64,000 nt of DNA, from assembly GCA_903813345.2 (NCBI GenBank), contig CAIIXF020000010.1, forward strand, positions 32,518,425 through 32,582,424, read 5' to 3'. The notes beneath the pieces were generated by a model. It did not search any database. It had not been told where the DNA came from and saw nothing but the letters and a program-made list of their open reading frames with translations. Source of the DNA: Owenia fusiformis. Taxonomy: Eukaryota > Annelida > Polychaeta > Sabellida > Oweniidae. The position numbers and the translations under genes were made by a program. Below are positions 1 to 64,000 of the stretch, piece by piece (position 1 is the first letter of the stretch; each line of letters opens with the position of its first letter).

Positions 1-2425
1 TAGCTATATCTAATATTGTTCAATATTTATATCAACTTTGAGATATTCTTTATACTTCCTTCTAGACACATAATTCAAGAAATATTTCATCCGAGTTTAG
101 ATTCAGATAAGAAAATTCTTTTATAGCTTCAAGAAATGATGACATTTTCAATTAATCACCAATAGAATTAAACAAACATAAATAAATCGAGTAACCTTTC
201 ATAATGGATTGGATTATGAATCGTCCAAATTGCCATTTTAATTACAATTAGAATCAATAATCATATATAAAAATGTCATCATATTTCTCTAATTTTTTAT
301 CACTTTTAAACAGATATGTTTAAGCAAATGATTAATACCGTAATTAGATACGATTGCGAGCTCACCTAATTTTATTGATAACAAAACAAATATCTATTTA
401 TTACAGAGTCTCTCAGTCATTACAATGCTTCTATCTATATGCATCTATTAACGAATTGATAAATTGTTCTATTATAACTTTTGACTTTAATTCATGGTGT
501 TTTAATTTTTGATTTTCATTGTTCGTTGACTTTATCTAGATCTAATATCAAAAGCATTTAATTGCAATTTGCCCAAATTTCAAATTGTTTTTAGAAAAAT
601 TTCAATCATTACAGAAAACAAAGCCATTTGACAAACAGCTTTCAAGTTAATGAAATAAAGATTTTCTGTAATAACTTGATATGGGAATTTCTCTGATAAT
701 AGTGATTTGAATTTTAAAATTTATTTAATTACTGTTGAACAGTAATTACTATGTTACCTTAAACAAGGAACATCAAGAAATACTGAGAATCTAAAATAAC
801 ATTTTGATTAAAATTGAAATATTTTCTCTCATTTGATTATGTTCTATGAGGACCGGTTTTTGTACAACAGGTTTTTATTGAGTTATATTTTTACCACCTT
901 TTGATATCTTGGTTTATATTGTATTTTTTTATTATTTTGATTAGTATATTTCATACAAAAGCCATAAATTATTTTTCATTTAATACCCCGGGGAATTATA
1001 AGAGTCAACATTGAACACCTTGCAAATCGAATGCTTTCAAAAGAAACAATTATTAGCTTATGATATAGTATGACAGACTATCAGATCCACTTATGGTTGT
1101 ATTGGTGAAACCCCACGGGACGAGCGACAAATTATATTAAGTTATAATCAAATGGAATATGGGTAGATAACTTGGCCCATTGGGAGGGGGACCTATAAAC
1201 TCAAGTCAATTCAAAATATACATGATATCTTTCTTAATTATAACATGCATGTTAAAATGTAATCTCCTTTGCAAAACATTTCATCGGTCTGGTATTTATG
1301 AGTATTTACAAGTATTTTCCCGGAGATGTTCTCCAGACTAGAGATGTTTTATTAAAATACCAAATTAGGAAAATTTATAAGAATTTGTTTGATAAGTATT
1401 AATTAATAAGGACAGCATGACATTACAAAATTCAGAAACATATTTAATTGGTTCATTTTTGCTTGCTGCTAAAATTGTTAATTAAGAAACGAGTTGTTTC
1501 TAATAAAAAACAAATTACATCACAGAACCAAATATCAGAAGTTCTGATTTGATGCTTAGTTAAATTAGAATAATCATCTTTAACCTCTTATATATTAAAT
1601 GAATAGACTTAAACTAAATTATTGTTCAGAATTATTACCAATTTATAACAGTTTCTTACAATTAAAGATAGATGCTTGAACACTGGAGGTGGATTCCCAG
1701 GCACTCCAGTCATAAATATAAATGTATTATTAACTTGCTATTTTTGTACAAAGGCACTTGGGAAAATCACTCCTTTGAATTGCAAGCTATTGACATCATG
1801 CCGACTTGTTAACTATTTATAAATATGTGAATTGAAAAAGAGAAGTCAAGAAAGAACCTTTTCTTTGGCAGTATTTGTAAAAAATGATATGATTAAACAA
1901 ACATTTATCGAAACAGAACATATTATTGATTACTAAAATCAAATTAAATGTTACGTTTTAATTGATTCAATGATATGTAAGAGCCCTAACAAAAATGATA
2001 AATGAGGATTGCAGTTTTGAAATATTCTCTCATTTGTTCAATAATTTAAAAATGCATATAGGGAGAATATGACTGATTACCATTACCATACTCAAAAATT
2101 AATAACCATGCTTAAAAGATGTAAAATGTTTATTTGAAAGAGTATGTCTTTTTTTTAATTTTCTTTTACAGTGTATTTTTCAGAATGGTAGTTAAGGAAA
2201 TATCTTCCAATGTTAAGAATTATATGGGGGTCACCCATTGCTTTAAAACGTGAAAATGAGTAGAAAATATTGGAAATATGGTCAATAATACAAAAATGCA
2301 AAAAAATGTGGACTTAATTATGACAAAAGAGAGAAAGTTTATGGAAAGGGCAAGATTTAAGTGTCATTTTTTGCAGGTACAATTAACATCCTTAGAAACA
2401 AGACAACCAATGAAAAAAGGTCAAC

Positions 2426-2589
2426 AGTCATATTTCCAAACATGGAATAAACTAAAATTAAGTGAAATATACGAGGAATTGAGTAAACAGACATGTAGAC
2501 AACACTTTATATTGTATAAAAATATCAAAAAATCAGTATGTTTATTCAAATTTTTAAGAGAAATCTTAGGAAATCAAAAAGCAGATGTC
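2426..2589 (-). repeat. CGTCTGC element, reverse, nearly full length
   Basis: GTCATATTTCC start and GCAGATG end, with the middle blocks GTAAACAGACATGTAG and TTTATTCAAATTTTTAAGAG. It accounts for the second half of the open frame at 2278-2655. Confidence 0.6.
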
Positions 2590-2914
2590 TGTTTTATTCA
2601 GGATGAGCACTTGATGCCAATTTCTACTTTATCTCATCGTATCCCATATATTTGAGCTCCAAATCTTAATGCTGTCTTTAATATCTCTGATATCTGGCTT
2701 TACATTAGCTCCCCACTTCACTTTGGCTAAATATAAAATAAAGAGCAAGTCAATTGCGTTTTTATCTGCATCTGATCACTCTCAGCGCATCGCAAATCTT
2801 GTATATTTAAGTATATCACATTATTCTTTAGGATGGCCACTCGAGGTAGATCTAAATATAAAGGAGATGTGGCATCCTTATCGCTCGAATGCGTGCTTCC
2901 ATTTTCACCCCGTC

Positions 2915-3068
2915 CTTGCTCAATTCTCTAAATTTCTCTTCAAAATTTGAATGAAATGTTTAATTTTTTGAGATTCCTATACAATTTTGAGTATGCACTA
3001 AATGCCGGTTGAGTCCATTTCTCAATTTTTCCTCTTCTTTGTACTCTATTTTTAAATTTAAAATATGA
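2915..3068 (+). repeat. CGTCTGC element, forward, tip lost
   Basis: TTCAAAATTTGAATGAAATG, TATACAATTTTGAGTATG and AAAATATGACG are kept; the CCGTCTGC tip is absent. Confidence 0.55.
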
Positions 3069-3565
3069 CGTCTTGAGAGTTTTAGATAGGATGCCCCCAT
3101 TATAATCATCTTGTTAGATTGATATCATAACAGCATGTTCTAGAAGCATCAAAAAGTAAATTTATTGGCCATTAAATTGAATGGATAGATTATCTACATT
3201 AGAGCTCTCAAGGTTCAACTAATCTCTACTTCTTTGAGAGGAGATAGTTCTAGATTTAAGATTAATGAAGTTTACTGGGATTAAAAATTGCCACTTGGCT
3301 TTCAGTTTTCAACTGGTTTATGTGTAGATTTCCTGTTTAGACTTTGAATGGAGACTTTAATTTAATTGAATTTCTGTGCTATTCATATCCTCAATTCCAT
3401 GCCTGTTAAGATAATTTCACTCGTATTCCTCATATTATCATGTCATTTCATCTTCTAAAAAACATAACCATGCTCTGCTATCTGAGCATCAGTTTTTCAA
3501 GAATATTCTCAAATATCAAAAAAATAAAATTAAGATAAATATTAGGGAAAAAGAAGAAATTTTGA

Positions 3566-4404
3566 TTAAAGGCCCCATCTAAAGTTTAAACCACTTTGGC
3601 TTATATTGTAGTCTTACCCAATGTTATCAAAGTGTGATATGTGAAACTTTTTTTTTTAATTTCAAAATGTGGTTTTTGATAGACTTTTTGTTCCAAAATT
3701 TGTGAATTTATTTAAAACCAACTTTTAGAGGTCACTCATATCTTCTAATTAGCCACAATTCATACCAATGCATAGCATTCATCCTCCCATGTTTTTTGCC
3801 GAAAATTTTTTAAAAATCGGTTCATAAATAAGCGAGAAATGAACTTATCAGTGCATGAAAATGGTTCTGAGAAAAATGCATTTCAAAATTTTAGTTCTCA
3901 TAGAAACCAATGGTACAATGATATCTAAAACATAATTTATTTTTCCTTTTAACCTGGTAAGACAATCAACATTGGTTTTTATGAAAGTCTAACATATTTA
4001 GAAAAGATTGACATCGAAAAAAAAATTTCAATTTTTTTCAAAAACTTTTTGGTACCTTAGTGACATCACTAATGTTTCAAAATATTTTTGATATGTTAAA
4101 ACATTGAAGTGGCCCATTAAATATGGCATTTTATTATTGAAATAGTGTGTCCTTTGTTCAACCTTTGCATTGGTGTTAAAAAGATAATCTTTTTTGAAAT
4201 GGATTAAGAAATATTTGATGATTAAGAAATTTCAACTTTTTATGAAAAATGGCGGGAAATTTGAATATTTGAGAAATGAAATGCTCACAACTTTTTTTTC
4301 CAAATTATTTTTTGTTCAAAAATCTCTAAAATCACTTTTTAAGTCCTGACAAATAGTAAATGAATGATAAAAAAATATTTTCAAACTTTAGACGGGGACT
4401 TTAA
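3566..4404. mobile_element. TTAA-flanked terminal-inverted-repeat element, about 0.84 kb, non-autonomous
   Basis: The left end TTAA then AGGCCCCATCTAAAGTTT mirrors the right end AAACTTTAGACGGGGACT then TTAA, 16 of 18 bases matching. Target duplication of exactly TTAA is the hallmark of piggyBac-superfamily transposition. The interior is AT-rich with several poly-T/poly-A runs and no coding frame, so it would need a transposase from elsewhere. Confidence 0.65.
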
Positions 4405-5340
4405 ACATCATGAAATAAAGTTCTATTTAGATGTCAGAAAATGTACCCACAATCTCAATGACATTGTTTACAAAGGCACAATTCTTGGAGTTTTTCTATT
4501 GTCTTTAAATGTTCTGTAGAAAATAAACTTTGGCATATTTCATGCAAAGTGGCAGTTTTATGACCTGTACTTTGAATGATTTTTATTTTTTCATCAAAGA
4601 TTACTAAAAAAGGATTATGCAAATATCGCTCATTATTATTTATTACGGGATTAAAATTTATATGTGGGTATAATTTATTTATAAGTTTCAAGAATGAAGT
4701 TTTTTGTAAAATTTATCACATCTAAGTTAATTAGATTTCCAGGAAAATGAGTCACAATGATGCAACATTAAAAAACAAAGTTCCTCAAACCCCTTCAAAC
4801 CATAGCAAAGATACATGTTATCAAAACAAAAGTACATAACACATCTCCTCTCATCCAGAAAGCTACAGAAATCTCTAGTAATTAAACTGCATATGAAGCT
4901 CTCTTTGGAAAGGCAAAACAAAAATATTGAGTATTGAATATATTGTCACATATTTAGAAATTGTCATTTCAAGAAGGGGCTAAGAGTCCCAGTCAGCTCA
5001 ATGTCACAAAGTGGTGAATTTACAAGTTTTAATAGGCCATAGGGTTGAAACACGATCTTTCCCCAATCAGATCTTATTCTTGAGAATAACAGAACATAAA
5101 AGATCTCTGCTTCTTATATTTCTATACTTTCGCAACATTTCTGATTTGCAAGCTAAATTTCACAAGATTCTCATCAATCCCATGTTTTATTACAATTAGT
5201 ATTTTGTTACTGTGATCTGATTGGTCGATAGTGATCATATGATCAATACAGGGTATCATGGGAGGAGTGATTAGTGAGTAAATTGCCACAGTCTTAGACA
5301 GAAAAATCTCATGCTGAAAATACTAATTAATCGATGAATA

Positions 5341-5487
5341 TTTCACAATTTTCTCTTCAATCTTTCACAAATTTAAACAATAATTTTCATTTCTGTAAAA
5401 TATAAAGTGTACCCTTCATATCTATCAACTTAACTCTTGCAAAATTTCTCTCTTTTTCACAATATTTCATGTTTGAAATCATGTCCT
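5341..5487 (+). repeat. CGTCTGC element, forward, heavily decayed
   Basis: TAACTCTTGCAAAATTTCTC and TTCATGTTTGAAATCATGTCC match the right half; the left half is barely recognisable. Confidence 0.35.
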
Positions 5488-6844
5488 AGTGGTTTTTTAT
5501 TCGTGGGAATGACAGGGATATGTTCACACCAGGCCTCTCTATTGCCTCAATATGTTTTATTTAAGAAACTAAATCTCGGCCACATCATGATTGAATTATG
5601 ATAGAACTTTGAAACCTGGTATATTGAACAAAAACATTAATCAGATTCAAATGTAACGCTAACAGCTTCTTTTTTCAACACGTCACATTTGTCAGTAATT
5701 TTTCATCCATTCTTGCACCATCAATTTAAATTTAAGAAATGCATTATATTTAGAGAAATGTCTGAAATGTTTTTGTTGATTTCGATCATTCGCTGTTGAT
5801 TTTCATTATTAAAAAGAAAAAGAAATACAACTTCTGTAGCGTTATATGAAGTACAATAATGCTTTAAGGTAAGATATGGAGAATAAATCACTCGGCTTGA
5901 ATACTTATAAATGCCTGTACACATGTCCAGAAATGATCATTCTGACCCCGCCTTAATTCATAAAAAATTGGAAAGTTAAGGAAAAAAGGAAAACCTCCGA
6001 GAATGTTTTCAATCTGAGAAAAGCAATAGTAGATGAAACGACTTCTTGGAATCAAAAACTAACGAGAAAATCTTTTTAATCAGTTAATACGGAAAAATAT
6101 ACAGCATTAAGAAATATAATATTTCAACTCGTCATTATTCTATCATTAAGACATATATGAAATCATTAGCAAAATAAAACCAGTTGCATATCATATCTCT
6201 TTCTCTAATGTTAATAGAATTAATATAAAAATGGAATTTTATTGTTTTAATATAACTTAGAGGTTAAGAAATAATAATAGCTGGAAAAAAGTGAATACTC
6301 AAAATGTATTTTACCGAATAACTAGTATTTTTTTAGTTCAAAAAATATGATTTTGATGCATTTTTATATAAATTGTAGAAGATCATCGAAACCATATTGA
6401 TGTGATTCTCCCGATTGGCCATTAAGTACTATCAATTTAATAGAACAAAACCCTCAGGGGATAGACGTCTCTTTTCATTAATAGTAATAATCGAATGTGG
6501 ACATTTTCATTAGGCCCCAACGAACCTAAAAACAATAGATGTTATAATAATTTGATAGAAAAATACACCATTGGGAATGGATTAATTTGATAGAGAGAGA
6601 TATTTCGGTACATTTTCACTATTAATCAGCATTTCATTTTTATTTAGAGAAATGTACTATTGGCATCATTTGGAATATATATGCAAATTTTGTGCATAAT
6701 TTGGATTATGTAGTTTTCGTGACATTTCATCATAAAAATGAGATTTCTATGAAACTAATTCAACAACAAGTGTGTGATGATTAGATTTTTTATTGTTCCT
6801 GATAATATCACCATGGGATAAAATGTAAATGTTTTTTTAGAGCA

Positions 6845-6992
6845 TAAAACAGATAAAAACGAAAGAATTAGCAAGAAATTATATACCTAAATGTGACATT
6901 CATATTCTAAAGTACATAAAACCAAAAGAAAATCTAACACTTTCTTCAAATTTTAGAGAGAAATTCCAAGAAATAAGCATATTGAGCAGACG
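6845..6992 (-). repeat. CGTCTGC element, reverse, one end lost
   Basis: GAATTAGCAAGAAAT, CTTCAAATTTTAGAGAGAAA and ATATTGAGCAGACG are present; the GGTCAT end is missing. Confidence 0.6.
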
Positions 6993-7786
6993 TCATTCAG
7001 TGATCAAGATTTCATCAAAAGTGATGATTTGCTTTGTCACACATTCTAAGCTCCTTTGTCTATATAACATTAAGATTTAAACAAATTGCTAGTAGATTCG
7101 CTTCCAATCTCAATGTCTTTGATACCCAAGCCGCCATATATCTAGATTTTACGGAGCATATTAATCCCAGATAGCCATTAAAGTTGAAATACTGTTTCCA
7201 AGAAATCCCCCATCAAAAAAATATTCGTCCTCGAACTTACACATTTTTAGTCATAACACATCAAATTGATTTTATTTCATGAATCTAATTTACTAATAGA
7301 CCAGGACTTGATTGTCACCCATATTTCTCATTTTCTTGCTTGATTGCGATACAGAGAATATGTCAGTTGATCTGGTTATTTATTCGCAAGGGGTGACTAT
7401 ATATGTGGGGTTTAGACTCATTGTTCTACTTGGATGTAGAGATTAAAGCTGAGGTTGGATATAACCTCGGTAAGATTATAAAAAAAATTATTACCGTCTT
7501 AATTATTATCTTCTTAAGGGTTTTGATGAGGATTATATTTGATTTACTATATACTAATTCTCATATTCTAGATTTTGGAAAGCATAAATTAACATACATC
7601 CACATGTTTAAGAATTATCGTAAATCTAGATCTGAGGATTTTGATGACGTAAATTGATATTTTTTCTGTTATAAGATTGACTGGCTGACATTAATTCATT
7701 TTTATAATGTGAGGGCATGCGTTTTGATAATGGTTATGTTTTAGCAAACTGCACCTGCCCCATTTTGGCTTTCCATGGCTTAATAT

Positions 7787-7952
7787 CCGTCTGCTTGTGC
7801 TTATTTCACTCAATTTCTCTCTAAAATTTGAATAAAGTGTTTCATATTTTTGCATTTTTATATTCTTTAGAGTGTCTGCTTCATGGCTATATACTTTATT
7901 CCATGCTAATTCCTCAATTTCTCTCAGTATTTCATGTTTTAAGACATGACCT
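7787..7952 (+). repeat. CGTCTGC element, forward, full length
   Basis: CCGTCTGCTTGTGCTTATTT to AAGACATGACC, with TCTCTAAAATTTGAATAAAG intact. Confidence 0.85.
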
Positions 7953-8051
7953 TAAGGATGTTCCATTCAATGGATGGCATGCAACTTCTTCATTTCTTTC
8001 AGTTTAAGATTGTCACATAACATTGTTCATTAATAATACCCAAGAAAAATG

Positions 8052-8176
8052 TGTCACAATTGTCACATTTTAAACATTAATAAGTTAAAATATAGTAGAA
8101 TCAGCAAGGAATAAATTGAATATGCATTTAGATTTCACTCTTAATTACACAAAAATCCAAGAAGATCAGAGGATGT
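8052..8176 (-). repeat. CGTCTGC element, reverse, tip lost
   Basis: GTCACATTTTAAACATT and GAATCAGCAAGGAATAAA are kept. Similarity ends after AAATCCAAGAAGATCAGA, before the GCAGACGG tip. Confidence 0.45.
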
Positions 8177-8436
8177 TATCTCTTAAAATAAGACAAGTGG
8201 GAAAATCACCTCAGTTGCTGTCATTTGATGCATTAGTCTTCTGTACACCCCTATTAATGTGTATTAATGAAACAACTTTTCTTATATATGATTTATGGTT
8301 GCGTTTTTGTGGGGGTGACTACAGGGTTCTGTCTCCCACTTTCCCATTCTGTAATACCCAAAGAGAGCAAGGGGTGACTCGATGAAACTTGATGGTGGCA
8401 CAAGTTCTTAAAACATTCTGGATCACTGATCTTAAA

Positions 8437-8506
8437 TTAAAGGCTCTATGTATAGTTTGAAAAAGACTATAAACAAACTGGGTAAATTGTTACATGGGGC
8501 CTTTAA
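8437..8506. mobile_element. Miniature TTAA-flanked inverted-repeat element (70 bp)
   Basis: TTAA then AGGCTCTATGTA on the left mirrors TACATGGGGCCT then TTAA on the right, with two mismatches. The ends resemble those of the 0.84-kb element at 3566 (AGGCCCCAT), suggesting a shared transposase. The interior is under 40 bp. Confidence 0.5.
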
Positions 8507-8845
8507 TGACTGATCAATGACCTCTAGAAATAAAAATATTGTTTTTGAATTTCCTCACCAATGGTCTATATCCCTTTAACCACATGACATAACATTGTTT
8601 AACCACATTGGTTAAAATTTGGTCGAGATAAGTGTTTTTTGAGGTTTAATCCCAATTGATGGAAGAAACAGAAAAACTTAGCATCAAATTTATCTTGCTC
8701 CAGTTTTTATGAATTAATGATATATTGGACTAACTTTAATGATGATTTAATGGTTTACCAGAAATATTTAGTAAGGCAAAGGCCAAAAATGAAATACCAC
8801 AATGTCTTCTGGTGTTTCAAAATGTCACTTTTGGCCTGATTAATC

Positions 8846-8992
8846 CCTTTAATTTCTCTCTAAAATTTGAATAAAGTGTTTGATTTTCTTGCATTTTTGT
8901 ATAATTTAGAGTGTTCGCTTTATCTGGGTTCTCTCATTTTCTTGCTCATTCCTCTCTTATGTATTTTATTTTGCATTTTAAAACATCACCAC
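8846..8992 (+). repeat. CGTCTGC element, forward, tip lost
   Basis: It begins at AATTTCTCTCTAAAATTTGA and ends CATTTTAAAACATCACC. Confidence 0.75.
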
Positions 8993-9348
8993 CATGACAT
9001 TGGGAAAGTAGTTCATTAACTGTCAGCTCTGAATCTTGCCAGGCACATTTATCATTGAAATAATCTAAGTCAGATAAACTGAATAAGACACTCAGCTCAT
9101 CCGGAGTTTTTCATCTCAAACTGGGAGATACGGAGTAATCTTGGACAAATATGCAGTGTCAGTGGACCCAAGCTGGGAAGGGGTCAGAAAGTCCTATTAA
9201 GAGATCTAAATGCCACAGAATTTGTCTATAAAACTGTGAAATAAATGCTCTCCAAAGCAAGCAGATTCTCAAGTTGGAATTTCTTGTCTTTTCGACCTAC
9301 CATGAAGATGTCAGAAAATTAGTGCAACCGTGTATCAATTCATACGGT

Positions 9349-9513
9349 GGTCACTTTTTGAAATGTCAAATAGAGTGGAAAATGGTAGAATTAGCAAGGA
9401 ATAAAGTAAACAGGCATGTAGTCAATACTCTAAATTGTATAGAAATGAAAGAAAACCAGAGCCTTTATTCAAATTTTGCAGAGAAATGATTAGAATTAAC
9501 CCAAAGCAGACGG
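9349..9513 (-). repeat. CGTCTGC element, reverse, full length
   Basis: GGTCACTTTTTGAAATG to AACCCAAAGCAGACGG. It shares the unusual AATTAACCCAAAGCAGACG tip with 38010-38031. It explains the open frame at 9274-9489. Confidence 0.85.
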
Positions 9514-9595
9514 ATATTTTATCCAAAGTTGACCCCCTAAAGATGGATATGATAGTCATATTGAGAGTAATAATTCAAGAAAGAATCTGACAACT

Positions 9596-9722
9596 GTCAT
9601 ATTTTAAATTGCAAATAAATTGTCAAAGAGTAGAATTCATAAACAAAGATTTGGTACACATTCTAAATCATATAAAAATGCAAGAAAATCAGGCGCTTTA
9701 TTCAAATATTACATGGAAGTTT
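9596..9722 (-). repeat. CGTCTGC element, reverse, truncated
   Basis: It starts GTCATATTTTAAATTGC and ends after CTTTATTCAAATATTACATG. It is about 80 bp from the preceding copy, in the same orientation. Confidence 0.6.
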
Positions 9723-10930
9723 TGCACAATAGCATGCCATGTCACGGTGACATTACTTTCACATATGTTCTTGGTTGATTTGCGAATTGACTCAATTGAA
9801 CAAGAAGACTTCTTAGCTAATTGTCATAATTTGTATAATATATTAAATTATCATTAATTTATTGCTTAATTAGCTTTTTATAGATTTTTATTAAATGGCA
9901 ATCGTTATTGTAAAGTTTGCCTGCTGTGTCCTGCAGTTTGGTGCAGGTCTCCTGCTGTTCATAACAATCTGTATTTTTGTTCCAGTATCAAGCAGTTTCT
10001 TTCAGTAATTTTCAAGCAAATTTTATTTGAATTCTACCCTGTTATTTCTCTTTCAACCTGGCTTGGAATGTGTTTTTGTTTAATCTTTTTCATTTTCAAA
10101 CGTATGTGGTTTAGGCCCAGTGAGATGCAACACTATTGCAATTGAGAAATATTGTTACTTTAAATCTTCATTACCTAGAGTGACAAATTTTGTCATCACA
10201 AAATCATTGACCCCAAGACATGCAATGACAAAATAATCTGGCACAGTGTTTTTAACTAGAAATACTCAAACTTTGATAATTTGAAATATACAAATTATTT
10301 TTTGAAATGTGTAGAAATGATTATTAGGCAAACATGTATCTAGCACAGTCAAACACTGTCAAATGATAAAAATGCTCTGTTTTCAAACCAATTTTTCAGC
10401 CATGGATACTGATCGAAAAAGTGTCAAACATAAAACATAAATGTAGAAGTGAAAGTAACCAGAAATTGAAAGTGGTTTTCTCGAACGCAATCTTCGATGT
10501 ATCACAAACACGAAATGTAGTTTCATCTGATACTATTTATTTACTTTGAACCAAGCAGCAAATTGGCATAAGAAAAATATCTAAATGAAAATAACACATA
10601 TTTAGTCAGATAACAACATCTGAAATATAAACCGATAGAATCGGGGCTAATTTGCAGAGTCAAATTCTAGCTTTTCATCAAGGTGCATCGAAACCCTTAT
10701 TATATACAAAATCGTGCAATGTGTTTATCATTTTATATTTTTGGAACTAATCGCTATGTTTTGTTGTTACAACCAGAATTGATATTCTTTCATATGGTTT
10801 TGAAGTAAAGTTTACAGTAGAAATGTCATTTTCAGCGATGATGGACCACAGAAGTTTTAAAGAAAGTAGTTTCTGAGCTTTCAATGCTTGTATCATATGA
10901 AGCTAACATTTGAGTGTTGGTCTGCTGCTT

Positions 10931-11098
10931 GCCCATAGCCAGCTTTTACCAAGGGGGAGCTTTTGCCAAGTGGGAGCTTTTCAGACAGTTTTGCTAAAAA
11001 ATCATGCAAAAGGTGCTTAGAGTGGTGAAAAACTGCTTGATTTTGAAACAATTTTTGGCCAGGGGAGGGAGTTTCTGCTCCCCCGGCTACGGGCCTGG
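10931..11098. mobile_element. Short element with GCCCATAGCC / GGCTACGGGC ends
   Basis: The ends GCCCATAGCC and GGCTACGGGCC are inverted repeats of each other (168 bp total). The interior has G-rich stretches and TGAAAACTGCTTGATTTTGA-like sequence that recurs at 49057-49207. It ends about 170 bp before exon A. Confidence 0.5.
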
Positions 11099-11270
11099 TA
11101 TGAGCATATCTTAATAAGATATCAGAATGGGCTCATTTTGAAATATAAATTATTCTCATATCACCTCGAAATAAACAATCAGCAATGAAACAGTAGATAA
11201 ATATGTTCAACCTGACTTATCCAAACGTGTCTGAATATCTTTGTATTTCTTGATTTTTGGTGTTTTTCAG

Positions 11271-11343
11271 TTGTATGAATTATCAGATGATCCCAAAAGA
11301 CGCGAGTTTTTAGACGATCTGTTTTCTTTCATGCAAAAGAGAG
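11271..11343 (+). CDS. ARID3: ARID3/dead ringer exon A: N-terminal part of the ARID domain (first visible coding exon)
   Basis: This exon encodes residues 1-24 of the visible protein, starting LYELSDDPKRREFLDDLFSF and ending MQKR. This is the hallmark first helix and loop of the ARID (AT-rich interaction domain) of the ARID3 subfamily. The acceptor is a pyrimidine-rich TGTTTTTCAG at 11261-11270. The donor AGAG/GTAAGT follows 11343. The exon enters in phase 0 and leaves one base (G) that joins GA of the next exon to give Gly. In ARID3 proteins this segment follows an N-terminal acidic region and a WTYEEQFKQ-like stretch. Neither was found between 1 and 11270, so those exons are presumably upstream of the window. 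ARID3 proteins are nuclear factors that bind AT-rich DNA. Identification rests on near-identity to the family signature and is secure at subfamily level. Confidence 0.96.
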
Positions 11344-11384
11344 GTAAGTGTTTTCAGTAATTCTTTGTTGTTATGACAATGATG

Positions 11385-11600
11385 CAATCAATCAGTCAAC
11401 TGATTAAACAAACAAACAAACAAACAAACAGTTAAACAATCAAGTAATCAATGTTTATTGCAAATGTTTAAAAATGTTTATGTTTATTTAACTCATACTC
11501 TCTTGATCACTCAACCAAACAATCAATCAATCAATCAATATCAAATGTACAATTTTTCCTTGATCAAACAATCAACCAAACTGTCAAACAATCAATCACA
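11385..11600. repeat. AAAC / AATC microsatellite region
   Basis: An uninterrupted CAAA run at about 11405-11430 and an AATC run at about 11518-11539 lie within AAAC/AATC-rich sequence shortly after the exon A donor. Confidence 0.8.
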
Positions 11601-11651
11601 TGAATTTTTATAACCACTACAAAGTCTGTGGTTGTATAAGACTTATACTTG

Positions 11652-11721
11652 TACATTTATCTACCTATAATAAATGGTATCCTCTTTATAGGGGATAACA
11701 CTATTTATAGGTAGATATGTG
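11652..11721. mobile_element. Small foldback element with about 30-bp inverted arms
   Basis: ACATTTATCTACCTATAATA on the left mirrors TATTTATAGGTAGATATGT on the right, and the pairing continues inward through TATCC/GGATA. The whole 70 bp folds into one hairpin. It lies about 300 bp after the exon A donor. No family name is recognised. Confidence 0.5.
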
Positions 11722-12246
11722 AATTATCCAGAAGGTGTCAATGAAAACGCTTAGTTTGTCTCCCAATGTAATGTTATTGGAATACCAATTGTGATATACC
11801 ATTTTAAAGGTTGTTAATATGGCACAATTGGGATGAGTCGATATCAACAACTATATTTACTTGACGGATTTCAAAGGATCAAATGATATTTATCTGGCAT
11901 GGTTTATTTCCATGTAAAATATGGTCCTTATATGATGAAAAATGAACAATTCAGAAATATGATATATTGAACAGCTTAAATATTAATAATACTTCGGAAT
12001 TAGCTTTAGAGTGGAAATCAAGGAATGCTTTGAGACTATTTTCTGTTTTGAGACTATTTGGCAGATTGACGGCAAGGGAGTGTCAATTTTTCATCTGGTT
12101 GATCCCTAGTTGTGACTTTAAACTCAATTACAGCTTAGTAATTTTGATCAGTGAATCATTATAAAGAGAAGGAGTTTATATTAACTCTCTTGGAAAGAGC
12201 TCTCATGAGCTTAATTCTGTAATATTCCTGGAGATAAAATGGACAA

Positions 12247-12405
12247 TGGTCGTGGTTAGAAACGCAAAATTGGTGTTGAAATGAGGGATTAGGAAATAAT
12301 CGGGAAATGGGTTCTGTTAGTTGAGGTTCTAAATTGTATGGAAATTCTAGAAAATCAGAAAATTGCTTTATTTCTAGGCAGGAAAAGGCGTGAAATATGT
12401 GTGAC
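12247..12405 (-). repeat. CGTCTGC element, reverse, heavily decayed
   Basis: GGTTCTAAATTGTATGGAAAT and TAGAAAATCAGAAAA identify it; the outer parts are diverged. Confidence 0.4.
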
Positions 12406-12514
12406 TTAGAAGAATTTTTTTTACGAGTTGTCTATTATTCCGTCTAATTGGAACATCAAACCCGTATTTATTATTCACCGAAATTTCAGGTAGTCTTTGA
12501 TTGGTCAATCTCTA

Positions 12515-12574
12515 GGGTCTCGTAGATACCGCTTAGTTGAGACGTAATAAGAAAGGTTCAATCCCGCGTGACCC
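12515..12574 (+). other. Possible tRNA-derived remnant with B-box-like motif
   Basis: GGTTCAATCCC (12555-12565) fits the pol III B box, and CCGCTTAGTTGA (12529-12540) partly fits an A box. GGGTC (12515-12519) could pair with GACCC (12570-12574). The A-to-B spacing is too short for a tRNA and no T stem forms, so this is at most a fragment of a tRNA or tRNA-derived SINE. Confidence 0.2.
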
Positions 12575-12925
12575 CTCGTATGCGTAAACATCGCCCAATA
12601 CAAGAATTAGTTTAGATTAATGTTATGGGAGGAAGCATTAATCCTATTTAGGTTGCTCCAATTGTACGTCTTTTATGGGACCTTTGTTTCGGGAATAAGA
12701 GTCTTACACAAATATAGATATTGTGTCAAACAATTAAAAGATATTAAACTTCTTCTGAGACATAATTCTTGTTAATGTTTAAACTATATTTCTGGAATTG
12801 TGATGATACGATATGAAATAGATAGATACATATTTGATTAATAATTTAATAAAGAAAATAAAGTACAGTATACATGTTTGTTATATTATAAGTATTAGAG
12901 TATGAAATCAGGAATGATATCATAA

Positions 12926-13064
12926 GGTTCTGTTTTCAACTCAAAATAGAGTGGAAAAGTGTGGAATCTGCAAGGAATAAAGTAAACAGACATATAGACC
13001 ATACTCTATTATATAGAAAGGTCAAAAATTAAAACAATTCCTTAAATTTTAGAGAGAAACTCTT
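12926..13064 (-). repeat. CGTCTGC element, reverse, tip lost
   Basis: CAAAATAGAGTGGAAAAG, GCAAGGAATAAAGTAAACAG and AAATTTTAGAGAGAAA are clear; the GCAGACGG end is absent. Confidence 0.6.
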
Positions 13065-13855
13065 GTAGGGAGAAATAGGGATGAACTTACAAGAACTGAT
13101 CTTTAAGATTGATGGCAAAAACAAACAAAAACAGAAAGTTAGTCTGATGAAATTTATTGAATCAAAAATCAAAACATAATGGGGCTTATTTGATGACAAT
13201 GGATATCAACAATCCAAACAGTTTGAAATCAAAAAGCCAAAGAGCCCCTATGACAAAATTTGATCAGCGGTTAATAAATTAGCCTGATTGTCTCAGTTGT
13301 CATCGCAAAATCCCACGGATATCCCAAAAATCCTGCCGTGCATTTCATCTAAATTTGAGTGATTTTTCTTTATATATTAGCAGCCATGTGTCATGAAATA
13401 TCAGAATTATATTTAATTGATTAGGTCAGATGTCTTGATTGCAGAATGGCCGTCCATTTTAACAACAATTTAATGAAATGTAAATTGTCTCTGATTTCTA
13501 TTGGCTTTATTAATTATGACATGTATATAATGATTTCAAATCTGATAACAAAATGTGTGGGAATTTCTTACATAATGTGAAGTCATTTTTGATATAACAT
13601 GAAATTCGCATTTATTCCGAGAGTTTATTATTACATGCGATGTGATTTCTAAATGACCAATTTGTATGATTGCTTGTGATTTTGAGCTTTTGCATGATTT
13701 GGTTTCTTGTTAAAATATATTATAATGATGATCGGTAAGAAATGTCAGGCATGTGATATGAATATTATGCATGTAGAGGATATTTAATGGGAGGGATAGA
13801 ATATGAATATTATTCATGTATATAAAGTTATAAACTTTCAAGTCAAATACAGTCG

Positions 13856-14172
13856 AATAACATGATCTTCAAAGAATATGAAATTCAATCAGATATGATA
13901 TTCAAACATTTTTCAAATGACATGATAGTTCAATAATATGATATTCAAATAACATAACATTCAAATAACATCATATTCAAATTACATAATATTCAAACAA
14001 CATGATATTCAAAAACATAGTCTACAAACGTATGGTATCCAAACAATATAATATTCAAACAATATGACATTCAAACAATACAACATTCAAACAATATGAC
14101 ATTCAACCAACATGATGTTCAAACAATATGACATTCAAACAATATGACATTCAACCAACATGATGTTCAAAC
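13856..14172. repeat. 15-16-bp minisatellite (CAATATGACATTCAAA type)
   Basis: About twenty degenerate units such as AACAATATGACATTCAA and CAACATGATGTTCAA run head to tail. The last units are the most alike, suggesting recent expansion at the right end. Confidence 0.85.
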
Positions 14173-14984
14173 TTAATTCTTCTTTGAGGTTGCTTTAACT
14201 GGGATAATGATTTTCTTATCTTTGTGGTGAAATGATTTTGGTATATTGTTTTCTATCTGTTTAGTACACACTTAATTTCTTCTTAAAGACTAGTTTCTAA
14301 CTCCAACTTTGAATTTCAATATTCATTAGATAAAACACAAAGTCAACAGAATTCAGGATTTAATTGTCATTGCAATTCCAAGTGATGTCTGTTTAAGCTC
14401 ATTTGGCTGGGTATATTCACACAAATATGACCAGAGCCTCGACAGGATTGAATAACTCAGAATTGGGTCAATTTTTAATATATATGTTGCACCCTTTAAG
14501 ATCGTAAGATCACCAGTATTATGATGGTACAAAAAAACGAAATATATTTGCAGATCCTGTTTTGATAGCCAGAGTTCCCTGACAGGTGAAGCGAATAGAT
14601 TTTTGGCATACCCTATCTTAATTAAGCAATACACCTTTTATATCTATTTAATTAACATTGATGCATAGGACTTGCCTAGTCTCTGGAAAGAATGATAGTT
14701 TATACCGTCTGGCTGGGGTTTTATCTACTGTAAAACTGCATTTTTTGGAGTGTATTTTGTAATAAATTGGGGACAATGGGATAATTCTGATTTGAGGGTC
14801 ATATTCTAGATTCCCATGCCCCAACATGTAAATATGGATGAGGAGCGAGATCATCTTATTTGGCCCTACCACCCACTCCTATAATATATTTATAGTACAT
14901 TATAACCGATTAAGTTAAACACTTTTGAACCGATATTTTCTAAGCTTGAGATTCAACCCCAGGGATTTACATTGTTCAAATGAC

Positions 14985-15131
14985 TCAAAATCTGAATTTT
15001 TGTCAGTTTGTGACTTTGGATGGACTGTTCAGAGGGACTCAAATCTACATTTGGAAAAATTCTAGGTCAAAATTGGAGGTCAAAAATCTGTCATTTTGCC
15101 CCCCCCCCCTCCCCCCATCTGGCTACAGAGC
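14985..15131 (-). mobile_element. Possible relative of the GCCCATAGCC element with C/T run
   Basis: The right part has a 20-base C-rich run followed by CATCTGGCTACAGAGC, resembling the GGCTACGGGCC end of the element at 10931-11098. The rest is only loosely similar. Confidence 0.25.
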
Positions 15132-15526
15132 TGCTTATAGATACACACTCTAAAATACAGACTTCATATATCAAGCAATCCCCCATTGTATAGAATCAAT
15201 AACATTTAGCTCTTTAAAAACATTTTGACGCATAAAGGTGTTCAATTTTACAAGTTCCGCTGTATACTCGAGAGTCTTGTCCTATCATATCTTTGAGGCT
15301 TTTAAGTGGAGTGAAGCATTCTCCTAATCAAATGGCTGGCTTACCTCAATTAAACTTGCTATTTCATATCAAACTTACCATTAGTAAAGAAATGACTTGA
15401 GATAAATTCCAGAGCTCAAGAAATCACATCCCGTGTAGTCTTTTTTAAGTAGCTGACTCAATTTTTTTGTTCTGTTTGTGTCTGTTATTATCTCATGGTG
15501 TTTACTTGTATTGGAAATTGCATGAC

Positions 15527-15691
15527 GGTCGTGTTTTGAGATGCAAGATAAAGTGGAAAGGAGAGGAATTAGCAAGAAATAAAGTAAATGGGAATGGAGT
15601 TGATACTTTAGATTGTATAGAAATGCAAGAAAATCAGACACTTTATTCAAATTTTGGAGAGAAATCAAGTAAAATACGCATGAGCAGACGG
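15527..15691 (-). repeat. CGTCTGC element, reverse, full length
   Basis: GGTCGTGTTTTGAGATGC to GCATGAGCAGACGG. It explains the open frame at 15467-15700. Confidence 0.85.
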
Positions 15692-17047
15692 ATATTTTAG
15701 AAACGAGCTGACTGCTTTCTATGTTTCAATGATCACCACACCCATTATAAACAGAGAAAAATTTGATGATAAAAAGATGATTGGTTATGTCATTGTTTCT
15801 TCGATATATTATATTTTTGAACGTCTCAGTCATCATACCGTTCATTAATTAAAGTTCCCATTGAACAAGCCACAGAGTTCATATTTCAAGCGATTCCAGA
15901 ATTTTTCTGGTAGAGTATTTGATCCAAAGATCTGAGCTAATCAAGAGATTATCTTTTCTATTATTTTTGGTGTCAGTCAATATCAGCGATAGTTTATGAC
16001 CCGATATGATATCAAAAGATCGGTGGAATCCCATAATTCTCCCAATCAGAAACTATCAGAGAATTTCACCAAATAGAAATGAGTTACGGAATCACTCTAG
16101 CAGAAAATTCGACATATTCCTCACCAAAAACAGAGAAATAAGGCAATTACCAAGAAACCAAGGCAGCACACTGAATTGTTTATTTCAAAATACACAAATA
16201 TGCAGCAAAATCTGAATATCTATATTTATTTTCAAGAAAACAAGAGAAACTCATTTCCACAATTGATGACTTTTTTGAGGGGGTAGTTAGTTTGATGGAA
16301 TAGCAGGAGTTTATCATTTAATCCTTCATTTCCAACCATCAGATTTGATAAGAACTAGGGACATTAAGATCAATTATTTCATACATGATTTCAATTGGTT
16401 ATATTAATCTGCAAAAATATCTCATTGAATGAAATATCATGTTATTCGAGATGTTGCGATTGATCTCTGACATCGTAATATTTGTCCGTTTTCAGATCAT
16501 AATTTGTCATAGAATATTAATGGTTTTCTCATGATATTCTCCTTTCAAGTGATTCAGATGGGTCTCCTTTGAGACTTGTAATCTCTGAGGATGAGTCCAA
16601 ACCTTTTACATTGTCTTTTGTTTCAGTGATTGTTCAGAAATTTAACTTCTCTTTGAATGACATCTACCCTTTCAAATACAGTACTTTGATTTTGCCTCTT
16701 TAAAAGAGACCTTCATCTACATATTATAGTACCAAGCACTGACTCACAGGATAAATGACAGTTACCTACAAATTTTAATCTTTTGATCTAGCTGTTATTT
16801 AAGGTGAATATATGGGCAATTGGTAGCAAGATCCATTGGAGATCATTAAGATTCCACCAGATTCAGTATCATAATGGTTAAGTCATCGGTTGTTGTCAGA
16901 GTTGAGTGTGGTATATTGGGATCAGGGTAAATGTCTCCAGTTGTAATACATTGATGTTTGATACAATCATATTACTAGAAGAGGCCATGAGTCAATCAGA
17001 TTACAACCTCATTCAATTGACATGCCCAGGAAATAAATCATGACACT

Positions 17048-17212
17048 GGTCATCTTTTAAAACATGAAATAAAGTGGAAACTAGAGGAAAGAACAAGGAA
17101 TGGTACAGATGGGCATTAAGTTAACACTCTAAATTATATAGAAATGCAAGAAAATCAAACGCTTTATTCAAATTTTAGTGAGAAAATGAATGAAATAAGC
17201 ATGAGCAGACGG
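17048..17212 (-). repeat. CGTCTGC element, reverse, full length
   Basis: GGTCATCTTTTAAAACATG to AAGCATGAGCAGACGG. The tip faces the forward copy at 17590. Confidence 0.85.
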
Positions 17213-17589
17213 ATGTTTAAATGAAAGGGTGTTATCCAGGTTTTATGTTTAAATGAACATTTGATCATGGGATCATCATTTATTTTCTCTGATATCTCTC
17301 ATCTGGGATACTTCACTTAACATGAGTTTATTAAGTGGCCATTTTACTTTTTATCATCTAATAGAGTTAGACCAGAATGCCTTGTGATTATGAGATGATT
17401 TTAAACCCAGTGGTGCAAAAGCCCCCATCCCATTTTAAGTGGTTTTTGTTGTCTTATTTAAGTTTAATTGGATAGGTAGTAAGAATAAGATTAGAAATAT
17501 GCTTGATATGTATATTAGTCATAATATGGAGATGGTTATAGTCTTGGAGGTAACACATTCTACTAACTTAAATCCCATTCTGGAAGAAT

Positions 17590-17752
17590 CCGTCTGCTCA
17601 TAGTTTTTGCTCAATTTCTCTCTAAAATTTGAATAAAGTGTCTGATTCTTGGGCATTTCTATATCATTTGAAGTATTGACTATACAACTGGTATTTTATC
17701 CCTTGCCGATTCCTCTGTTTTCCACGATATTTTGTTTTATAAAGTATGACTA
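17590..17752 (+). repeat. CGTCTGC element, forward, full length
   Basis: CCGTCTGCTCATAG to AAAGTATGACT, with an intact AATTTCTCTCTAAAATTTGA. Confidence 0.82.
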
Positions 17753-18458
17753 CTGAAAACTTATCTCTGAGTAGATACATTACAATCTACCTGAACTACA
17801 TCTGCTATCATTTACGGTATACACTAATTCTGAGATACATTTAGATACTGAATTGCCTCCCTCAGTCTTGTTTCCAGTCATTTTCAATTGGAAATGGAAA
17901 CCAAGATCTTCAAATTATTGTTTGCTTTTCAAATATGGTTTTTGCTGTATTTCACCCCTTTCCCCTTATTTTCATAATTCTTGTTTTATCAGAATTTGGA
18001 AATGTATTCCCTTGCCTTTTATTCAAAAAATAATTTAAAAAAAACTTATTCCAAATTCAAACTTTTTGTTTGGAAATTACATTGACCATTGAAATAATTC
18101 ATTACCCAAGGAATTAATTCATTGACCAAAGCAATGGCCACTGACCAAGGAATTATCCTTTGGCCATTCAATCAATCCCTCAACACTCTCTCTACATTTA
18201 CCACTTTCCATCAAGTTTTCATTTTTGCAATTGATGCATCCTGGCAGTTGCCAATTCATAAATTCTCCATTATATTTTGATTGGCTGTATTTTGGAGATT
18301 GCCTCTGTTTTATATATCAACAGCTACTCCTGTTGTTTCTTGTCATGCATTTTTGACTTTGAAGTTTTTAATGGAAAAAAGATTGGAATTAATGATCTTA
18401 GAGGCCTGATATTTGTCATCCAACTTCATGTGCTAACAGCTGGGTGAAATGTTAATGT

Positions 18459-18622
18459 CCGTCTGCTCATGCTTATTTCTTGCCATTTCTCTCTAAAATT
18501 TGAATAAAGTACTGGATTTTTGGGGATTTTTAGTAAATTTATAGTGGTCTGTTCACGGCTGTTTGTGTCATGTTTTTATTATTTAATTTATCTTTGGTAT
18601 ATCACTTGTTAAAAAATCTTAC
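18459..18622 (+). repeat. CGTCTGC element, forward, right half diverged
   Basis: CCGTCTGCTCATGCTTATTT and CTCTAAAATTTGAATAAAGT are exact; beyond TTTAGTAAATTTATAG similarity falls. Confidence 0.78.
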
Positions 18623-18887
18623 TTTTTGTGAGGGTTTGAAAAAATGATCAAAATATGCAACACCAAAAATTGTATTTTTGTTGTCCGCAATCCATTTCTT
18701 TTGACTTATGTTTTGAGCCAACAGTTGTTTATAAATTTCCATCTAGATTTTCGATACATATGTTCTCGATAAGGAATTTTACATTTGTGGTATTCTGCAA
18801 ATGTAAATTCTATACCATCATGACAACAAGGCAAAACGTATCAAAATAATTCAATGTGAAGTCAGCCTGTTTTTAAAATGTCATAAC

Positions 18888-19051
18888 GGGCATTTTTAAA
18901 ATGAGAAATAGGGAAAAATGAGAGGAATTAGCGAAAAATAAAGTAGGCACGTATGTAGAGGATACTTGAAATTGTATGGAAATGCAAAAAAAATTGGACA
19001 CTTCAATCAAATTTTAGCGAGAAATCATAGGAAATCTGCATGAGCAGACGG
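18888..19051 (-). repeat. CGTCTGC element, reverse, full length
   Basis: GGGCATTTTTAAAATGAG to TCTGCATGAGCAGACGG, with an A-run in the middle. Confidence 0.8.
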
Positions 19052-19410
19052 ACTTATTACGAATTGTTGAGAGACTTTGAAGTCAGCAATTCAGACAGAG
19101 AAATCTGGTATACTTATTGAATTAAAGCTTATCAAGTAATAAGATATCACAGAACTCAATCAAAGAACATTGAAAGTTGGCAAAAAGTTTGTGAAAAAGT
19201 TTTTAGGTCGGTGGGATGTGAATTAAAAACAGCTGGGTTACTGATTAACATGGCCATTGGAAACAGCACTCACTTTTATTCAATTAATTTGTGGCAAATG
19301 TTTTTCCTGTTTTGCTGCTTTTTGGATCTTAAAAGTGCCTCCTGTACCAATCTATTTGATACCATTCTAATTCCATCAATAGCCATATTCTCTCTTGCAA
19401 AAAGGCCAAT

Positions 19411-19568
19411 TATGCATGGCTATTTCACACCATTTCTCTTTAAAATTTGAATGAAGTGTCTGATTTTCTTGCATTTTTATACAATTTAGAGTTCTTACAT
19501 CACCTATATTAGCACAACTTATTTGTATCTCTCCTACGTGTTTTATATTTCATGTTTTAAATATCACT
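19411..19568 (+). repeat. CGTCTGC element, forward, tip replaced
   Basis: ATGCATGGCTATTTCACACC then TTTAAAATTTGAATGAAGTG to CATGTTTTAAATATCAC. Confidence 0.7.
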
Positions 19569-19856
19569 ATTTTGCTTGTTGATCTGGTTTTTCAATTCAC
19601 TTCACAACAAGGGAAAACAATTTAGAATCAAAGGCTGCTACCACAATTAAAGTGCCAAAGCTTGGGAAAGATGCTTTCACAAATCAAACTGATAACAACA
19701 GATGAACCAAAGTCATAATATTTAAGGGGTCTGGTCAGAAAAAAGTTCCGCCAAAACATAAATAATTACATTTTTTACTAGACCCCTGCTAACCGCAAAT
19801 GTTGAAAAAAGTTATGCAAACCTACCAAGGAAAATCTATGAATGTTATATTTCCGG

Positions 19857-20585
19857 GAAAAGAGCACGTGGGTTATCGCAAACAATTTCAGAAGGTTATA
19901 TCTTGGATTATGACTATTTTCTGACAATGAAGACAAGTTTATCTTTTAGATCAATTCATTATCTCTAAGGAAATTATGCACAGTAATAATAAATTCAAAA
20001 AACTCGGAGATATTTAACTAGCAATTAACCCATCAACACACTTTTTGACCTCATTTTGAAGATGTTGACCCCATTTTCACCAAAAAATGCAATCATTTTT
20101 TACAATGTTTAATGCATTACTATTCTTTATTTTGATGTATCAAATAGTTCTTGAAAGAAAAACTTAATTGCATTAAGATAAGTGTTCCCCATGTTATTTC
20201 TCCATTGAAAAATCTCATGCTATCCATTGGTTTCAGTTCATTTTGGTCATCCAAATTGAATATCTTTAAAGTCCCTGGAGCAATCAAATTTTCCTTTTAG
20301 GAAATCGAACATGTCTCAAAGCACATTCTAATTATGCATTCAACAATATAATAATGGGTTGCATTTTCGGTGAAAACTAGGTCAACATTTTTAAAAAAGT
20401 ATGTTGATTGGTCCATTGCCCCTTCAATATCACTTAGGTCTGATTAACTAAATTATCATTATATATACTTTTCTTGTAGATAATGAATGGATCTAAAAGA
20501 TACACCCATGTTCATGATAGAAAATATTAATAATTCAAGTTAGAATCGTTTGAAATTGTTTGCGATAACCTACGTGCTCCTTTAA
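19857..20585. mobile_element. Long foldback element with arms of about 250 bp
   Basis: The left arm (about 19858-20115) and right arm (about 20340-20583) are diverged reverse complements. Shared tracts include GAGCACGTGGGTTATCGCAA with GCGATAACCTACGTGCTC, ATCTTTTAGATC with GATCTAAAAGAT, and GTTGACC plus TTTTCACC with their complements. The right edge is followed by TTAA. The middle is unique and non-coding. It is probably a non-autonomous DNA transposon with long inverted repeats. Confidence 0.6.
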
Positions 20586-21566
20586 AACAAAAACATGATG
20601 TCATGAATTGAAGTTGAACTGAGTTTTTATTCTGTAATTAATTACACTTTAATTAACAGAAATAGAAAATGTTTAGGAATGGCAGAAAATGAGAGATTGA
20701 GAGTGACTAACATTAATAAGAAACAGTTTGCTAAAAGTTACCCTGAGAGACTAGTATTAATCCATACTCTGAATAAGACATCTGAGATAAGTATATTAAA
20801 TATACCATTTTACCTTTTTTTAATGAATGACCTCAAATCTAGTAAAGCGCTATAGCTGGCATTGCCACTTATGAACATTTGAACATATTGAGTATCTGTA
20901 TTTTTACCGCTCTTCTGCAGATTAGGTAAGGGAACGTCAAATTATTATCTCATAACTTTAGAGTGTAGTAGAAGCTCTATTTTAGGCTCTTTAAAAGAGT
21001 AAAGTCCTGACCACCATGACTTTTTCGTACTATATGATGCCATTGATGAATGAGTCTAACTAACTTGATCAGTTCGTATCTCCAGCTACAAATGTAGCAT
21101 GTGGTTTAATCTCTAAGTGATCATGGGGTGCCCTTAAAACCCCTATAAACCTTATGCTAACTTGAGATTAATGGATGTTTCATTTGAGTCATTTTAGTTG
21201 TTTTTTACACAAAGTGGAGTTGGTTCAAATGATGGTGACACAGAATGGTGTGTGGTGATATAATAATGGGAAATATGAGAAAATGGGATGAGCGGAATGG
21301 TTGATGGGAAAGGGATGGGTTAGGATGGTAGATAAAAAGCCAATTGCTTCTAGAATGCCAAGTTAAGGTCTTAGGTCAACATCATTTTAGATTGTGGATT
21401 AATTTGAAGAGTTTAGTGTTGCTATTTGATAGCTTTTTTAATGGATCAAATAATCACTTCTTAGGCTGCCTTACTGAAGAAACAAATGCCATGGGGGTTT
21501 GGATTTAAAGTGTGAATTAGACTTACAATGTGAATATTTTCCATGAATGGCCACACTTCTGAAAAG

Positions 21567-21637
21567 TTGATAGTCTTAATTATATAGAACTGCAAGAAAA
21601 TAAGAAACTTATTTTTCAAATTATAGAGATAAAAGTG
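21567..21637 (-). repeat. CGTCTGC element fragment, reverse
   Basis: Only the middle is kept: TTAATTATATAGAACTGCAA and TTTTTCAAATTATAGAGAT. Confidence 0.45.
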
Positions 21638-22050
21638 GAATTTAGTTTGATCAAGTTCGGATTTTTTCCCCAGACAAGCAAATTCCACAAGTATATTTGA
21701 CACTTTAAGTAGCTATTCTTTCCAACAGTAACTGACCCAGGATATCACTGTTATGATAAAATATCTGATTTTCTTTGTGGAGTATCCTTTTCTTATCAGA
21801 TACAATTGGAAAAGTTGAAATATTAAAATTGGAAAGTCAAGTTTGTTTGTCTGAAAATAAAAATAAATAAACATTAGCTTCACAGATAACATAAAAATCA
21901 TATTCATCAGATGCATCTAAGAGTAGATGCATGTTTGTATACTTTGATTTCAGACTTTATTTGCCCAGAACTGTTCAATTGTTTTCACAGTGTATCTTTA
22001 TAATGACAAATCAGATATTGTGCAGATTGATTCGCCCAAATTCAAACTCT

Positions 22051-22212
22051 CCGTCTGCACGATCTTTTCCTGATTTTCTCTCTAATATTTGAATAAAGTT
22101 TTTCAAATTTTTATATTTCTATATAATTCAGGGTTTGTTTTTCATATCTATTTATGTTATTTTCCAGAAAGTTCATTCTTTTTACCTTTATTTAACAATT
22201 GAAAATGTGACC
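22051..22212 (+). repeat. CGTCTGC element, forward, full length
   Basis: CCGTCTGCACGATC to GAAAATGTGACCC; the middle carries ATTTGAATAAAGTTTTTC. Confidence 0.78.
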
Positions 22213-22442
22213 CCCTGACCTGTGGCTGGTGGGTTTGGGGATCTAAGTGTTACAGGATCACAGGATATGCCAGCATTCAATCAAGCTGACAATTCATTCC
22301 AATTTAAAAGTCACTCTGACCTTTAAGTGACCACAAGCCTGTCTAATTAATACTAGTTAATCCAAAGAAAAGTAAAACACTGACATCTGATGAGAAATGC
22401 ATCTTATCCGGTTCCCCAGATTCAGTTGACCTCTACAAAATA

Positions 22443-22608
22443 TCTGTCTGCTTTCAAGCTTATTTGTCCAATTTCTCACTAAGATTTGAATGACGTCTCA
22501 CGTTTTCTTGCATTTTTATACAATTTAAGGTCCTGGCTTTATGTGTGATTATTTAATTTTTGCCAATTCCACTTCTTTTTCCCCAATTTCATGTTATTAA
22601 AAATGACC
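22443..22608 (+). repeat. CGTCTGC element, forward, full length
   Basis: The tip is mutated to TCTGTCTGC; the end is TTATTAAAAATGACCC. It lies 230 bp after another forward copy. Confidence 0.78.
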
Positions 22609-23282
22609 CTTAGATTTTTAATCTCTGGAAAGGAGACAAACTTGGTATCTTATCAAGAAACTTAGAACAATTAGTAACTAAAGATTGAGAAATCGAATCA
22701 TCAAAAATTTAATTTGCTGTTGAGAGCTTGGTTGTTAACTATTTTGTTAGAAATTTGAGGGGTGTTCCAAAAGTTCTATATTCAGTTTTGCTGAACTTAA
22801 ATATTTTTTTATTTATTTTTTCCTGAAATAAAAAATATTAAAATGTGCAGAACAGTTTGTTTTTGAACAATTGGGTCTTTCATGCCCATTTGACCCCCCC
22901 CCCTCCCGCTTTCTTTCTAGGTTTATGTGTACATTCCTCTATTAACACATTTTCAGAGGATAGATTAGGTTTACACATTTCAAGGAACTTTATTCCACAT
23001 TAATTGGCATTCTCAGATCCATCAATGTTCTATCTTCTAAACATCTAAACAGACCAAAACACAGTAACAAATTAAAATAATGGAGAATCTGATGGTTTGG
23101 GTATCAAAGTTTGAATCTTCCCATAATCCTTTGCTTCCGTCTGCTGTTGATATGTGCCACTTTATTCAGGTGTGGATTCCCTGCAAAACGAAATGGTTAA
23201 TGTCCTGGTTTATGAATATGATTATAGAAAGCTTCTTATTTAAAAGCAAGAGTATAATCTGCATTGTTTGCATTGTTTTATC

Positions 23283-23497
23283 CTTATCATATTTTTTTTT
23301 TTATTTATTTATTTATTTACATTACCTATTATTGTGATACTTAACATTAGTTCAGAATACAATGGATACCTCTCAATATTACAACTTCGAATTTTATTAA
23401 TTTTTATTTTATTTATCTATTTATTTATTGACATATACCTATTATCTTGATACTTAAAATTAGTTCAGAATACAATGGATACCTCTCAATAATACAA
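23283..23497. repeat. Tandem duplication, period 113 bp, with TTTA runs
   Basis: Two units each start with a TTTA-rich run and continue through TTAGTTCAGAATACAATGGA to TACCTCTCAAT. The open frames overlapping this stretch are artefacts of the T-rich run. Confidence 0.8.
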
Positions 23498-23716
23498 ATT
23501 CATTTTAAAGAAATATACCATTTTGTGCTGGTGCAATATATCACCTAGTTTATTATATGAAGCATGCTGGGATTGAAGAGGCTGCTGTAATATGTTGTAT
23601 CAATATGAAGCGGGAGGATTTCTTGTATGTCTATCTAAAAGTCCAAACATTTGGTTTGATTAGGTACCCAGATAGGAACCAGATCTAGGCAATCTTGTAA
23701 ATAAAATTACCAGACA

Positions 23717-23856
23717 TTTATGTTTAAAATGTGGAATAGAGTGGAAAAAGTGGAATTTGCAAGGAATAAAATATACAAGCTTAAAGTGAACAACCTAAAT
23801 TGCATAAAAGTGTCAAAAAATCAGACATTTTATTCAAATTTGAGAAAGAAATAAAG
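23717..23856 (-). repeat. CGTCTGC element, reverse, tip lost
   Basis: GGAATAGAGTGGAAAAAGTG, GCAAGGAATAAAATATAC and CATTTTATTCAAATTTGAGA remain. Confidence 0.6.
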
Positions 23857-24229
23857 TCTGAAATGAAAGCAATCCAGATTGTGGGATACTTTTTATGAAT
23901 TTTCAATCATAACTCAATTGATAAGGCTAAGTAAAATTTTGATATCTAAAATTTGAGCTCATTTTTGATTGATATCTTTCTCAATATGCTTTAATATAAT
24001 TTAATTCAGATAAATCCCTCAAAATAGATTGATTCATCAAATAAATGACAAGGGAGTGTAATCCATTAAGGTAAATGAATACTTCATATAAATCTTCAAG
24101 TGTAAACATTTCAAAATAAAATTTTATTAAGCAATCTAGGACCTTTGATAAATGAGTCGATCTATGTCAGAAAAGCTTAGATTCATCTGTGTTCAATAAA
24201 ATATTGGATCCATCAAGTCTAGATAGAAA

Positions 24230-24330
24230 TACAGTAAAACTTGTACATCTGAACACCTCTCTTATCTGAATACCTCTCAATGTGAACACTTTTTCAGTCC
24301 CGAGTAGCCTTCCAATTTGAACGATTTTAT
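24230..24330 (+). mobile_element. pogo/Tigger-like terminus (ACAGTAAAAC... type)
   Basis: TACAGTAAAACTTGTACATC is followed by repeated GAACACCTCTC/GAATACCTCTC motifs. The CAGTAAAACCT-type start is typical of pogo/Tigger element ends in invertebrates. The same signature appears at 42625 and 61256 here. No transposase frame is present. Confidence 0.35.
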
Positions 24331-24684
24331 TGAATGCATGTCATCGGTTTAAGTAATTTTTGGTAATAGGAGGCTATCGTGCTATATTTTTAAATTTTTT
24401 GTGGACTTGCTTTTCTACCTAAAATCGACTCATGGATGTAAACACAAATATATTTATTTCTGATCTTATGACTAATATTAAGAAACAGTTGTTTTTGTTG
24501 TTCAATCTGTTCTGATTGTAAATTATGACTTATTTATCATTGATTTTATTTCTGAAGTAGATCAAGCAATCCCATAAGTCCTCATCTGCAAAGGAGGTGT
24601 CATCTACCAGCAGCCACTTTAGCAAATCACTGAATAACAAAATGCAAAATCTTTTTCCTTGTATCACATTATCTCATAAATAAA

Positions 24685-24711
24685 AAAACAAACAAACAAA
24701 CAAACAAACAA
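24685..24711. repeat. AAAC microsatellite
   Basis: An uninterrupted AAAC run of about six units. Confidence 0.85.
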
Positions 24712-25019
24712 CACAGTATATATTCTTATCAGATAAACTTTCTTCTAATATTGAAACGATATGCTTCAATTCAATTCAATTTGTACATGTTGAGAGTGAT
24801 TGTAACATTTGCTGTTGATTGCCATGGCAACAAAAGTATCAGATATAAAATAGCCATTCTGGAGTGAAGGGGTAATTTTTCAAAATTATTTCTTGATCAG
24901 AAGGAAGGCGTTCAGATGTTACTATATGTCTGACCATCAGAGGTGATTTTTCTCAATTTTGACATGTGGTCTTTGAGGGAAATAAAGAGATACAAAGTTG
25001 AACGAACTATAACAAAATG

Positions 25020-25330
25020 AAATATTCCGTATTATCGCCTGTTGGCGCACACTCCCCTATAAGCGCACATGCGACTTTGGAAACATGACAAACATTTGTG
25101 ATCAGAGCAAAAGAGTAGGAAAACTTACAGAATAAAGATTTTTTAACTCACCAAATTTCACTTCCGGGTAGGAAAATCCAACTTCTGGTCTGCGCAAACT
25201 TTAAGCGCGGTAGTTATTATGACGATAAAATAAAAGTCAAAACTTTTACCTGATAAATATCGCAATATTTCTTTATTTTACCAACAGTTGGTCCTTTAAA
25301 AACGTAATATTATGGTATATAAACGACACA
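25020..25330. mobile_element. Probable DNA-transposon remnant rich in GCGCAC motifs
   Basis: The stretch opens with ATTCCGTATTATCGCC, then GGCGCAC and AAGCGCACATGCGAC, and later CTGCGCAAACTTTAAGCGCGG. It is far richer in CpG than its surroundings, as in recently inserted elements. No inverted terminus could be paired with certainty. Confidence 0.3.
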
Positions 25331-26995
25331 AGACATGATTATCTAAAGACAGAAAAAGGAAATCCCCATTTGTGGAGTAATTATGCACAATATTTGTTTA
25401 TTTGATGGATTTGATTTTTTAGTAATATTTAAAAGAGCATATAAAATTAGACAATTTATTTTGACAACTTTAGATTTTCTCTGTTTTCTCTTGCAGTATT
25501 GCAATCATTTTTTGTATTTTATTAAGTAAGTTATTAGTACACGTAATATGGACTTAATATGTTTTTTAGGGGTTTTATATTTATTGCATTCCCTGTATAT
25601 ATTTATGGAATTGCTCTGAGTACTTTTCCATAATTCATTTTGGATTTAGAATGAACATGTGCAGTTTTTATGGGGCCCTAAAGATTCATCATATCAAGAA
25701 AACAATTATTTAATGTTCCTATTACATTCTTCCTGGCTGGAACATTTTTTCACATACCATTGGAAAGTGAACACCTTTGGAAAGCTCAAACAATAAAAAG
25801 TCAAATTTTCAAATTACTGATTGTGTATCAAATTTGGAAATTATGGTGAATTTGTATTTTGTAGCACTAGAAAATAATGAAATTGTGATACAAATTATTG
25901 AAAATGAACTGATGATTTTTTGATAAGGGGATGTATTATAAATCAGATGACTTCGCAAATGTGAAACAACTGTCGTGGTATGTTAGTATCAGGAGCAATC
26001 GGTGCCTCTTTATTGCAAACAATTAAGTCCGACCAGTTCTTTTTGAAGTATGGGTTCGCCCGGCCAGCTGGTGGTAATATAACAAGTAAACTTCAAAATC
26101 ATGATATGTTTTTACATGAATACAACTTTGAGTGTATTATCTATGATAGTGAAGAATTATCCTATACTTAAGTTGATCTCTGGAAATATTAAAAACAGTT
26201 GTTGAAGATATCAAAACGTTGATATATGAGACTGGTTGGGTTTAGCACAAGTGGGGCATATATCTTTAATAACATCAAATGTCAATAGCCGAAAGATGAA
26301 CCTAAAAAATTCACATAAAAGTTTCTGTATATATACATAAAAAGAATGGTTCTCATCTATTATCAATTATTTCTTCTCCCGGCAAAATAAATTATTTTTT
26401 ATTCTGTCATTTTGTTATATATCATGTGAAAGCGATAGGAATGGAGGTACATAAATGGAAGGGTCCTAGGATCTTTTTATAGACCTGGTTCAGTCCTATA
26501 TTTATATTGTACAGCTATTATTTGATCATTTTCTCACTGTTTTGATACTTTTGACATTTTGTAATAGAGGTATTCAAGTCTGGATTTAAATCCACCTTTA
26601 TGCAAATACAGTTTTGAATATCTGTGATATGGTTTGTCTATATTAATTTGTGAATTTATTGTTGCCCTTGTGCATTTACTAAAAGCTATTTGGTTTTTGA
26701 CCTCTTAAATTTTTTTTACTTTGCTCATCTCTCTGGTTTATCTGTAGTGTTAACTGGTTTATATTCTATTGTTGCCCTTTTTTGTGCATTTACTAAGATA
26801 TGCATAATAGGCATTTACCTTTTGGCCTATTAAAACCCAGGGTCTCTAAATGCTTGGTAGACACCTTGGTGTACGCCGTGGAGTGTTGAGGGGTCTATCC
26901 TGATGGATGCCACCTAGGTGTGGATGTACCAGTCCATCATCACTCACCACCTGAAGTAAAAGCTCATTTCTAAAATGCAAATATAGGATTCCTGC

Positions 26996-27057
26996 TAGTT
27001 AATGCCCCCCCCACCCCTCTCCCTCCCTTCTCCCCATCCCCACCACCCAAATATAAA
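26996..27057 (+). repeat. C/T-rich tract
   Basis: About 60 bases of almost pure pyrimidine with CCCC runs. Similar shorter C-runs occur at 15099-15118 and 22895-22912, and a G-run at 63986-63995. Confidence 0.6.
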
Positions 27058-27394
27058 ATGCTCGAAAAGAATGGAAGTGGGCTAACCAAGGGGCATAGCA
27101 TCTGTGACCAATGGTTACAGTTTTGTAATTGTAACATACAAGGGGTCTTGTGGACTGGACTTTGGGTTGTATACATGGTTCTAAACTTATAGGTGAATTA
27201 GCACAATTTTGGTCGAAATTTTATAAACCGCCTAAACCTCTAAAAATGATATTATTTTAAAATTGGATGAATAAGATGTATCTGAAATATACATAGATTA
27301 GATATTTTAACCATCTCAAATCTGGTATCATTTAAGCTATTTTATACCTGAAGCATATATGTATGATTATCACCTGTAAATGAACTTTTATGAT

Positions 27395-27532
27395 GGTCAT
27401 GCTTTAAAGCATGTTTGAATGGTATACAGAGGAATCCCCAAGGAATAATATGTACCAGCTTGTAGCTGATGTTTTGAATAATATAGAAATATAAGAGAAC
27501 AGAGAATTTATTTGAATTTTGGAAAGAAATGA
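27395..27532 (-). repeat. CGTCTGC element, reverse, diverged
   Basis: GGTCATGCTTTAAAGCATG, CCCCAAGGAATAATATG and ATATAGAAATATAAGAGAA are present; the tip is lost. Confidence 0.55.
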
Positions 27533-27826
27533 TTTGGATGTTGTAGCGCTAGAGATATTTTAAAAATGGGAGTTAGGATTATGAGTTATGATAGATATTA
27601 TATTGGTTTAATTATGGTTACTATACCGGTAGCCCAATTATAGCATCCCTACCTAAATATCTTCTGATTTGACTTTAAAATTGTCCACAAATGTTGCAAA
27701 AGATGCCAAAAACATATTTAAATTATTTAAGATATTCTTAAAATTTTGTGAATCAAAATTTGGTATATTTAATGAAATAGAGAAATCTTAGTATAAGGGT
27801 AACTCATGAATTTCTTTCTTGTGTTG

Positions 27827-27991
27827 CCGTCTGCTCAACGCTTATTGCGCTCATTTCTCTCTAAAATTTGAATAAAGTGTCTGATTTTTTTGCATTTCTA
27901 TACAATTCAAAGTATTAACTTTCCATTTATCTAGATTATTCCTTGTTAATTCCTCTCTTTTTGGCTGTATTTTATGATCGAAAACATGACC
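27827..27991 (+). repeat. CGTCTGC element, forward, full length
   Basis: CCGTCTGCTCAACGCTTATT to CGAAAACATGACC. It lies about 270 bp before the candidate promoter region. Confidence 0.85.
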
Positions 27992-28215
27992 ATTGAGTAC
28001 CATAAGCGAGGGTTTATATGTTGTTCTAATATCTCTCCTCTATCTACTATTAATTGAGTTAACCAAGTTACATCACTAATGAAATAGCTTTTAATTTGTT
28101 CCAGTCAAAACGAAAATAATCTATGGATTAACCCTGCTGGATTAATTGATTATGTAATATAGATTATGTATTATACATGTAGCTTATGCCAATGAATGAA
28201 GCAATGCCCATAAGT

Positions 28216-28242
28216 GCAGAGTCTAGTTCAACTACACTCTGC
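28216..28242. repeat. Near-perfect 27-bp palindrome upstream of candidate promoter
   Basis: GCAGAGT and TAGTT on the left mirror AACTA and ACTCTGC on the right around a single central C, with one mismatch. It lies about 30 bp before the GC box and could be a dimeric factor site or a small RNA hairpin. Confidence 0.45.
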
Positions 28243-28259
28243 CTAAAAGAGACCATATT

Positions 28260-28500
28260 ACAGTTTAGTAGCCCCGCCCCCACGACGAGTACTGGTGACA
28301 GTTTGGGTAATAAATCACTTGACCTACACGCTGACCTTTCTTCCACCAATCAGCGAGCTTGAAGGAAATACGCCAAATGCGTTCAAATTAAATATGCGCA
28401 TGTCATTGGTCAATTCCGGGCTCAACGATGATGTCAGAAGGAATGACCATATATAAAACGTCGGTCAAATTTGGCCGACGAACACTGATTTGCGCGGTGA
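28260..28500 (+). promoter_or_regulatory. Candidate RNA polymerase II core promoter inside the giant intron
   Basis: In order on the + strand: a GC box CCCCGCCCCC (28272-28281), a CCAAT box CCAATCAGCG (28346-28355), an inverted CCAAT box ATTGG (28405-28409) and a TATA box TATATAAAA (28450-28458). About 30 bases further, where initiation is expected, is AACACTG (28481 on). A consensus splice donor GCG/GTGAGT follows at 28497. A short inverted repeat, CGTCGG with CCGACG (28459-28464 and 28475-28480), lies between the TATA box and the inferred start. The segment is much richer in CpG than the intron around it. It could be an alternative promoter giving an ARID3 product with a truncated ARID, the promoter of a separate small gene or ncRNA, or that of a transposon or solo LTR. 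Confidence 0.45.
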
Positions 28501-29701
28501 GTTCACAGGTTTATTTTAGTTTGAAAGAGTGAAGACGAAGCTCTCTTTTAAGAAGTGAAGTCAAACGAATGCAAAGGGTAATGAAGCAAGTGAGTGCAAA
28601 TGCCAATAGCAGAATGAGAGCGAGAAGCTGTCAAAGAGTCGTCCGACTTGTTATTTGATAAAAAACAAACCCATATATCCCAAAAATGATGATGTCAAGC
28701 AGTACTAAGAAACAAATTTACCACATGACCTATGTATAGGAGACATTGTTTAGATGGGGTGATAAATTGAAGCTTTCAGGGGCACCGCATATGTTCAAAA
28801 TGATGTATATTTGACAAAAACAAAATCTATTGTTGGCATTTTATTGAAAAATAGACAGAAATAGGCTGAAAAATGTGCTGAACTTTTTTTTTGCACTGGT
28901 AACAATTTTAAGAAACAATATATAATCTGATCATGAAGTAGAACCATAACATGTGGAGATGATGCTTATTGTTATGATAGGATGGGAGGGGTAGGTGAGG
29001 AGTGGACGACATGTTGATGAGGGTGAAATTCAAATTGTCCATTTTAATTTACCAATTTATACCTTTCTTTCCCGATCTCTCTCAATTTCTGGACCCTTAT
29101 GGATTCAACATTGAGCTAAATATTTGTCTGGAATTGTAGAAATCTGCAGAAACAGTTGGTCCTGTTATCTCCCAATTCTTTCATTAATTAGTCGACATTT
29201 AATTAAGTCTTTAATTGAGAAATTCTCACCAGTAGAGTTCAACATTATGCGGAAATCAACAGACTAAACTTAAGATGGTTGAGAAGTTTGAACAAATACC
29301 TGGATGGGAATGATTTAATTAATTGATATTGCATAATTAGAAAGTGATTATTATCTCATTAATGTTTCATATGTTTAAAATAGATTAATTGGTATTGAAA
29401 TCAATTAAGTCAATTAATCCGTTTTCTATGATCACTTGTGTTTTATTTGAAGTTCAAATGTTTTCTCTCAATTTGATCCAACTACATAACCATAGAAAAG
29501 TATGGTGTGTATATTATACTCTAAGTTATGTTCCTTTGAACTGCTGTGATTTGCACTATTGATCAAAATATTAAAAATATACTAATTTTTGGATGATTGA
29601 ATCGTTATTTTATAAAAGAACAAAATTACAATATGACTCCAGATTGATTATATGAGTTTTTGTGGAGTTGTGTTTTCAAACTTTGTCATTTGTGCTTTCA
29701 A

Positions 29702-29745
29702 AATATACATAAATGTCACTTTATTCAAATTTGGGGAGAAAATTG
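29702..29745 (-). repeat. CGTCTGC element fragment, reverse
   Basis: Only ATAAATGTCACTTTATTCAA and ATTTGGGGAGAAAAT are left. Confidence 0.4.
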
Positions 29746-29892
29746 TTGAAAATGACTATTACTATAACTTGGCTCAAGTTTTGCCTTAAGATATTAAAAG
29801 TGTGATATATGATCTAGGTTCCAGTAATGGTCAGTCTAATTTGTCAAACACAAGATAAGATACTCAAATCTAAGATAAACTGTCAGAAGAGT

Positions 29893-30049
29893 CTGGTTTT
29901 AAAACTTGAAATTCTGTCCTTAATAATGAAATCTGTAAGAAATAAAGTTAACAGACATGTAGTTGACACTTGAAATCATAAAAATATCAGAAAACCAGGC
30001 ACCTTTTTCGAGAAAATCGCCAAAAGTCAGAGTAGATAGATTCTAGTGA
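29893..30049 (-). repeat. CGTCTGC element, reverse, diverged
   Basis: GTAAGAAATAAAGTTAACAG, ACATGTAGTTGACACT and CAGAAAACCAGGCACC are recognisable; the tip reads CAGAGTAGATAG. Confidence 0.5.
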
Positions 30050-30097
30050 GAAAAGCATGAAATATCTGCAGTCCAAAGGAACAATTTTTAAGTTCCA

Positions 30098-30175
30098 CCA
30101 TCATCATCATTTTATTGATGATAATCATCATTTTACTGATTATAATCATCATTTTATAGATGATAATCGTCATTT
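30098..30175. repeat. 24-25-bp tandem repeat (ATCATCATTTTATTGATGAT type)
   Basis: Three units of GATAATCATCATTTTA with small changes. Each unit is itself partly palindromic (ATCATC with GATGAT). Confidence 0.7.
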
Positions 30176-30509
30176 GATGTTAGATGTATCTAGTACTTTG
30201 AGCTATGAGATCAAATTATTTTTCAGTTGAGAAGAACTCATGATTCTGTTTTAATTGTTTTCAAGGAGCCCATGCTGGAAGCATAGCAGATAATTAGCCA
30301 CTTCTAAATTAGTGATAAGCAGATATCCAACCCAATACTTGAATTCTTTCATAGCATTCTAGAGCTTAGATGTGAATTCTGATTTTGCTTTTTGGGGAGG
30401 AAGCACAAATGGTAATATTTGAACTCCCAAAAAATCTCTAGTAAGCATTTTTTTATTAGTTTTATTTACCAAATATTAAACAGGAAGATTTCAAAGGGTT
30501 ACATAACAG

Positions 30510-30700
30510 TTATATGCTTCCCTCTCAAAATCTCTCTTCTTCTTGATTTTGTACTCTCTATTTCAAATTCTCTAATCCATGTTCTTTGCTTCATTTTCAA
30601 GCTCTCTTTTGAAAGCTTTCTACTTTAAAAGATCTCTATTTCAAACTCTCTATTCCTAACTCTCTTTTTCAAGCTCTCTATTCCAGCCTTTATAAAATGA
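30510..30700 (+). repeat. CTCTCT-rich polypyrimidine tract with loose 15-20-bp units
   Basis: Repeated TTCAAACTCTCTATTCC and TTTTCAAGCTCTCT motifs form a pyrimidine-rich strand of nearly 200 bases. No gene is visible. Confidence 0.6.
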
Positions 30701-30836
30701 TCTCCAGACTTTTATTGACAAAGCAACACCATGTTGAGAGACTATTTTAATGAGTAAGTGAAACTGAGATACATTTCTGGAATTAATTGGCGTTAATGGT
30801 ATAGGTTTGCTATAGATGTGCCCATTCTATGAAAAT

Positions 30837-31001
30837 CCGTCTGCTCTTCGATTTTGTATGATTTCTTTGTAAAATTTGAATGAAGTGTCTGTTTTTCTTA
30901 GATTTCTATACAATTTAGAATATTGACTACTTGTCTGCTTACTTTTCCCGTTGCTATTCCAACTCTTTTTTACTCTATGGGGCATTTTAAAAAGTGATCA
31001 T
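30837..31001 (+). repeat. CGTCTGC element, forward, full length
   Basis: CCGTCTGCTCTTCGATTT to GGCATTTTAAAAAGTGATC. Confidence 0.8.
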
Positions 31002-31519
31002 TGCAAGATTTTATCTCGTGGAATGGTTGTATTTAGAACATTAGATCACCACCTATGGATTAACATTGAAGAAGGTTAATCTTGGAGTGTGCTCTTATAG
31101 GGAAAGGGGTTGTGTCAGCATTGTAAATTATATTCCTTTTCTTTTTGCGTCTTTAGATTTTCTCATCGTGTAACCCATAATACCTTTAAGGTGAATAACA
31201 TCTATATATAATCATAATTACATATCAACAGTAGCTAGCTTGTTTGATTGTTGCAATTATTTTGGGCCAAGCTGGTTTCTTTCATGGAAGGTGTTTTCAC
31301 AATCGGAAAAGTTTGACTCAATCTTGGTTCTTGATCTTCTCGCTTGCAATTCTACAGGTTTGATACAATACGGGTTTCATTGAATTCGCAGATCTTATTT
31401 CAAAGGGGGAGGGATACGTGATGTGAACAGTCACAGTATAGTTCTGGTTTGAATTTTCACATGGGGTTCGGACATCCAATCTAAACAATCCTACCATGTA
31501 TCAACCTGATGTTGAAAAG

Positions 31520-31684
31520 CCGTCTGCACATTCTAATATCACTCAATTTCTCTCTAAAATTTGAATAAACATTCTAATTTTTTATCATTTCGCTACAATT
31601 TAGAGTATATACTTTATCCCAATATGTTTTATTCTTTGCTTATTCCACTATTTTTCACTGTAATTTACATTTTAAAGCATGACC
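31520..31684 (+). repeat. CGTCTGC element, forward, full length
   Basis: CCGTCTGCACATTC to CATTTTAAAGCATGACC; the AATAAAGTGT block reads AATAAACATTC. Confidence 0.82.
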
Positions 31685-31768
31685 GTCAGGATGTTTTTCG
31701 AGGAATCCGTGATGTATCAATACATTGATATCATGGTGGTCCTTGTAATTACACCTTGATACAGATTT

Positions 31769-31805
31769 CCTTAAGGTGGTACAGGTCAGGTGTCCCACCT
31801 TAAGG
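31769..31805. repeat. Perfect 11-bp-stem inverted repeat
   Basis: CCTTAAGGTGG (31769-31779) and CCACCTTAAGG (31795-31805) are exact complements separated by 15 bases. An outer pair (TGATAC with GTATCA) lies a few bases beyond on each side. Confidence 0.7.
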
Positions 31806-32103
31806 ATTCAATTAAAGTATCACAGAACAAGTGTAATGTGACTCTTCCTTTATTTGTTTTAATCTCAAAAAGTAGAAACGAAAATCTGTGAATTTTAAAT
31901 TTTGTTTTTTGATTGATTACTGTGTGGGTTTTGATATCTTCGACTTCAATGTTTCATTTCATAAACTTCTAAAAATGCATTTTTCGATTTCAAACATTAT
32001 TTTCTCACATTATTATAAGATGAGGTAGTTTCACAATTAATGACTTTCTTTACATAAAAATAAATGCCCAGAGAGAATACTCTAAAATAAAATCACAATT
32101 TTA

Positions 32104-32204
32104 TGTTTCATTTAAACAAAAAATTAAGAGAAAAGGATTGAATTGTACGAGAAATATAGTAAACAGGCATGGAAAGCATATTCTGGATTGCATAAAGTTC
32201 CCAC
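32104..32204 (-). repeat. CGTCTGC element fragment, reverse
   Basis: GATTGAATTGTACGAGAAAT and GTAAACAGGCATGG are kept; similarity ends at GATTGCATAAAG. Confidence 0.4.
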
Positions 32205-32772
32205 TGATTGGGATTGTAATTAAGGATTTAAATGGGAAATTAGTAAAATGATCTTAATATGAGTGGTACTTTAAGGATGGGGAGTTTGTCTTTTACTGTT
32301 ATATGCTTCAGGTTGATGTATGTTGATTACTGTATATTAACTCTAACTTTGACCCCTAATTTGTAAATCAAGTGTCAATCCTGACCCTCAGTTTCACCCT
32401 AAATGAAACCGTGGGGCAAATATCAGTTTTGTTTTACTATCCTTTTTATTTAAGACACAAATGAACTTTAAATAAAAATGAAGTGATATTTTTTGTTTTA
32501 TGATATCATAGTCATTTAGATTATAAATGTTGAACAGTATTATTTTGTTCTATTGCATTTTGCATTGCTGGCGAATTATATAATTTGATTGATATTTATA
32601 GGATTGTTCATGACAAGCAAAATGATGTCTAATTCTGGATGATGAGTGAAATGAAAGATACCTTCCTGAATAAATAGGAAATTAGAATTAGAATATTTGT
32701 GAGAAAAAGTCCCCAGAGGGGAAGATAGGAAGGTGTCAGATTATTCTTTGAAATATCAAAAAATGTAATGGT

Positions 32773-32936
32773 GGTCATATTTTAAAATTTAAAATAGAGT
32801 GGAATCAAGTGAAAAAACAAGGAACAAATTATACTCACATGGAGTTTACACTCTAAATTGTTTAGAAATGTAATAAAATCAGACACTTTATTCAAATTTT
32901 AGAGAGAAAATGAGTGAAAAAAGCATGAGCAGACGG
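32773..32936 (-). repeat. CGTCTGC element, reverse, full length
   Basis: GGTCATATTTTAAAATTT to AAAGCATGAGCAGACGG. The tip faces the forward copy at 33053. Confidence 0.87.
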
Positions 32937-33052
32937 TCATTTTAGTGTTTGGAAGGATCTCACATCCTAAAGGCAATAGTAACTTTAGCCCAGTAATTAC
33001 AAACTCTAGACCTTATACAGGATCAGACTGGAACTGTCACATGATTCAATAG

Positions 33053-33200
33053 CTTCTTTCTCATTTCACTCAATTTCTCTCTAAAATTTAAATGAAAAGT
33101 TTTATTTTACTCTGTTTTTTATATATCCCTCTATCAGAGCATTAAATACATGTATATGCTTGCTGGTTTGAATATTTTCAACTCCATTCTGTCTTTTTAA
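33053..33200 (+). repeat. CGTCTGC element, forward, tip lost, right half diverged
   Basis: TCATTTCACTCAATTTCTCT and CTAAAATTTAAATGAAAAG are exact or near. Confidence 0.6.
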
Positions 33201-33283
33201 TTACTTATTTCATTACATATTAAATAATGTGTGACGATCTTTTGAACCCACTAAGTAAATCAATGGACTTTTTATTCTTACAG

Positions 33284-33481
33284 TTCACATTGCATGGAAT
33301 AGTTTCTTGGGGTTTAGTCGGTCTAGCTCGATCTAGCTTAGAATTAGGTATTTTTGCATGTTTGTACTTTACAAATTGCCTGCCTGCTGGGGTCTTAAAT
33401 GACATATTCGCTAATCATGAAGGACAGTTTAAGTTGTTGAAATATAATGTTTTGTCTTCAGTAAAAACATACAGTTTATAA
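33284..33481 (+). pseudogene. Decayed exon resembling the C-terminus of a trypsin-like serine protease
   Basis: An acceptor-like TTATTCTTACAG (ending 33283) is followed by 65 open codons and a stop. The peptide starts FTLHGIVSWGLVGLARSSLE and continues LGIFACLYFTNCLPAGVLND. Trypsin-fold proteases of the chymotrypsin family show LxGIVSWG, then GCAR, then GIFARV or GVYTRV, then a terminal W[IL] helix in this order and spacing. Here the GCAR cysteine is Leu, the Arg of GIFARV is Cys (a one-base CGT to TGT change), and the usual Trp is Cys (TGG to TGC). These are changes expected in a decaying copy. No upstream protease exon with the catalytic Ser motif GDSGGP was found nearby. It may be a fragment carried by a transposon or a partial gene duplicate. 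Chance resemblance is possible. Confidence 0.42.
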
Positions 33482-33784
33482 AACAGTTAGTCTTTTTTGT
33501 TTCAATATTTTTTGTATGAATATTCCATGAATTGGGTATATATAATAATTATTATTGAAGTAATATAAAGCCCTTGATACACAAATAAAGCTACTTTGAA
33601 ATATTATTATCGTATGAAAAATATTATTAAAGGACGAAAGATTATTAAAACTGCACATTTGTGCATGTGATCCACCAATTATGAAATCCACAGCTTTATT
33701 TTTTTCAATCCCATGCTTGAATCTTACCCTGAATTAACCCACTCAACCCATTTCTTTTTGAAGTTCAATCAGCAGCTTGATTTC

Positions 33785-33885
33785 TATTCATTTCTCTATA
33801 ATGTTCATTATGTATTTCATGCCTGTTTACTTTATTCCTTGCTAATTTCACTCTTTTGGTCAATTATTTATGAATGAGTGTGGCT
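33785..33885 (+). repeat. CGTCTGC element, forward, right half only
   Basis: CATGCCTGTTTACTTTATTC and CTTGCTAATTTCACTCTTTT are near-consensus. Confidence 0.6.
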
Positions 33886-34004
33886 ATCATTGAGATTTTC
33901 TTCGTGAAATGATGAATAGAGGAAATCTAGAGTCCAGTAATCCGCACTGATGCTCTTAAATACAACATGGATTTGTATGAAATAATCTAACCTATATTAA
34001 ATGT

Positions 34005-34169
34005 CCGTCTGCTCATGCTTATTTCACTCAATTTCTCGATAAAATTTGAATAAAGTGTCTGATTTTCTTGCATTTCTATACAATTTAGAGTGTTCACTAC
34101 ATGACTGTATATTTAATTTCTCCCTAATTCCACTCATTTCTACCCTATTTTGCATTTTAAAAGATGACT
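34005..34169 (+). repeat. CGTCTGC element, forward, full length, near consensus
   Basis: CCGTCTGCTCATGCTTATTT, GAATAAAGTGTCTGATTTTC, ACAATTTAGAGTGTTCACTA and CATTTTAAAAGATGAC. One of the best copies for deriving a consensus. Confidence 0.92.
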
Positions 34170-35620
34170 ACGACATCATTTCATGAATGAGTTAAGGCAT
34201 CAATTTATGGTATTCTATAATCATAAATTGAGATTAATGAACTCTGTTTTACATTGATCATTCTTTTTCATGATCCCCTTCTTGATCGGCAAAATATTTC
34301 TCATTTCTATTACGATTCTTTTATTTCTTCAAATAGAAAAACGTCCTCTGGGATTCTTCTCGTTCCTTAATAACTAAGAAATTATGTTTTATTTTTCTGA
34401 ATGTTTGACACTTGATATTTTCTCAAGATTTTTTTATATGCATTCTACAATTGTCATAAATTATAACAAATGGCTAGTTTTATTGAGATATGATTGGGAA
34501 AATAATATTTGCTTTTTACGGTCATTTTACTGCAATGTTTTTTAGAATCAATTTAATGACCTTTCAATACCCATGCATTATGACATCATGATTTCTCTAC
34601 ATATTGCAAAACAAGCGTGAAATAAAGAAAAAGTTTATTACTGAAATATTCAAATCGAAAATGTAGCAATTTGACACTTTGGGTCAATTTTCTGTCAGGA
34701 TGTGTGAATTCACCACGATTGGATGATATAATTTCAAGGGATCTCTTTGTCAATTAAATGTGATCACATAGAATCTCCTAAAGTGGAGATAGCGTAAAAT
34801 TCCATTTTGTCTAATGAGAATTTTTGCACCAAATTTTTCACTCATGAATTAAGCGAGTTAACTAGCTTATACCAAGCTTGAAGTTTCCGATTGTCATTTT
34901 CATTTTTCCCAGATTCCCGTTAACATTTTTTTGAAGAATTGCTAAAATTTTCAGTCTCTGCTGTAGAATTTACTGAATTTGCTTTATTCCTTGTCAATTC
35001 CTTTCATTTTTAAATACAAACAACGTTGTCATGACAACATTTTACTAACGGGTATTCAAATTGACCCAGCAATTCTTTTTGTAATGCTGCAAATATATTT
35101 ATTTTAGATTTATAGTTTGCCTTATATATACTAAATTAAGTGTTTTCATAGGAGTTACACTCAAATTGAAAAAATATTTCCCCCGTGAGAGCTGTATATT
35201 CTGAAATGTAAATTGACCGAAAATTAGATCTGTTTTGGAGGTTCTGTGCCCCATAGCAACCTTCACATTAAATAATAAATTGAAAATAGAAAATTTTATG
35301 AGATAATAGGTTTATAAAGCCTATTAATCTCAGGCCAAAACTTTCAAGCATTGACGAGGGTATATATTTTAATGCCCCTATGGGCAAAGACAAAACATAT
35401 TTCCACTTCGCTAATAACATTTTGGTCCCTAGTTGGAGATTTAGGAACAATTTACGACTTAATCAACTCAAAAAACTTAAGATAATTTCATATAAAAGAA
35501 ATTAATTATCAGTGATAATTTGTCATTCTACTTTACTTTTATGTTCCTCACTCAGAATATGCTTATTAAACTTTATGATCTATTAGGTGATGATGGACCC
35601 GCGAATAAATGTTCATAGGG

Positions 35621-35785
35621 GGTCAGGTTTTAAAACATGAAATATTCCAGGAAAGAGTGGATGTAGTCGGGATTTAAATATATAGGCATGTAGTTGAGAC
35701 TCTAAATTGTTTAGGAATGCAAGAAAATTAAACATTTTATTCAAATTATAGAGAGAAATCTAGCAAATAACCGTGAACAGACAGA
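35621..35785 (-). repeat. CGTCTGC element, reverse, full length
   Basis: GGTCAGGTTTTAAAACATG to GTGAACAGACAG; the tip has lost the CGG. Confidence 0.75.
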
Positions 35786-36214
35786 GCTTTGAGGGTAGAA
35801 TGTATTAGCCATGAGAAAGATTATCTAGACCCATATAGGCTAATAAACTTTATAGTGGGGATCACAATACATTGACCAGACGTGCGTCACTCTTGGCTCA
35901 AATTTCTGCTTCAGCGGTTTTATTTTTTCATGCCTTTTCATATTATTTCTCTATTTAAAACTTGAATGATACTCCTGTATTTCAACCATTTAAATTGTTG
36001 TATTTTCTCTCAGTGACATTTACTGGTGTGTGTCACAAATCTAAATTTTTCGTGACATGATTTTTCTAATTTCTTTCCAGACATGAATTTATTTTTATCT
36101 CATCAAGGATAAAGTGATATTCAATATCGGATATGCCATTAGGAAGATTTATTTTAGAGAGCACTGCAGATATTATTTTGGTACTATATACTATATCAGT
36201 AAAAGGACAATTAT

Positions 36215-36401
36215 GGTCACTCATGATTTCTGCAAAATAGAGTGAAAAAGAGTGGAATTCACAAGGAATAAAGTAAACAGACATGTAATTGATATCCTGA
36301 TTTATAAAGAAATATAAAGAAATTAGTTACTTCAATCAAATTTAAGAAAGAAATGACATAAAATGAGCAAATCATTGCAGACGTCAAATTGTAGCAGACG
36401 G
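36215..36401 (-). repeat. CGTCTGC element, reverse, with doubled tip
   Basis: GGTCACTCATGATTT to a first TTGCAGACG at 36376-36384 and a second GTAGCAGACGG at 36391-36401. Confidence 0.7.
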
Positions 36402-37818
36402 CTTTTGAGCAGAATGCTGCATGATGAGATTATCTCATGAAAGAGTTGTCATCACTTTATTATATTATGTTTATCAATAATATATTAGCTAATATCACCT
36501 TATAAAATTGATTATATTAAATGGTTACATAATTGAGATCAATACCTTTAGATATTAGATATATTAATTAGTCATATTGGAAAATATAATTAAGGTCGAT
36601 ATCAAGATACTTTGTTGTTATGTTATTTCTCATGTGTAAAGTTGATCATGTTTTAAATGTTGATAGATGCAAATGGGAAATAAATTAAAAAACATTAATA
36701 ATGTGAGAAAGAGAAAAGAAATACTTTCATTTTCTAGAAGGTTTACTTATATTTCAGGGGTTAAACTAGTTCAATTAATGACATCATCCGGAACTAGTTC
36801 AGTAAACTAATAAATAGGAGTCTATCTTAATATTGTTACAATTAATGAAACCATCAATTATGGATTAACCTTGATTTGGTGAAATTGTATTACGGATACC
36901 CCATTGATCAAATTCCATCACACAAATAATTTTAAAACAAACTAAAATCAAATTAAAATTAGTAGTAAACCTACAATATGATAAATTATAACTTAAAGTT
37001 GAAACAGCTGTACTTGAGATATGTAATTAATATATATTTTGAATATTAAAAGGAAATTTAAAGATATAAATAGGAACTCTGTTGACTTATTAGTAAGGGA
37101 AATATCAATTGTCTCTTCTCTCCAGCAAATTCTGGTATTAAGTCATATAAAATGCTGAATTAGGAAATAGGGAGGCTCTCAAAAGTGTCCAAAAATGAAG
37201 TCTTATACATCAAAGTCTGATTAATGCCTATATAGGTATTATTAGGCCCTGTTCCTTTTAAATGATTTGCCCACTTTTTCAAAATAAGTTTTAAATATTG
37301 TTTTACAAAACAATTTCTGAATATAATAGAAAATGTATGCAAATAACTAAAATTAAGTCAACTCTATTGGTGCGAGGAACTCAATGCATTTGATTTAATT
37401 TGTCGATTTACCATATTTGGATTGTTTTAGACACCTTTCTGAGGCATTAGAAATGTAAAAGTTGGATCCACTTCTTTGCAGTGATATATTTTGCTATTCA
37501 TCTGTTTGTTTGACCATCCGTCCATCTTTCTATCCACCTTACCACATTCATTGGTCGGCAGTCAGCAGTTTTCATCTGTAACATATTATATTACATTTGC
37601 AGGCCATGGCATTGTTACTAAAGTTTTGACACAGTCCCCATTATAACTGACACCGAATAATCTATTAATTCTTGATCATTTCTTATGCTGTAATTTATAT
37701 TGCATTGTTATAGCACTAATTAGATTTTGATCATTACATCACAATTCATCAGATAAGAGAATTCCTCTAGATTGATCAAGGCAATGAAATTGATTGTCTA
37801 AAGATAAAATGGTACAGG

Positions 37819-38031
37819 GGTCATCTTTTAAAATGTAAAATAAAGTTTCTAAGAGTTGACTAATCAGGGAATAAAGTAAACAGGCATGTAGGCAACATTT
37901 TAAATTGTATATAAATGCAAAAAAATCAGACACTTTAATCAAATTTTAGAGAGAAATGACACGATATGTGCATGAGCAGACGGATATATATATTTTTAGA
38001 GAGAATGATGGTAATTAACCCAAAGCAGACG
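37819..38031 (-). repeat. CGTCTGC element, reverse, full length plus extra tip segment
   Basis: The main copy ends GTGCATGAGCAGACGG at 37983. A second partial copy TTTTTAGAGAGAATGATGG... ending CCCAAAGCAGACG follows at 37995-38029. Confidence 0.82.
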
Positions 38032-38692
38032 ACAATTTTGATATAAGGGTGTCATATTCTATAAAGTTAATGTTTCTCTGAGGGAGTCATATATAACACA
38101 TGCTAAATTATCTAATGCATGGAGTTGGTAAAATTAATTATATCATAGATTTGATATTGGGCTATAAAAATCTCAACTTTTCTATCTCGCTTTATAAAAT
38201 GCCATTTCATAGTATTTATAAAGAATCATAGTATTCATTCTGTCATGCTATGTTCAATATGATGAGCATTTGGTGAAAGATAGTTTGTTCGGTGGGGTTT
38301 ACTACTTTGGGAGTTGCTGTTTTTCTAGAATAGAATATTTCTTCAATTTTTTTTTTAAATCAAACTTTTTTAATATACATATTTTACATTACATGCATAC
38401 AATTAGATAAAATACAATTATAAAAATTCCAAGTTACATCTTTCTTATCATTATTTCAGTATCAAATATAGCTTTTAAATTACCAGTTATATTGACCCCT
38501 TTTTAAAATCATTATTTATTGATATGCTTTTTAGGGGTTTTCAAATTTTCATCAGGGGTGTTTGATTCCAACTGATACATAGAGATATTTGCTTGTAAAT
38601 TGATTCAGATGAGTTATGAGAATAGTCGCACAAAGGTCTAATAATTCAGTCTCTATACCCCTTAAGGAGCCAAATTTACCAATTTTGAATTG

Positions 38693-38855
38693 TCGTCTGC
38701 TTTTCCTATTCTACTTTATACCTCTCTTAAATTTGAAAAAAGTGTCTGAAATTCTCACTTTTTCACACAATCTAGAGTATCACCTACACTACTGTAAAAA
38801 GATTCCTTTGAAATTTCCCTCAAATTCTTTATAATTGAAGTTATAAAGAATAGCC
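38693..38855 (+). repeat. CGTCTGC element, forward, right half diverged
   Basis: TCGTCTGCTTTTCC, TCTTAAATTTGAAAAAAGTG and CAATCTAGAGTATCACCTAC. Confidence 0.65.
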
Positions 38856-39644
38856 CCTGTGAAATTTCTTGCGACGGAATACCATCATTTCAGTTAATGT
38901 AATGACATTACAAGACATCAGTTAAAGATTTCAAATTTAATTTTGACTATCTGCAATTTACACCCCTCAACCATGGCTATTATGTATCCCAAGCCAATCG
39001 CTTTTCTGCAGATTGATCTCGAAACCAAATGTAAAGTTTACACTAAATTGCGCTCACAATTGAATTGTGGGGGCTCCAAGGAATTGTAATTCACTATCAA
39101 ATGTAATTACTTGTCTTCCTAGACCTACATAGTCCCGATGATAAAATTCAAATACATGGGTTTAAGCAGCCCTATCTTAGTTGACTTATAATCAAATTGC
39201 TCATCTTTATTTACATTCACACTATGGTACATATTGCTCATAATCTGAAATGAAGAACTAAAAATCAGATTTTATTTTTTCATATACTGTATCAGTTGCT
39301 ATCTGTTATTCATTTTTTTGTTTAAAACACATCGTTTTCAGATTGTATTACAAATTCATGATTTTTTGCAAGAGCCATAATCAAATATCCGGTAATGTAA
39401 TAGAAAAAATTATAAAACAGGAAAAAATTGATGCTATGTTAAGGAGGTGAAGAATGAAGAATAACCTTATCTTAACTCCTGTAGTTAACAAAACATCAAC
39501 ATTTTTAAAATTAAGAGCAACAGCCGATTTAATCTATAAATCTTTGGATAATTTTGTTTTGATGTTTTCAGCATAAGTAGTCATAGAGGCTGCCCCCTGT
39601 GATGGTTAAAGAAATCTTATCTTTAACAATCCATTTTCAAAATG

Positions 39645-39811
39645 TCGTCTGCTCCTGTTTATTTCACACAATTTCTCTTTAAAATTTGAATAAACTATCA
39701 AATTTTTTGTCATACTTGTACAATTTGGTGTTTTTTCTTCAAAATGGTATGTTTAATTTTTTGTTACTTTCAACATTTATCTCTCTATTTTGCATTTTAA
39801 AAAATGACTGT
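39645..39811 (+). repeat. CGTCTGC element, forward, full length
   Basis: TCGTCTGCTCCTGTTTATTT to CATTTTAAAAAATGACTG. Confidence 0.83.
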
Positions 39812-40214
39812 CACATCATCTTATACCCCGGAATCCAAGAACATTTGACACATTGTGACTGTTGAGCCTGTTACGCCAGCTGCTTTCGCCTAATCTTTCA
39901 TTTATTTAATTTAATATAAAAAGTTTGTTATTTGGCCTTGTTTAAGAGAATTTTATTAGTTCCTTTAAAACCGTGGGAAATGTCCCAAAATATTATATTT
40001 CCAAATTGAAAATTTTCATATGGTTTGAATAAAAATATTTTAGTGTCTAAATCCAACATGGTTCAAGGTTTTTTGAAGTTAATACTTTCTTTTGATCAAT
40101 CTGCAGTCTTGTATGTCCCATGTTTAATTGAGCCTTATGTTGACAGATTCTTGTTTGTGTCAACTTTGATCGAGGAAATCTGCTTCTAATATTGTGGTAT
40201 ATCCTTAATTTCAA

Positions 40215-40300
40215 TAAGTTCAAAGAGAGAAATTAGCAGGGAATGATATGATTGAGACATGTAGTCATTAGTCATATACTCTATTGTGTTGACTACTGTT
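40215..40300 (-). repeat. CGTCTGC element fragment, reverse
   Basis: GAAATTAGCAGGGAATGATA and GACATGTAGTCATTAG are left, next to the 25-bp minisatellite. Confidence 0.4.
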
Positions 40301-40303
40301 TAG

Positions 40304-40626
40304 TTGGTTGTGTTAAAATTGTTTCAAGATGGTTGTGCTCTAATTGTGTTTTCGTGGTTGTGTTTAGATGGTTGTGCTCTAATTATGTTAAGGTAGTTGT
40401 GTCATATTTATTTTGAGATCGTTGTGCTAGAATTATGTTTAGATTGTTGTGCTATAATCATGTTAAGGTAGTTGTGTTCTAATTATGTGCAGATGGTTGT
40501 GATATAATTGTGTTAAGATGGTTGTGCTATAATTACGTTAAGATGGTTGTGCTATATTTGTATTAAGATGGTTGTATTTTAATTTTGTTTAGCTGTTTTC
40601 ATGTGATTTTGTTTTGATGGCTGTAT
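40304..40626 (+). repeat. About 25-bp minisatellite (GTTGTGCTATAATTATGTTA type)
   Basis: Roughly a dozen units of GATGGTTGTGCTATAATTGT with point changes, head to tail. The strand is strongly G/T-biased. It directly follows a decayed CGTCTGC fragment. Confidence 0.8.
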
Positions 40627-40659
40627 CCTATCAGACCATTCTGAATTGTTTCAATCCAA

Positions 40660-40795
40660 TAAAATTCCAATTAAATGTTATCTAATTTACCAACATTTTA
40701 TACAATTTAGAATATGGTGATATTTGAGGTACATAATATTTTGTCTCTCCCCAAGACATATTCCGTCATCCTGTTTATTTCATGTTTCTAAACAC
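40660..40795 (+). repeat. CGTCTGC element, forward, decayed
   Basis: CATTTTATACAATTTAGAAT and TATTTCATGTTTCTAAAC remain. Confidence 0.4.
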
Positions 40796-40913
40796 AATCT
40801 CCAAAATGTAGTATTAATTGCTTCTACATCAACTTATCTCCTGTTTCTAGCACCTTGTTTACAATTTCTGCTTTGATTTCATATTATTTAAATATTCTTA
40901 GAGGATCATGTTT

Positions 40914-41042
40914 TAAATTGCAAAATAAAGCAGCAAAAAGGATGAAGATCACGGAATAAACTAAACAGGTGTGTAGTCAACATTTTAAATTGTATAGAAA
41001 TGCAAGAATTTCAAACATTTCATTCAAATTTTAGAGAGAAAT
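40914..41042 (-). repeat. CGTCTGC element, reverse, first of a tandem pair
   Basis: GATCATGTTTTAAATTGC to AAATTTTAGAGAGAAAT, then joined directly to the next copy with its tip missing. Confidence 0.75.
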
Positions 41043-41173
41043 AAAAGGAATTGGCAAGGATTAAAATAGCCACACATGTAGTAGACACTCTAGATTGTAT
41101 AGAAATGCAAGAAAATCAGACACTTTATTCAAATTTTAGAGAGAAATGACACGATATGTGCATGAGCAGACGG
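41043..41173 (-). repeat. CGTCTGC element, reverse, second of a tandem pair
   Basis: It starts within the element at AAAAGGAATTGGCAAGG and ends GTGCATGAGCAGACGG. It shares a 47-bp identical stretch with 37941-37987. Confidence 0.8.
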
Positions 41174-41399
41174 ATATTTAGAAGCGTTCTGTATATTTGT
41201 GTTGTATGGCAACATTGATTAAGACGTGATGAAATTTAGATCCAGATCTGGTTCCAGGCAAAGCAAATGTGAAAATGGCGGATAAATAAATCATGGAATT
41301 TCAGCAGGCTTTGATGTAGCTTTATTATACACCTGGCCATCACCCATCAACTATATACAAGCAAATATCACTAAATAACAACTGGCGATAAAATAGCAA

Positions 41400-41556
41400 A
41401 GGGATATGTTTTGAATTGAAAAATACACTAAAAATATAGAATTTAACGAGGAATAGGTGATATAGACTTGAAGATAAGATTCTAAATTGTATAGAAATTT
41501 AAAGAAGTGGGGAACTTTATTCAAATTTTTGAGAGAAATTATGAGAAATAAACATG
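41400..41556 (-). repeat. CGTCTGC element, reverse, diverged
   Basis: GATTCTAAATTGTATAGAAA and CTTTATTCAAATTTTTGAGA are clear; the tip reads CATGATTAG. Confidence 0.6.
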
Positions 41557-42085
41557 ATTAGTGTGACATTTAAACACATATACTGATTCTCATAAGAAGC
41601 TGCCAAAATGACTCTATAAGAATTTAAAGTGAGTTTCACAGATCAAGGCCTTATGATTTCCCATAATGCAACTCTATTGCCTTTTGACGATCTGCAGAAA
41701 TAGGAACAGCTGGGAGCAGAAGGTTGAATTTTTCACTATGATAGCCAAATGTTTACTGTTAATAGCTATATGGGATTATGACAGAGTGGGTTTTCAACAT
41801 ATTTCTCTGTCTGACCATTACAAGCTTCAAATAAGTCTCAAATTGCCCATTTTGTGGTTTTTGTGCATAAGCTTGTCCTTTTTTACCATTTTGGCTATTA
41901 ATCTCTTCATTCCTTTTTAGCTACATGTATTAAATAAATTTCTTTATGTGGCTGTTCTTATTTTATTCTTACTTTACAATGAGATGTTTTGATTTAGAGT
42001 TGGATAAGTGGTTTTCAGGCATTGTGGTATTCTTGGAAAATGTGCATTTATGAATTTGCTGAAATATTGACAGGTAAACAAGCAA

Positions 42086-42172
42086 ACTCCCTGAAATCAG
42101 AACCCTCCCACTGAAAAATTAGAGCCCTCTCACTGAATAATTAGAACCCTCTGAAAATTAGAGTTCTCCCAA
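42086..42172. repeat. 26-bp tandem repeat (CTGAAAAATTAGAGCCCTCT type)
   Basis: About four degenerate units with AGAACCCTC/AGAGCCCTC cores. Confidence 0.65.
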
Positions 42173-42624
42173 ACTGACGAAAGCTGACTACAGGCCTGAG
42201 ACAGTAACATTATAACGGGCGATGCTATTATTCACTCAAAATGAAATAATTGCATATCTTTTTGGTTTGAATAATTTCTTAATTTCCCCATACAAGATTG
42301 CATGTGTATTGGCTATTATAGAATTATCATCAGTCGCAAAGAACAATTTTAAATGATTTATATACGCATTACATAATCTTCCGAAATTCATGCCACATAG
42401 AACAATTATATATTATTTAATGTTTTGATATAGGTACTAATTACTGAAAATTCCATAACGAAATAAATTGTTTGGGCGATGGATTTTTGGCACTGATTGG
42501 GGAAGTAGAGATTTTTATGAATGAACTTTGAAAGGTTTTGGGGTAGTGTTAGATCATACATGTTATATTATATAATAATAAAATTGGTGTAATGAATGAA
42601 ACATGTTTAAGATATATGTATTTA

Positions 42625-42850
42625 TACAGTGAAACCTGTAAAGTGGAACACCTCTAAAAGTGGAACACCTCTTAAAGTGGAACACCTCTAAAAGTGGAAC
42701 ACTTTTCAGAATCCTAAGACTAACTGACTTCAATGAACCTTTATAAGTGGAACACCTCCCAAGTTGAACACTTTTTAGAGGTACCCCTCCTAAGTATAAC
42801 ACTTTTTAGAGGTACCCCTCCTAAGTATAACACTTTTTAGAAGTACCAAA
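42625..42850 (+). repeat. pogo-like terminus grown into a GTGGAACACCTCT tandem array
   Basis: After TACAGTGAAACCTGTAAAG come at least four GTGGAACACCTCTAAAA units of 17-19 bp. A second array follows of 29-bp units containing CACTTTTTAGAGGTACCCCT. The sequence looks like the end of a DNA transposon that expanded by slippage. Confidence 0.55.
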
Positions 42851-43762
42851 GGTACAGAACATATTCAAAACAGATTTCAGACATTGTCTTAAAATTCTTT
42901 GGAATTCTTTGGAACAGTCTCTTATATTGTCCGTGATGTACTTTGTCCAGAAATACATGCATATCACAATAATTCTATTAAGATGACAAAGTCCACAATA
43001 AAAGATCTCAAGTCTTACTGGTTGCTTTCCTTTAAGAAAATTATGCTAAAAAGTAAATTTTCTAGTTCTGAAATGTACATAATGATCTTTTAAAGAAAAT
43101 GAGAAAAACTATAGTTTATTTTGAATTCAGAATCGCTCATTTGATCGTAATAAAAGACAAACACCCCAAACCTTTGTTCGTATCCTATAATATAAAATAT
43201 AAATTTGTGGTGTGTCACAGAATGATTCCCTACGGGAGAGCTACACGAACATTTCTCTTTCGATAACTTTTAATTTAGATTATGCTGTGACATAAAATGA
43301 ATGGTACAATTAAGAATTATACAAACAGTACAAATTTGCCATTTTAATCTTTTAATGATTTATGAAACCAAGATCAACCAAACATTACAGGAAATTATGA
43401 AATTCAATCTACCATTTGAACTATCTGTGGGGGATACATATAATAATTCAGAGACTGACTTGCCGAATTAAACTTTCTGTGTTCGTCATTCGTAATTGGT
43501 GAATAAAAGTTGTTACTGCCACATCCAATATGTAATGCCAATCAAAGAAAGGGAGAATAATAAAATTGGGCCTTAATAATCGGCAGGTTTTGCCCATGGG
43601 AGGGGGTAATTTGACACAATAGGTCAATCAATAAAGTATAGACTGATCTAGAAAGATAGAGTCATTACTTATACTGACAAAATGTGTTGACTGTTCACAC
43701 TTCCCCCCTTCTACAACAGCTGGGCCTCTGACTTGATCTCATCTTGGAGTCAGTTAAAATAT

Positions 43763-43925
43763 CCGTCTGCTCATGCTTATTTCATTTCATTTCTCTCTAA
43801 AATTTGATTAAAGTCTCAGATTTTAATACATTTTAATCCCATTAAGAGTCTTCTTTTTAAGATAAATTAATATATTCCATGCCAAATCCTTGCCATTTCA
43901 CTCTATCTGAGTTTCAAAACAAGAT
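43763..43925 (+). repeat. CGTCTGC element, forward, full length
   Basis: CCGTCTGCTCATGCTTATTT, CTCTCTAAAATTTGATTAAA and GTTTCAAAACAAGA. Confidence 0.82.
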
Positions 43926-44580
43926 AATATCATTTTGTTCATCAGTCTATTGTTAACAAATTATGAACATCATATTTTTGGGAAACTTCAATAATAAAAC
44001 ATGAAACGAGGATTAGTGGGAAATGTAAAGATAATTATTATTTATTATTATTTATTTAAAAAATCCTTTATACTTTTGATATTAGTGATAAGATGAAAAT
44101 GTTATGAACTCAATGGTTTTAAACATTTCTCAGGGAGATTTGATTGATCTTTTTTGTAAGGGTGAGATATATTGTGTTAAATCAGTATTACTAAGAATTA
44201 CTTTCTTTGATTGTATTCTTTAATTACTGTCAGCGACCCTTACAAAGCAGCCAATAAAGTCATATTATAAATATAAGTCTACGTCTTAACTAAACCCCGT
44301 ATTATATCCGGCATATTTGTATCTCCTTTTTCCAAGCCAAAAAGTTTATTTTGAGTTTTTTAAACAAAACTTAACTTGCAAGATATTTTGTTGGCTTAAA
44401 TTGTTTGATGAGGAAAACTGTGGACATATTTTAGATTAAAGATCCCAAAAGTACACTCCGCAGGTCTGGAAAATAAAAAAATTAACCGAAATAAAGTTGG
44501 CTGTGATTTAAATTACATGTGGAGATAGAAACAGACGCTATGGATAGTCCATGGTGAAATTCCTGGCATAATTGTTTGGG

Positions 44581-44715
44581 GGTCACATTTTCAAATCTAA
44601 AATAGAGTGAAAAAGAGTGGAATTTGCAAGGACTAAACAACATATGAGTGTATCTAACACTCTAAATTATACAGAAATAGAAAAATATAAGCTAATTTAT
44701 TAAATTTTATTTGAG
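44581..44715 (-). repeat. CGTCTGC element, reverse, tip lost
   Basis: GGTCACATTTTCAAATC, AAATAGAGTGAAAAAGAGTG and CACTCTAAATTATACAGAAA. Confidence 0.65.
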
Positions 44716-44832
44716 AAATATTGGAATTTGTAGATAATTTTATTTAGGGGTTGACTGTTTTTTCGGAGTGGAATTTTCTAATTCAGTTTATATTAGAATG
44801 TGAACAGAGATTTCTAATCCAGAGTGACACAT

Positions 44833-45030
44833 GTTTTTATTGAATTCATCACCTGTCTAATGTTAAAGCCACTTGTTTGTATTAGATCAGAAACTTGACT
44901 GATGTTAAAGCCACTCACTTGTATTAAATCTGCCACCAGACTACTCTTAAAGGCACTCATTTTTTGTATTTGTCAGTCACCTGACTAGTTTTAAGAAAGC
45001 CACCGCCACTTATTTGTATCGATTCAAGAC
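44833..45030. repeat. About 56-bp tandem repeat (GTTAAAGCCACTTGTTTGTA type)
   Basis: Four units each contain an ACCTGACTAATGTTAAAGCC-like part and CACTTATTTGTAT. They are increasingly diverged to the right. Confidence 0.7.
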
Positions 45031-45454
45031 AATTTATTTTCTCTTACAATATAATCTACAACATTCTACTCTTTTTAAAGCCACATGTCTTATTAAAATA
45101 CATTTTAAAGGAACTTGATTGTTTGAAGCATCTAATAAACTTATACCTTATACATCTTCAAAATCTTAAAATCAATCATCTTCAACTTCTTCGATATACA
45201 CATTTTTGGTAATTCAGATCTATTTTATCAAGACCCATAATTCATTCTTTATCATATTACAAAAATGAAAATCTACCGAAAATGATACGCGAGACAAAAT
45301 ATAATTTCTTTGGATCTCAAATTTCATTGTTAGGATACGACGCAATTCAAACAACATATTAATAAAATAATACTTGTATCTATTAATGTCTCTTCTTGAT
45401 ATCCAATACTCAATCAAAGTATCCATAACTTCCAATATGTTTTCTACTTGATGT

Positions 45455-45640
45455 CCGTCTGCTTAGAAATGTCGTCTGCTTGAAAAGTCTGTCTGCTCAT
45501 GCTTTTTTCACTCATTTCTCTCTAAAATTTGAATGAATTGTCTGATTTTCTTGCATTTTTATATAGGTATGTTGACTACATACCTTTATGTTTTGTTTTG
45601 TAGTGGAATCATCTCTTCTACTGGGTTTTCCTGTTATTTT
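45455..45640 (+). repeat. CGTCTGC element, forward, with three consecutive tips
   Basis: CCGTCTGCTTAGAAATG, then TCGTCTGCTTGAAAAG, then TCTGTCTGCTCATGC lead into a normal element body (CTCTCTAAAATTTGAATGAA). Confidence 0.8.
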
Positions 45641-46353
45641 GCCTTTGGGCAACAGAACTCAGATTACTCGATTCAAAATAGATTTTGTAAGATACCTAAA
45701 ACATAAAGATATCTAAATATCTATGATATTTAGACATATATTAATATTTTATTTTCTAATTTCAAAGAAATGATAGCTCAGATGTAGGTGAGTCACACAT
45801 ATTATAATATGAGCATAGAAAGGGAATATCGGAATTGAATATCACACAAGGGTTTATTTCGAAAACCAAACATTAGATAAATCCAAGCGAATTCCAGAAT
45901 TTAAGATTTATTAGAATTCATTGGTGCAAAAATTTGATATGGTGTTAAAACAAGCACATTCGGATAGGATGCCACTCAATTGTGTTTAGTATGCATCACA
46001 AACCGTCTTTGGTTGAAATTTAATTAAATAAAACCATCGTTTTTCCATGCTTCAAGGGATATCATAGCCACTTAGTTGATGTACCGTACACAAAGTGATC
46101 GCCAATCCCTTGAAACAAATTCCGACAAATTTCTCAGGATTGTTTTCTTCCGCAATATAAGAATATAATTTTCATGTATTTTTCATATTTGAACACTTGT
46201 TAAAGTGATTTTTGTTCATGTTTTTTCATGAATTGCTCAGAAGAAAATAATGTTTTAAATAGTTTAATTTCATTGTGTTGAGATGTGACGTCTGATATCT
46301 CCCAAGTGTGATTGAGAAATTCATTCAAATTGAAGACACCCTGTTATAACAAT

Positions 46354-46518
46354 CCGTCTGCTTCATGCTTATTCCACTCAATTTTTCTCTTAAATTTGAA
46401 TAAAATGTTTGATTTTCTTGCATTTCTATACAATTTAGAGTATCCACTACATGCCTATTTACTTTATTCCTTACTAATTCCTCTCTTTTGCACTCATTTT
46501 CATGTTTGAAAACAAGAC
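46354..46518 (+). repeat. CGTCTGC element, forward, full length
   Basis: CCGTCTGCTTCATGCTTATT to TTTGAAAACAAGACC. On the minus strand it explains the open frame at 46325-46651. It is the last copy before exon B, about 470 bp away. Confidence 0.88.
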
Positions 46519-46983
46519 CGTGGTTACAATTATTGTTAGGCTTGACAGGCTCTGAAATTGTCTCTTTTACTTTAATGGAGTTCCTAGATTTAGATTTATT
46601 GATAGTGATTTGCAATAATTGGAAGAATGTTTGATTAGCTCTATGTGTCATTTGAACCCTATTATCAACCAGTTATGTTTAATTATACATTCGCAAAGAC
46701 AAACATTTGACACGCTTCAAAAGTTCATCAATTTTTATGGAGCTCGGGATCTTTCTTAAGATGAATTTTATCTAATTATTTATTTAGAAATCAACAGGCA
46801 TTAGAATTGTAACAGTTATAGAAATAGTTTACTTAGAAATTGTTCTCGCGATATTTATTGTTTGAATAAGTTGATTGATTGTTTGAATTGGTGGTGGTTG
46901 ATTGATTGGATTTTTGATTGGTATTCCAACTTTTATCACCTACTGTATATGAAATGAAAACATAAAAATATATTTATTTGCAG

Positions 46984-47167
46984 GAACCCCTGTAAACAGG
47001 ATCCCAATTATGGCCAAGCAGACACTTGATTTATATGAGCTCTTCAAACTGGTGGTGTCAAAAGGTGGTCTCGTGGAAGTCATCAACAAGAAATTATGGC
47101 GAGAAATCACAAAAGGTCTAAATTTGCCATCCAGTATAACTAGTGCAGCATTTACACTGCGAACACA
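46984..47167 (+). CDS. ARID3: ARID3/dead ringer exon B: core of the ARID domain
   Basis: The exon supplies residues 25 (shared) to 85 plus two bases of 86. It reads GTPVNRIPIMAKQTLDLYEL, then FKLVVSKGGLVEVINKKLWR, then EITKGLNLPSSITSAAFTLR. These are the ARID helices that form the helix-turn-helix contacting AT-rich DNA. The GGLVEVINKKLWREITKGL block is nearly invariant in ARID3 proteins. The acceptor is TTATTTGCAG ending at 46983. The donor CA/GTAAGT follows 47167. It lies about 35.6 kb from exon A, so the DNA-binding domain is split by a giant intron. A minisatellite begins about 55 bp beyond its donor. The reading frame is intact with no stop or frameshift. Confidence 0.97.
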
Positions 47168-47221
47168 GTAAGTTGGTTGTCAACATAATAAGAAATGTTC
47201 ATTGTTAAAAATCTTGATCTT

Positions 47222-47699
47222 AACTCCTTTGGGCAATACCAAGGGAGAAAATGTGAGGGTATATTACTCCTTCTAGCAATAGCAAGGGAGAAAACATTTG
47301 GCTTTACTACTCCTTTAAGCAATACCAAGAAAAAATGTTTGGGTATATTACTCCTTTAAGCAATACCAAGAAAAAATGTTTGGGTATATTACTCCTTTAA
47401 GCAATACCAAGGGAGAAAATGTAAGGGTATATTACTCCTTTAAGCAATACCAAGGGAGAAAATGTTAGGGCGTACTACTCCTTTAAGTAATACTAAAGGA
47501 GAAAATACTTAGGGTATATTACTCCTTTAAGCAATACCAAGGGAGAAAATGTTAGGGCGTACTACTCCTTTAAGTGATACTAAGGGAGAAAATACTTAGG
47601 GTTATTACTCCTTTAAGGAATACCAATAGAGAAAATGCTTAGGTATACTTCTCCTTTAAACCAACAGAGAAAATGCTGGATATACTACCCCTTTAAGCT
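47222..47699. repeat. 43-bp minisatellite (ACTCCTTTAAGCAATACCAA type), about 11 units
   Basis: Units run ACTCCTTTAAGCAATACCAA, then GGGAGAAAATGTTAGGG, then TATATT. Alternate units share variants (GGGCGTACT versus GGGTATATT), so part of the array grew in two-unit steps. It begins about 55 bp after the exon B splice donor. Confidence 0.9.
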
Positions 47700-48107
47700 T
47701 AATCGAATAATAACTTTTCTTGATTCTTCAAAAAACATAACCCAAATAAAGTGTACCCTGATAATGTGAAGCTGAAATGATTGGCTAACAAAGAATATTT
47801 TTGTCGCTCTTATGTAAAAATAGGTTCTATACACAGGCATCCAAATTGCTAGATATATTTGAAAAATTGCACTCATTTATTTGGCAGGAAAATGATATAA
47901 GATGAGTATCGGACAAATCTGGCGTTCATTACTCATCCCCAACATCATACTAGAAACATTTCTTAAGAATTTTTAACCTTTCGTGAAATAACAAAATATT
48001 TTAGTAGGTTACTTAATCATATATTTTCGTTTTATTTTTGACAAATTGAGGCAATTTAGGTCATATATTATAATCGCTGGTTCATTCTTTCTGAGTGATT
48101 GGTTACA

Positions 48108-48541
48108 GTTATCTGTTCAATTCATCTGTAAAAGATGAGCGAAAGTCAGATTGATGAAAGCTATTATCCGAGTGCATTTCAGATTAAAGGGCTCCTTGGA
48201 GTATAGTGATATATCATTAGAAAGCAAGTTATTGTATGAATATTTTCTGAAAGTTGTCTGTTCAGTTCATCTGCAACAGATGAGGAAACATCAAATAAAT
48301 TAAAGCTAATATAAGAGTGCTCTTCAAAAGGGCTCTTCAGAGTATAGTGATACACCATTGGAAAGCACATTATTAGAAGAATACATTAGTTATCTGTTTA
48401 ATTCAACTGTAATATATAAAAGAAAGTGAGATAAGGGAAAGCTACAGAAACACAGAAGCAGTCATCAAGTGTACGTTCAGATTAAGAGGCTCTTCAGAGT
48501 ATAGTTATATACCATTGAAAAGTCAATTATTAGAAAAATAT
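48108..48541. repeat. Three tandem units of about 150 bp
   Basis: Each unit contains TATCTGTTCAATTCATCTGT, then CAGATTAAAGGGCTC, then GAGTATAGTGATATACCATT and GAAAAGCA. The TTAAAGGGCTC start resembles the ends of TTAA-flanked elements, so the unit may be an element end that was multiplied. Confidence 0.65.
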
Positions 48542-49056
48542 ATAAATCTTCAAGATAACTCTTTGATTCTTAAAGATCTAGCAATTTGTAGCTTTGCTAA
48601 GTTTACTATTGCTTACAATAAAGATATTAGATGACCATTGATATGTGTTGCTATGGTTACCCTGTTAACGAAATACTGATGATAATCTCCTATAAACATA
48701 AATGTATTGAAATGAAGAAATATACCCTCAACACATAGTAAACATTTTGTACACGATCCAAATTGTGCCGAAATTCCCCAAAATAAGTTACTACATTTTA
48801 ACTATAAAGAGAAGCAACATGAAAAAAACATGAATTCATATGAAATTTTAAACGGGGACTACACCAAGGAAGATGGGTATCTTTAAGCGTCTATAAAAAA
48901 TGATTAATAGACCACATTCCAAAAAACATATCTGAAAGACTGTTCTCTGTTAATCTGTAATGCAGAATGTTAAATCATTAACAGGTTTATAATGTGATTC
49001 ATGTACACCTATCCTCTCCCTCATTTAAAGTAAATGTCACGGCCATAGTATTACAG

Positions 49057-49207
49057 GCCCATAAGCCAGCTTTTGCCACGGAGCTTCACATTTCAAAAAA
49101 AATCAGTGGGGGCTTCACTTTGACAAATTTGGCCAAAAATCACATCAAATATATTCAGAATGGTGAAAACTGCATGATTTTGAAAGAATTTTTGACCAAG
49201 GGGGATT
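49057..49207. mobile_element. Relative of the GCCCATAGCC element, right end degraded
   Basis: It starts GGCCCATAAGCCAGCTTTTG and later has GGTGAAAACTGCATGATTTTGA and GACCAAGGGGG, matching the element at 10931-11098 in order. The terminal GGCTACGGGC is lost. Confidence 0.45.
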
Positions 49208-49443
49208 AACCTTTGCAGGTTGTGACATTGCTATTGTGGGGCGATTGGTGTTCGGCAGCTTGGTATTCAACATTTGGCGTCTGTAACAAATGACTGTAGC
49301 ATTTTGCATTTTAATAACTTTTTCTAAGACTATTGCCAAGAGGTTACCATTGGGAGTCAGTGTTTGGAACCCTGATATGAAAACACTTCCCGATTGAATT
49401 TCCCTTTTCTGAAAATATGACTCAAGTTTTTTTTACCTTCCAG

Positions 49444-49649
49444 GTACATGAAATACCTCTACCCTTATGAATGTGAAAAACTTAAACTCAGTTCACCAAC
49501 TGAGCTTCAATCTGCCATCGACGGCAACAGAAGAGAAGGACGTCGCCCAAGTTACGGCTACGACCTCTCCCCCGGGGCACCTACCCTCCTCTCCCCCTCC
49601 CCCCATCACATAAATGGACTTTTCAACGGCCACTCAAGACATACTGTGG
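49444..49649 (+). CDS. ARID3: ARID3/dead ringer exon C: end of extended ARID and start of linker
   Basis: Residues 86 (shared) to 154 are encoded, starting YMKYLYPYECEKLKLSSPTE and then LQSAIDGNRREGRRPSYGYD. This is the C-terminal helix of the extended ARID typical of ARID3 members. A Ser/Pro/His-rich stretch follows (SPGAPTLLSPSPHHINGLFN) that begins the poorly conserved linker. The acceptor is a pyrimidine tract ending TTCCAG at 49443. The donor is GG/GTAAGT after 49649. Intron phases on both sides match the neighbouring exons (2 before, 1 after). The RREGRR segment is basic and lies where family members have DNA-contacting or nuclear-localising residues; that role is inferred here. Confidence 0.96.
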
Positions 49650-50927
49650 GTAAGTAGTATACACTTTTATACTCAGAGTTTTTCATCGACTTAATTTATC
49701 GTGATTTACATTAATTGTTATGTCTGAGTTAAGTCTTAAATGTGCAATATATTTGGATCGCCTGTCAATTGGCATATTGTTGTTGCGAAACTTTAATTAC
49801 CCCATATATATATGTAACATCTTATACTTTCGTAGAGCAAAACAAACTTATGTACAATAAAGATATTCCACTTTTGTATGTACATTATAGTTATGTATTC
49901 AATTAAAACTTTAAAATTAGAAATCGCAGATAAATAATTATCGAAATCGACCAATTATTACAGAAAATGAAACCAATGAATTAAAATGTGACAAAAGACG
50001 TAAAGTTTTAACTATCAAAGCTAGAAGTGGCGATCGTTGTCACATTCTCGATTTTACGAGAGATTCATCTCACATATGATTAATGGATAAGACACTGTCA
50101 TGTACAGTCTTTCAATTTTGAATAATTGTTTTAACTTTTCTGTTACGTTTCGACCTAGTTTCAAAGTAATTGTGTATTTTAAGTCAGTTAAAATTATGTT
50201 CAATCATGGCCATGGTTCAGTTCAGTTTCTCATAGGAGGTCTTATTGGTTTAATTAATTTTACTATTATTATTTTATTGTTTTAATGATTAAATTTTGGG
50301 TAAAAGTACCTGATTTTTGCATTTAGGATAAAATAGTTACTGTGTATGATTAGATTTACAATAATTACAATCGACATCCCAGAGGATCTAACAATGTTAT
50401 ACAATTTAGAACCTTGACGTACGTAATTTAATGTCCATTTTATAAGGCTTCTCTCCTTCCTCTGTTAATACGTCAACGTTTTTTTTATCTCCTTGAAAAC
50501 TAGATGAGAAATTATAATTGTATTTTGAACCGACCCTGTCTGAGTTGAGAAAATGCATTACTTTTTGAGTACTTGATGTTTGATCTATTGATTGTTTAAC
50601 CTCTTGAATTCCAGTCTCTAAAATCGGTTGAAACCAGAGAATTTTTCATTTTTGCCACCTTTTGATATTTAACTACATTCATATACAACTTTAGATGCTC
50701 AACTTAGTAAAATCAGACGGCGGAGATAATTTCTACAAATTCTAAAATAAGTTTTGTTTAAATTGGATGAAAATTGTTTAGATAAGAGCAATTTTAGTGA
50801 AAGATTTTGTGATGGATTTTCTCGTCACCCTGGGTTTCAAGGTCATTTCTGAGGTGACGAGATATCTCGTCACTCCAGGTAGTCAAGAGGTTAATCAAGG
50901 TTTAATTTTACGATTGTTTTGTTTTAG
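49650..50927 (+). other. ARID3: ARID3 intron between exons C and D
   Basis: A phase-1 intron of 1278 bp, GTAAGT to TTTTAG. It is free of recognisable repeats and genes apart from a weak stretch near 50395-50490 that faintly resembles the right half of a CGTCTGC element. Confidence 0.85.
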
Positions 50928-51047
50928 GTACACCCCCCATGATGCCACCAATGGCCCATCACCATCACCCGTCATTGATGAATGGCCTCCATCATCCCAG
51001 TCATCCAACCCCCATACACAACCGACCACGTAGCACAGGGTCATCAG
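50928..51047 (+). CDS. ARID3: ARID3/dead ringer exon D: His/Pro-rich linker
   Basis: A small exon encodes residues 155 (shared) to 194: TPPMMPPMAHHHHPSLMNGL followed by HHPSHPTPIHNRPRSTGSS. It is low-complexity, rich in His, Pro and Met, with no fold expected, and belongs to the variable linker between ARID and REKLES in this family. It is placed in the gene because the frame continues exactly: G from exon C plus GT gives Gly, and its last G plus AT of exon E gives Asp. The acceptor is TTGTTTTGTTTTAG ending at 50927. The donor G/GTATGA after 51047 is weaker than the others, which could permit skipping. Skipping would keep frame because the exon is 120 bases with phase-1 introns on both sides. 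Confidence 0.88.
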
Positions 51048-51254
51048 GTATGACAAGAAAGATATTCGCTAAAATTCCATGACATGAAAATATGCTCTAA
51101 ACTTTTATTTCGAAGAATAATAAAATATCTACAAATTAAACTGTATTCTGAAGAATTATCTTCAATTAATTCTCACATACGAACTTTCTTAAATTATATT
51201 GAGTGTATATTTTCCAAAATTGTGTGGTATAAAATAGCTTAAATTAGGTGACAG

Positions 51255-51394
51255 TAATGCCTGGGTCACATTTGCTCCGATCCATCGGCGGCGCCGATTG
51301 AGTGTTTTGTTCAATATTGTATTCAATTTTGAACAAAATACTCAATCGCCCGGGCGCCGTAGTGAAAATCGGAGCACATGTGACCATGGCATTA
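51255..51394. mobile_element. Near-palindromic MITE, copy 1 (140 bp, TA-flanked)
   Basis: TAATGCC-x-GGGTCACATTTGCTCCGAT on the left mirrors ATCGGAGCACATGTGACC and GGCATTA on the right. Inside, GATTGAGTGTTTTGTTCAA mirrors TTGAACAAAATACTCAATC. The entire element can fold on itself. A TA at each edge fits Tc1/mariner-type target duplication. GC-rich patches (GGCGGCGCCG and GCCCGGGCGCC) stand out in AT-rich intron. Confidence 0.8.
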
Positions 51395-52021
51395 ATGAAT
51401 GTATAAGTGTCAATTTTGTGTACGGAAATGTATTCTAATACGACAATGAATGGAATATATGTATTTATATATGACACCTTCCTGCATGCATCTAACTGAC
51501 ACCATAGTGTTTTGCTTTGCATAATTATTATGAAAAAGTCTTTTGACTGGAATAAACATACCTTCTTGAAAGGTATATATCCCACAAGGATTCAGATTTC
51601 ATCTTAAAATATGGATTTAGGTCGATAAAATGTATGACAGAAAATAAAATTTCTATCAATTGTTCAGTGATGGAAAAGTAACATATTTTTATTACTTTCA
51701 CGATGAGAGAATTAATTCCGATGTCATTTTCATCGTAACGTCGCAATGATTTACAGCATTTATCCCAATAAGAAACTATTATGAGGTTGATTGCTGAATA
51801 GAGAAATGGGAATTTGAAGTGTAAACCCATATTAATGTAATCACGTCCTTAATTAAAACATATTAAAAGTATATCTAAAAAGCCAAAGTAATGTTCGCTA
51901 TTGGAGAAAATGTCAGTTTAATAGAAGGAATTGTTATTAACCATTTCATTTAATGTTCATTGCATATAATATAACTGTTAAAGAGATTGTAACAATAACT
52001 TCAACCCGCCACTCAAAATGT

Positions 52022-52187
52022 CCGTCTGCTTTGAATATTTTGATCATTATCTCTCTAAAATTTGACTGAAGTTTGGGATTTTTTAGCATTTATGTACAAT
52101 TTAGAGTATGGGCTTTAGATTGCGTGACTTTATTGTTAGCTAATTTCTCTATTTTTCACTCTATTTTGCATTTAAAAACATGGCAGT
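52022..52187 (+). repeat. CGTCTGC element, forward, full length
   Basis: CCGTCTGCTTTGAATA to CATTTAAAAACATGGC, with ACAATTTAGAGTATGGGC in the middle. Confidence 0.82.
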
Positions 52188-53345
52188 TGTGACTGTGGAT
52201 TGCTAGGATTTCATTCGATGCTCATTTCTGTATTGTTGTGTGTTAATTCTTACTTTAGATATGCCGATTTATCGGCAAGAAACTACACTTTAATGATCGT
52301 ACATCGCACTTCATCAAATCTTTACGACTATTTTCTATTTGTATTGCCGTGTGATATCAGCTCATATAAAGCTTAAGGCTCGGGATAATCTGTGATGTCA
52401 ACACGGCCGACCATTCTACCATTTAACTATGTTTAGGTTTTATATTACGGTACTCTGATAAGGCAATTCGTATGTCGACTCTTTGATTATTCTATAGGAT
52501 CCATCATGATAACTGTTTTTATATGAAAATGCCCCAGAGCAATGTAAATATCACCCAGCCATAATGACCTTTTCAGAAGTCAGTTTCAAGCCATAATGGT
52601 GTATAATCGCTATTTACTGGGAATTAATCAGAGAATGGCCCAATAACGAATCCATGATACAATAAATAGGCATTACGACGATTTATCTCCAATTGTATTG
52701 TTACGGTGTTGGCAGTATCGCCAAACTGGAGCGGCTAATTAAGCTCCATAAAAAACAGCTATATTTATAAAGATGACATAAAATGGACTTAGGAAAATTG
52801 ACAAAAATAACCTTTATTCAGTTCGTGAATTAATTCATCCATCATGAGTGGTTTTTTATTGTAAATACTGCCATAAATTTGTGTTTTATCGTTTCATTTT
52901 GAGATCAACTTTAATTCCTTGTTTTACACGCCAAAAGGTTGGAATTAATATGGGGGGTGAGTTCAGTCGTTGGAATTACTGTCATAATAAAATAAGATTG
53001 TTGAGGAATGAATAATTTGGTGTTAGTTTATGAAAGCTTATCTCGCTTTAACATTTTGTGAGCTCAATTAAAAATGAGAGAATCCGTGTTCATTATTTTG
53101 TTTTATCACCGTGCTGTCCTGAACTTTTTAATTACGAATAATTTCAACAAAGAGACAACGCTCTGGCGATACATACTTGTACTCGTCTTATAATCCCAGT
53201 TAGGTGACACTTGCATAAGATAAGATAAATAAAAAATAAACTTGGTTCTAACATCCAGCTGGTAACACAATTCTACTGTCATTCTAAAAAATAATTATTT
53301 ATCACAGAAATGGCTCATATAAAAAAGTCAAATGAAATGGTTCAG

Positions 53346-53487
53346 TTCATTGCTCTTTAAAATTTGAATGAAGTGTTTGATTTTCTTGCATTTCTATATA
53401 ATTTAGAGTGTTCACTACATGCCTGTTTACTTTATTCCTTGCTAATTTCACTCTTTTCTATCCTATTTTAGATTTTAAAACATGACC
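53346..53487 (+). repeat. CGTCTGC element, forward, tip lost, near exon E
   Basis: CTTTAAAATTTGAATGAAGT to GATTTTAAAACATGACC; otherwise close to consensus. It ends about 110 bp before the exon E acceptor. Confidence 0.82.
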
Positions 53488-53597
53488 ATGTTTCTTTTGT
53501 CCCCCCAATCTTGACCATATTTTGAATTTCAAACACTACTCCTTTTATAAAACCCATATCCAGTCCCCCCCAGTAAATAACATGTATATATTTACAG

Positions 53598-53975
53598 ATG
53601 ATAACCGTAGCCCTAGCCCACCTTCAACACCTAGTCGTCTGCAGCAACAACAAGCACTACACAGTTTAACAGAGCGGGACGCTATCGCGATGGAAGCAGC
53701 GTCACGTGCGATGGAAGAAGCTACTCGTAAAATGGAAATGGCGTCACGTGTTGCACTAGAACGTGCAGCTGAACGAGCGACAAGTACAAATTCTAATGAA
53801 CATACTTCGTCACATAAACGACCAAGCCCATCATGTAGTCCAAAATCTGAAGATAATAGAAAAAGCGACCCCGAAATTGATGAACCATCACCGAAAAAGA
53901 TGGCGCTAGCAGAAGATGAAAGGTTATTATCACACGTAGGAATGAACAATGCCCATCTGAAAATTACAAGTCGAA
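53598..53975 (+). CDS. ARID3: ARID3/dead ringer exon E: charged helical segment and degenerate REKLES-alpha
   Basis: The exon encodes residues 195 (shared) to 320. After a Ser/Pro stretch (DDNRSPSPPSTPSRL) and QQQQ, residues of about 218-255 form an Ala/Glu/Arg/Met-rich stretch with strong helix propensity (ERDAIAMEAASRAMEEATRK onward). A polar region (SSHKRPSPSCSPKSEDNRK) follows. Then DEPSPKKMALAEDERLL aligns with the family block around EP-x-x-KKMAL that follows the REKLES hexapeptide. The hexapeptide itself is not recognisable (RKSDPEID in its place). The acceptor is ATATTTACAG. The donor CGAA/GTAAGT follows 53975. The frame stays open to a stop at 54146-54148, so intron retention would add about 57 unrelated residues. 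A GA-rich composition makes this the most codon-distinct exon. A CGTCTGC element ends about 110 bp upstream. Confidence 0.95.
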
Positions 53976-55458
53976 GTAAGTATAGAAGGAGTTCACGTAA
54001 AATGTTATTGTATCCATGTTTCACCTCATTGTATCCATATTCCACCTTATTGTATCCATGTTTGATATTAAGTGGAATGAATGAAATGTGGATTAAACAA
54101 AACCATTACAGTACCTTATCTACTGTAACAATTGACGCCAAGAAATGAAATAACATGGAAATAACATGGAACAAGAATGAACCAAGTAACATTGTATTCA
54201 TTTTTATTTTCATGGAAAAATGTCTCTTGTGTTTATTTGCTTTTATCTCTGACATTTTAACAACTATTTACGATTTTCTTTCCAAATAAAATCAAAAAAT
54301 TCACTTTATTTTTTGCTGATGTCAAAACATGAACCTGTAATAATTTATTTATAGGTCACTGTGTTGATTGACTGTTCATTATAAAAAAGAAGATATAAAT
54401 GGTCTCTGATATGTCCTGTTGACAAATTATAACGATTTGATCGCATGGAACATCGATGTTGGGATTCCCAATCTGATTAAGATCTACCAAATGGCGGAAG
54501 TACCAGCCACTTATTTTCCTGAATCTGCCGAAATTACCCATCTCCAAAGAAAATTTATCTACTAATTATATTAGATGTTGGCGGTGAACACGACATTTTA
54601 GATTGAATATTGGTTGCGTCCAATTTCTCTTTTTTGATCAATCAATTTATTTAATTTTTTCGAGCTTGAAAACATATGCTCTTTTGGCGAGGGTGATTTA
54701 TCAAAAGAACTAATTAAAATTGCAAAATTTCTTTAGAAATGACCCATTACTTTTATGAATTTGGCCAAAAGCTGTAAATGGCCAAAGGGTTCGTTAACAT
54801 CTAAAGTTATGTGAAAAATAAAACAAATCTTTGAACGTAAAGTCGTAAATTTGCATCAACTTGCGATTAATCACTTTGAAATAACATTGAAGATTTTCAA
54901 CTCTTCCCTTTCAAAATATCCCTCGGAAAAACAATTGAAATAATTCTATGAATCGGAAATTATTATATGCTGAATTACCACAAGATCATTTTATATTTTA
55001 ATATTATTCAGTTTTTATTCATATCTTTATATGAATGCATAATAGTATTGAATTTTAAGTGATTTTTATGAAAAAGTTCAAAATTTTGTTTTAAAGAATT
55101 CAATTAATCATTGCCCCAAATCTTATGTCGATGGATTTCCCGAGAAGCTTTTTGGCCTAAAGGTGATGTGTACAAATGAGCACATTAATTAGATAAAATT
55201 AGACTTTAATGACCACGTACCTTTCCCCTTTCTAGTCACTCCTAAACCGAGGGTTCACTATACAGATTAAGAACCAATCAAAATGTAATTAACCTTTTTG
55301 TTCAGATCAAATACACGTCCTTGACGAATACAGATTCACTTTCGGGATAATATTAGATCAATTTGTTCCGTCATTTGATTTATCCGATTTATTTTTCTTT
55401 AGTTGTTTAATACATATCTCCTCCATCAATATCTGTGTACTTATAAAAAAGATTGAAA

Positions 55459-55612
55459 CTGTTACATTTTAAAATCCGAAATAGAGCCAAAATAGATTAA
55501 TAAGAAATAAATAAAATATACAGTCATGTAGTCAACACTCTAAATTATATAAAAATGCAAGAAAAACAGACACTTTATTCAAATTTTAGAGAGAAATGGA
55601 GTGGAATTTGAA
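55459..55612 (-). repeat. CGTCTGC element, reverse, tip diverged
   Basis: TTACATTTTAAAATCCG, AGTCAACACTCTAAATTATA and ACTTTATTCAAATTTTAGAG. Confidence 0.75.
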
Positions 55613-55737
55613 TGCCTGGGGTGTCAATGTAATCGCAGAGATCAAAAGATTTGATAGGATTTCTATGTTCTGTAGGTGCAAATCCTGATCATTTGTTATC
55701 TTGTAGCATAAGATGTCACTCCGATTATTTTTAATGT

Positions 55738-56007
55738 CCGTCTGCTTTTGCAGATTCCTTTATTATTTCATTATCTTGTATCTGATCAGTATCTGATTTT
55801 CTTGCATTTTCATACAATTTAGAGTGTTCACCACATTCCCATTGACTTTATTCCTTGCTAATTCCTCTAATTTCTCTCTAAAATTTGAAAAAAGTATCTG
55901 ATTTTCTTACATCTTTATACAATTTAGAGTGTTCACTACATGCCTGTTTACTTTATTCCTAGCTAGCTTCATACGTTTCTACTTTATTTTGTATTTTAAA
56001 ACATGGA
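55738..56007 (+). repeat. Two CGTCTGC elements in tandem, forward
   Basis: The first copy has CCGTCTGCTTTTGCAG and runs to CTTTATTCCTTGCTAATTCC at about 55863. The second starts without a tip at TAATTTCTCTCTAAAATTTG and ends TATTTTAAAACATGG. Confidence 0.8.
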
Positions 56008-56127
56008 TATCATTTTGGTCTCACCAACAACAGATTTATCAATTCAAATAGCTTGTAAATAATGAGTCTTCAGTTTGAGTAATGATAAGAAGTCTTCATG
56101 ATGCTTCATTAATAAAATATCAATGAG

Positions 56128-56291
56128 GGTCATTATTATAAACATCAAATAAAGGCAAAAAGAGAGGAATTAGTGAGGAATAAAATTCACAAGTATTTTC
56201 GGAACACACTTAATTTTATCAAAATGAAAGAAAATGAGACACTTCATTCAAAATTTAGAGAGAAAATAGCTAAATATTGATGAGCAGATGG
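56128..56291 (-). repeat. CGTCTGC element, reverse, full length
   Basis: GGTCATTATTATAAACATC to ATTGATGAGCAGATGG. Confidence 0.8.
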
Positions 56292-56505
56292 ACAAAACAA
56301 ATTTCCTGTGGCCTGATTTATTATCATCAATAACTCAAAGACTGCCTGTTTCTATAATTACGAGATATTCACTTGCATCCAAATCAAATCTTATGTTTAA
56401 GCGGAAATATTGTTATAAGAAATCACCCTAATTGACAGTTAAAAAATGACAGTCGTAAAAAAATTATTCCAAATTGAAGACCTTATAAGCCACTCATACC
56501 TTTTC

Positions 56506-56651
56506 CAGTTAATTTTTCTCTAAAATTTGAATAAATTGTCTGATTTTCTTTCATTTCTATACAATTAAGAGTGTTAACTACATGCCTATTTACTTTATTC
56601 CTTGCTAATTCCACTCCTTTTCACTTTATTTTACATTTTGAAACAAGACCA
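56506..56651 (+). repeat. CGTCTGC element, forward, tip lost
   Basis: TTTTTCTCTAAAATTTGAAT to CATTTTGAAACAAGACC. Confidence 0.8.
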
Positions 56652-57729
56652 TGTTTCTTTTATTGAGCCTGTATTCAGTTAACATTAATAATACCCAGAC
56701 AAGGGTGAAATTTACATCGGACATTAAAAAATGAAAGTTTTATGGAAGTATCACATGAATAGATAAAAGGTAATCACCAGAAAATTTCATGACTTTCTTG
56801 AATGAAGATACTACTGGCCTATTAGATATCTTGATTAACTGGTTTCAAACATGAACTGAAAACTCTCAATAGAACAAACACGTCTTAGAGTGAGCATAAA
56901 CACCCTTATATAAGTGAACACCCTCAAAGAAAGAAGGTTTTGAACATAGCTATAAGGCTAAACTCTTTAATTGAGTGTTGTTAATATCTTTAGCCAGTCT
57001 ACAAGTTGAACTCCCTAAATTCAAAAATGTTAAAAAGTTACTTAAGTTTTAAGGACTGTTTTTGCTTATATTGGTTTTATAAAAAAACATATGTACGTGT
57101 ATTGCACAGGAGATTACCATTTAACCAAAACTAGGATGATTTCAGTTTTATCAAAGTTAGAAAATAAACAATAAATGAATGAATAAATAAGTACCAGTTT
57201 ATTTTTTGAATTATTAGATCTCTCTATTTGCTCCTAGTTATGATATAGACGTTATAAAACATCAATGCGCTGCTTGAACCATCGTTAATTAAACAGATAC
57301 GAAGTTGTAAACCCCGCAGATGTATCTGATACAATAACAGAGCTTTATAAAAAACACGAAATAAAAAATCAAACGAAGAAAATTGATATGTTGCTATAAT
57401 TGCATTAACAAGTGAAAGATAGATTTTTATGTATCAATTTAATTCTGCTATCATATTTATGGATGATGTTCCAAAGCTGAACTGGTACAAGATTACGAGA
57501 AATGTAAACCGATTCGCAGGTGCGCAAGGCTAAACAATATCTTCAGTTAATTGTATATAATTTATAATTTCACTTCCCCAGGCTACGACTTTTATAACGA
57601 GACCAAAAATCAAATATCAAAAAACTAACTGGTTTTATATTTTTTATTTTTCTAATTGAGACCTCATTTTGAGCTGTATTTAAATTTTTTATCAAAAGTC
57701 AATTGTAGTTGGTTTAATGGAATATTGCT

Positions 57730-57752
57730 CGAAGCAATATTTTCGGTTTCAG
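57730..57752. repeat. Short perfect palindrome AATATTGCT-CGA-AGCAATATT
   Basis: Nine-base arms around CGA, about 110 bp before a reverse CGTCTGC element. It could be a factor-binding site or a chance hairpin. Confidence 0.45.
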
Positions 57753-57860
57753 TTCTATTGAAACAAGAGAATCTCTTCTTGTGGTAGGAACTATCATTAT
57801 ATGCTTTTTATATCAACTATAATGTCTATAATGTCTTCACGAGCAATAATTTATCAGCAC

Positions 57861-58024
57861 GGTCATATTTTAAAATCCAAAATGCAGCAGGAGAGAGTGG
57901 AATTAGCAAGAAATAAAGTAAATAGGCATGTAGTCAACACTCTAAATTGTATAGAAGTGCAAAACAATTATACAATTTATTCAAATTTTAGAGAGAAATG
58001 AGTGGAATAAGCATGAGCAGACGG
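57861..58024 (-). repeat. CGTCTGC element, reverse, full length, near consensus
   Basis: GGTCATATTTTAAAATCC, TTAGCAAGAAATAAAGTAAA and AAGCATGAGCAGACGG. It faces a forward copy 68 bp away, forming a large inverted repeat. Confidence 0.9.
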
Positions 58025-58092
58025 ACATTATTCAACGAGGGTAGATGACTCTATTAACTAAGATAAGGCACCTGCTTCAACTTGCACTAATG

Positions 58093-58240
58093 TCGTCTGC
58101 TCATGCTAATTACTCTCCATTTCTCTCTAAAATCGAATAAATTGCCTGATTTTTCTGCATCCTTTTACAATATAGAGAGTTAGTTTTATGTTTATTAACC
58201 TCATTCCTTGGAATTTAATTTATGGTTACACTTTTCTTCA
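58093..58240 (+). repeat. CGTCTGC element, forward, right end diverged
   Basis: TCGTCTGCTCATGCTAATTA and CATTTCTCTCTAAAATCGAA. Confidence 0.75.
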
Positions 58241-59454
58241 GTTAAAGGTGTTTATATATTGGGTTGTAAATATATACCCATAATATGTGTGGTAATTTAG
58301 GTATACATATACAGAGAATATACAGTTATCTAAAAATAGAAATATATATATTCCAATTATCTATATAATTTACTTTGAATACAGTGGAGTTATATATTGT
58401 TTAAATTTCATGGTGATTCAGTTTAAAATCTATTTTTAAGAAATATCCATTTGAGCCTATTGTGATGCTTGAGAGTCCAACGACCTTTGGACTATAGCAC
58501 TTATTCAAAAATTGACAAAAATCGTCATCATTATATTGATTAGAAACATGTACTTGTGGATATTACATGGTTATCTTTTTTATCAATGGGTGCTAAATCC
58601 TAATTTTATATTCCCTGTTTTGTCAAAAGAACTCAATATACATCATTTTTACATGGTGTAAACATATTTTCAACAGATCTACATGCCATTTTCACGCAGC
58701 ACCCCATTGCACTAAATCCGGGGAGACATCGCAGTAATTTTGGAGATTCAATTTCAAAATTGAAATTGAAAAATGACTTCATGCACTGAAGAAATTAAGC
58801 CTGTTTCCAGTAATACTTAATGTCATGATTTTTAGCATTGATTTACTATCTGTTTTTACAATGCAGAGTTAATTATAGGTGAATATATCCCAATTTGCCT
58901 CGAGACAAATGACTGTGATTTAAATTATGCAGATCTCTTATTTGTTATAACTAAGAAAGACCTAAAGGCATAGTAAGGCATTAATATCACATAAAAAGAC
59001 AATATAAAAATTAAATCCTTTCAAAGAATTTCAAAAACTTGGAATTGATTCAAATTCCTGTTCGTATACCACCCAAGTAAAAGCAACATCTCAGGGTCTA
59101 CTGGCTAAATATACAAAAATATTTTTTATCGAAAAATAATTTTTGTGATTTTTTTTCGAGTGATATCATAATTATGTTAATTAGGAAGGGTGAATCCTAC
59201 AGGTGGTTTTCTGATATCCCGTTACTTTAGAATTTTAATATGATCGTAAAAGTTTAAAATGAATTTTTGCTAGAGGCTTAAGTGATGTATGGATTATGTT
59301 AAAGTAAAAACATAATACAGTCATCTATAATGTGGTTATTAATGTCTTTGTGGTATTAACAAATCCCGACTTGTGAAATATTAGAAAAGTAGAGACATTT
59401 AAATGATTTTTTATAATTTGAAGAATGTATTTTGATTCATCTTCAGGATGTATA

Positions 59455-60013
59455 AAAGTGAATATACTAGAAGTGGTACTTTTGTTAGTAAGAATCATAG
59501 TACCTCTTTAATGTGTAGCCATATGGATCATAGTGCCTCTTTAATTATGATAGACAACAAGAAGAAAGAAATACTCTTTAGCTATCAATGGTTATAATGC
59601 CACTTTAAGATTTACATTGTTTCATACGGTAGTGGCACTTTAATATGAATATTTTTTTTCCATAATCATCATAGTGGTACTTTAACATTAGAGAAAGAGA
59701 AGAAATAAATATTTCCTATGAGCTGTCAATGGTGATAATGCCACTTTAAGATGTGTATTTTTTTCCATTTCTTAGAGTGATACCTTAATGTAAATGTGTT
59801 TTTATCCATAATCATCAAAGTGAAACTTGAACATAAGACTAAGAGAAAAAATAAATACTTGCTATAAGCTAACAATCGTCATAATGCCACTTATAAATGT
59901 ACATTTTCTGTTTTGCATACTGACACTTTAATATGAATTTTTTTTCATTTTCATCATAGTGGCACTTTAACATTAGACAAAGAAAAGAAATAAATATTTG
60001 CTATGAGCTATCA
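59455..60013. repeat. Tandem array of about 140-bp units (ATAGTGGCACTTTAACATTA type)
   Basis: About four units share TCATCATAGTGGCACTTTAA, then AGAAATAAATATTTGCTATG and ATAATGCCACTTTAAGA. Anchors fall near 59675, 59815 and 59953. TAGTGGCACTTT and ATGCCACT are in opposite senses inside each unit, so units can form hairpins. Confidence 0.75.
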
Positions 60014-60105
60014 ATGATTAGTACATTTATAGTGATGGATATATTAGCCCCTAGTGATCAATTTAATGGTATTATACTTAGTGTTCAAAACGTTTACCAA
60101 AATGT

Positions 60106-60268
60106 CCGTCTGCACATGCTTATTTCACTCATTTCTCTTTAAAATTTGAATAAAGTGTCTCATTTTATGAGATATATACTAAATCTGAGGACTTAACTAC
60201 ATGCTTGTATATTTTTTTCCTTGTTTATTTCTCTAGTTTTATTAATTTTTCAATTTTGAAATGAGACC
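60106..60268 (+). repeat. CGTCTGC element, forward, full length
   Basis: CCGTCTGCACATGCTTATTT to AATTTTGAAATGAGACC. It is the last intronic copy, about 360 bp before the exon F acceptor. Confidence 0.82.
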
Positions 60269-60411
60269 TCATGATTTTTTTAATGGGGGTCATCCACTTT
60301 ATCTTTTGTGATACACCTGTTGAATGTAATTGAAATAGAAAATGTTTCTAATAATATTCATATCAAAATGAATGACAAAAAGTGTATTGTGAACAAAACA
60401 AGCAATAAAAT

Positions 60412-60456
60412 GAACAAACAAACAAACAAGCAAGCAAACAAGCAAACAGACAAACA
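60412..60456. repeat. AAAC / AAGC microsatellite near the last acceptor
   Basis: AAAC units grade into CAAG and CAGA variants, about 170 bp before the exon F acceptor. Confidence 0.8.
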
Positions 60457-60629
60457 TGCAAGAAGTCAACAGTCAAGATTGTAATAGTGTATTAAAAACG
60501 CAACATTTTGACACTTAATAATGAGTATTTCTGTATACTACTATTTTTAAATCTTAAAGATTTTGAAAATGTTCTTGTGTTTTTGTAAAATTGTATTTTT
60601 GCTGATTTTTATGTTTGCTATATTTTCAG

Positions 60630-60733
60630 GTGACGGGAAATCAGACTTCGACAATTCCTTAGTAATCAGCATGGAGATAAATGGTATAATGTATCAAGGG
60701 GTCCTATTTGCACAAGCTCCAAGAAGACTTTAA
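60630..60733 (+). CDS. ARID3: ARID3/dead ringer terminal exon F: REKLES-beta and stop codon
   Basis: The exon encodes residues 321 (shared) to 354 and the stop TAA at 60731-60733. The peptide SDGKSDFDNSLVISMEINGI continues MYQGVLFAQAPRRL. The SMEINGIMYQGVLFAQ part is the conserved REKLES-beta block of ARID3 proteins, reported in the family to support self-association and nucleo-cytoplasmic shuttling. The acceptor is GCTATATTTTCAG ending at 60629. The protein stops five residues after the domain, whereas vertebrate ARID3 proteins usually carry a longer low-complexity tail. A PUF-type TGTAAATA lies 27 bases past the stop. Confidence 0.96.
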
Positions 60734-60759
60734 GACTCCTTAGAATAGCTATAAACTTT

Positions 60760-60767
60760 TGTAAATA
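60760..60767 (+). promoter_or_regulatory. PUF/Pumilio-type element TGTAAATA in the 3' UTR
   Basis: The octamer TGTAAATA matches the Pumilio-family recognition core and sits 27 bases after the stop codon, a favourable place for translational control. A single 8-mer in AT-rich DNA can arise by chance. Confidence 0.3.
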
Positions 60768-61255
60768 ATGTATCAATGGATGAAAACCCACACAAATGTA
60801 GATGAAACCCTCCCAAATAGGCCAAAACCTACCTAAATATGAATAATATGAGGAGAAAGTGTCTCTCTGTGTTAAAGGGAGTAACATATTCATGTCAAAA
60901 AACTGAAGTGAGAAGCGAGGGTGACTTATATGCCACCACTAAAAAGTAGCGACATATCGTTAAAGCCGCCATTTTTATGAATGGTGTTGGTGTCTATACG
61001 CAACAATTGTTGCACATTTGTATTTTTGAGTTAAGTATTGGTCAGATGCCTTGGAACTTATACTGAGAACACGTCTTCGAGTGTTGTAATTCTAAAAGTG
61101 ATACATAGCAATATCTGTAACCATGGCAATGAATAAGGGGACTTTTGTGCAACCAGGTGATAACTGTTCGTTGTTTTTTTGTATTATTTCACCAGCATCT
61201 ATGAATGTTCATCTCTCTGATTAGCTTGTATAATTCAAAATATGCCATCTCAGAA

Positions 61256-61390
61256 TACAGTAAAACTTGTAAATTGAATACTATTTGGAACCTCTAAAAT
61301 GTTTCAGGTTCATTGAACATTGATCGAAAACGTAAACACTATGTAAACTTTTCATTTAACTGAGCTGTTCCACTTACTGTGTCCCACTTA
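61256..61390 (+). mobile_element. pogo/Tigger-like terminus in the ARID3 3' region
   Basis: TACAGTAAAACTTGTAAATT is followed by GGAACCTCTAAAATG and a later CTGTTCCACTTACTGTGTCC, related to the sequences at 24230 and 42625. It probably sits within the transcribed 3' UTR. Confidence 0.3.
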
Positions 61391-61571
61391 ACAGTTTTTG
61401 CTGAAGTATGATATTTTTTCAATTAAAATACAAGTTATACTCTGAGATGAAACATTTTGAATTAAACATGATATTCAGCAATATGTCATTTGCCAACAAA
61501 AACAGTGGAATACAAATACTTAAATTGTCATCATCGTTATATTATAAACTTCAAATATAAGAAATGTTGCG

Positions 61572-61678
61572 AAGGAATTAGCAAGAAATAGAGAGAAAAT
61601 ACAGAAAATGCACACATTTAATTGTATTGAAATGTCAAAAAAAGGATGCCAATCACATTAAAGAGAGGAATCTTGAGA
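61572..61678 (-). repeat. CGTCTGC element, reverse, decayed, in the 3' UTR region
   Basis: GCGAAGGAATTAGCAAGAAA and TTAATTGTATTGAAATGTC are recognisable. Confidence 0.4.
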
Positions 61679-62391
61679 AATTACATTCATCTTTTGACAT
61701 TTTAGCAAAAATACAACCGTTGATTTAGTTTGTAATGTGATTGAAAGATGGCAGCACATCCTAGTGCAAAATAAAAAAAGATGTCTGGATTTCTATTTTT
61801 CGTTGAGATCTTTGAGAATATTAGCAATTGAGTAATTGTTTTGGCAATACACAAGACCCGTGTTGTACATTTAAAAACACAACTGGTCATGTTTTTTATA
61901 TGTGAAATAAAAAAAAATTAGTGAAATAAGCAATTAATAGTGAACAGTCTATGAAAAAAATAATTTGGACCATAGAGTGATAAGAGTGCTTAAATCCATG
62001 ACAATGAATGATGTTTTACTGGAAACAGATGGATGAAGTATACGTGATTTGTGTCTCAGCTATTTTAGCCATTATGTGCATAATAAGCTATTCTATATTA
62101 GCTATCGTGTATATTATGAGTTATGAAGTATAAGCTATAACATATAATCTATTATGTATGTTATGGCTATCGTTTAGCAATGCATAATTTGAATCTATTT
62201 TTGTATATGTTTCTTACTGACACGATTTTTTGTTTATTTTATTTGATGAAACTAATTTTGATTGTACTGTTATTCATGTTTGGTTGCAAGAGACACAGTA
62301 TTCAGTATTTAGACATTATTGTATACAAATATTGTGGACTGTAAAGTATTGTATACAATAATTTGTACAATCACATATGAATAGTGTATAC

Positions 62392-62397
62392 AATAAA
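62392..62397 (+). terminator. Candidate ARID3 polyadenylation signal
   Basis: A canonical AATAAA is followed within 8-25 bases by a GT/T-rich stretch, the best-formed poly(A) arrangement after the stop codon. The assignment is inferred from sequence only. Confidence 0.3.
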
Positions 62398-62557
62398 GAG
62401 ATGTGTACTGTATTTAATAACTAATAAGAATTAAAGAATTTATTGATTAATTATTAATTAATTTAGAATTAAAGAATTCTGTTATGTGTAATTAAACGAA
62501 CAAACAAACATGAATTTCAGTTGCACTAATTTTTGTGTACATTTTGAATATTATTAT

Positions 62558-63056
62558 GGGAAATTTTTCATTAGTTAGATAAAAGTTTTGTTAAGAGTTT
62601 TTGTTGAACGTTACGAAAAGCTGGGGAATGTCAAAATTAGTATAAGTCCTATATAAGAGAAAATTTTAAAAATTGCCCAAAATTATTTAATGATTCTAGT
62701 AAAATACAGAAATTACTAAGAATGGGACATTTTTCACCAGTTAGAAGTTTTGTTAAGAGTATTTGTTGAAAGTTACGAAAAGCTGGGAAATGTCAAAATT
62801 AGTATAAGTCCTATTTATTATGAGAGAAAATTTTAAAAATTGCCCAAAATTATTTAATGATTCTAGTAAAATACAGAAATTACTAAGAATGGGACATTTT
62901 TCACCAGTTAGAAGTTTTGTTAAGAGTATTTGTTGAAAGTTACGAAAAGCTGGGAAATGTCAAAATTAGTATAAGTCCTATTTATTATAAGAGAAAATTT
63001 AAAAAAGTTGCCCAAAATTATTTAATGATTCTAGTAAAATACAGAAATTACTAAAA
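62558..63056. repeat. 167-bp tandem repeat, three units
   Basis: Units begin GGGACATTTTTCACCAGTTA at 62558 (variant), 62724 and 62891. Units 2 and 3 are almost identical; unit 1 has several changes and small deletions. Each includes GTTACGAAAAGCTGGGAAAT and ATTGCCCAAAATTATTTAAT. There is no coding frame. Confidence 0.9.
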
Positions 63057-63634
63057 AAATCTGTTTTTGGCAAGATGCCAAGGTAATGTGTTCTGTATTT
63101 ATGAGTAATTATTGAATAATGTTTAATTCAATGATAATTAACATGTATGGTGTTTTGGATGGTGTTCAATGGTTTTCAATGGAAATTAATGTTCAGTTTT
63201 AAAAACCTGTGGTAAGTGACCTCAGAAAACACCATATGTGTACATCTAATTAGCCAATCAAATCGCTGGGAATGTTGACCTCATTGAATAAGTATAAATA
63301 TTGTGTACACACACTGACCATATTTTGCATAATACATAACATTTTGTGCAATGTTCACAGTTTGAGGAGAAAAATTATTCACTTGATCAAATGTCATATC
63401 AAATCTTTTACAATGTGATTGTTTATCTTTTATGGTGCCATTTCTTGCCATGCAATTATAGCTCGATAAAAAGGTACATGTTATATACCTTTTGAAAGAT
63501 ATGTTACATATTGCACCATAATAGGCAGCATTATTTGGAATTTGTTTTTGACTTTAAATGTGTGATCTATGAAACCATTTCATCGGAACTTTCTTTTACT
63601 ACAGTGTAGCTGTTCTACGATATAAATGTTTCTT

Positions 63635-63779
63635 TAATGCCTTGGTCACATTTGCTCTGATTTTCACGACGGCGCCCAGCTGATTGAGTATTTTGTTCAA
63701 AATTGAATACAATATTGAACAAAACACTCAATCAGCCGGGCGCTGGCCGATGGATCGGAGCATCTGTGACCCAGGCATA
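63635..63779. mobile_element. Near-palindromic MITE, copy 2 (145 bp, TA-flanked)
   Basis: This belongs to the same family as the copy at 51255-51394, inserted the other way round: its right arm (GATGGATCGGAGCA, then GTGACCCAGGCAT) is the reverse complement of the left arm of copy 1. It lies about 2.9 kb past the ARID3 stop codon. Confidence 0.8.
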
Positions 63780-64000
63780 ATTTCTTTTCGTTTTACATGC
63801 ACAAATTGATTTAATGCCACTCAGTTAGCTAGCTATGAACGTCTTTCCCCATTTCATTTTCAATGAACACTTTCAAATGGTATATCAATTCAACAGATAC
63901 ATATATATCTGTTTTCCCATTCTATTGTTCATTCAGCATTATGGTCAAAATGGCATTTTTATTTCCTGATTGAGTGGCGGGCAATGGGGGGGGGTTAGAG

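Follow-up and report, generated by a model that had tools for sequence, protein, structure and literature searches.

A short, A/T-phased repeat crowded into sharply bounded blocks of the Owenia fusiformis genome is probably an old MITE-like mobile element

The 64,000-nucleotide stretch of Owenia fusiformis DNA analysed here (the window) is filled with copies of one repeat, which is probably (probability about 0.6) an old, non-coding, non-autonomous, MITE-like mobile element of approximately 203 bp with an expandable 105-bp core. Families of short mobile elements would normally lie scattered or accumulate in heterochromatin. This single old family places 56 copies in 64 kb around a homologue of the developmental gene dead ringer/ARID3, which lies within the repeat-filled stretch, and no copy was seen in pieces sampled a few kb past the block to which the window belongs. 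If such blocks coincide with chromatin domains, the element records the sites accessible to a transposase; if they coincide with ancestral linkage groups, it marks chromosome history.

An iterated profile search gave 57 matches at E<=0.01 in the window, of which 56 reached E<1e-4 (28 plus, 28 minus), and neither the reversed window nor any of 10 first-order Markov shuffles gave a match with the same profile. The locus was thus rightly described in the original prediction as saturated by one family. The 57th match is weak (40221-40270, minus strand, E 0.003, same profile); with it included, the predicted count of 57 (28 forward, 29 reverse) is matched. The strong matches are as follows (position in the window, strand, repeat copy, profile bit score):

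2428..2584, minus, copy 1, 86 bits
2914..3068, plus, copy 2, 93 bits
3326..3462, plus, copy 3, head missing, 51 bits
5385..5483, plus, copy 4, head missing, 41 bits
6834..6991, minus, copy 5, 72 bits
7789..7949, plus, copy 6, 117 bits
8064..8176, minus, copy 7, head missing, 47 bits
8836..8986, plus, copy 8, 96 bits
9351..9511, minus, copy 9, 124 bits
9597..9731, minus, copy 10, head missing, 62 bits
12250..12401, minus, copy 11, 43 bits
12932..13084, minus, copy 12, 84 bits
15529..15689, minus, copy 13, 127 bits
17050..17210, minus, copy 14, 124 bits
17592..17749, plus, copy 15, 102 bits
18461..18570, plus, copy 16, tail missing, 67 bits
18894..19049, minus, copy 17, 100 bits
19415..19561, plus, copy 18, 77 bits
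21503..21635, minus, copy 19, head missing, 45 bits
22053..22210, plus, copy 20, 67 bits
22446..22606, plus, copy 21, 84 bits
23722..23856, minus, copy 22, head missing, 87 bits
27397..27536, minus, copy 23, head missing, 60 bits
27829..27989, plus, copy 24, 115 bits
29893..30010, minus, copy 25, head missing, 58 bits
30839..30997, plus, copy 26, 94 bits
31522..31682, plus, copy 27, 102 bits
32111..32203, minus, copy 28, head missing, 34 bits
32775..32934, minus, copy 29, 115 bits
33056..33200, plus, copy 30, 41 bits
33744..33863, plus, copy 31, both ends missing, 48 bits
34007..34167, plus, copy 32, top score in the window, contains the profile seed, 141 bits
35623..35782, minus, copy 33, 102 bits
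36222..36382, minus, copy 34, 86 bits
37821..37981, minus, copy 35, 120 bits
38695..38850, plus, copy 36, 65 bits
39647..39807, plus, copy 37, 86 bits
40906..41043, minus, copy 38, carries the second core unit and the tail of the 105-bp tandem pair 38/39, 91 bits
41046..41171, minus, copy 39, carries the head and the first core unit of the tandem pair 38/39, 108 bits
41407..41557, minus, copy 40, 74 bits
43765..43924, plus, copy 41, 89 bits
44583..44722, minus, copy 42, head missing, 72 bits
45491..45592, plus, copy 43, tail missing, 66 bits
46356..46517, plus, copy 44, 125 bits
48740..48833, minus, copy 45, tail missing, 30 bits
52024..52182, plus, copy 46, 91 bits
53342..53485, plus, copy 47, head missing, 117 bits
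55465..55613, minus, copy 48, 100 bits
55740..55872, plus, copy 49, carries the head and the first core unit of the tandem pair 49/50, 62 bits
55869..56005, plus, copy 50, carries the second core unit and the tail of the tandem pair 49/50, 105 bits
56130..56288, minus, copy 51, 90 bits
56493..56648, plus, copy 52, 117 bits
57863..58022, minus, copy 53, 124 bits
58095..58216, plus, copy 54, tail missing, 73 bits
60108..60261, plus, copy 55, 80 bits
61573..61682, minus, copy 56, both ends missing, 38 bits

Orientation and spacing of the window copies are random: adjacent copies share a strand in 23 of 55 pairs, and the spacing (mean 1,075 bp) is no more regular than chance (CV 0.78; null mean 0.83, SD 0.11). 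Heads are absent from 15/56 copies and tails from 8/56, so the suggestion that truncation at the tip is part of how the repeat spreads was not supported. More than approximately 20 bp beyond either end, no common sequence was seen in the flanking DNA (70 heads, 54 tails), which speaks against the copies being pieces of one long transposon, one of the findings that had been named as a refutation.

The extended consensus covers approximately 203 columns from CCC to GGG and is AT-rich, non-coding and too short for a transposase. The ends originally given, TCCGTCTGC...CATGACC, fell short by approximately 15 bp at the head (to CCC) and 22 bp at the tail (to GGG). The two ends make up imperfect terminal inverted repeats with a ACCCTTAACTAAAATG-like end sequence, the outermost part of which lies within the newly added bases. 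The inverted repeats match at 23/32 consensus positions; over 35 positions, 25 match and 300 shuffles gave no more than 23, whereas over 30 positions the 22 matches equal the maximum of 300 shuffles. With all 47 full-length copies aligned, this placement ranks 1 of 3,888, and the same rank was reproduced in disjoint sets of 18 window copies and 29 other copies; the reported absence of terminal inverted repeats was therefore not borne out. The outermost 10 columns at either end are weak, with consensus bases at 0.30-0.60, and the consensus tail, which reads ATCATGAT, is likewise weak (0.33-0.67).

The window copies mostly have one core unit, and two tandem core pairs occur among them (copies 38/39 and 49/50). 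Elsewhere in the genome, the 105-bp core forms short tandem arrays: C4:4239983-4240321 and C4:22502540-22502878 each hold four core matches spaced exactly 105 bp, and more arrays of this period were found on contigs C4, C10, C12, C7 and C2. Together, the inverted repeats and the tandem core arrays point to a mobile origin.

MITEs of cut-and-paste DNA transposons are short and non-coding and have terminal inverted repeats and a target-site duplication of fixed length. The present repeat resembles them in length, in being non-coding and in its terminal inverted repeats starting with CCC; it differs in having no demonstrable target duplication and no subfamily structure. Tests of 28 of 64 copies, and of the 19 of 64 for which both ends were called, gave no duplication exceeding that in permuted pairs, the ends being eroded, in agreement with the earlier observation of no constant duplication. 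Because none was shown, no superfamily can be named. Moreover, a search of the sampled sequence for empty sites of 141 copies, with neighbouring copies masked, found none (three matches were overlaps between sampled pieces).

No subfamilies were found among about 125 copies, which share no variants beyond what column frequencies give. Among 127 sampled dispersed copies, the highest pairwise identity was 94%, and the nearest relative lay within the same cluster for only 9/127, compared with a shuffled mean of 25 (neighbours at up to 700 bp were left out). Spread by local hopping or by segmental duplication inside clusters was rejected, because the copies neither group by cluster nor share variants beyond column frequencies. 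Column conservation is very uneven: in old copies, 25/145 columns were conserved at >=90%, whereas a uniform-decay simulation gave 3.4 on average and 8 at most. The uneven pattern agreed between the window copies and the others (r 0.76 once base means were removed). In a cross-validated test, decay with copy age was seen in the conserved columns (slope 0.52-0.54) as well as in the free ones (0.72-0.92), which speaks against strong purifying selection on each copy. At zero age, the free columns would be approximately 13-17% variant, as extrapolated by hand from the slopes with the noise of the age measure uncorrected.

As a mobile element, the repeat would have been moved in trans by a transposase or rolling-circle enzyme recognising the inverted repeats, perhaps together with the A/T-phased core. 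Its source pool probably varied at the free positions from the outset, the variants being unlinked. Transposition may long have been rare or have ceased, and the copies would have decayed largely neutrally after insertion. In the weakest step, insertion would most likely have occurred only into certain chromatin domains, one of which may be the block containing the window.

This block spans approximately 147 kb of contig C10 and is filled with copies, whereas 15/16 sampled 3-kb pieces outside it had none, and random pieces elsewhere contained 1 copy in 60 kb. Where sampled, the copies end within a few kb of the block edges, so that the edges are sharp; the left one falls between two frames that, read by eye, are exons of one WD-repeat gene. 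Among 100 listed of 102 exact head matches, 56 lay at C10:28.1-37.0 Mb, within the final 9.3 Mb of that contig; C4 carried 23 and C1 carried 1. Match clusters also occur on C2, C3 and C5-C9. Between the C10 blocks, long open frames are more frequent than in them (12.5 vs 4.7 per 100 kb) and CpG is higher (0.71 vs 0.43, compared with 0.48 in random pieces elsewhere), as though the inter-block pieces were younger. Some of the open frames between blocks appeared gypsy-like by eye.

The A/T content of the consensus has a period peak at 10.5 bp with a power of 9.6, 95% of shuffle maxima being below 7.0. Within copies, four-base A/T words recur at lags 10, 20-21 and 31 with an on/off ratio of 3.3 and AAA/TTT recurrence is lower (2.0-2.3), compared with a ratio of 1.02-1.07 outside copies. 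Phasing reached 5.28 in copies of 18-24% divergence and 4.65 in those of 24-30%, against 3.94 and 2.76 under uniform decay (SD of medians 0.46 and 0.41, respectively), and was not above simulation in copies of <18%. Within a base class, helical phase explains little of the conservation (R2 0.02-0.21), and at 10.5 bp the plain conservation profile (6.2) stays under the shuffle threshold of 6.7.

A mobile family would not usually have such sharp block edges or lack subfamilies, and both features count against the mobile-element reading, as do the missing target duplication, the failure to find an empty site for 141 copies, the weak outer inverted repeats and the uneven columns. The copies might instead be host DNA elements with a chromatin task, comparable to the periodic An/Tn clusters (PATCs) of C. 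elegans, phased A/T tracts, often intronic, which keep a domain open in germ cells; the block would then be a functional domain. The phasing confined to the copies, its retention beyond uniform decay at 18-24% and 24-30% divergence, the sharp edges and the reproducible column conservation are consistent with such a role. We nevertheless consider it unlikely, since the inverted repeats and tandem core arrays favour mobile origin, the conserved columns still decay with age, copies of <18% divergence have no phasing excess, the helical-phase R2 is low and the conservation profile stays under its threshold. PATCs, which protect genes from germline silencing, have a helical period and an uneven distribution, but they are a pattern of base composition, not a set of copies of a single sequence, whereas the present copies form one repeat family with A/T runs phased at about 10 bp. 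Retroposition of an RNA, as by a SINE without recognisable promoter, is very improbable. The length near 200 bp and the dispersed copies on both strands would suit a SINE; however, the repeat has terminal inverted repeats, and the window contained no tRNA gene (ARAGORN) and no Rfam match at gathering score. The 3' flank profile of 54 copies lacks an A-rich tail, as had been noted earlier, no duplication was found, and 0/8 predicted pairs covaried in 22 copies, which speaks against an RNA gene. The statement that the repeat is neither a MITE nor a SINE is right in part: no sign of a SINE turned up (no tRNA, Rfam match or A-tail), but the short, non-coding sequence with terminal inverted repeats is MITE-like, although no target duplication could be demonstrated.

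Another explanation concerns the distribution only and is compatible with the mobile-element reading: the repeat could mark pieces of one ancestral chromosome or arm, over which it would have spread while that chromosome was still intact and which rearrangement and insertion of new DNA later cut into blocks. The concentration of listed head matches on C10 and C4, with 1 on C1, would fit this history, as would the sharp edges where sampled, including the left one inside the putative WD-repeat gene, and the younger-looking pieces between the C10 blocks. We assign it a low probability, because clusters also occur on C2, C3 and C5-C9 and because random pieces with 1 copy in 60 kb are nearly as CpG-poor (0.48) as the blocks. 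More generally, it is possible but doubtful that the repeat, helically phased and often intronic, delimits chromosomal domains with sharp borders or preserves a trace of them, either as a chromatin element common to many separate gene loci on a few chromosomes or as a paint outlining pieces of one ancestral chromosome since broken up and invaded by new DNA. Passages of PMC7725773 describe the PATCs of C. elegans as periodic A/T runs that occur in introns.

Among known elements, Cg_HINE of the oyster Crassostrea gigas are described in passages of PMC7492417 as non-autonomous Helentrons with a tandem-repeat core of predominantly 140-180 bp, and the title of that paper has them dispersed throughout the genome. 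As far as these passages go, our repeat resembles Cg_HINE/Pearl elements and tandem-repeat MITEs in its short non-coding left and right modules around a tandem core, in its inverted repeats near the ends and in that no target duplication was found. It differs from Cg_HINE in its core unit of 105 bp, mostly present once per window copy, and in crowding into sharp blocks instead of the genome-wide dispersal named in the title. The HINE tandem core between left and right modules is matched by the 105-bp-period arrays, whereas HINE inverted repeats are subterminal and those found here lie at the very ends of the consensus. To the short 3' palindrome of HINEs corresponds a consensus tail of weak columns (0.33-0.67) reading ATCATGAT. 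HINEs insert at TT without duplication; here no duplication was found at the eroded ends, and no empty site turned up from which the insertion site could be read.

Several other causes of the blocks were considered and rejected. CpG depletion does not account for them, as many copy-free random pieces are likewise CpG-poor. Developmental gene deserts were also set aside: 139 homeobox matches were not centred on the clusters, judged by eye without a statistic. Twelve of these matches form a run at C1:17.97-18.96 Mb, where no listed pattern match occurs, although a few of the homeobox matches do lie near clusters (C4:11.75, C5:13.88 and C8:31.16 Mb). Cross-matches numbered 73 among cluster records (160 kb), 37 between cluster and background records and 8 within background (60 kb), which by hand arithmetic is an approximately 1.3-1.5 times higher rate per pair of bases among cluster records; this excess of other repeats shared by the clusters was judged too small to account for the blocks. 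Additionally, one sampled slice (L011) contains spectrin exons, and a Pfam search of 13 open frames gave spectrin repeats only, in two frames of this slice.

An iterated nhmmer search, seeded with a single copy, returned 57 matches of the repeat in the window at E ≤ 0.01, of which 56 reached E < 1e-4 (28 per strand). The same profile found zero matches in the reversed window and in 10 Markov shuffles. The copies were spaced 1,075 bp apart on average, and no departure from random spacing or orientation was detected in the window. Both ends were present in 35 of the 56 copies, whereas 15 lacked the head (5' part) and 8 lacked the tail (3' part), including two without either.

Flank profiles showed conservation running on past either end of the copies, its information low and declining until it stopped. 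Realignment of 47 full-length copies yielded an extended consensus of 203 columns, beginning with CCC and ending with GGG. The two ends pair as an imperfect inverted repeat (ACCCTTAACTAAAATGTCC... versus ACCCATAAATAAAATATC..., 23 of 32 positions). Over 35 positions the match was 25, compared with a maximum of 23 in 300 shuffles; over 30 positions it was 22, equal to the maximum of 22 in 300 shuffles. When column frequencies were used instead of the consensus, the same placement ranked first among 3,888 for all 47 copies, for the 18 window copies alone and for the 29 others alone. Moreover, the inner 105-bp unit (core) was tandemly repeated at several genome sites, and two tandem pairs of the repeat were found in the window:

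C4:4239983-4240321, core array, 4 matches exactly 105 bp apart
C4:22502540-22502878, core array, 4 matches exactly 105 bp apart
C4:4240013-4240454, core array, 5 matches with spacings of 105, 105, 105 and 104
C4:26.97-26.98 Mb, C12:10.463 Mb and C7:36.872 Mb, groups of core units
Window 40906-41171 and 55740-56005, tandem pairs of the repeat

The best-supported reading, to which we give a probability of roughly 60%, is that the repeat arose as a mobile element with inverted repeats and a core that can expand. Two tests for a target duplication detected none, the first covering the 28 of 64 copies that carried both end marks and the second covering 19 of 64. No conserved RNA structure was found, with compensatory change in none of 8 predicted pairs in 22 copies; a tRNA search found none, and Rfam gave no match.

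The genome searched comprised 498 Mb in 525 contigs (window at G000:C10:32518425-32582424); a published assembly of the probable host, Owenia fusiformis, has 505.8 Mb with 12 chromosome-scale scaffolds (PMC9977687). Of 209 genome matches to the exact 15-base head, 9 fell in the window, an enrichment of 335-fold relative to the genome mean. Similarly enriched were a core 24-mer with at most one mismatch (677 and 19; 218-fold) and a 23-base head (102 and 3; 229-fold), and two internal 23-24-mers showed lower enrichment (21-fold from a single window match and 82-fold from three). Extrapolated from the 56 window copies with these genome/window ratios, four of the patterns gave 1,300 to 5,301 copies genome-wide, and a fifth, with a single window match only, gave 20,664; a first look had counted 2,423 and 2,584 candidates. 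Because the estimates differ widely between patterns, the copy number is an order of magnitude only.

Twelve 8-kb slices chosen at hit clusters contained 67 copies in 96 kb, and 20 random 3-kb pieces contained one weak copy in 60 kb. Among the 100 of 102 matches of the 23-base head that were listed, 56 lay at 28.1-37.0 Mb on the 37.5-Mb contig C10 and 23 on C4; the other ten large contigs had 1-5 each, with one on the 62-Mb C1. Around the window, the outermost copies found were at 32,509,926 and 32,656,512, delimiting a block of about 147 kb. Fifteen of 16 3-kb pieces outside it lacked copies, the remaining one, at 31.5 Mb, having a single copy, and the 8-kb piece directly to its right had none. 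The window, with 56 copies in 64 kb, was denser than the other sampled pieces of the block. The left edge had 4 matches in 10 kb, two only 43 bp apart, and three 3-kb pieces inside the block had 0, 2 and 2, the empty one (L045) being mostly occupied by another tandem repeat. Seven further exact heads lay at 32.593-32.653 Mb, in the block part outside the sampled pieces.

This confinement to blocks is the real puzzle of the repeat. It may reflect insertion directed at chromatin domains, old DNA that has survived between newer DNA, or a common origin from one ancestral chromosome. The CpG ratio was 0.43 in blocks, 0.71 in C10 pieces between blocks and 0.48 in random pieces, which does not decide among the three. 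CpG differences would be expected if the host is Owenia fusiformis, for which a published study describes mosaic, gene-body DNA methylation (PMC11292947).

The history of the copies was examined in 127 of 139 matches, those covering about 100 or more model positions. Grouping by cluster was absent: the nearest relative was in the same cluster for 9 of 127 copies (shuffled mean 25, maximum 43). Variants were unlinked among 125 copies (10 pairs with r > 0.3 versus 11.2 in permutations), and shared non-consensus states equalled permutation (3.76 versus 3.69-3.81). Conservation nevertheless differed strongly between columns. Among the 36 copies nearest the consensus, 34 columns were invariant (2.9 expected) and 18 varied in over a quarter of the copies (0.5 expected). 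The older half of the copies had 25 of 145 columns at ≥90% (3.4 expected, maximum 8) and 16 of 145 below half (1.6 expected, maximum 5). Copies that had decayed uniformly would still be picked up (59 of 60 at 30% divergence and 37 of 60 at 35%); within the main range, detection therefore does not account for the uneven conservation. With columns picked in one copy set and their decay measured in the other, slopes with age were 0.52-0.54 for conserved and 0.72-0.92 for free columns, the latter extrapolating to about 13-17% variant at zero age. We read the source pool as already variable at free columns, with unlinked variants, and the later change as mostly neutral decay with moderate constraint at most.

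The strongest period in the A/T content of the consensus was 10.5 bp (power 9.6, with 95% of the maxima from shuffles under 7.0), where column information was also highest (8.4 versus a threshold of 7.4) and the plain conserved fraction was under threshold (6.2 versus 6.7). In real copies, four-base A/T words recurred at lags of 10, 20-21 and 31, with on/off ratios of 3.36 in window and 3.26 in slice copies; those for AAA/TTT were 2.05 and 2.31, and ratios outside copies and in background were 1.02-1.07. The phased tracts possibly serve a host role, but this is weakened by the decay of conserved columns with age in the test across copy sets. Within one base class, helical phase explained little of the conservation (R2 0.02-0.21).

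The window also contains open frames on the plus strand:

49421-49654, plus strand, exon of an ARID3/dead ringer homologue (Drosophila dead ringer 1kqq, E 6.5e-17)
50906-51079, plus strand, presumed further dead ringer/ARID3 exon, high GC
53486-54148, plus strand, presumed further dead ringer/ARID3 exon, high GC

The first was also matched by human ARID3A (2kk0, E 5.1e-14) and, given both matches, is part of an ARID3/dead ringer gene; the other two were assigned by eye from their high GC and family features. A Pfam search of the three frames gave no match. Genome-wide, 139 homeobox matches were found, 6 of them on contigs past C12, and C1:17.97-18.96 Mb held a run of 12, all on the plus strand.

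The leftmost block copy is flanked by two open frames, at about 32.5055 and 32.511 Mb, which by eye look like exons of a single WD-repeat gene, probably UTP15-like. Just left of the block, a 502-residue frame (L043:1495-3000, C10:32.5065 Mb) appeared Mab-21/cGAS-like by eye. Long frames outside the block, in L039:1608-2999 (two frames; C10:32.35 Mb) and L052:489-2999 (C10:33.0 Mb), resembled gypsy-type retrotransposon polyproteins by eye.

Other repeats in the window included tandem arrays:

13862-14172, 16-bp unit, about 20 copies
40327-40592, superimposed arrays, 25-, 39- and 75-bp units
47223-47659, 43-bp unit, about 10 copies
59551-60015, 146-bp unit
62583-63054, 167-bp unit, 96% matches

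In addition, 51257-51399 and 63630-63778 are inverted copies of another repeat, which is not block-confined, since it also matched background piece L023. The 367-bp stretch at 28214-28580, a repeat common to C10 and C4, shares 92% identity with L005:1673-2034 and 87% with L005:7615-7954.
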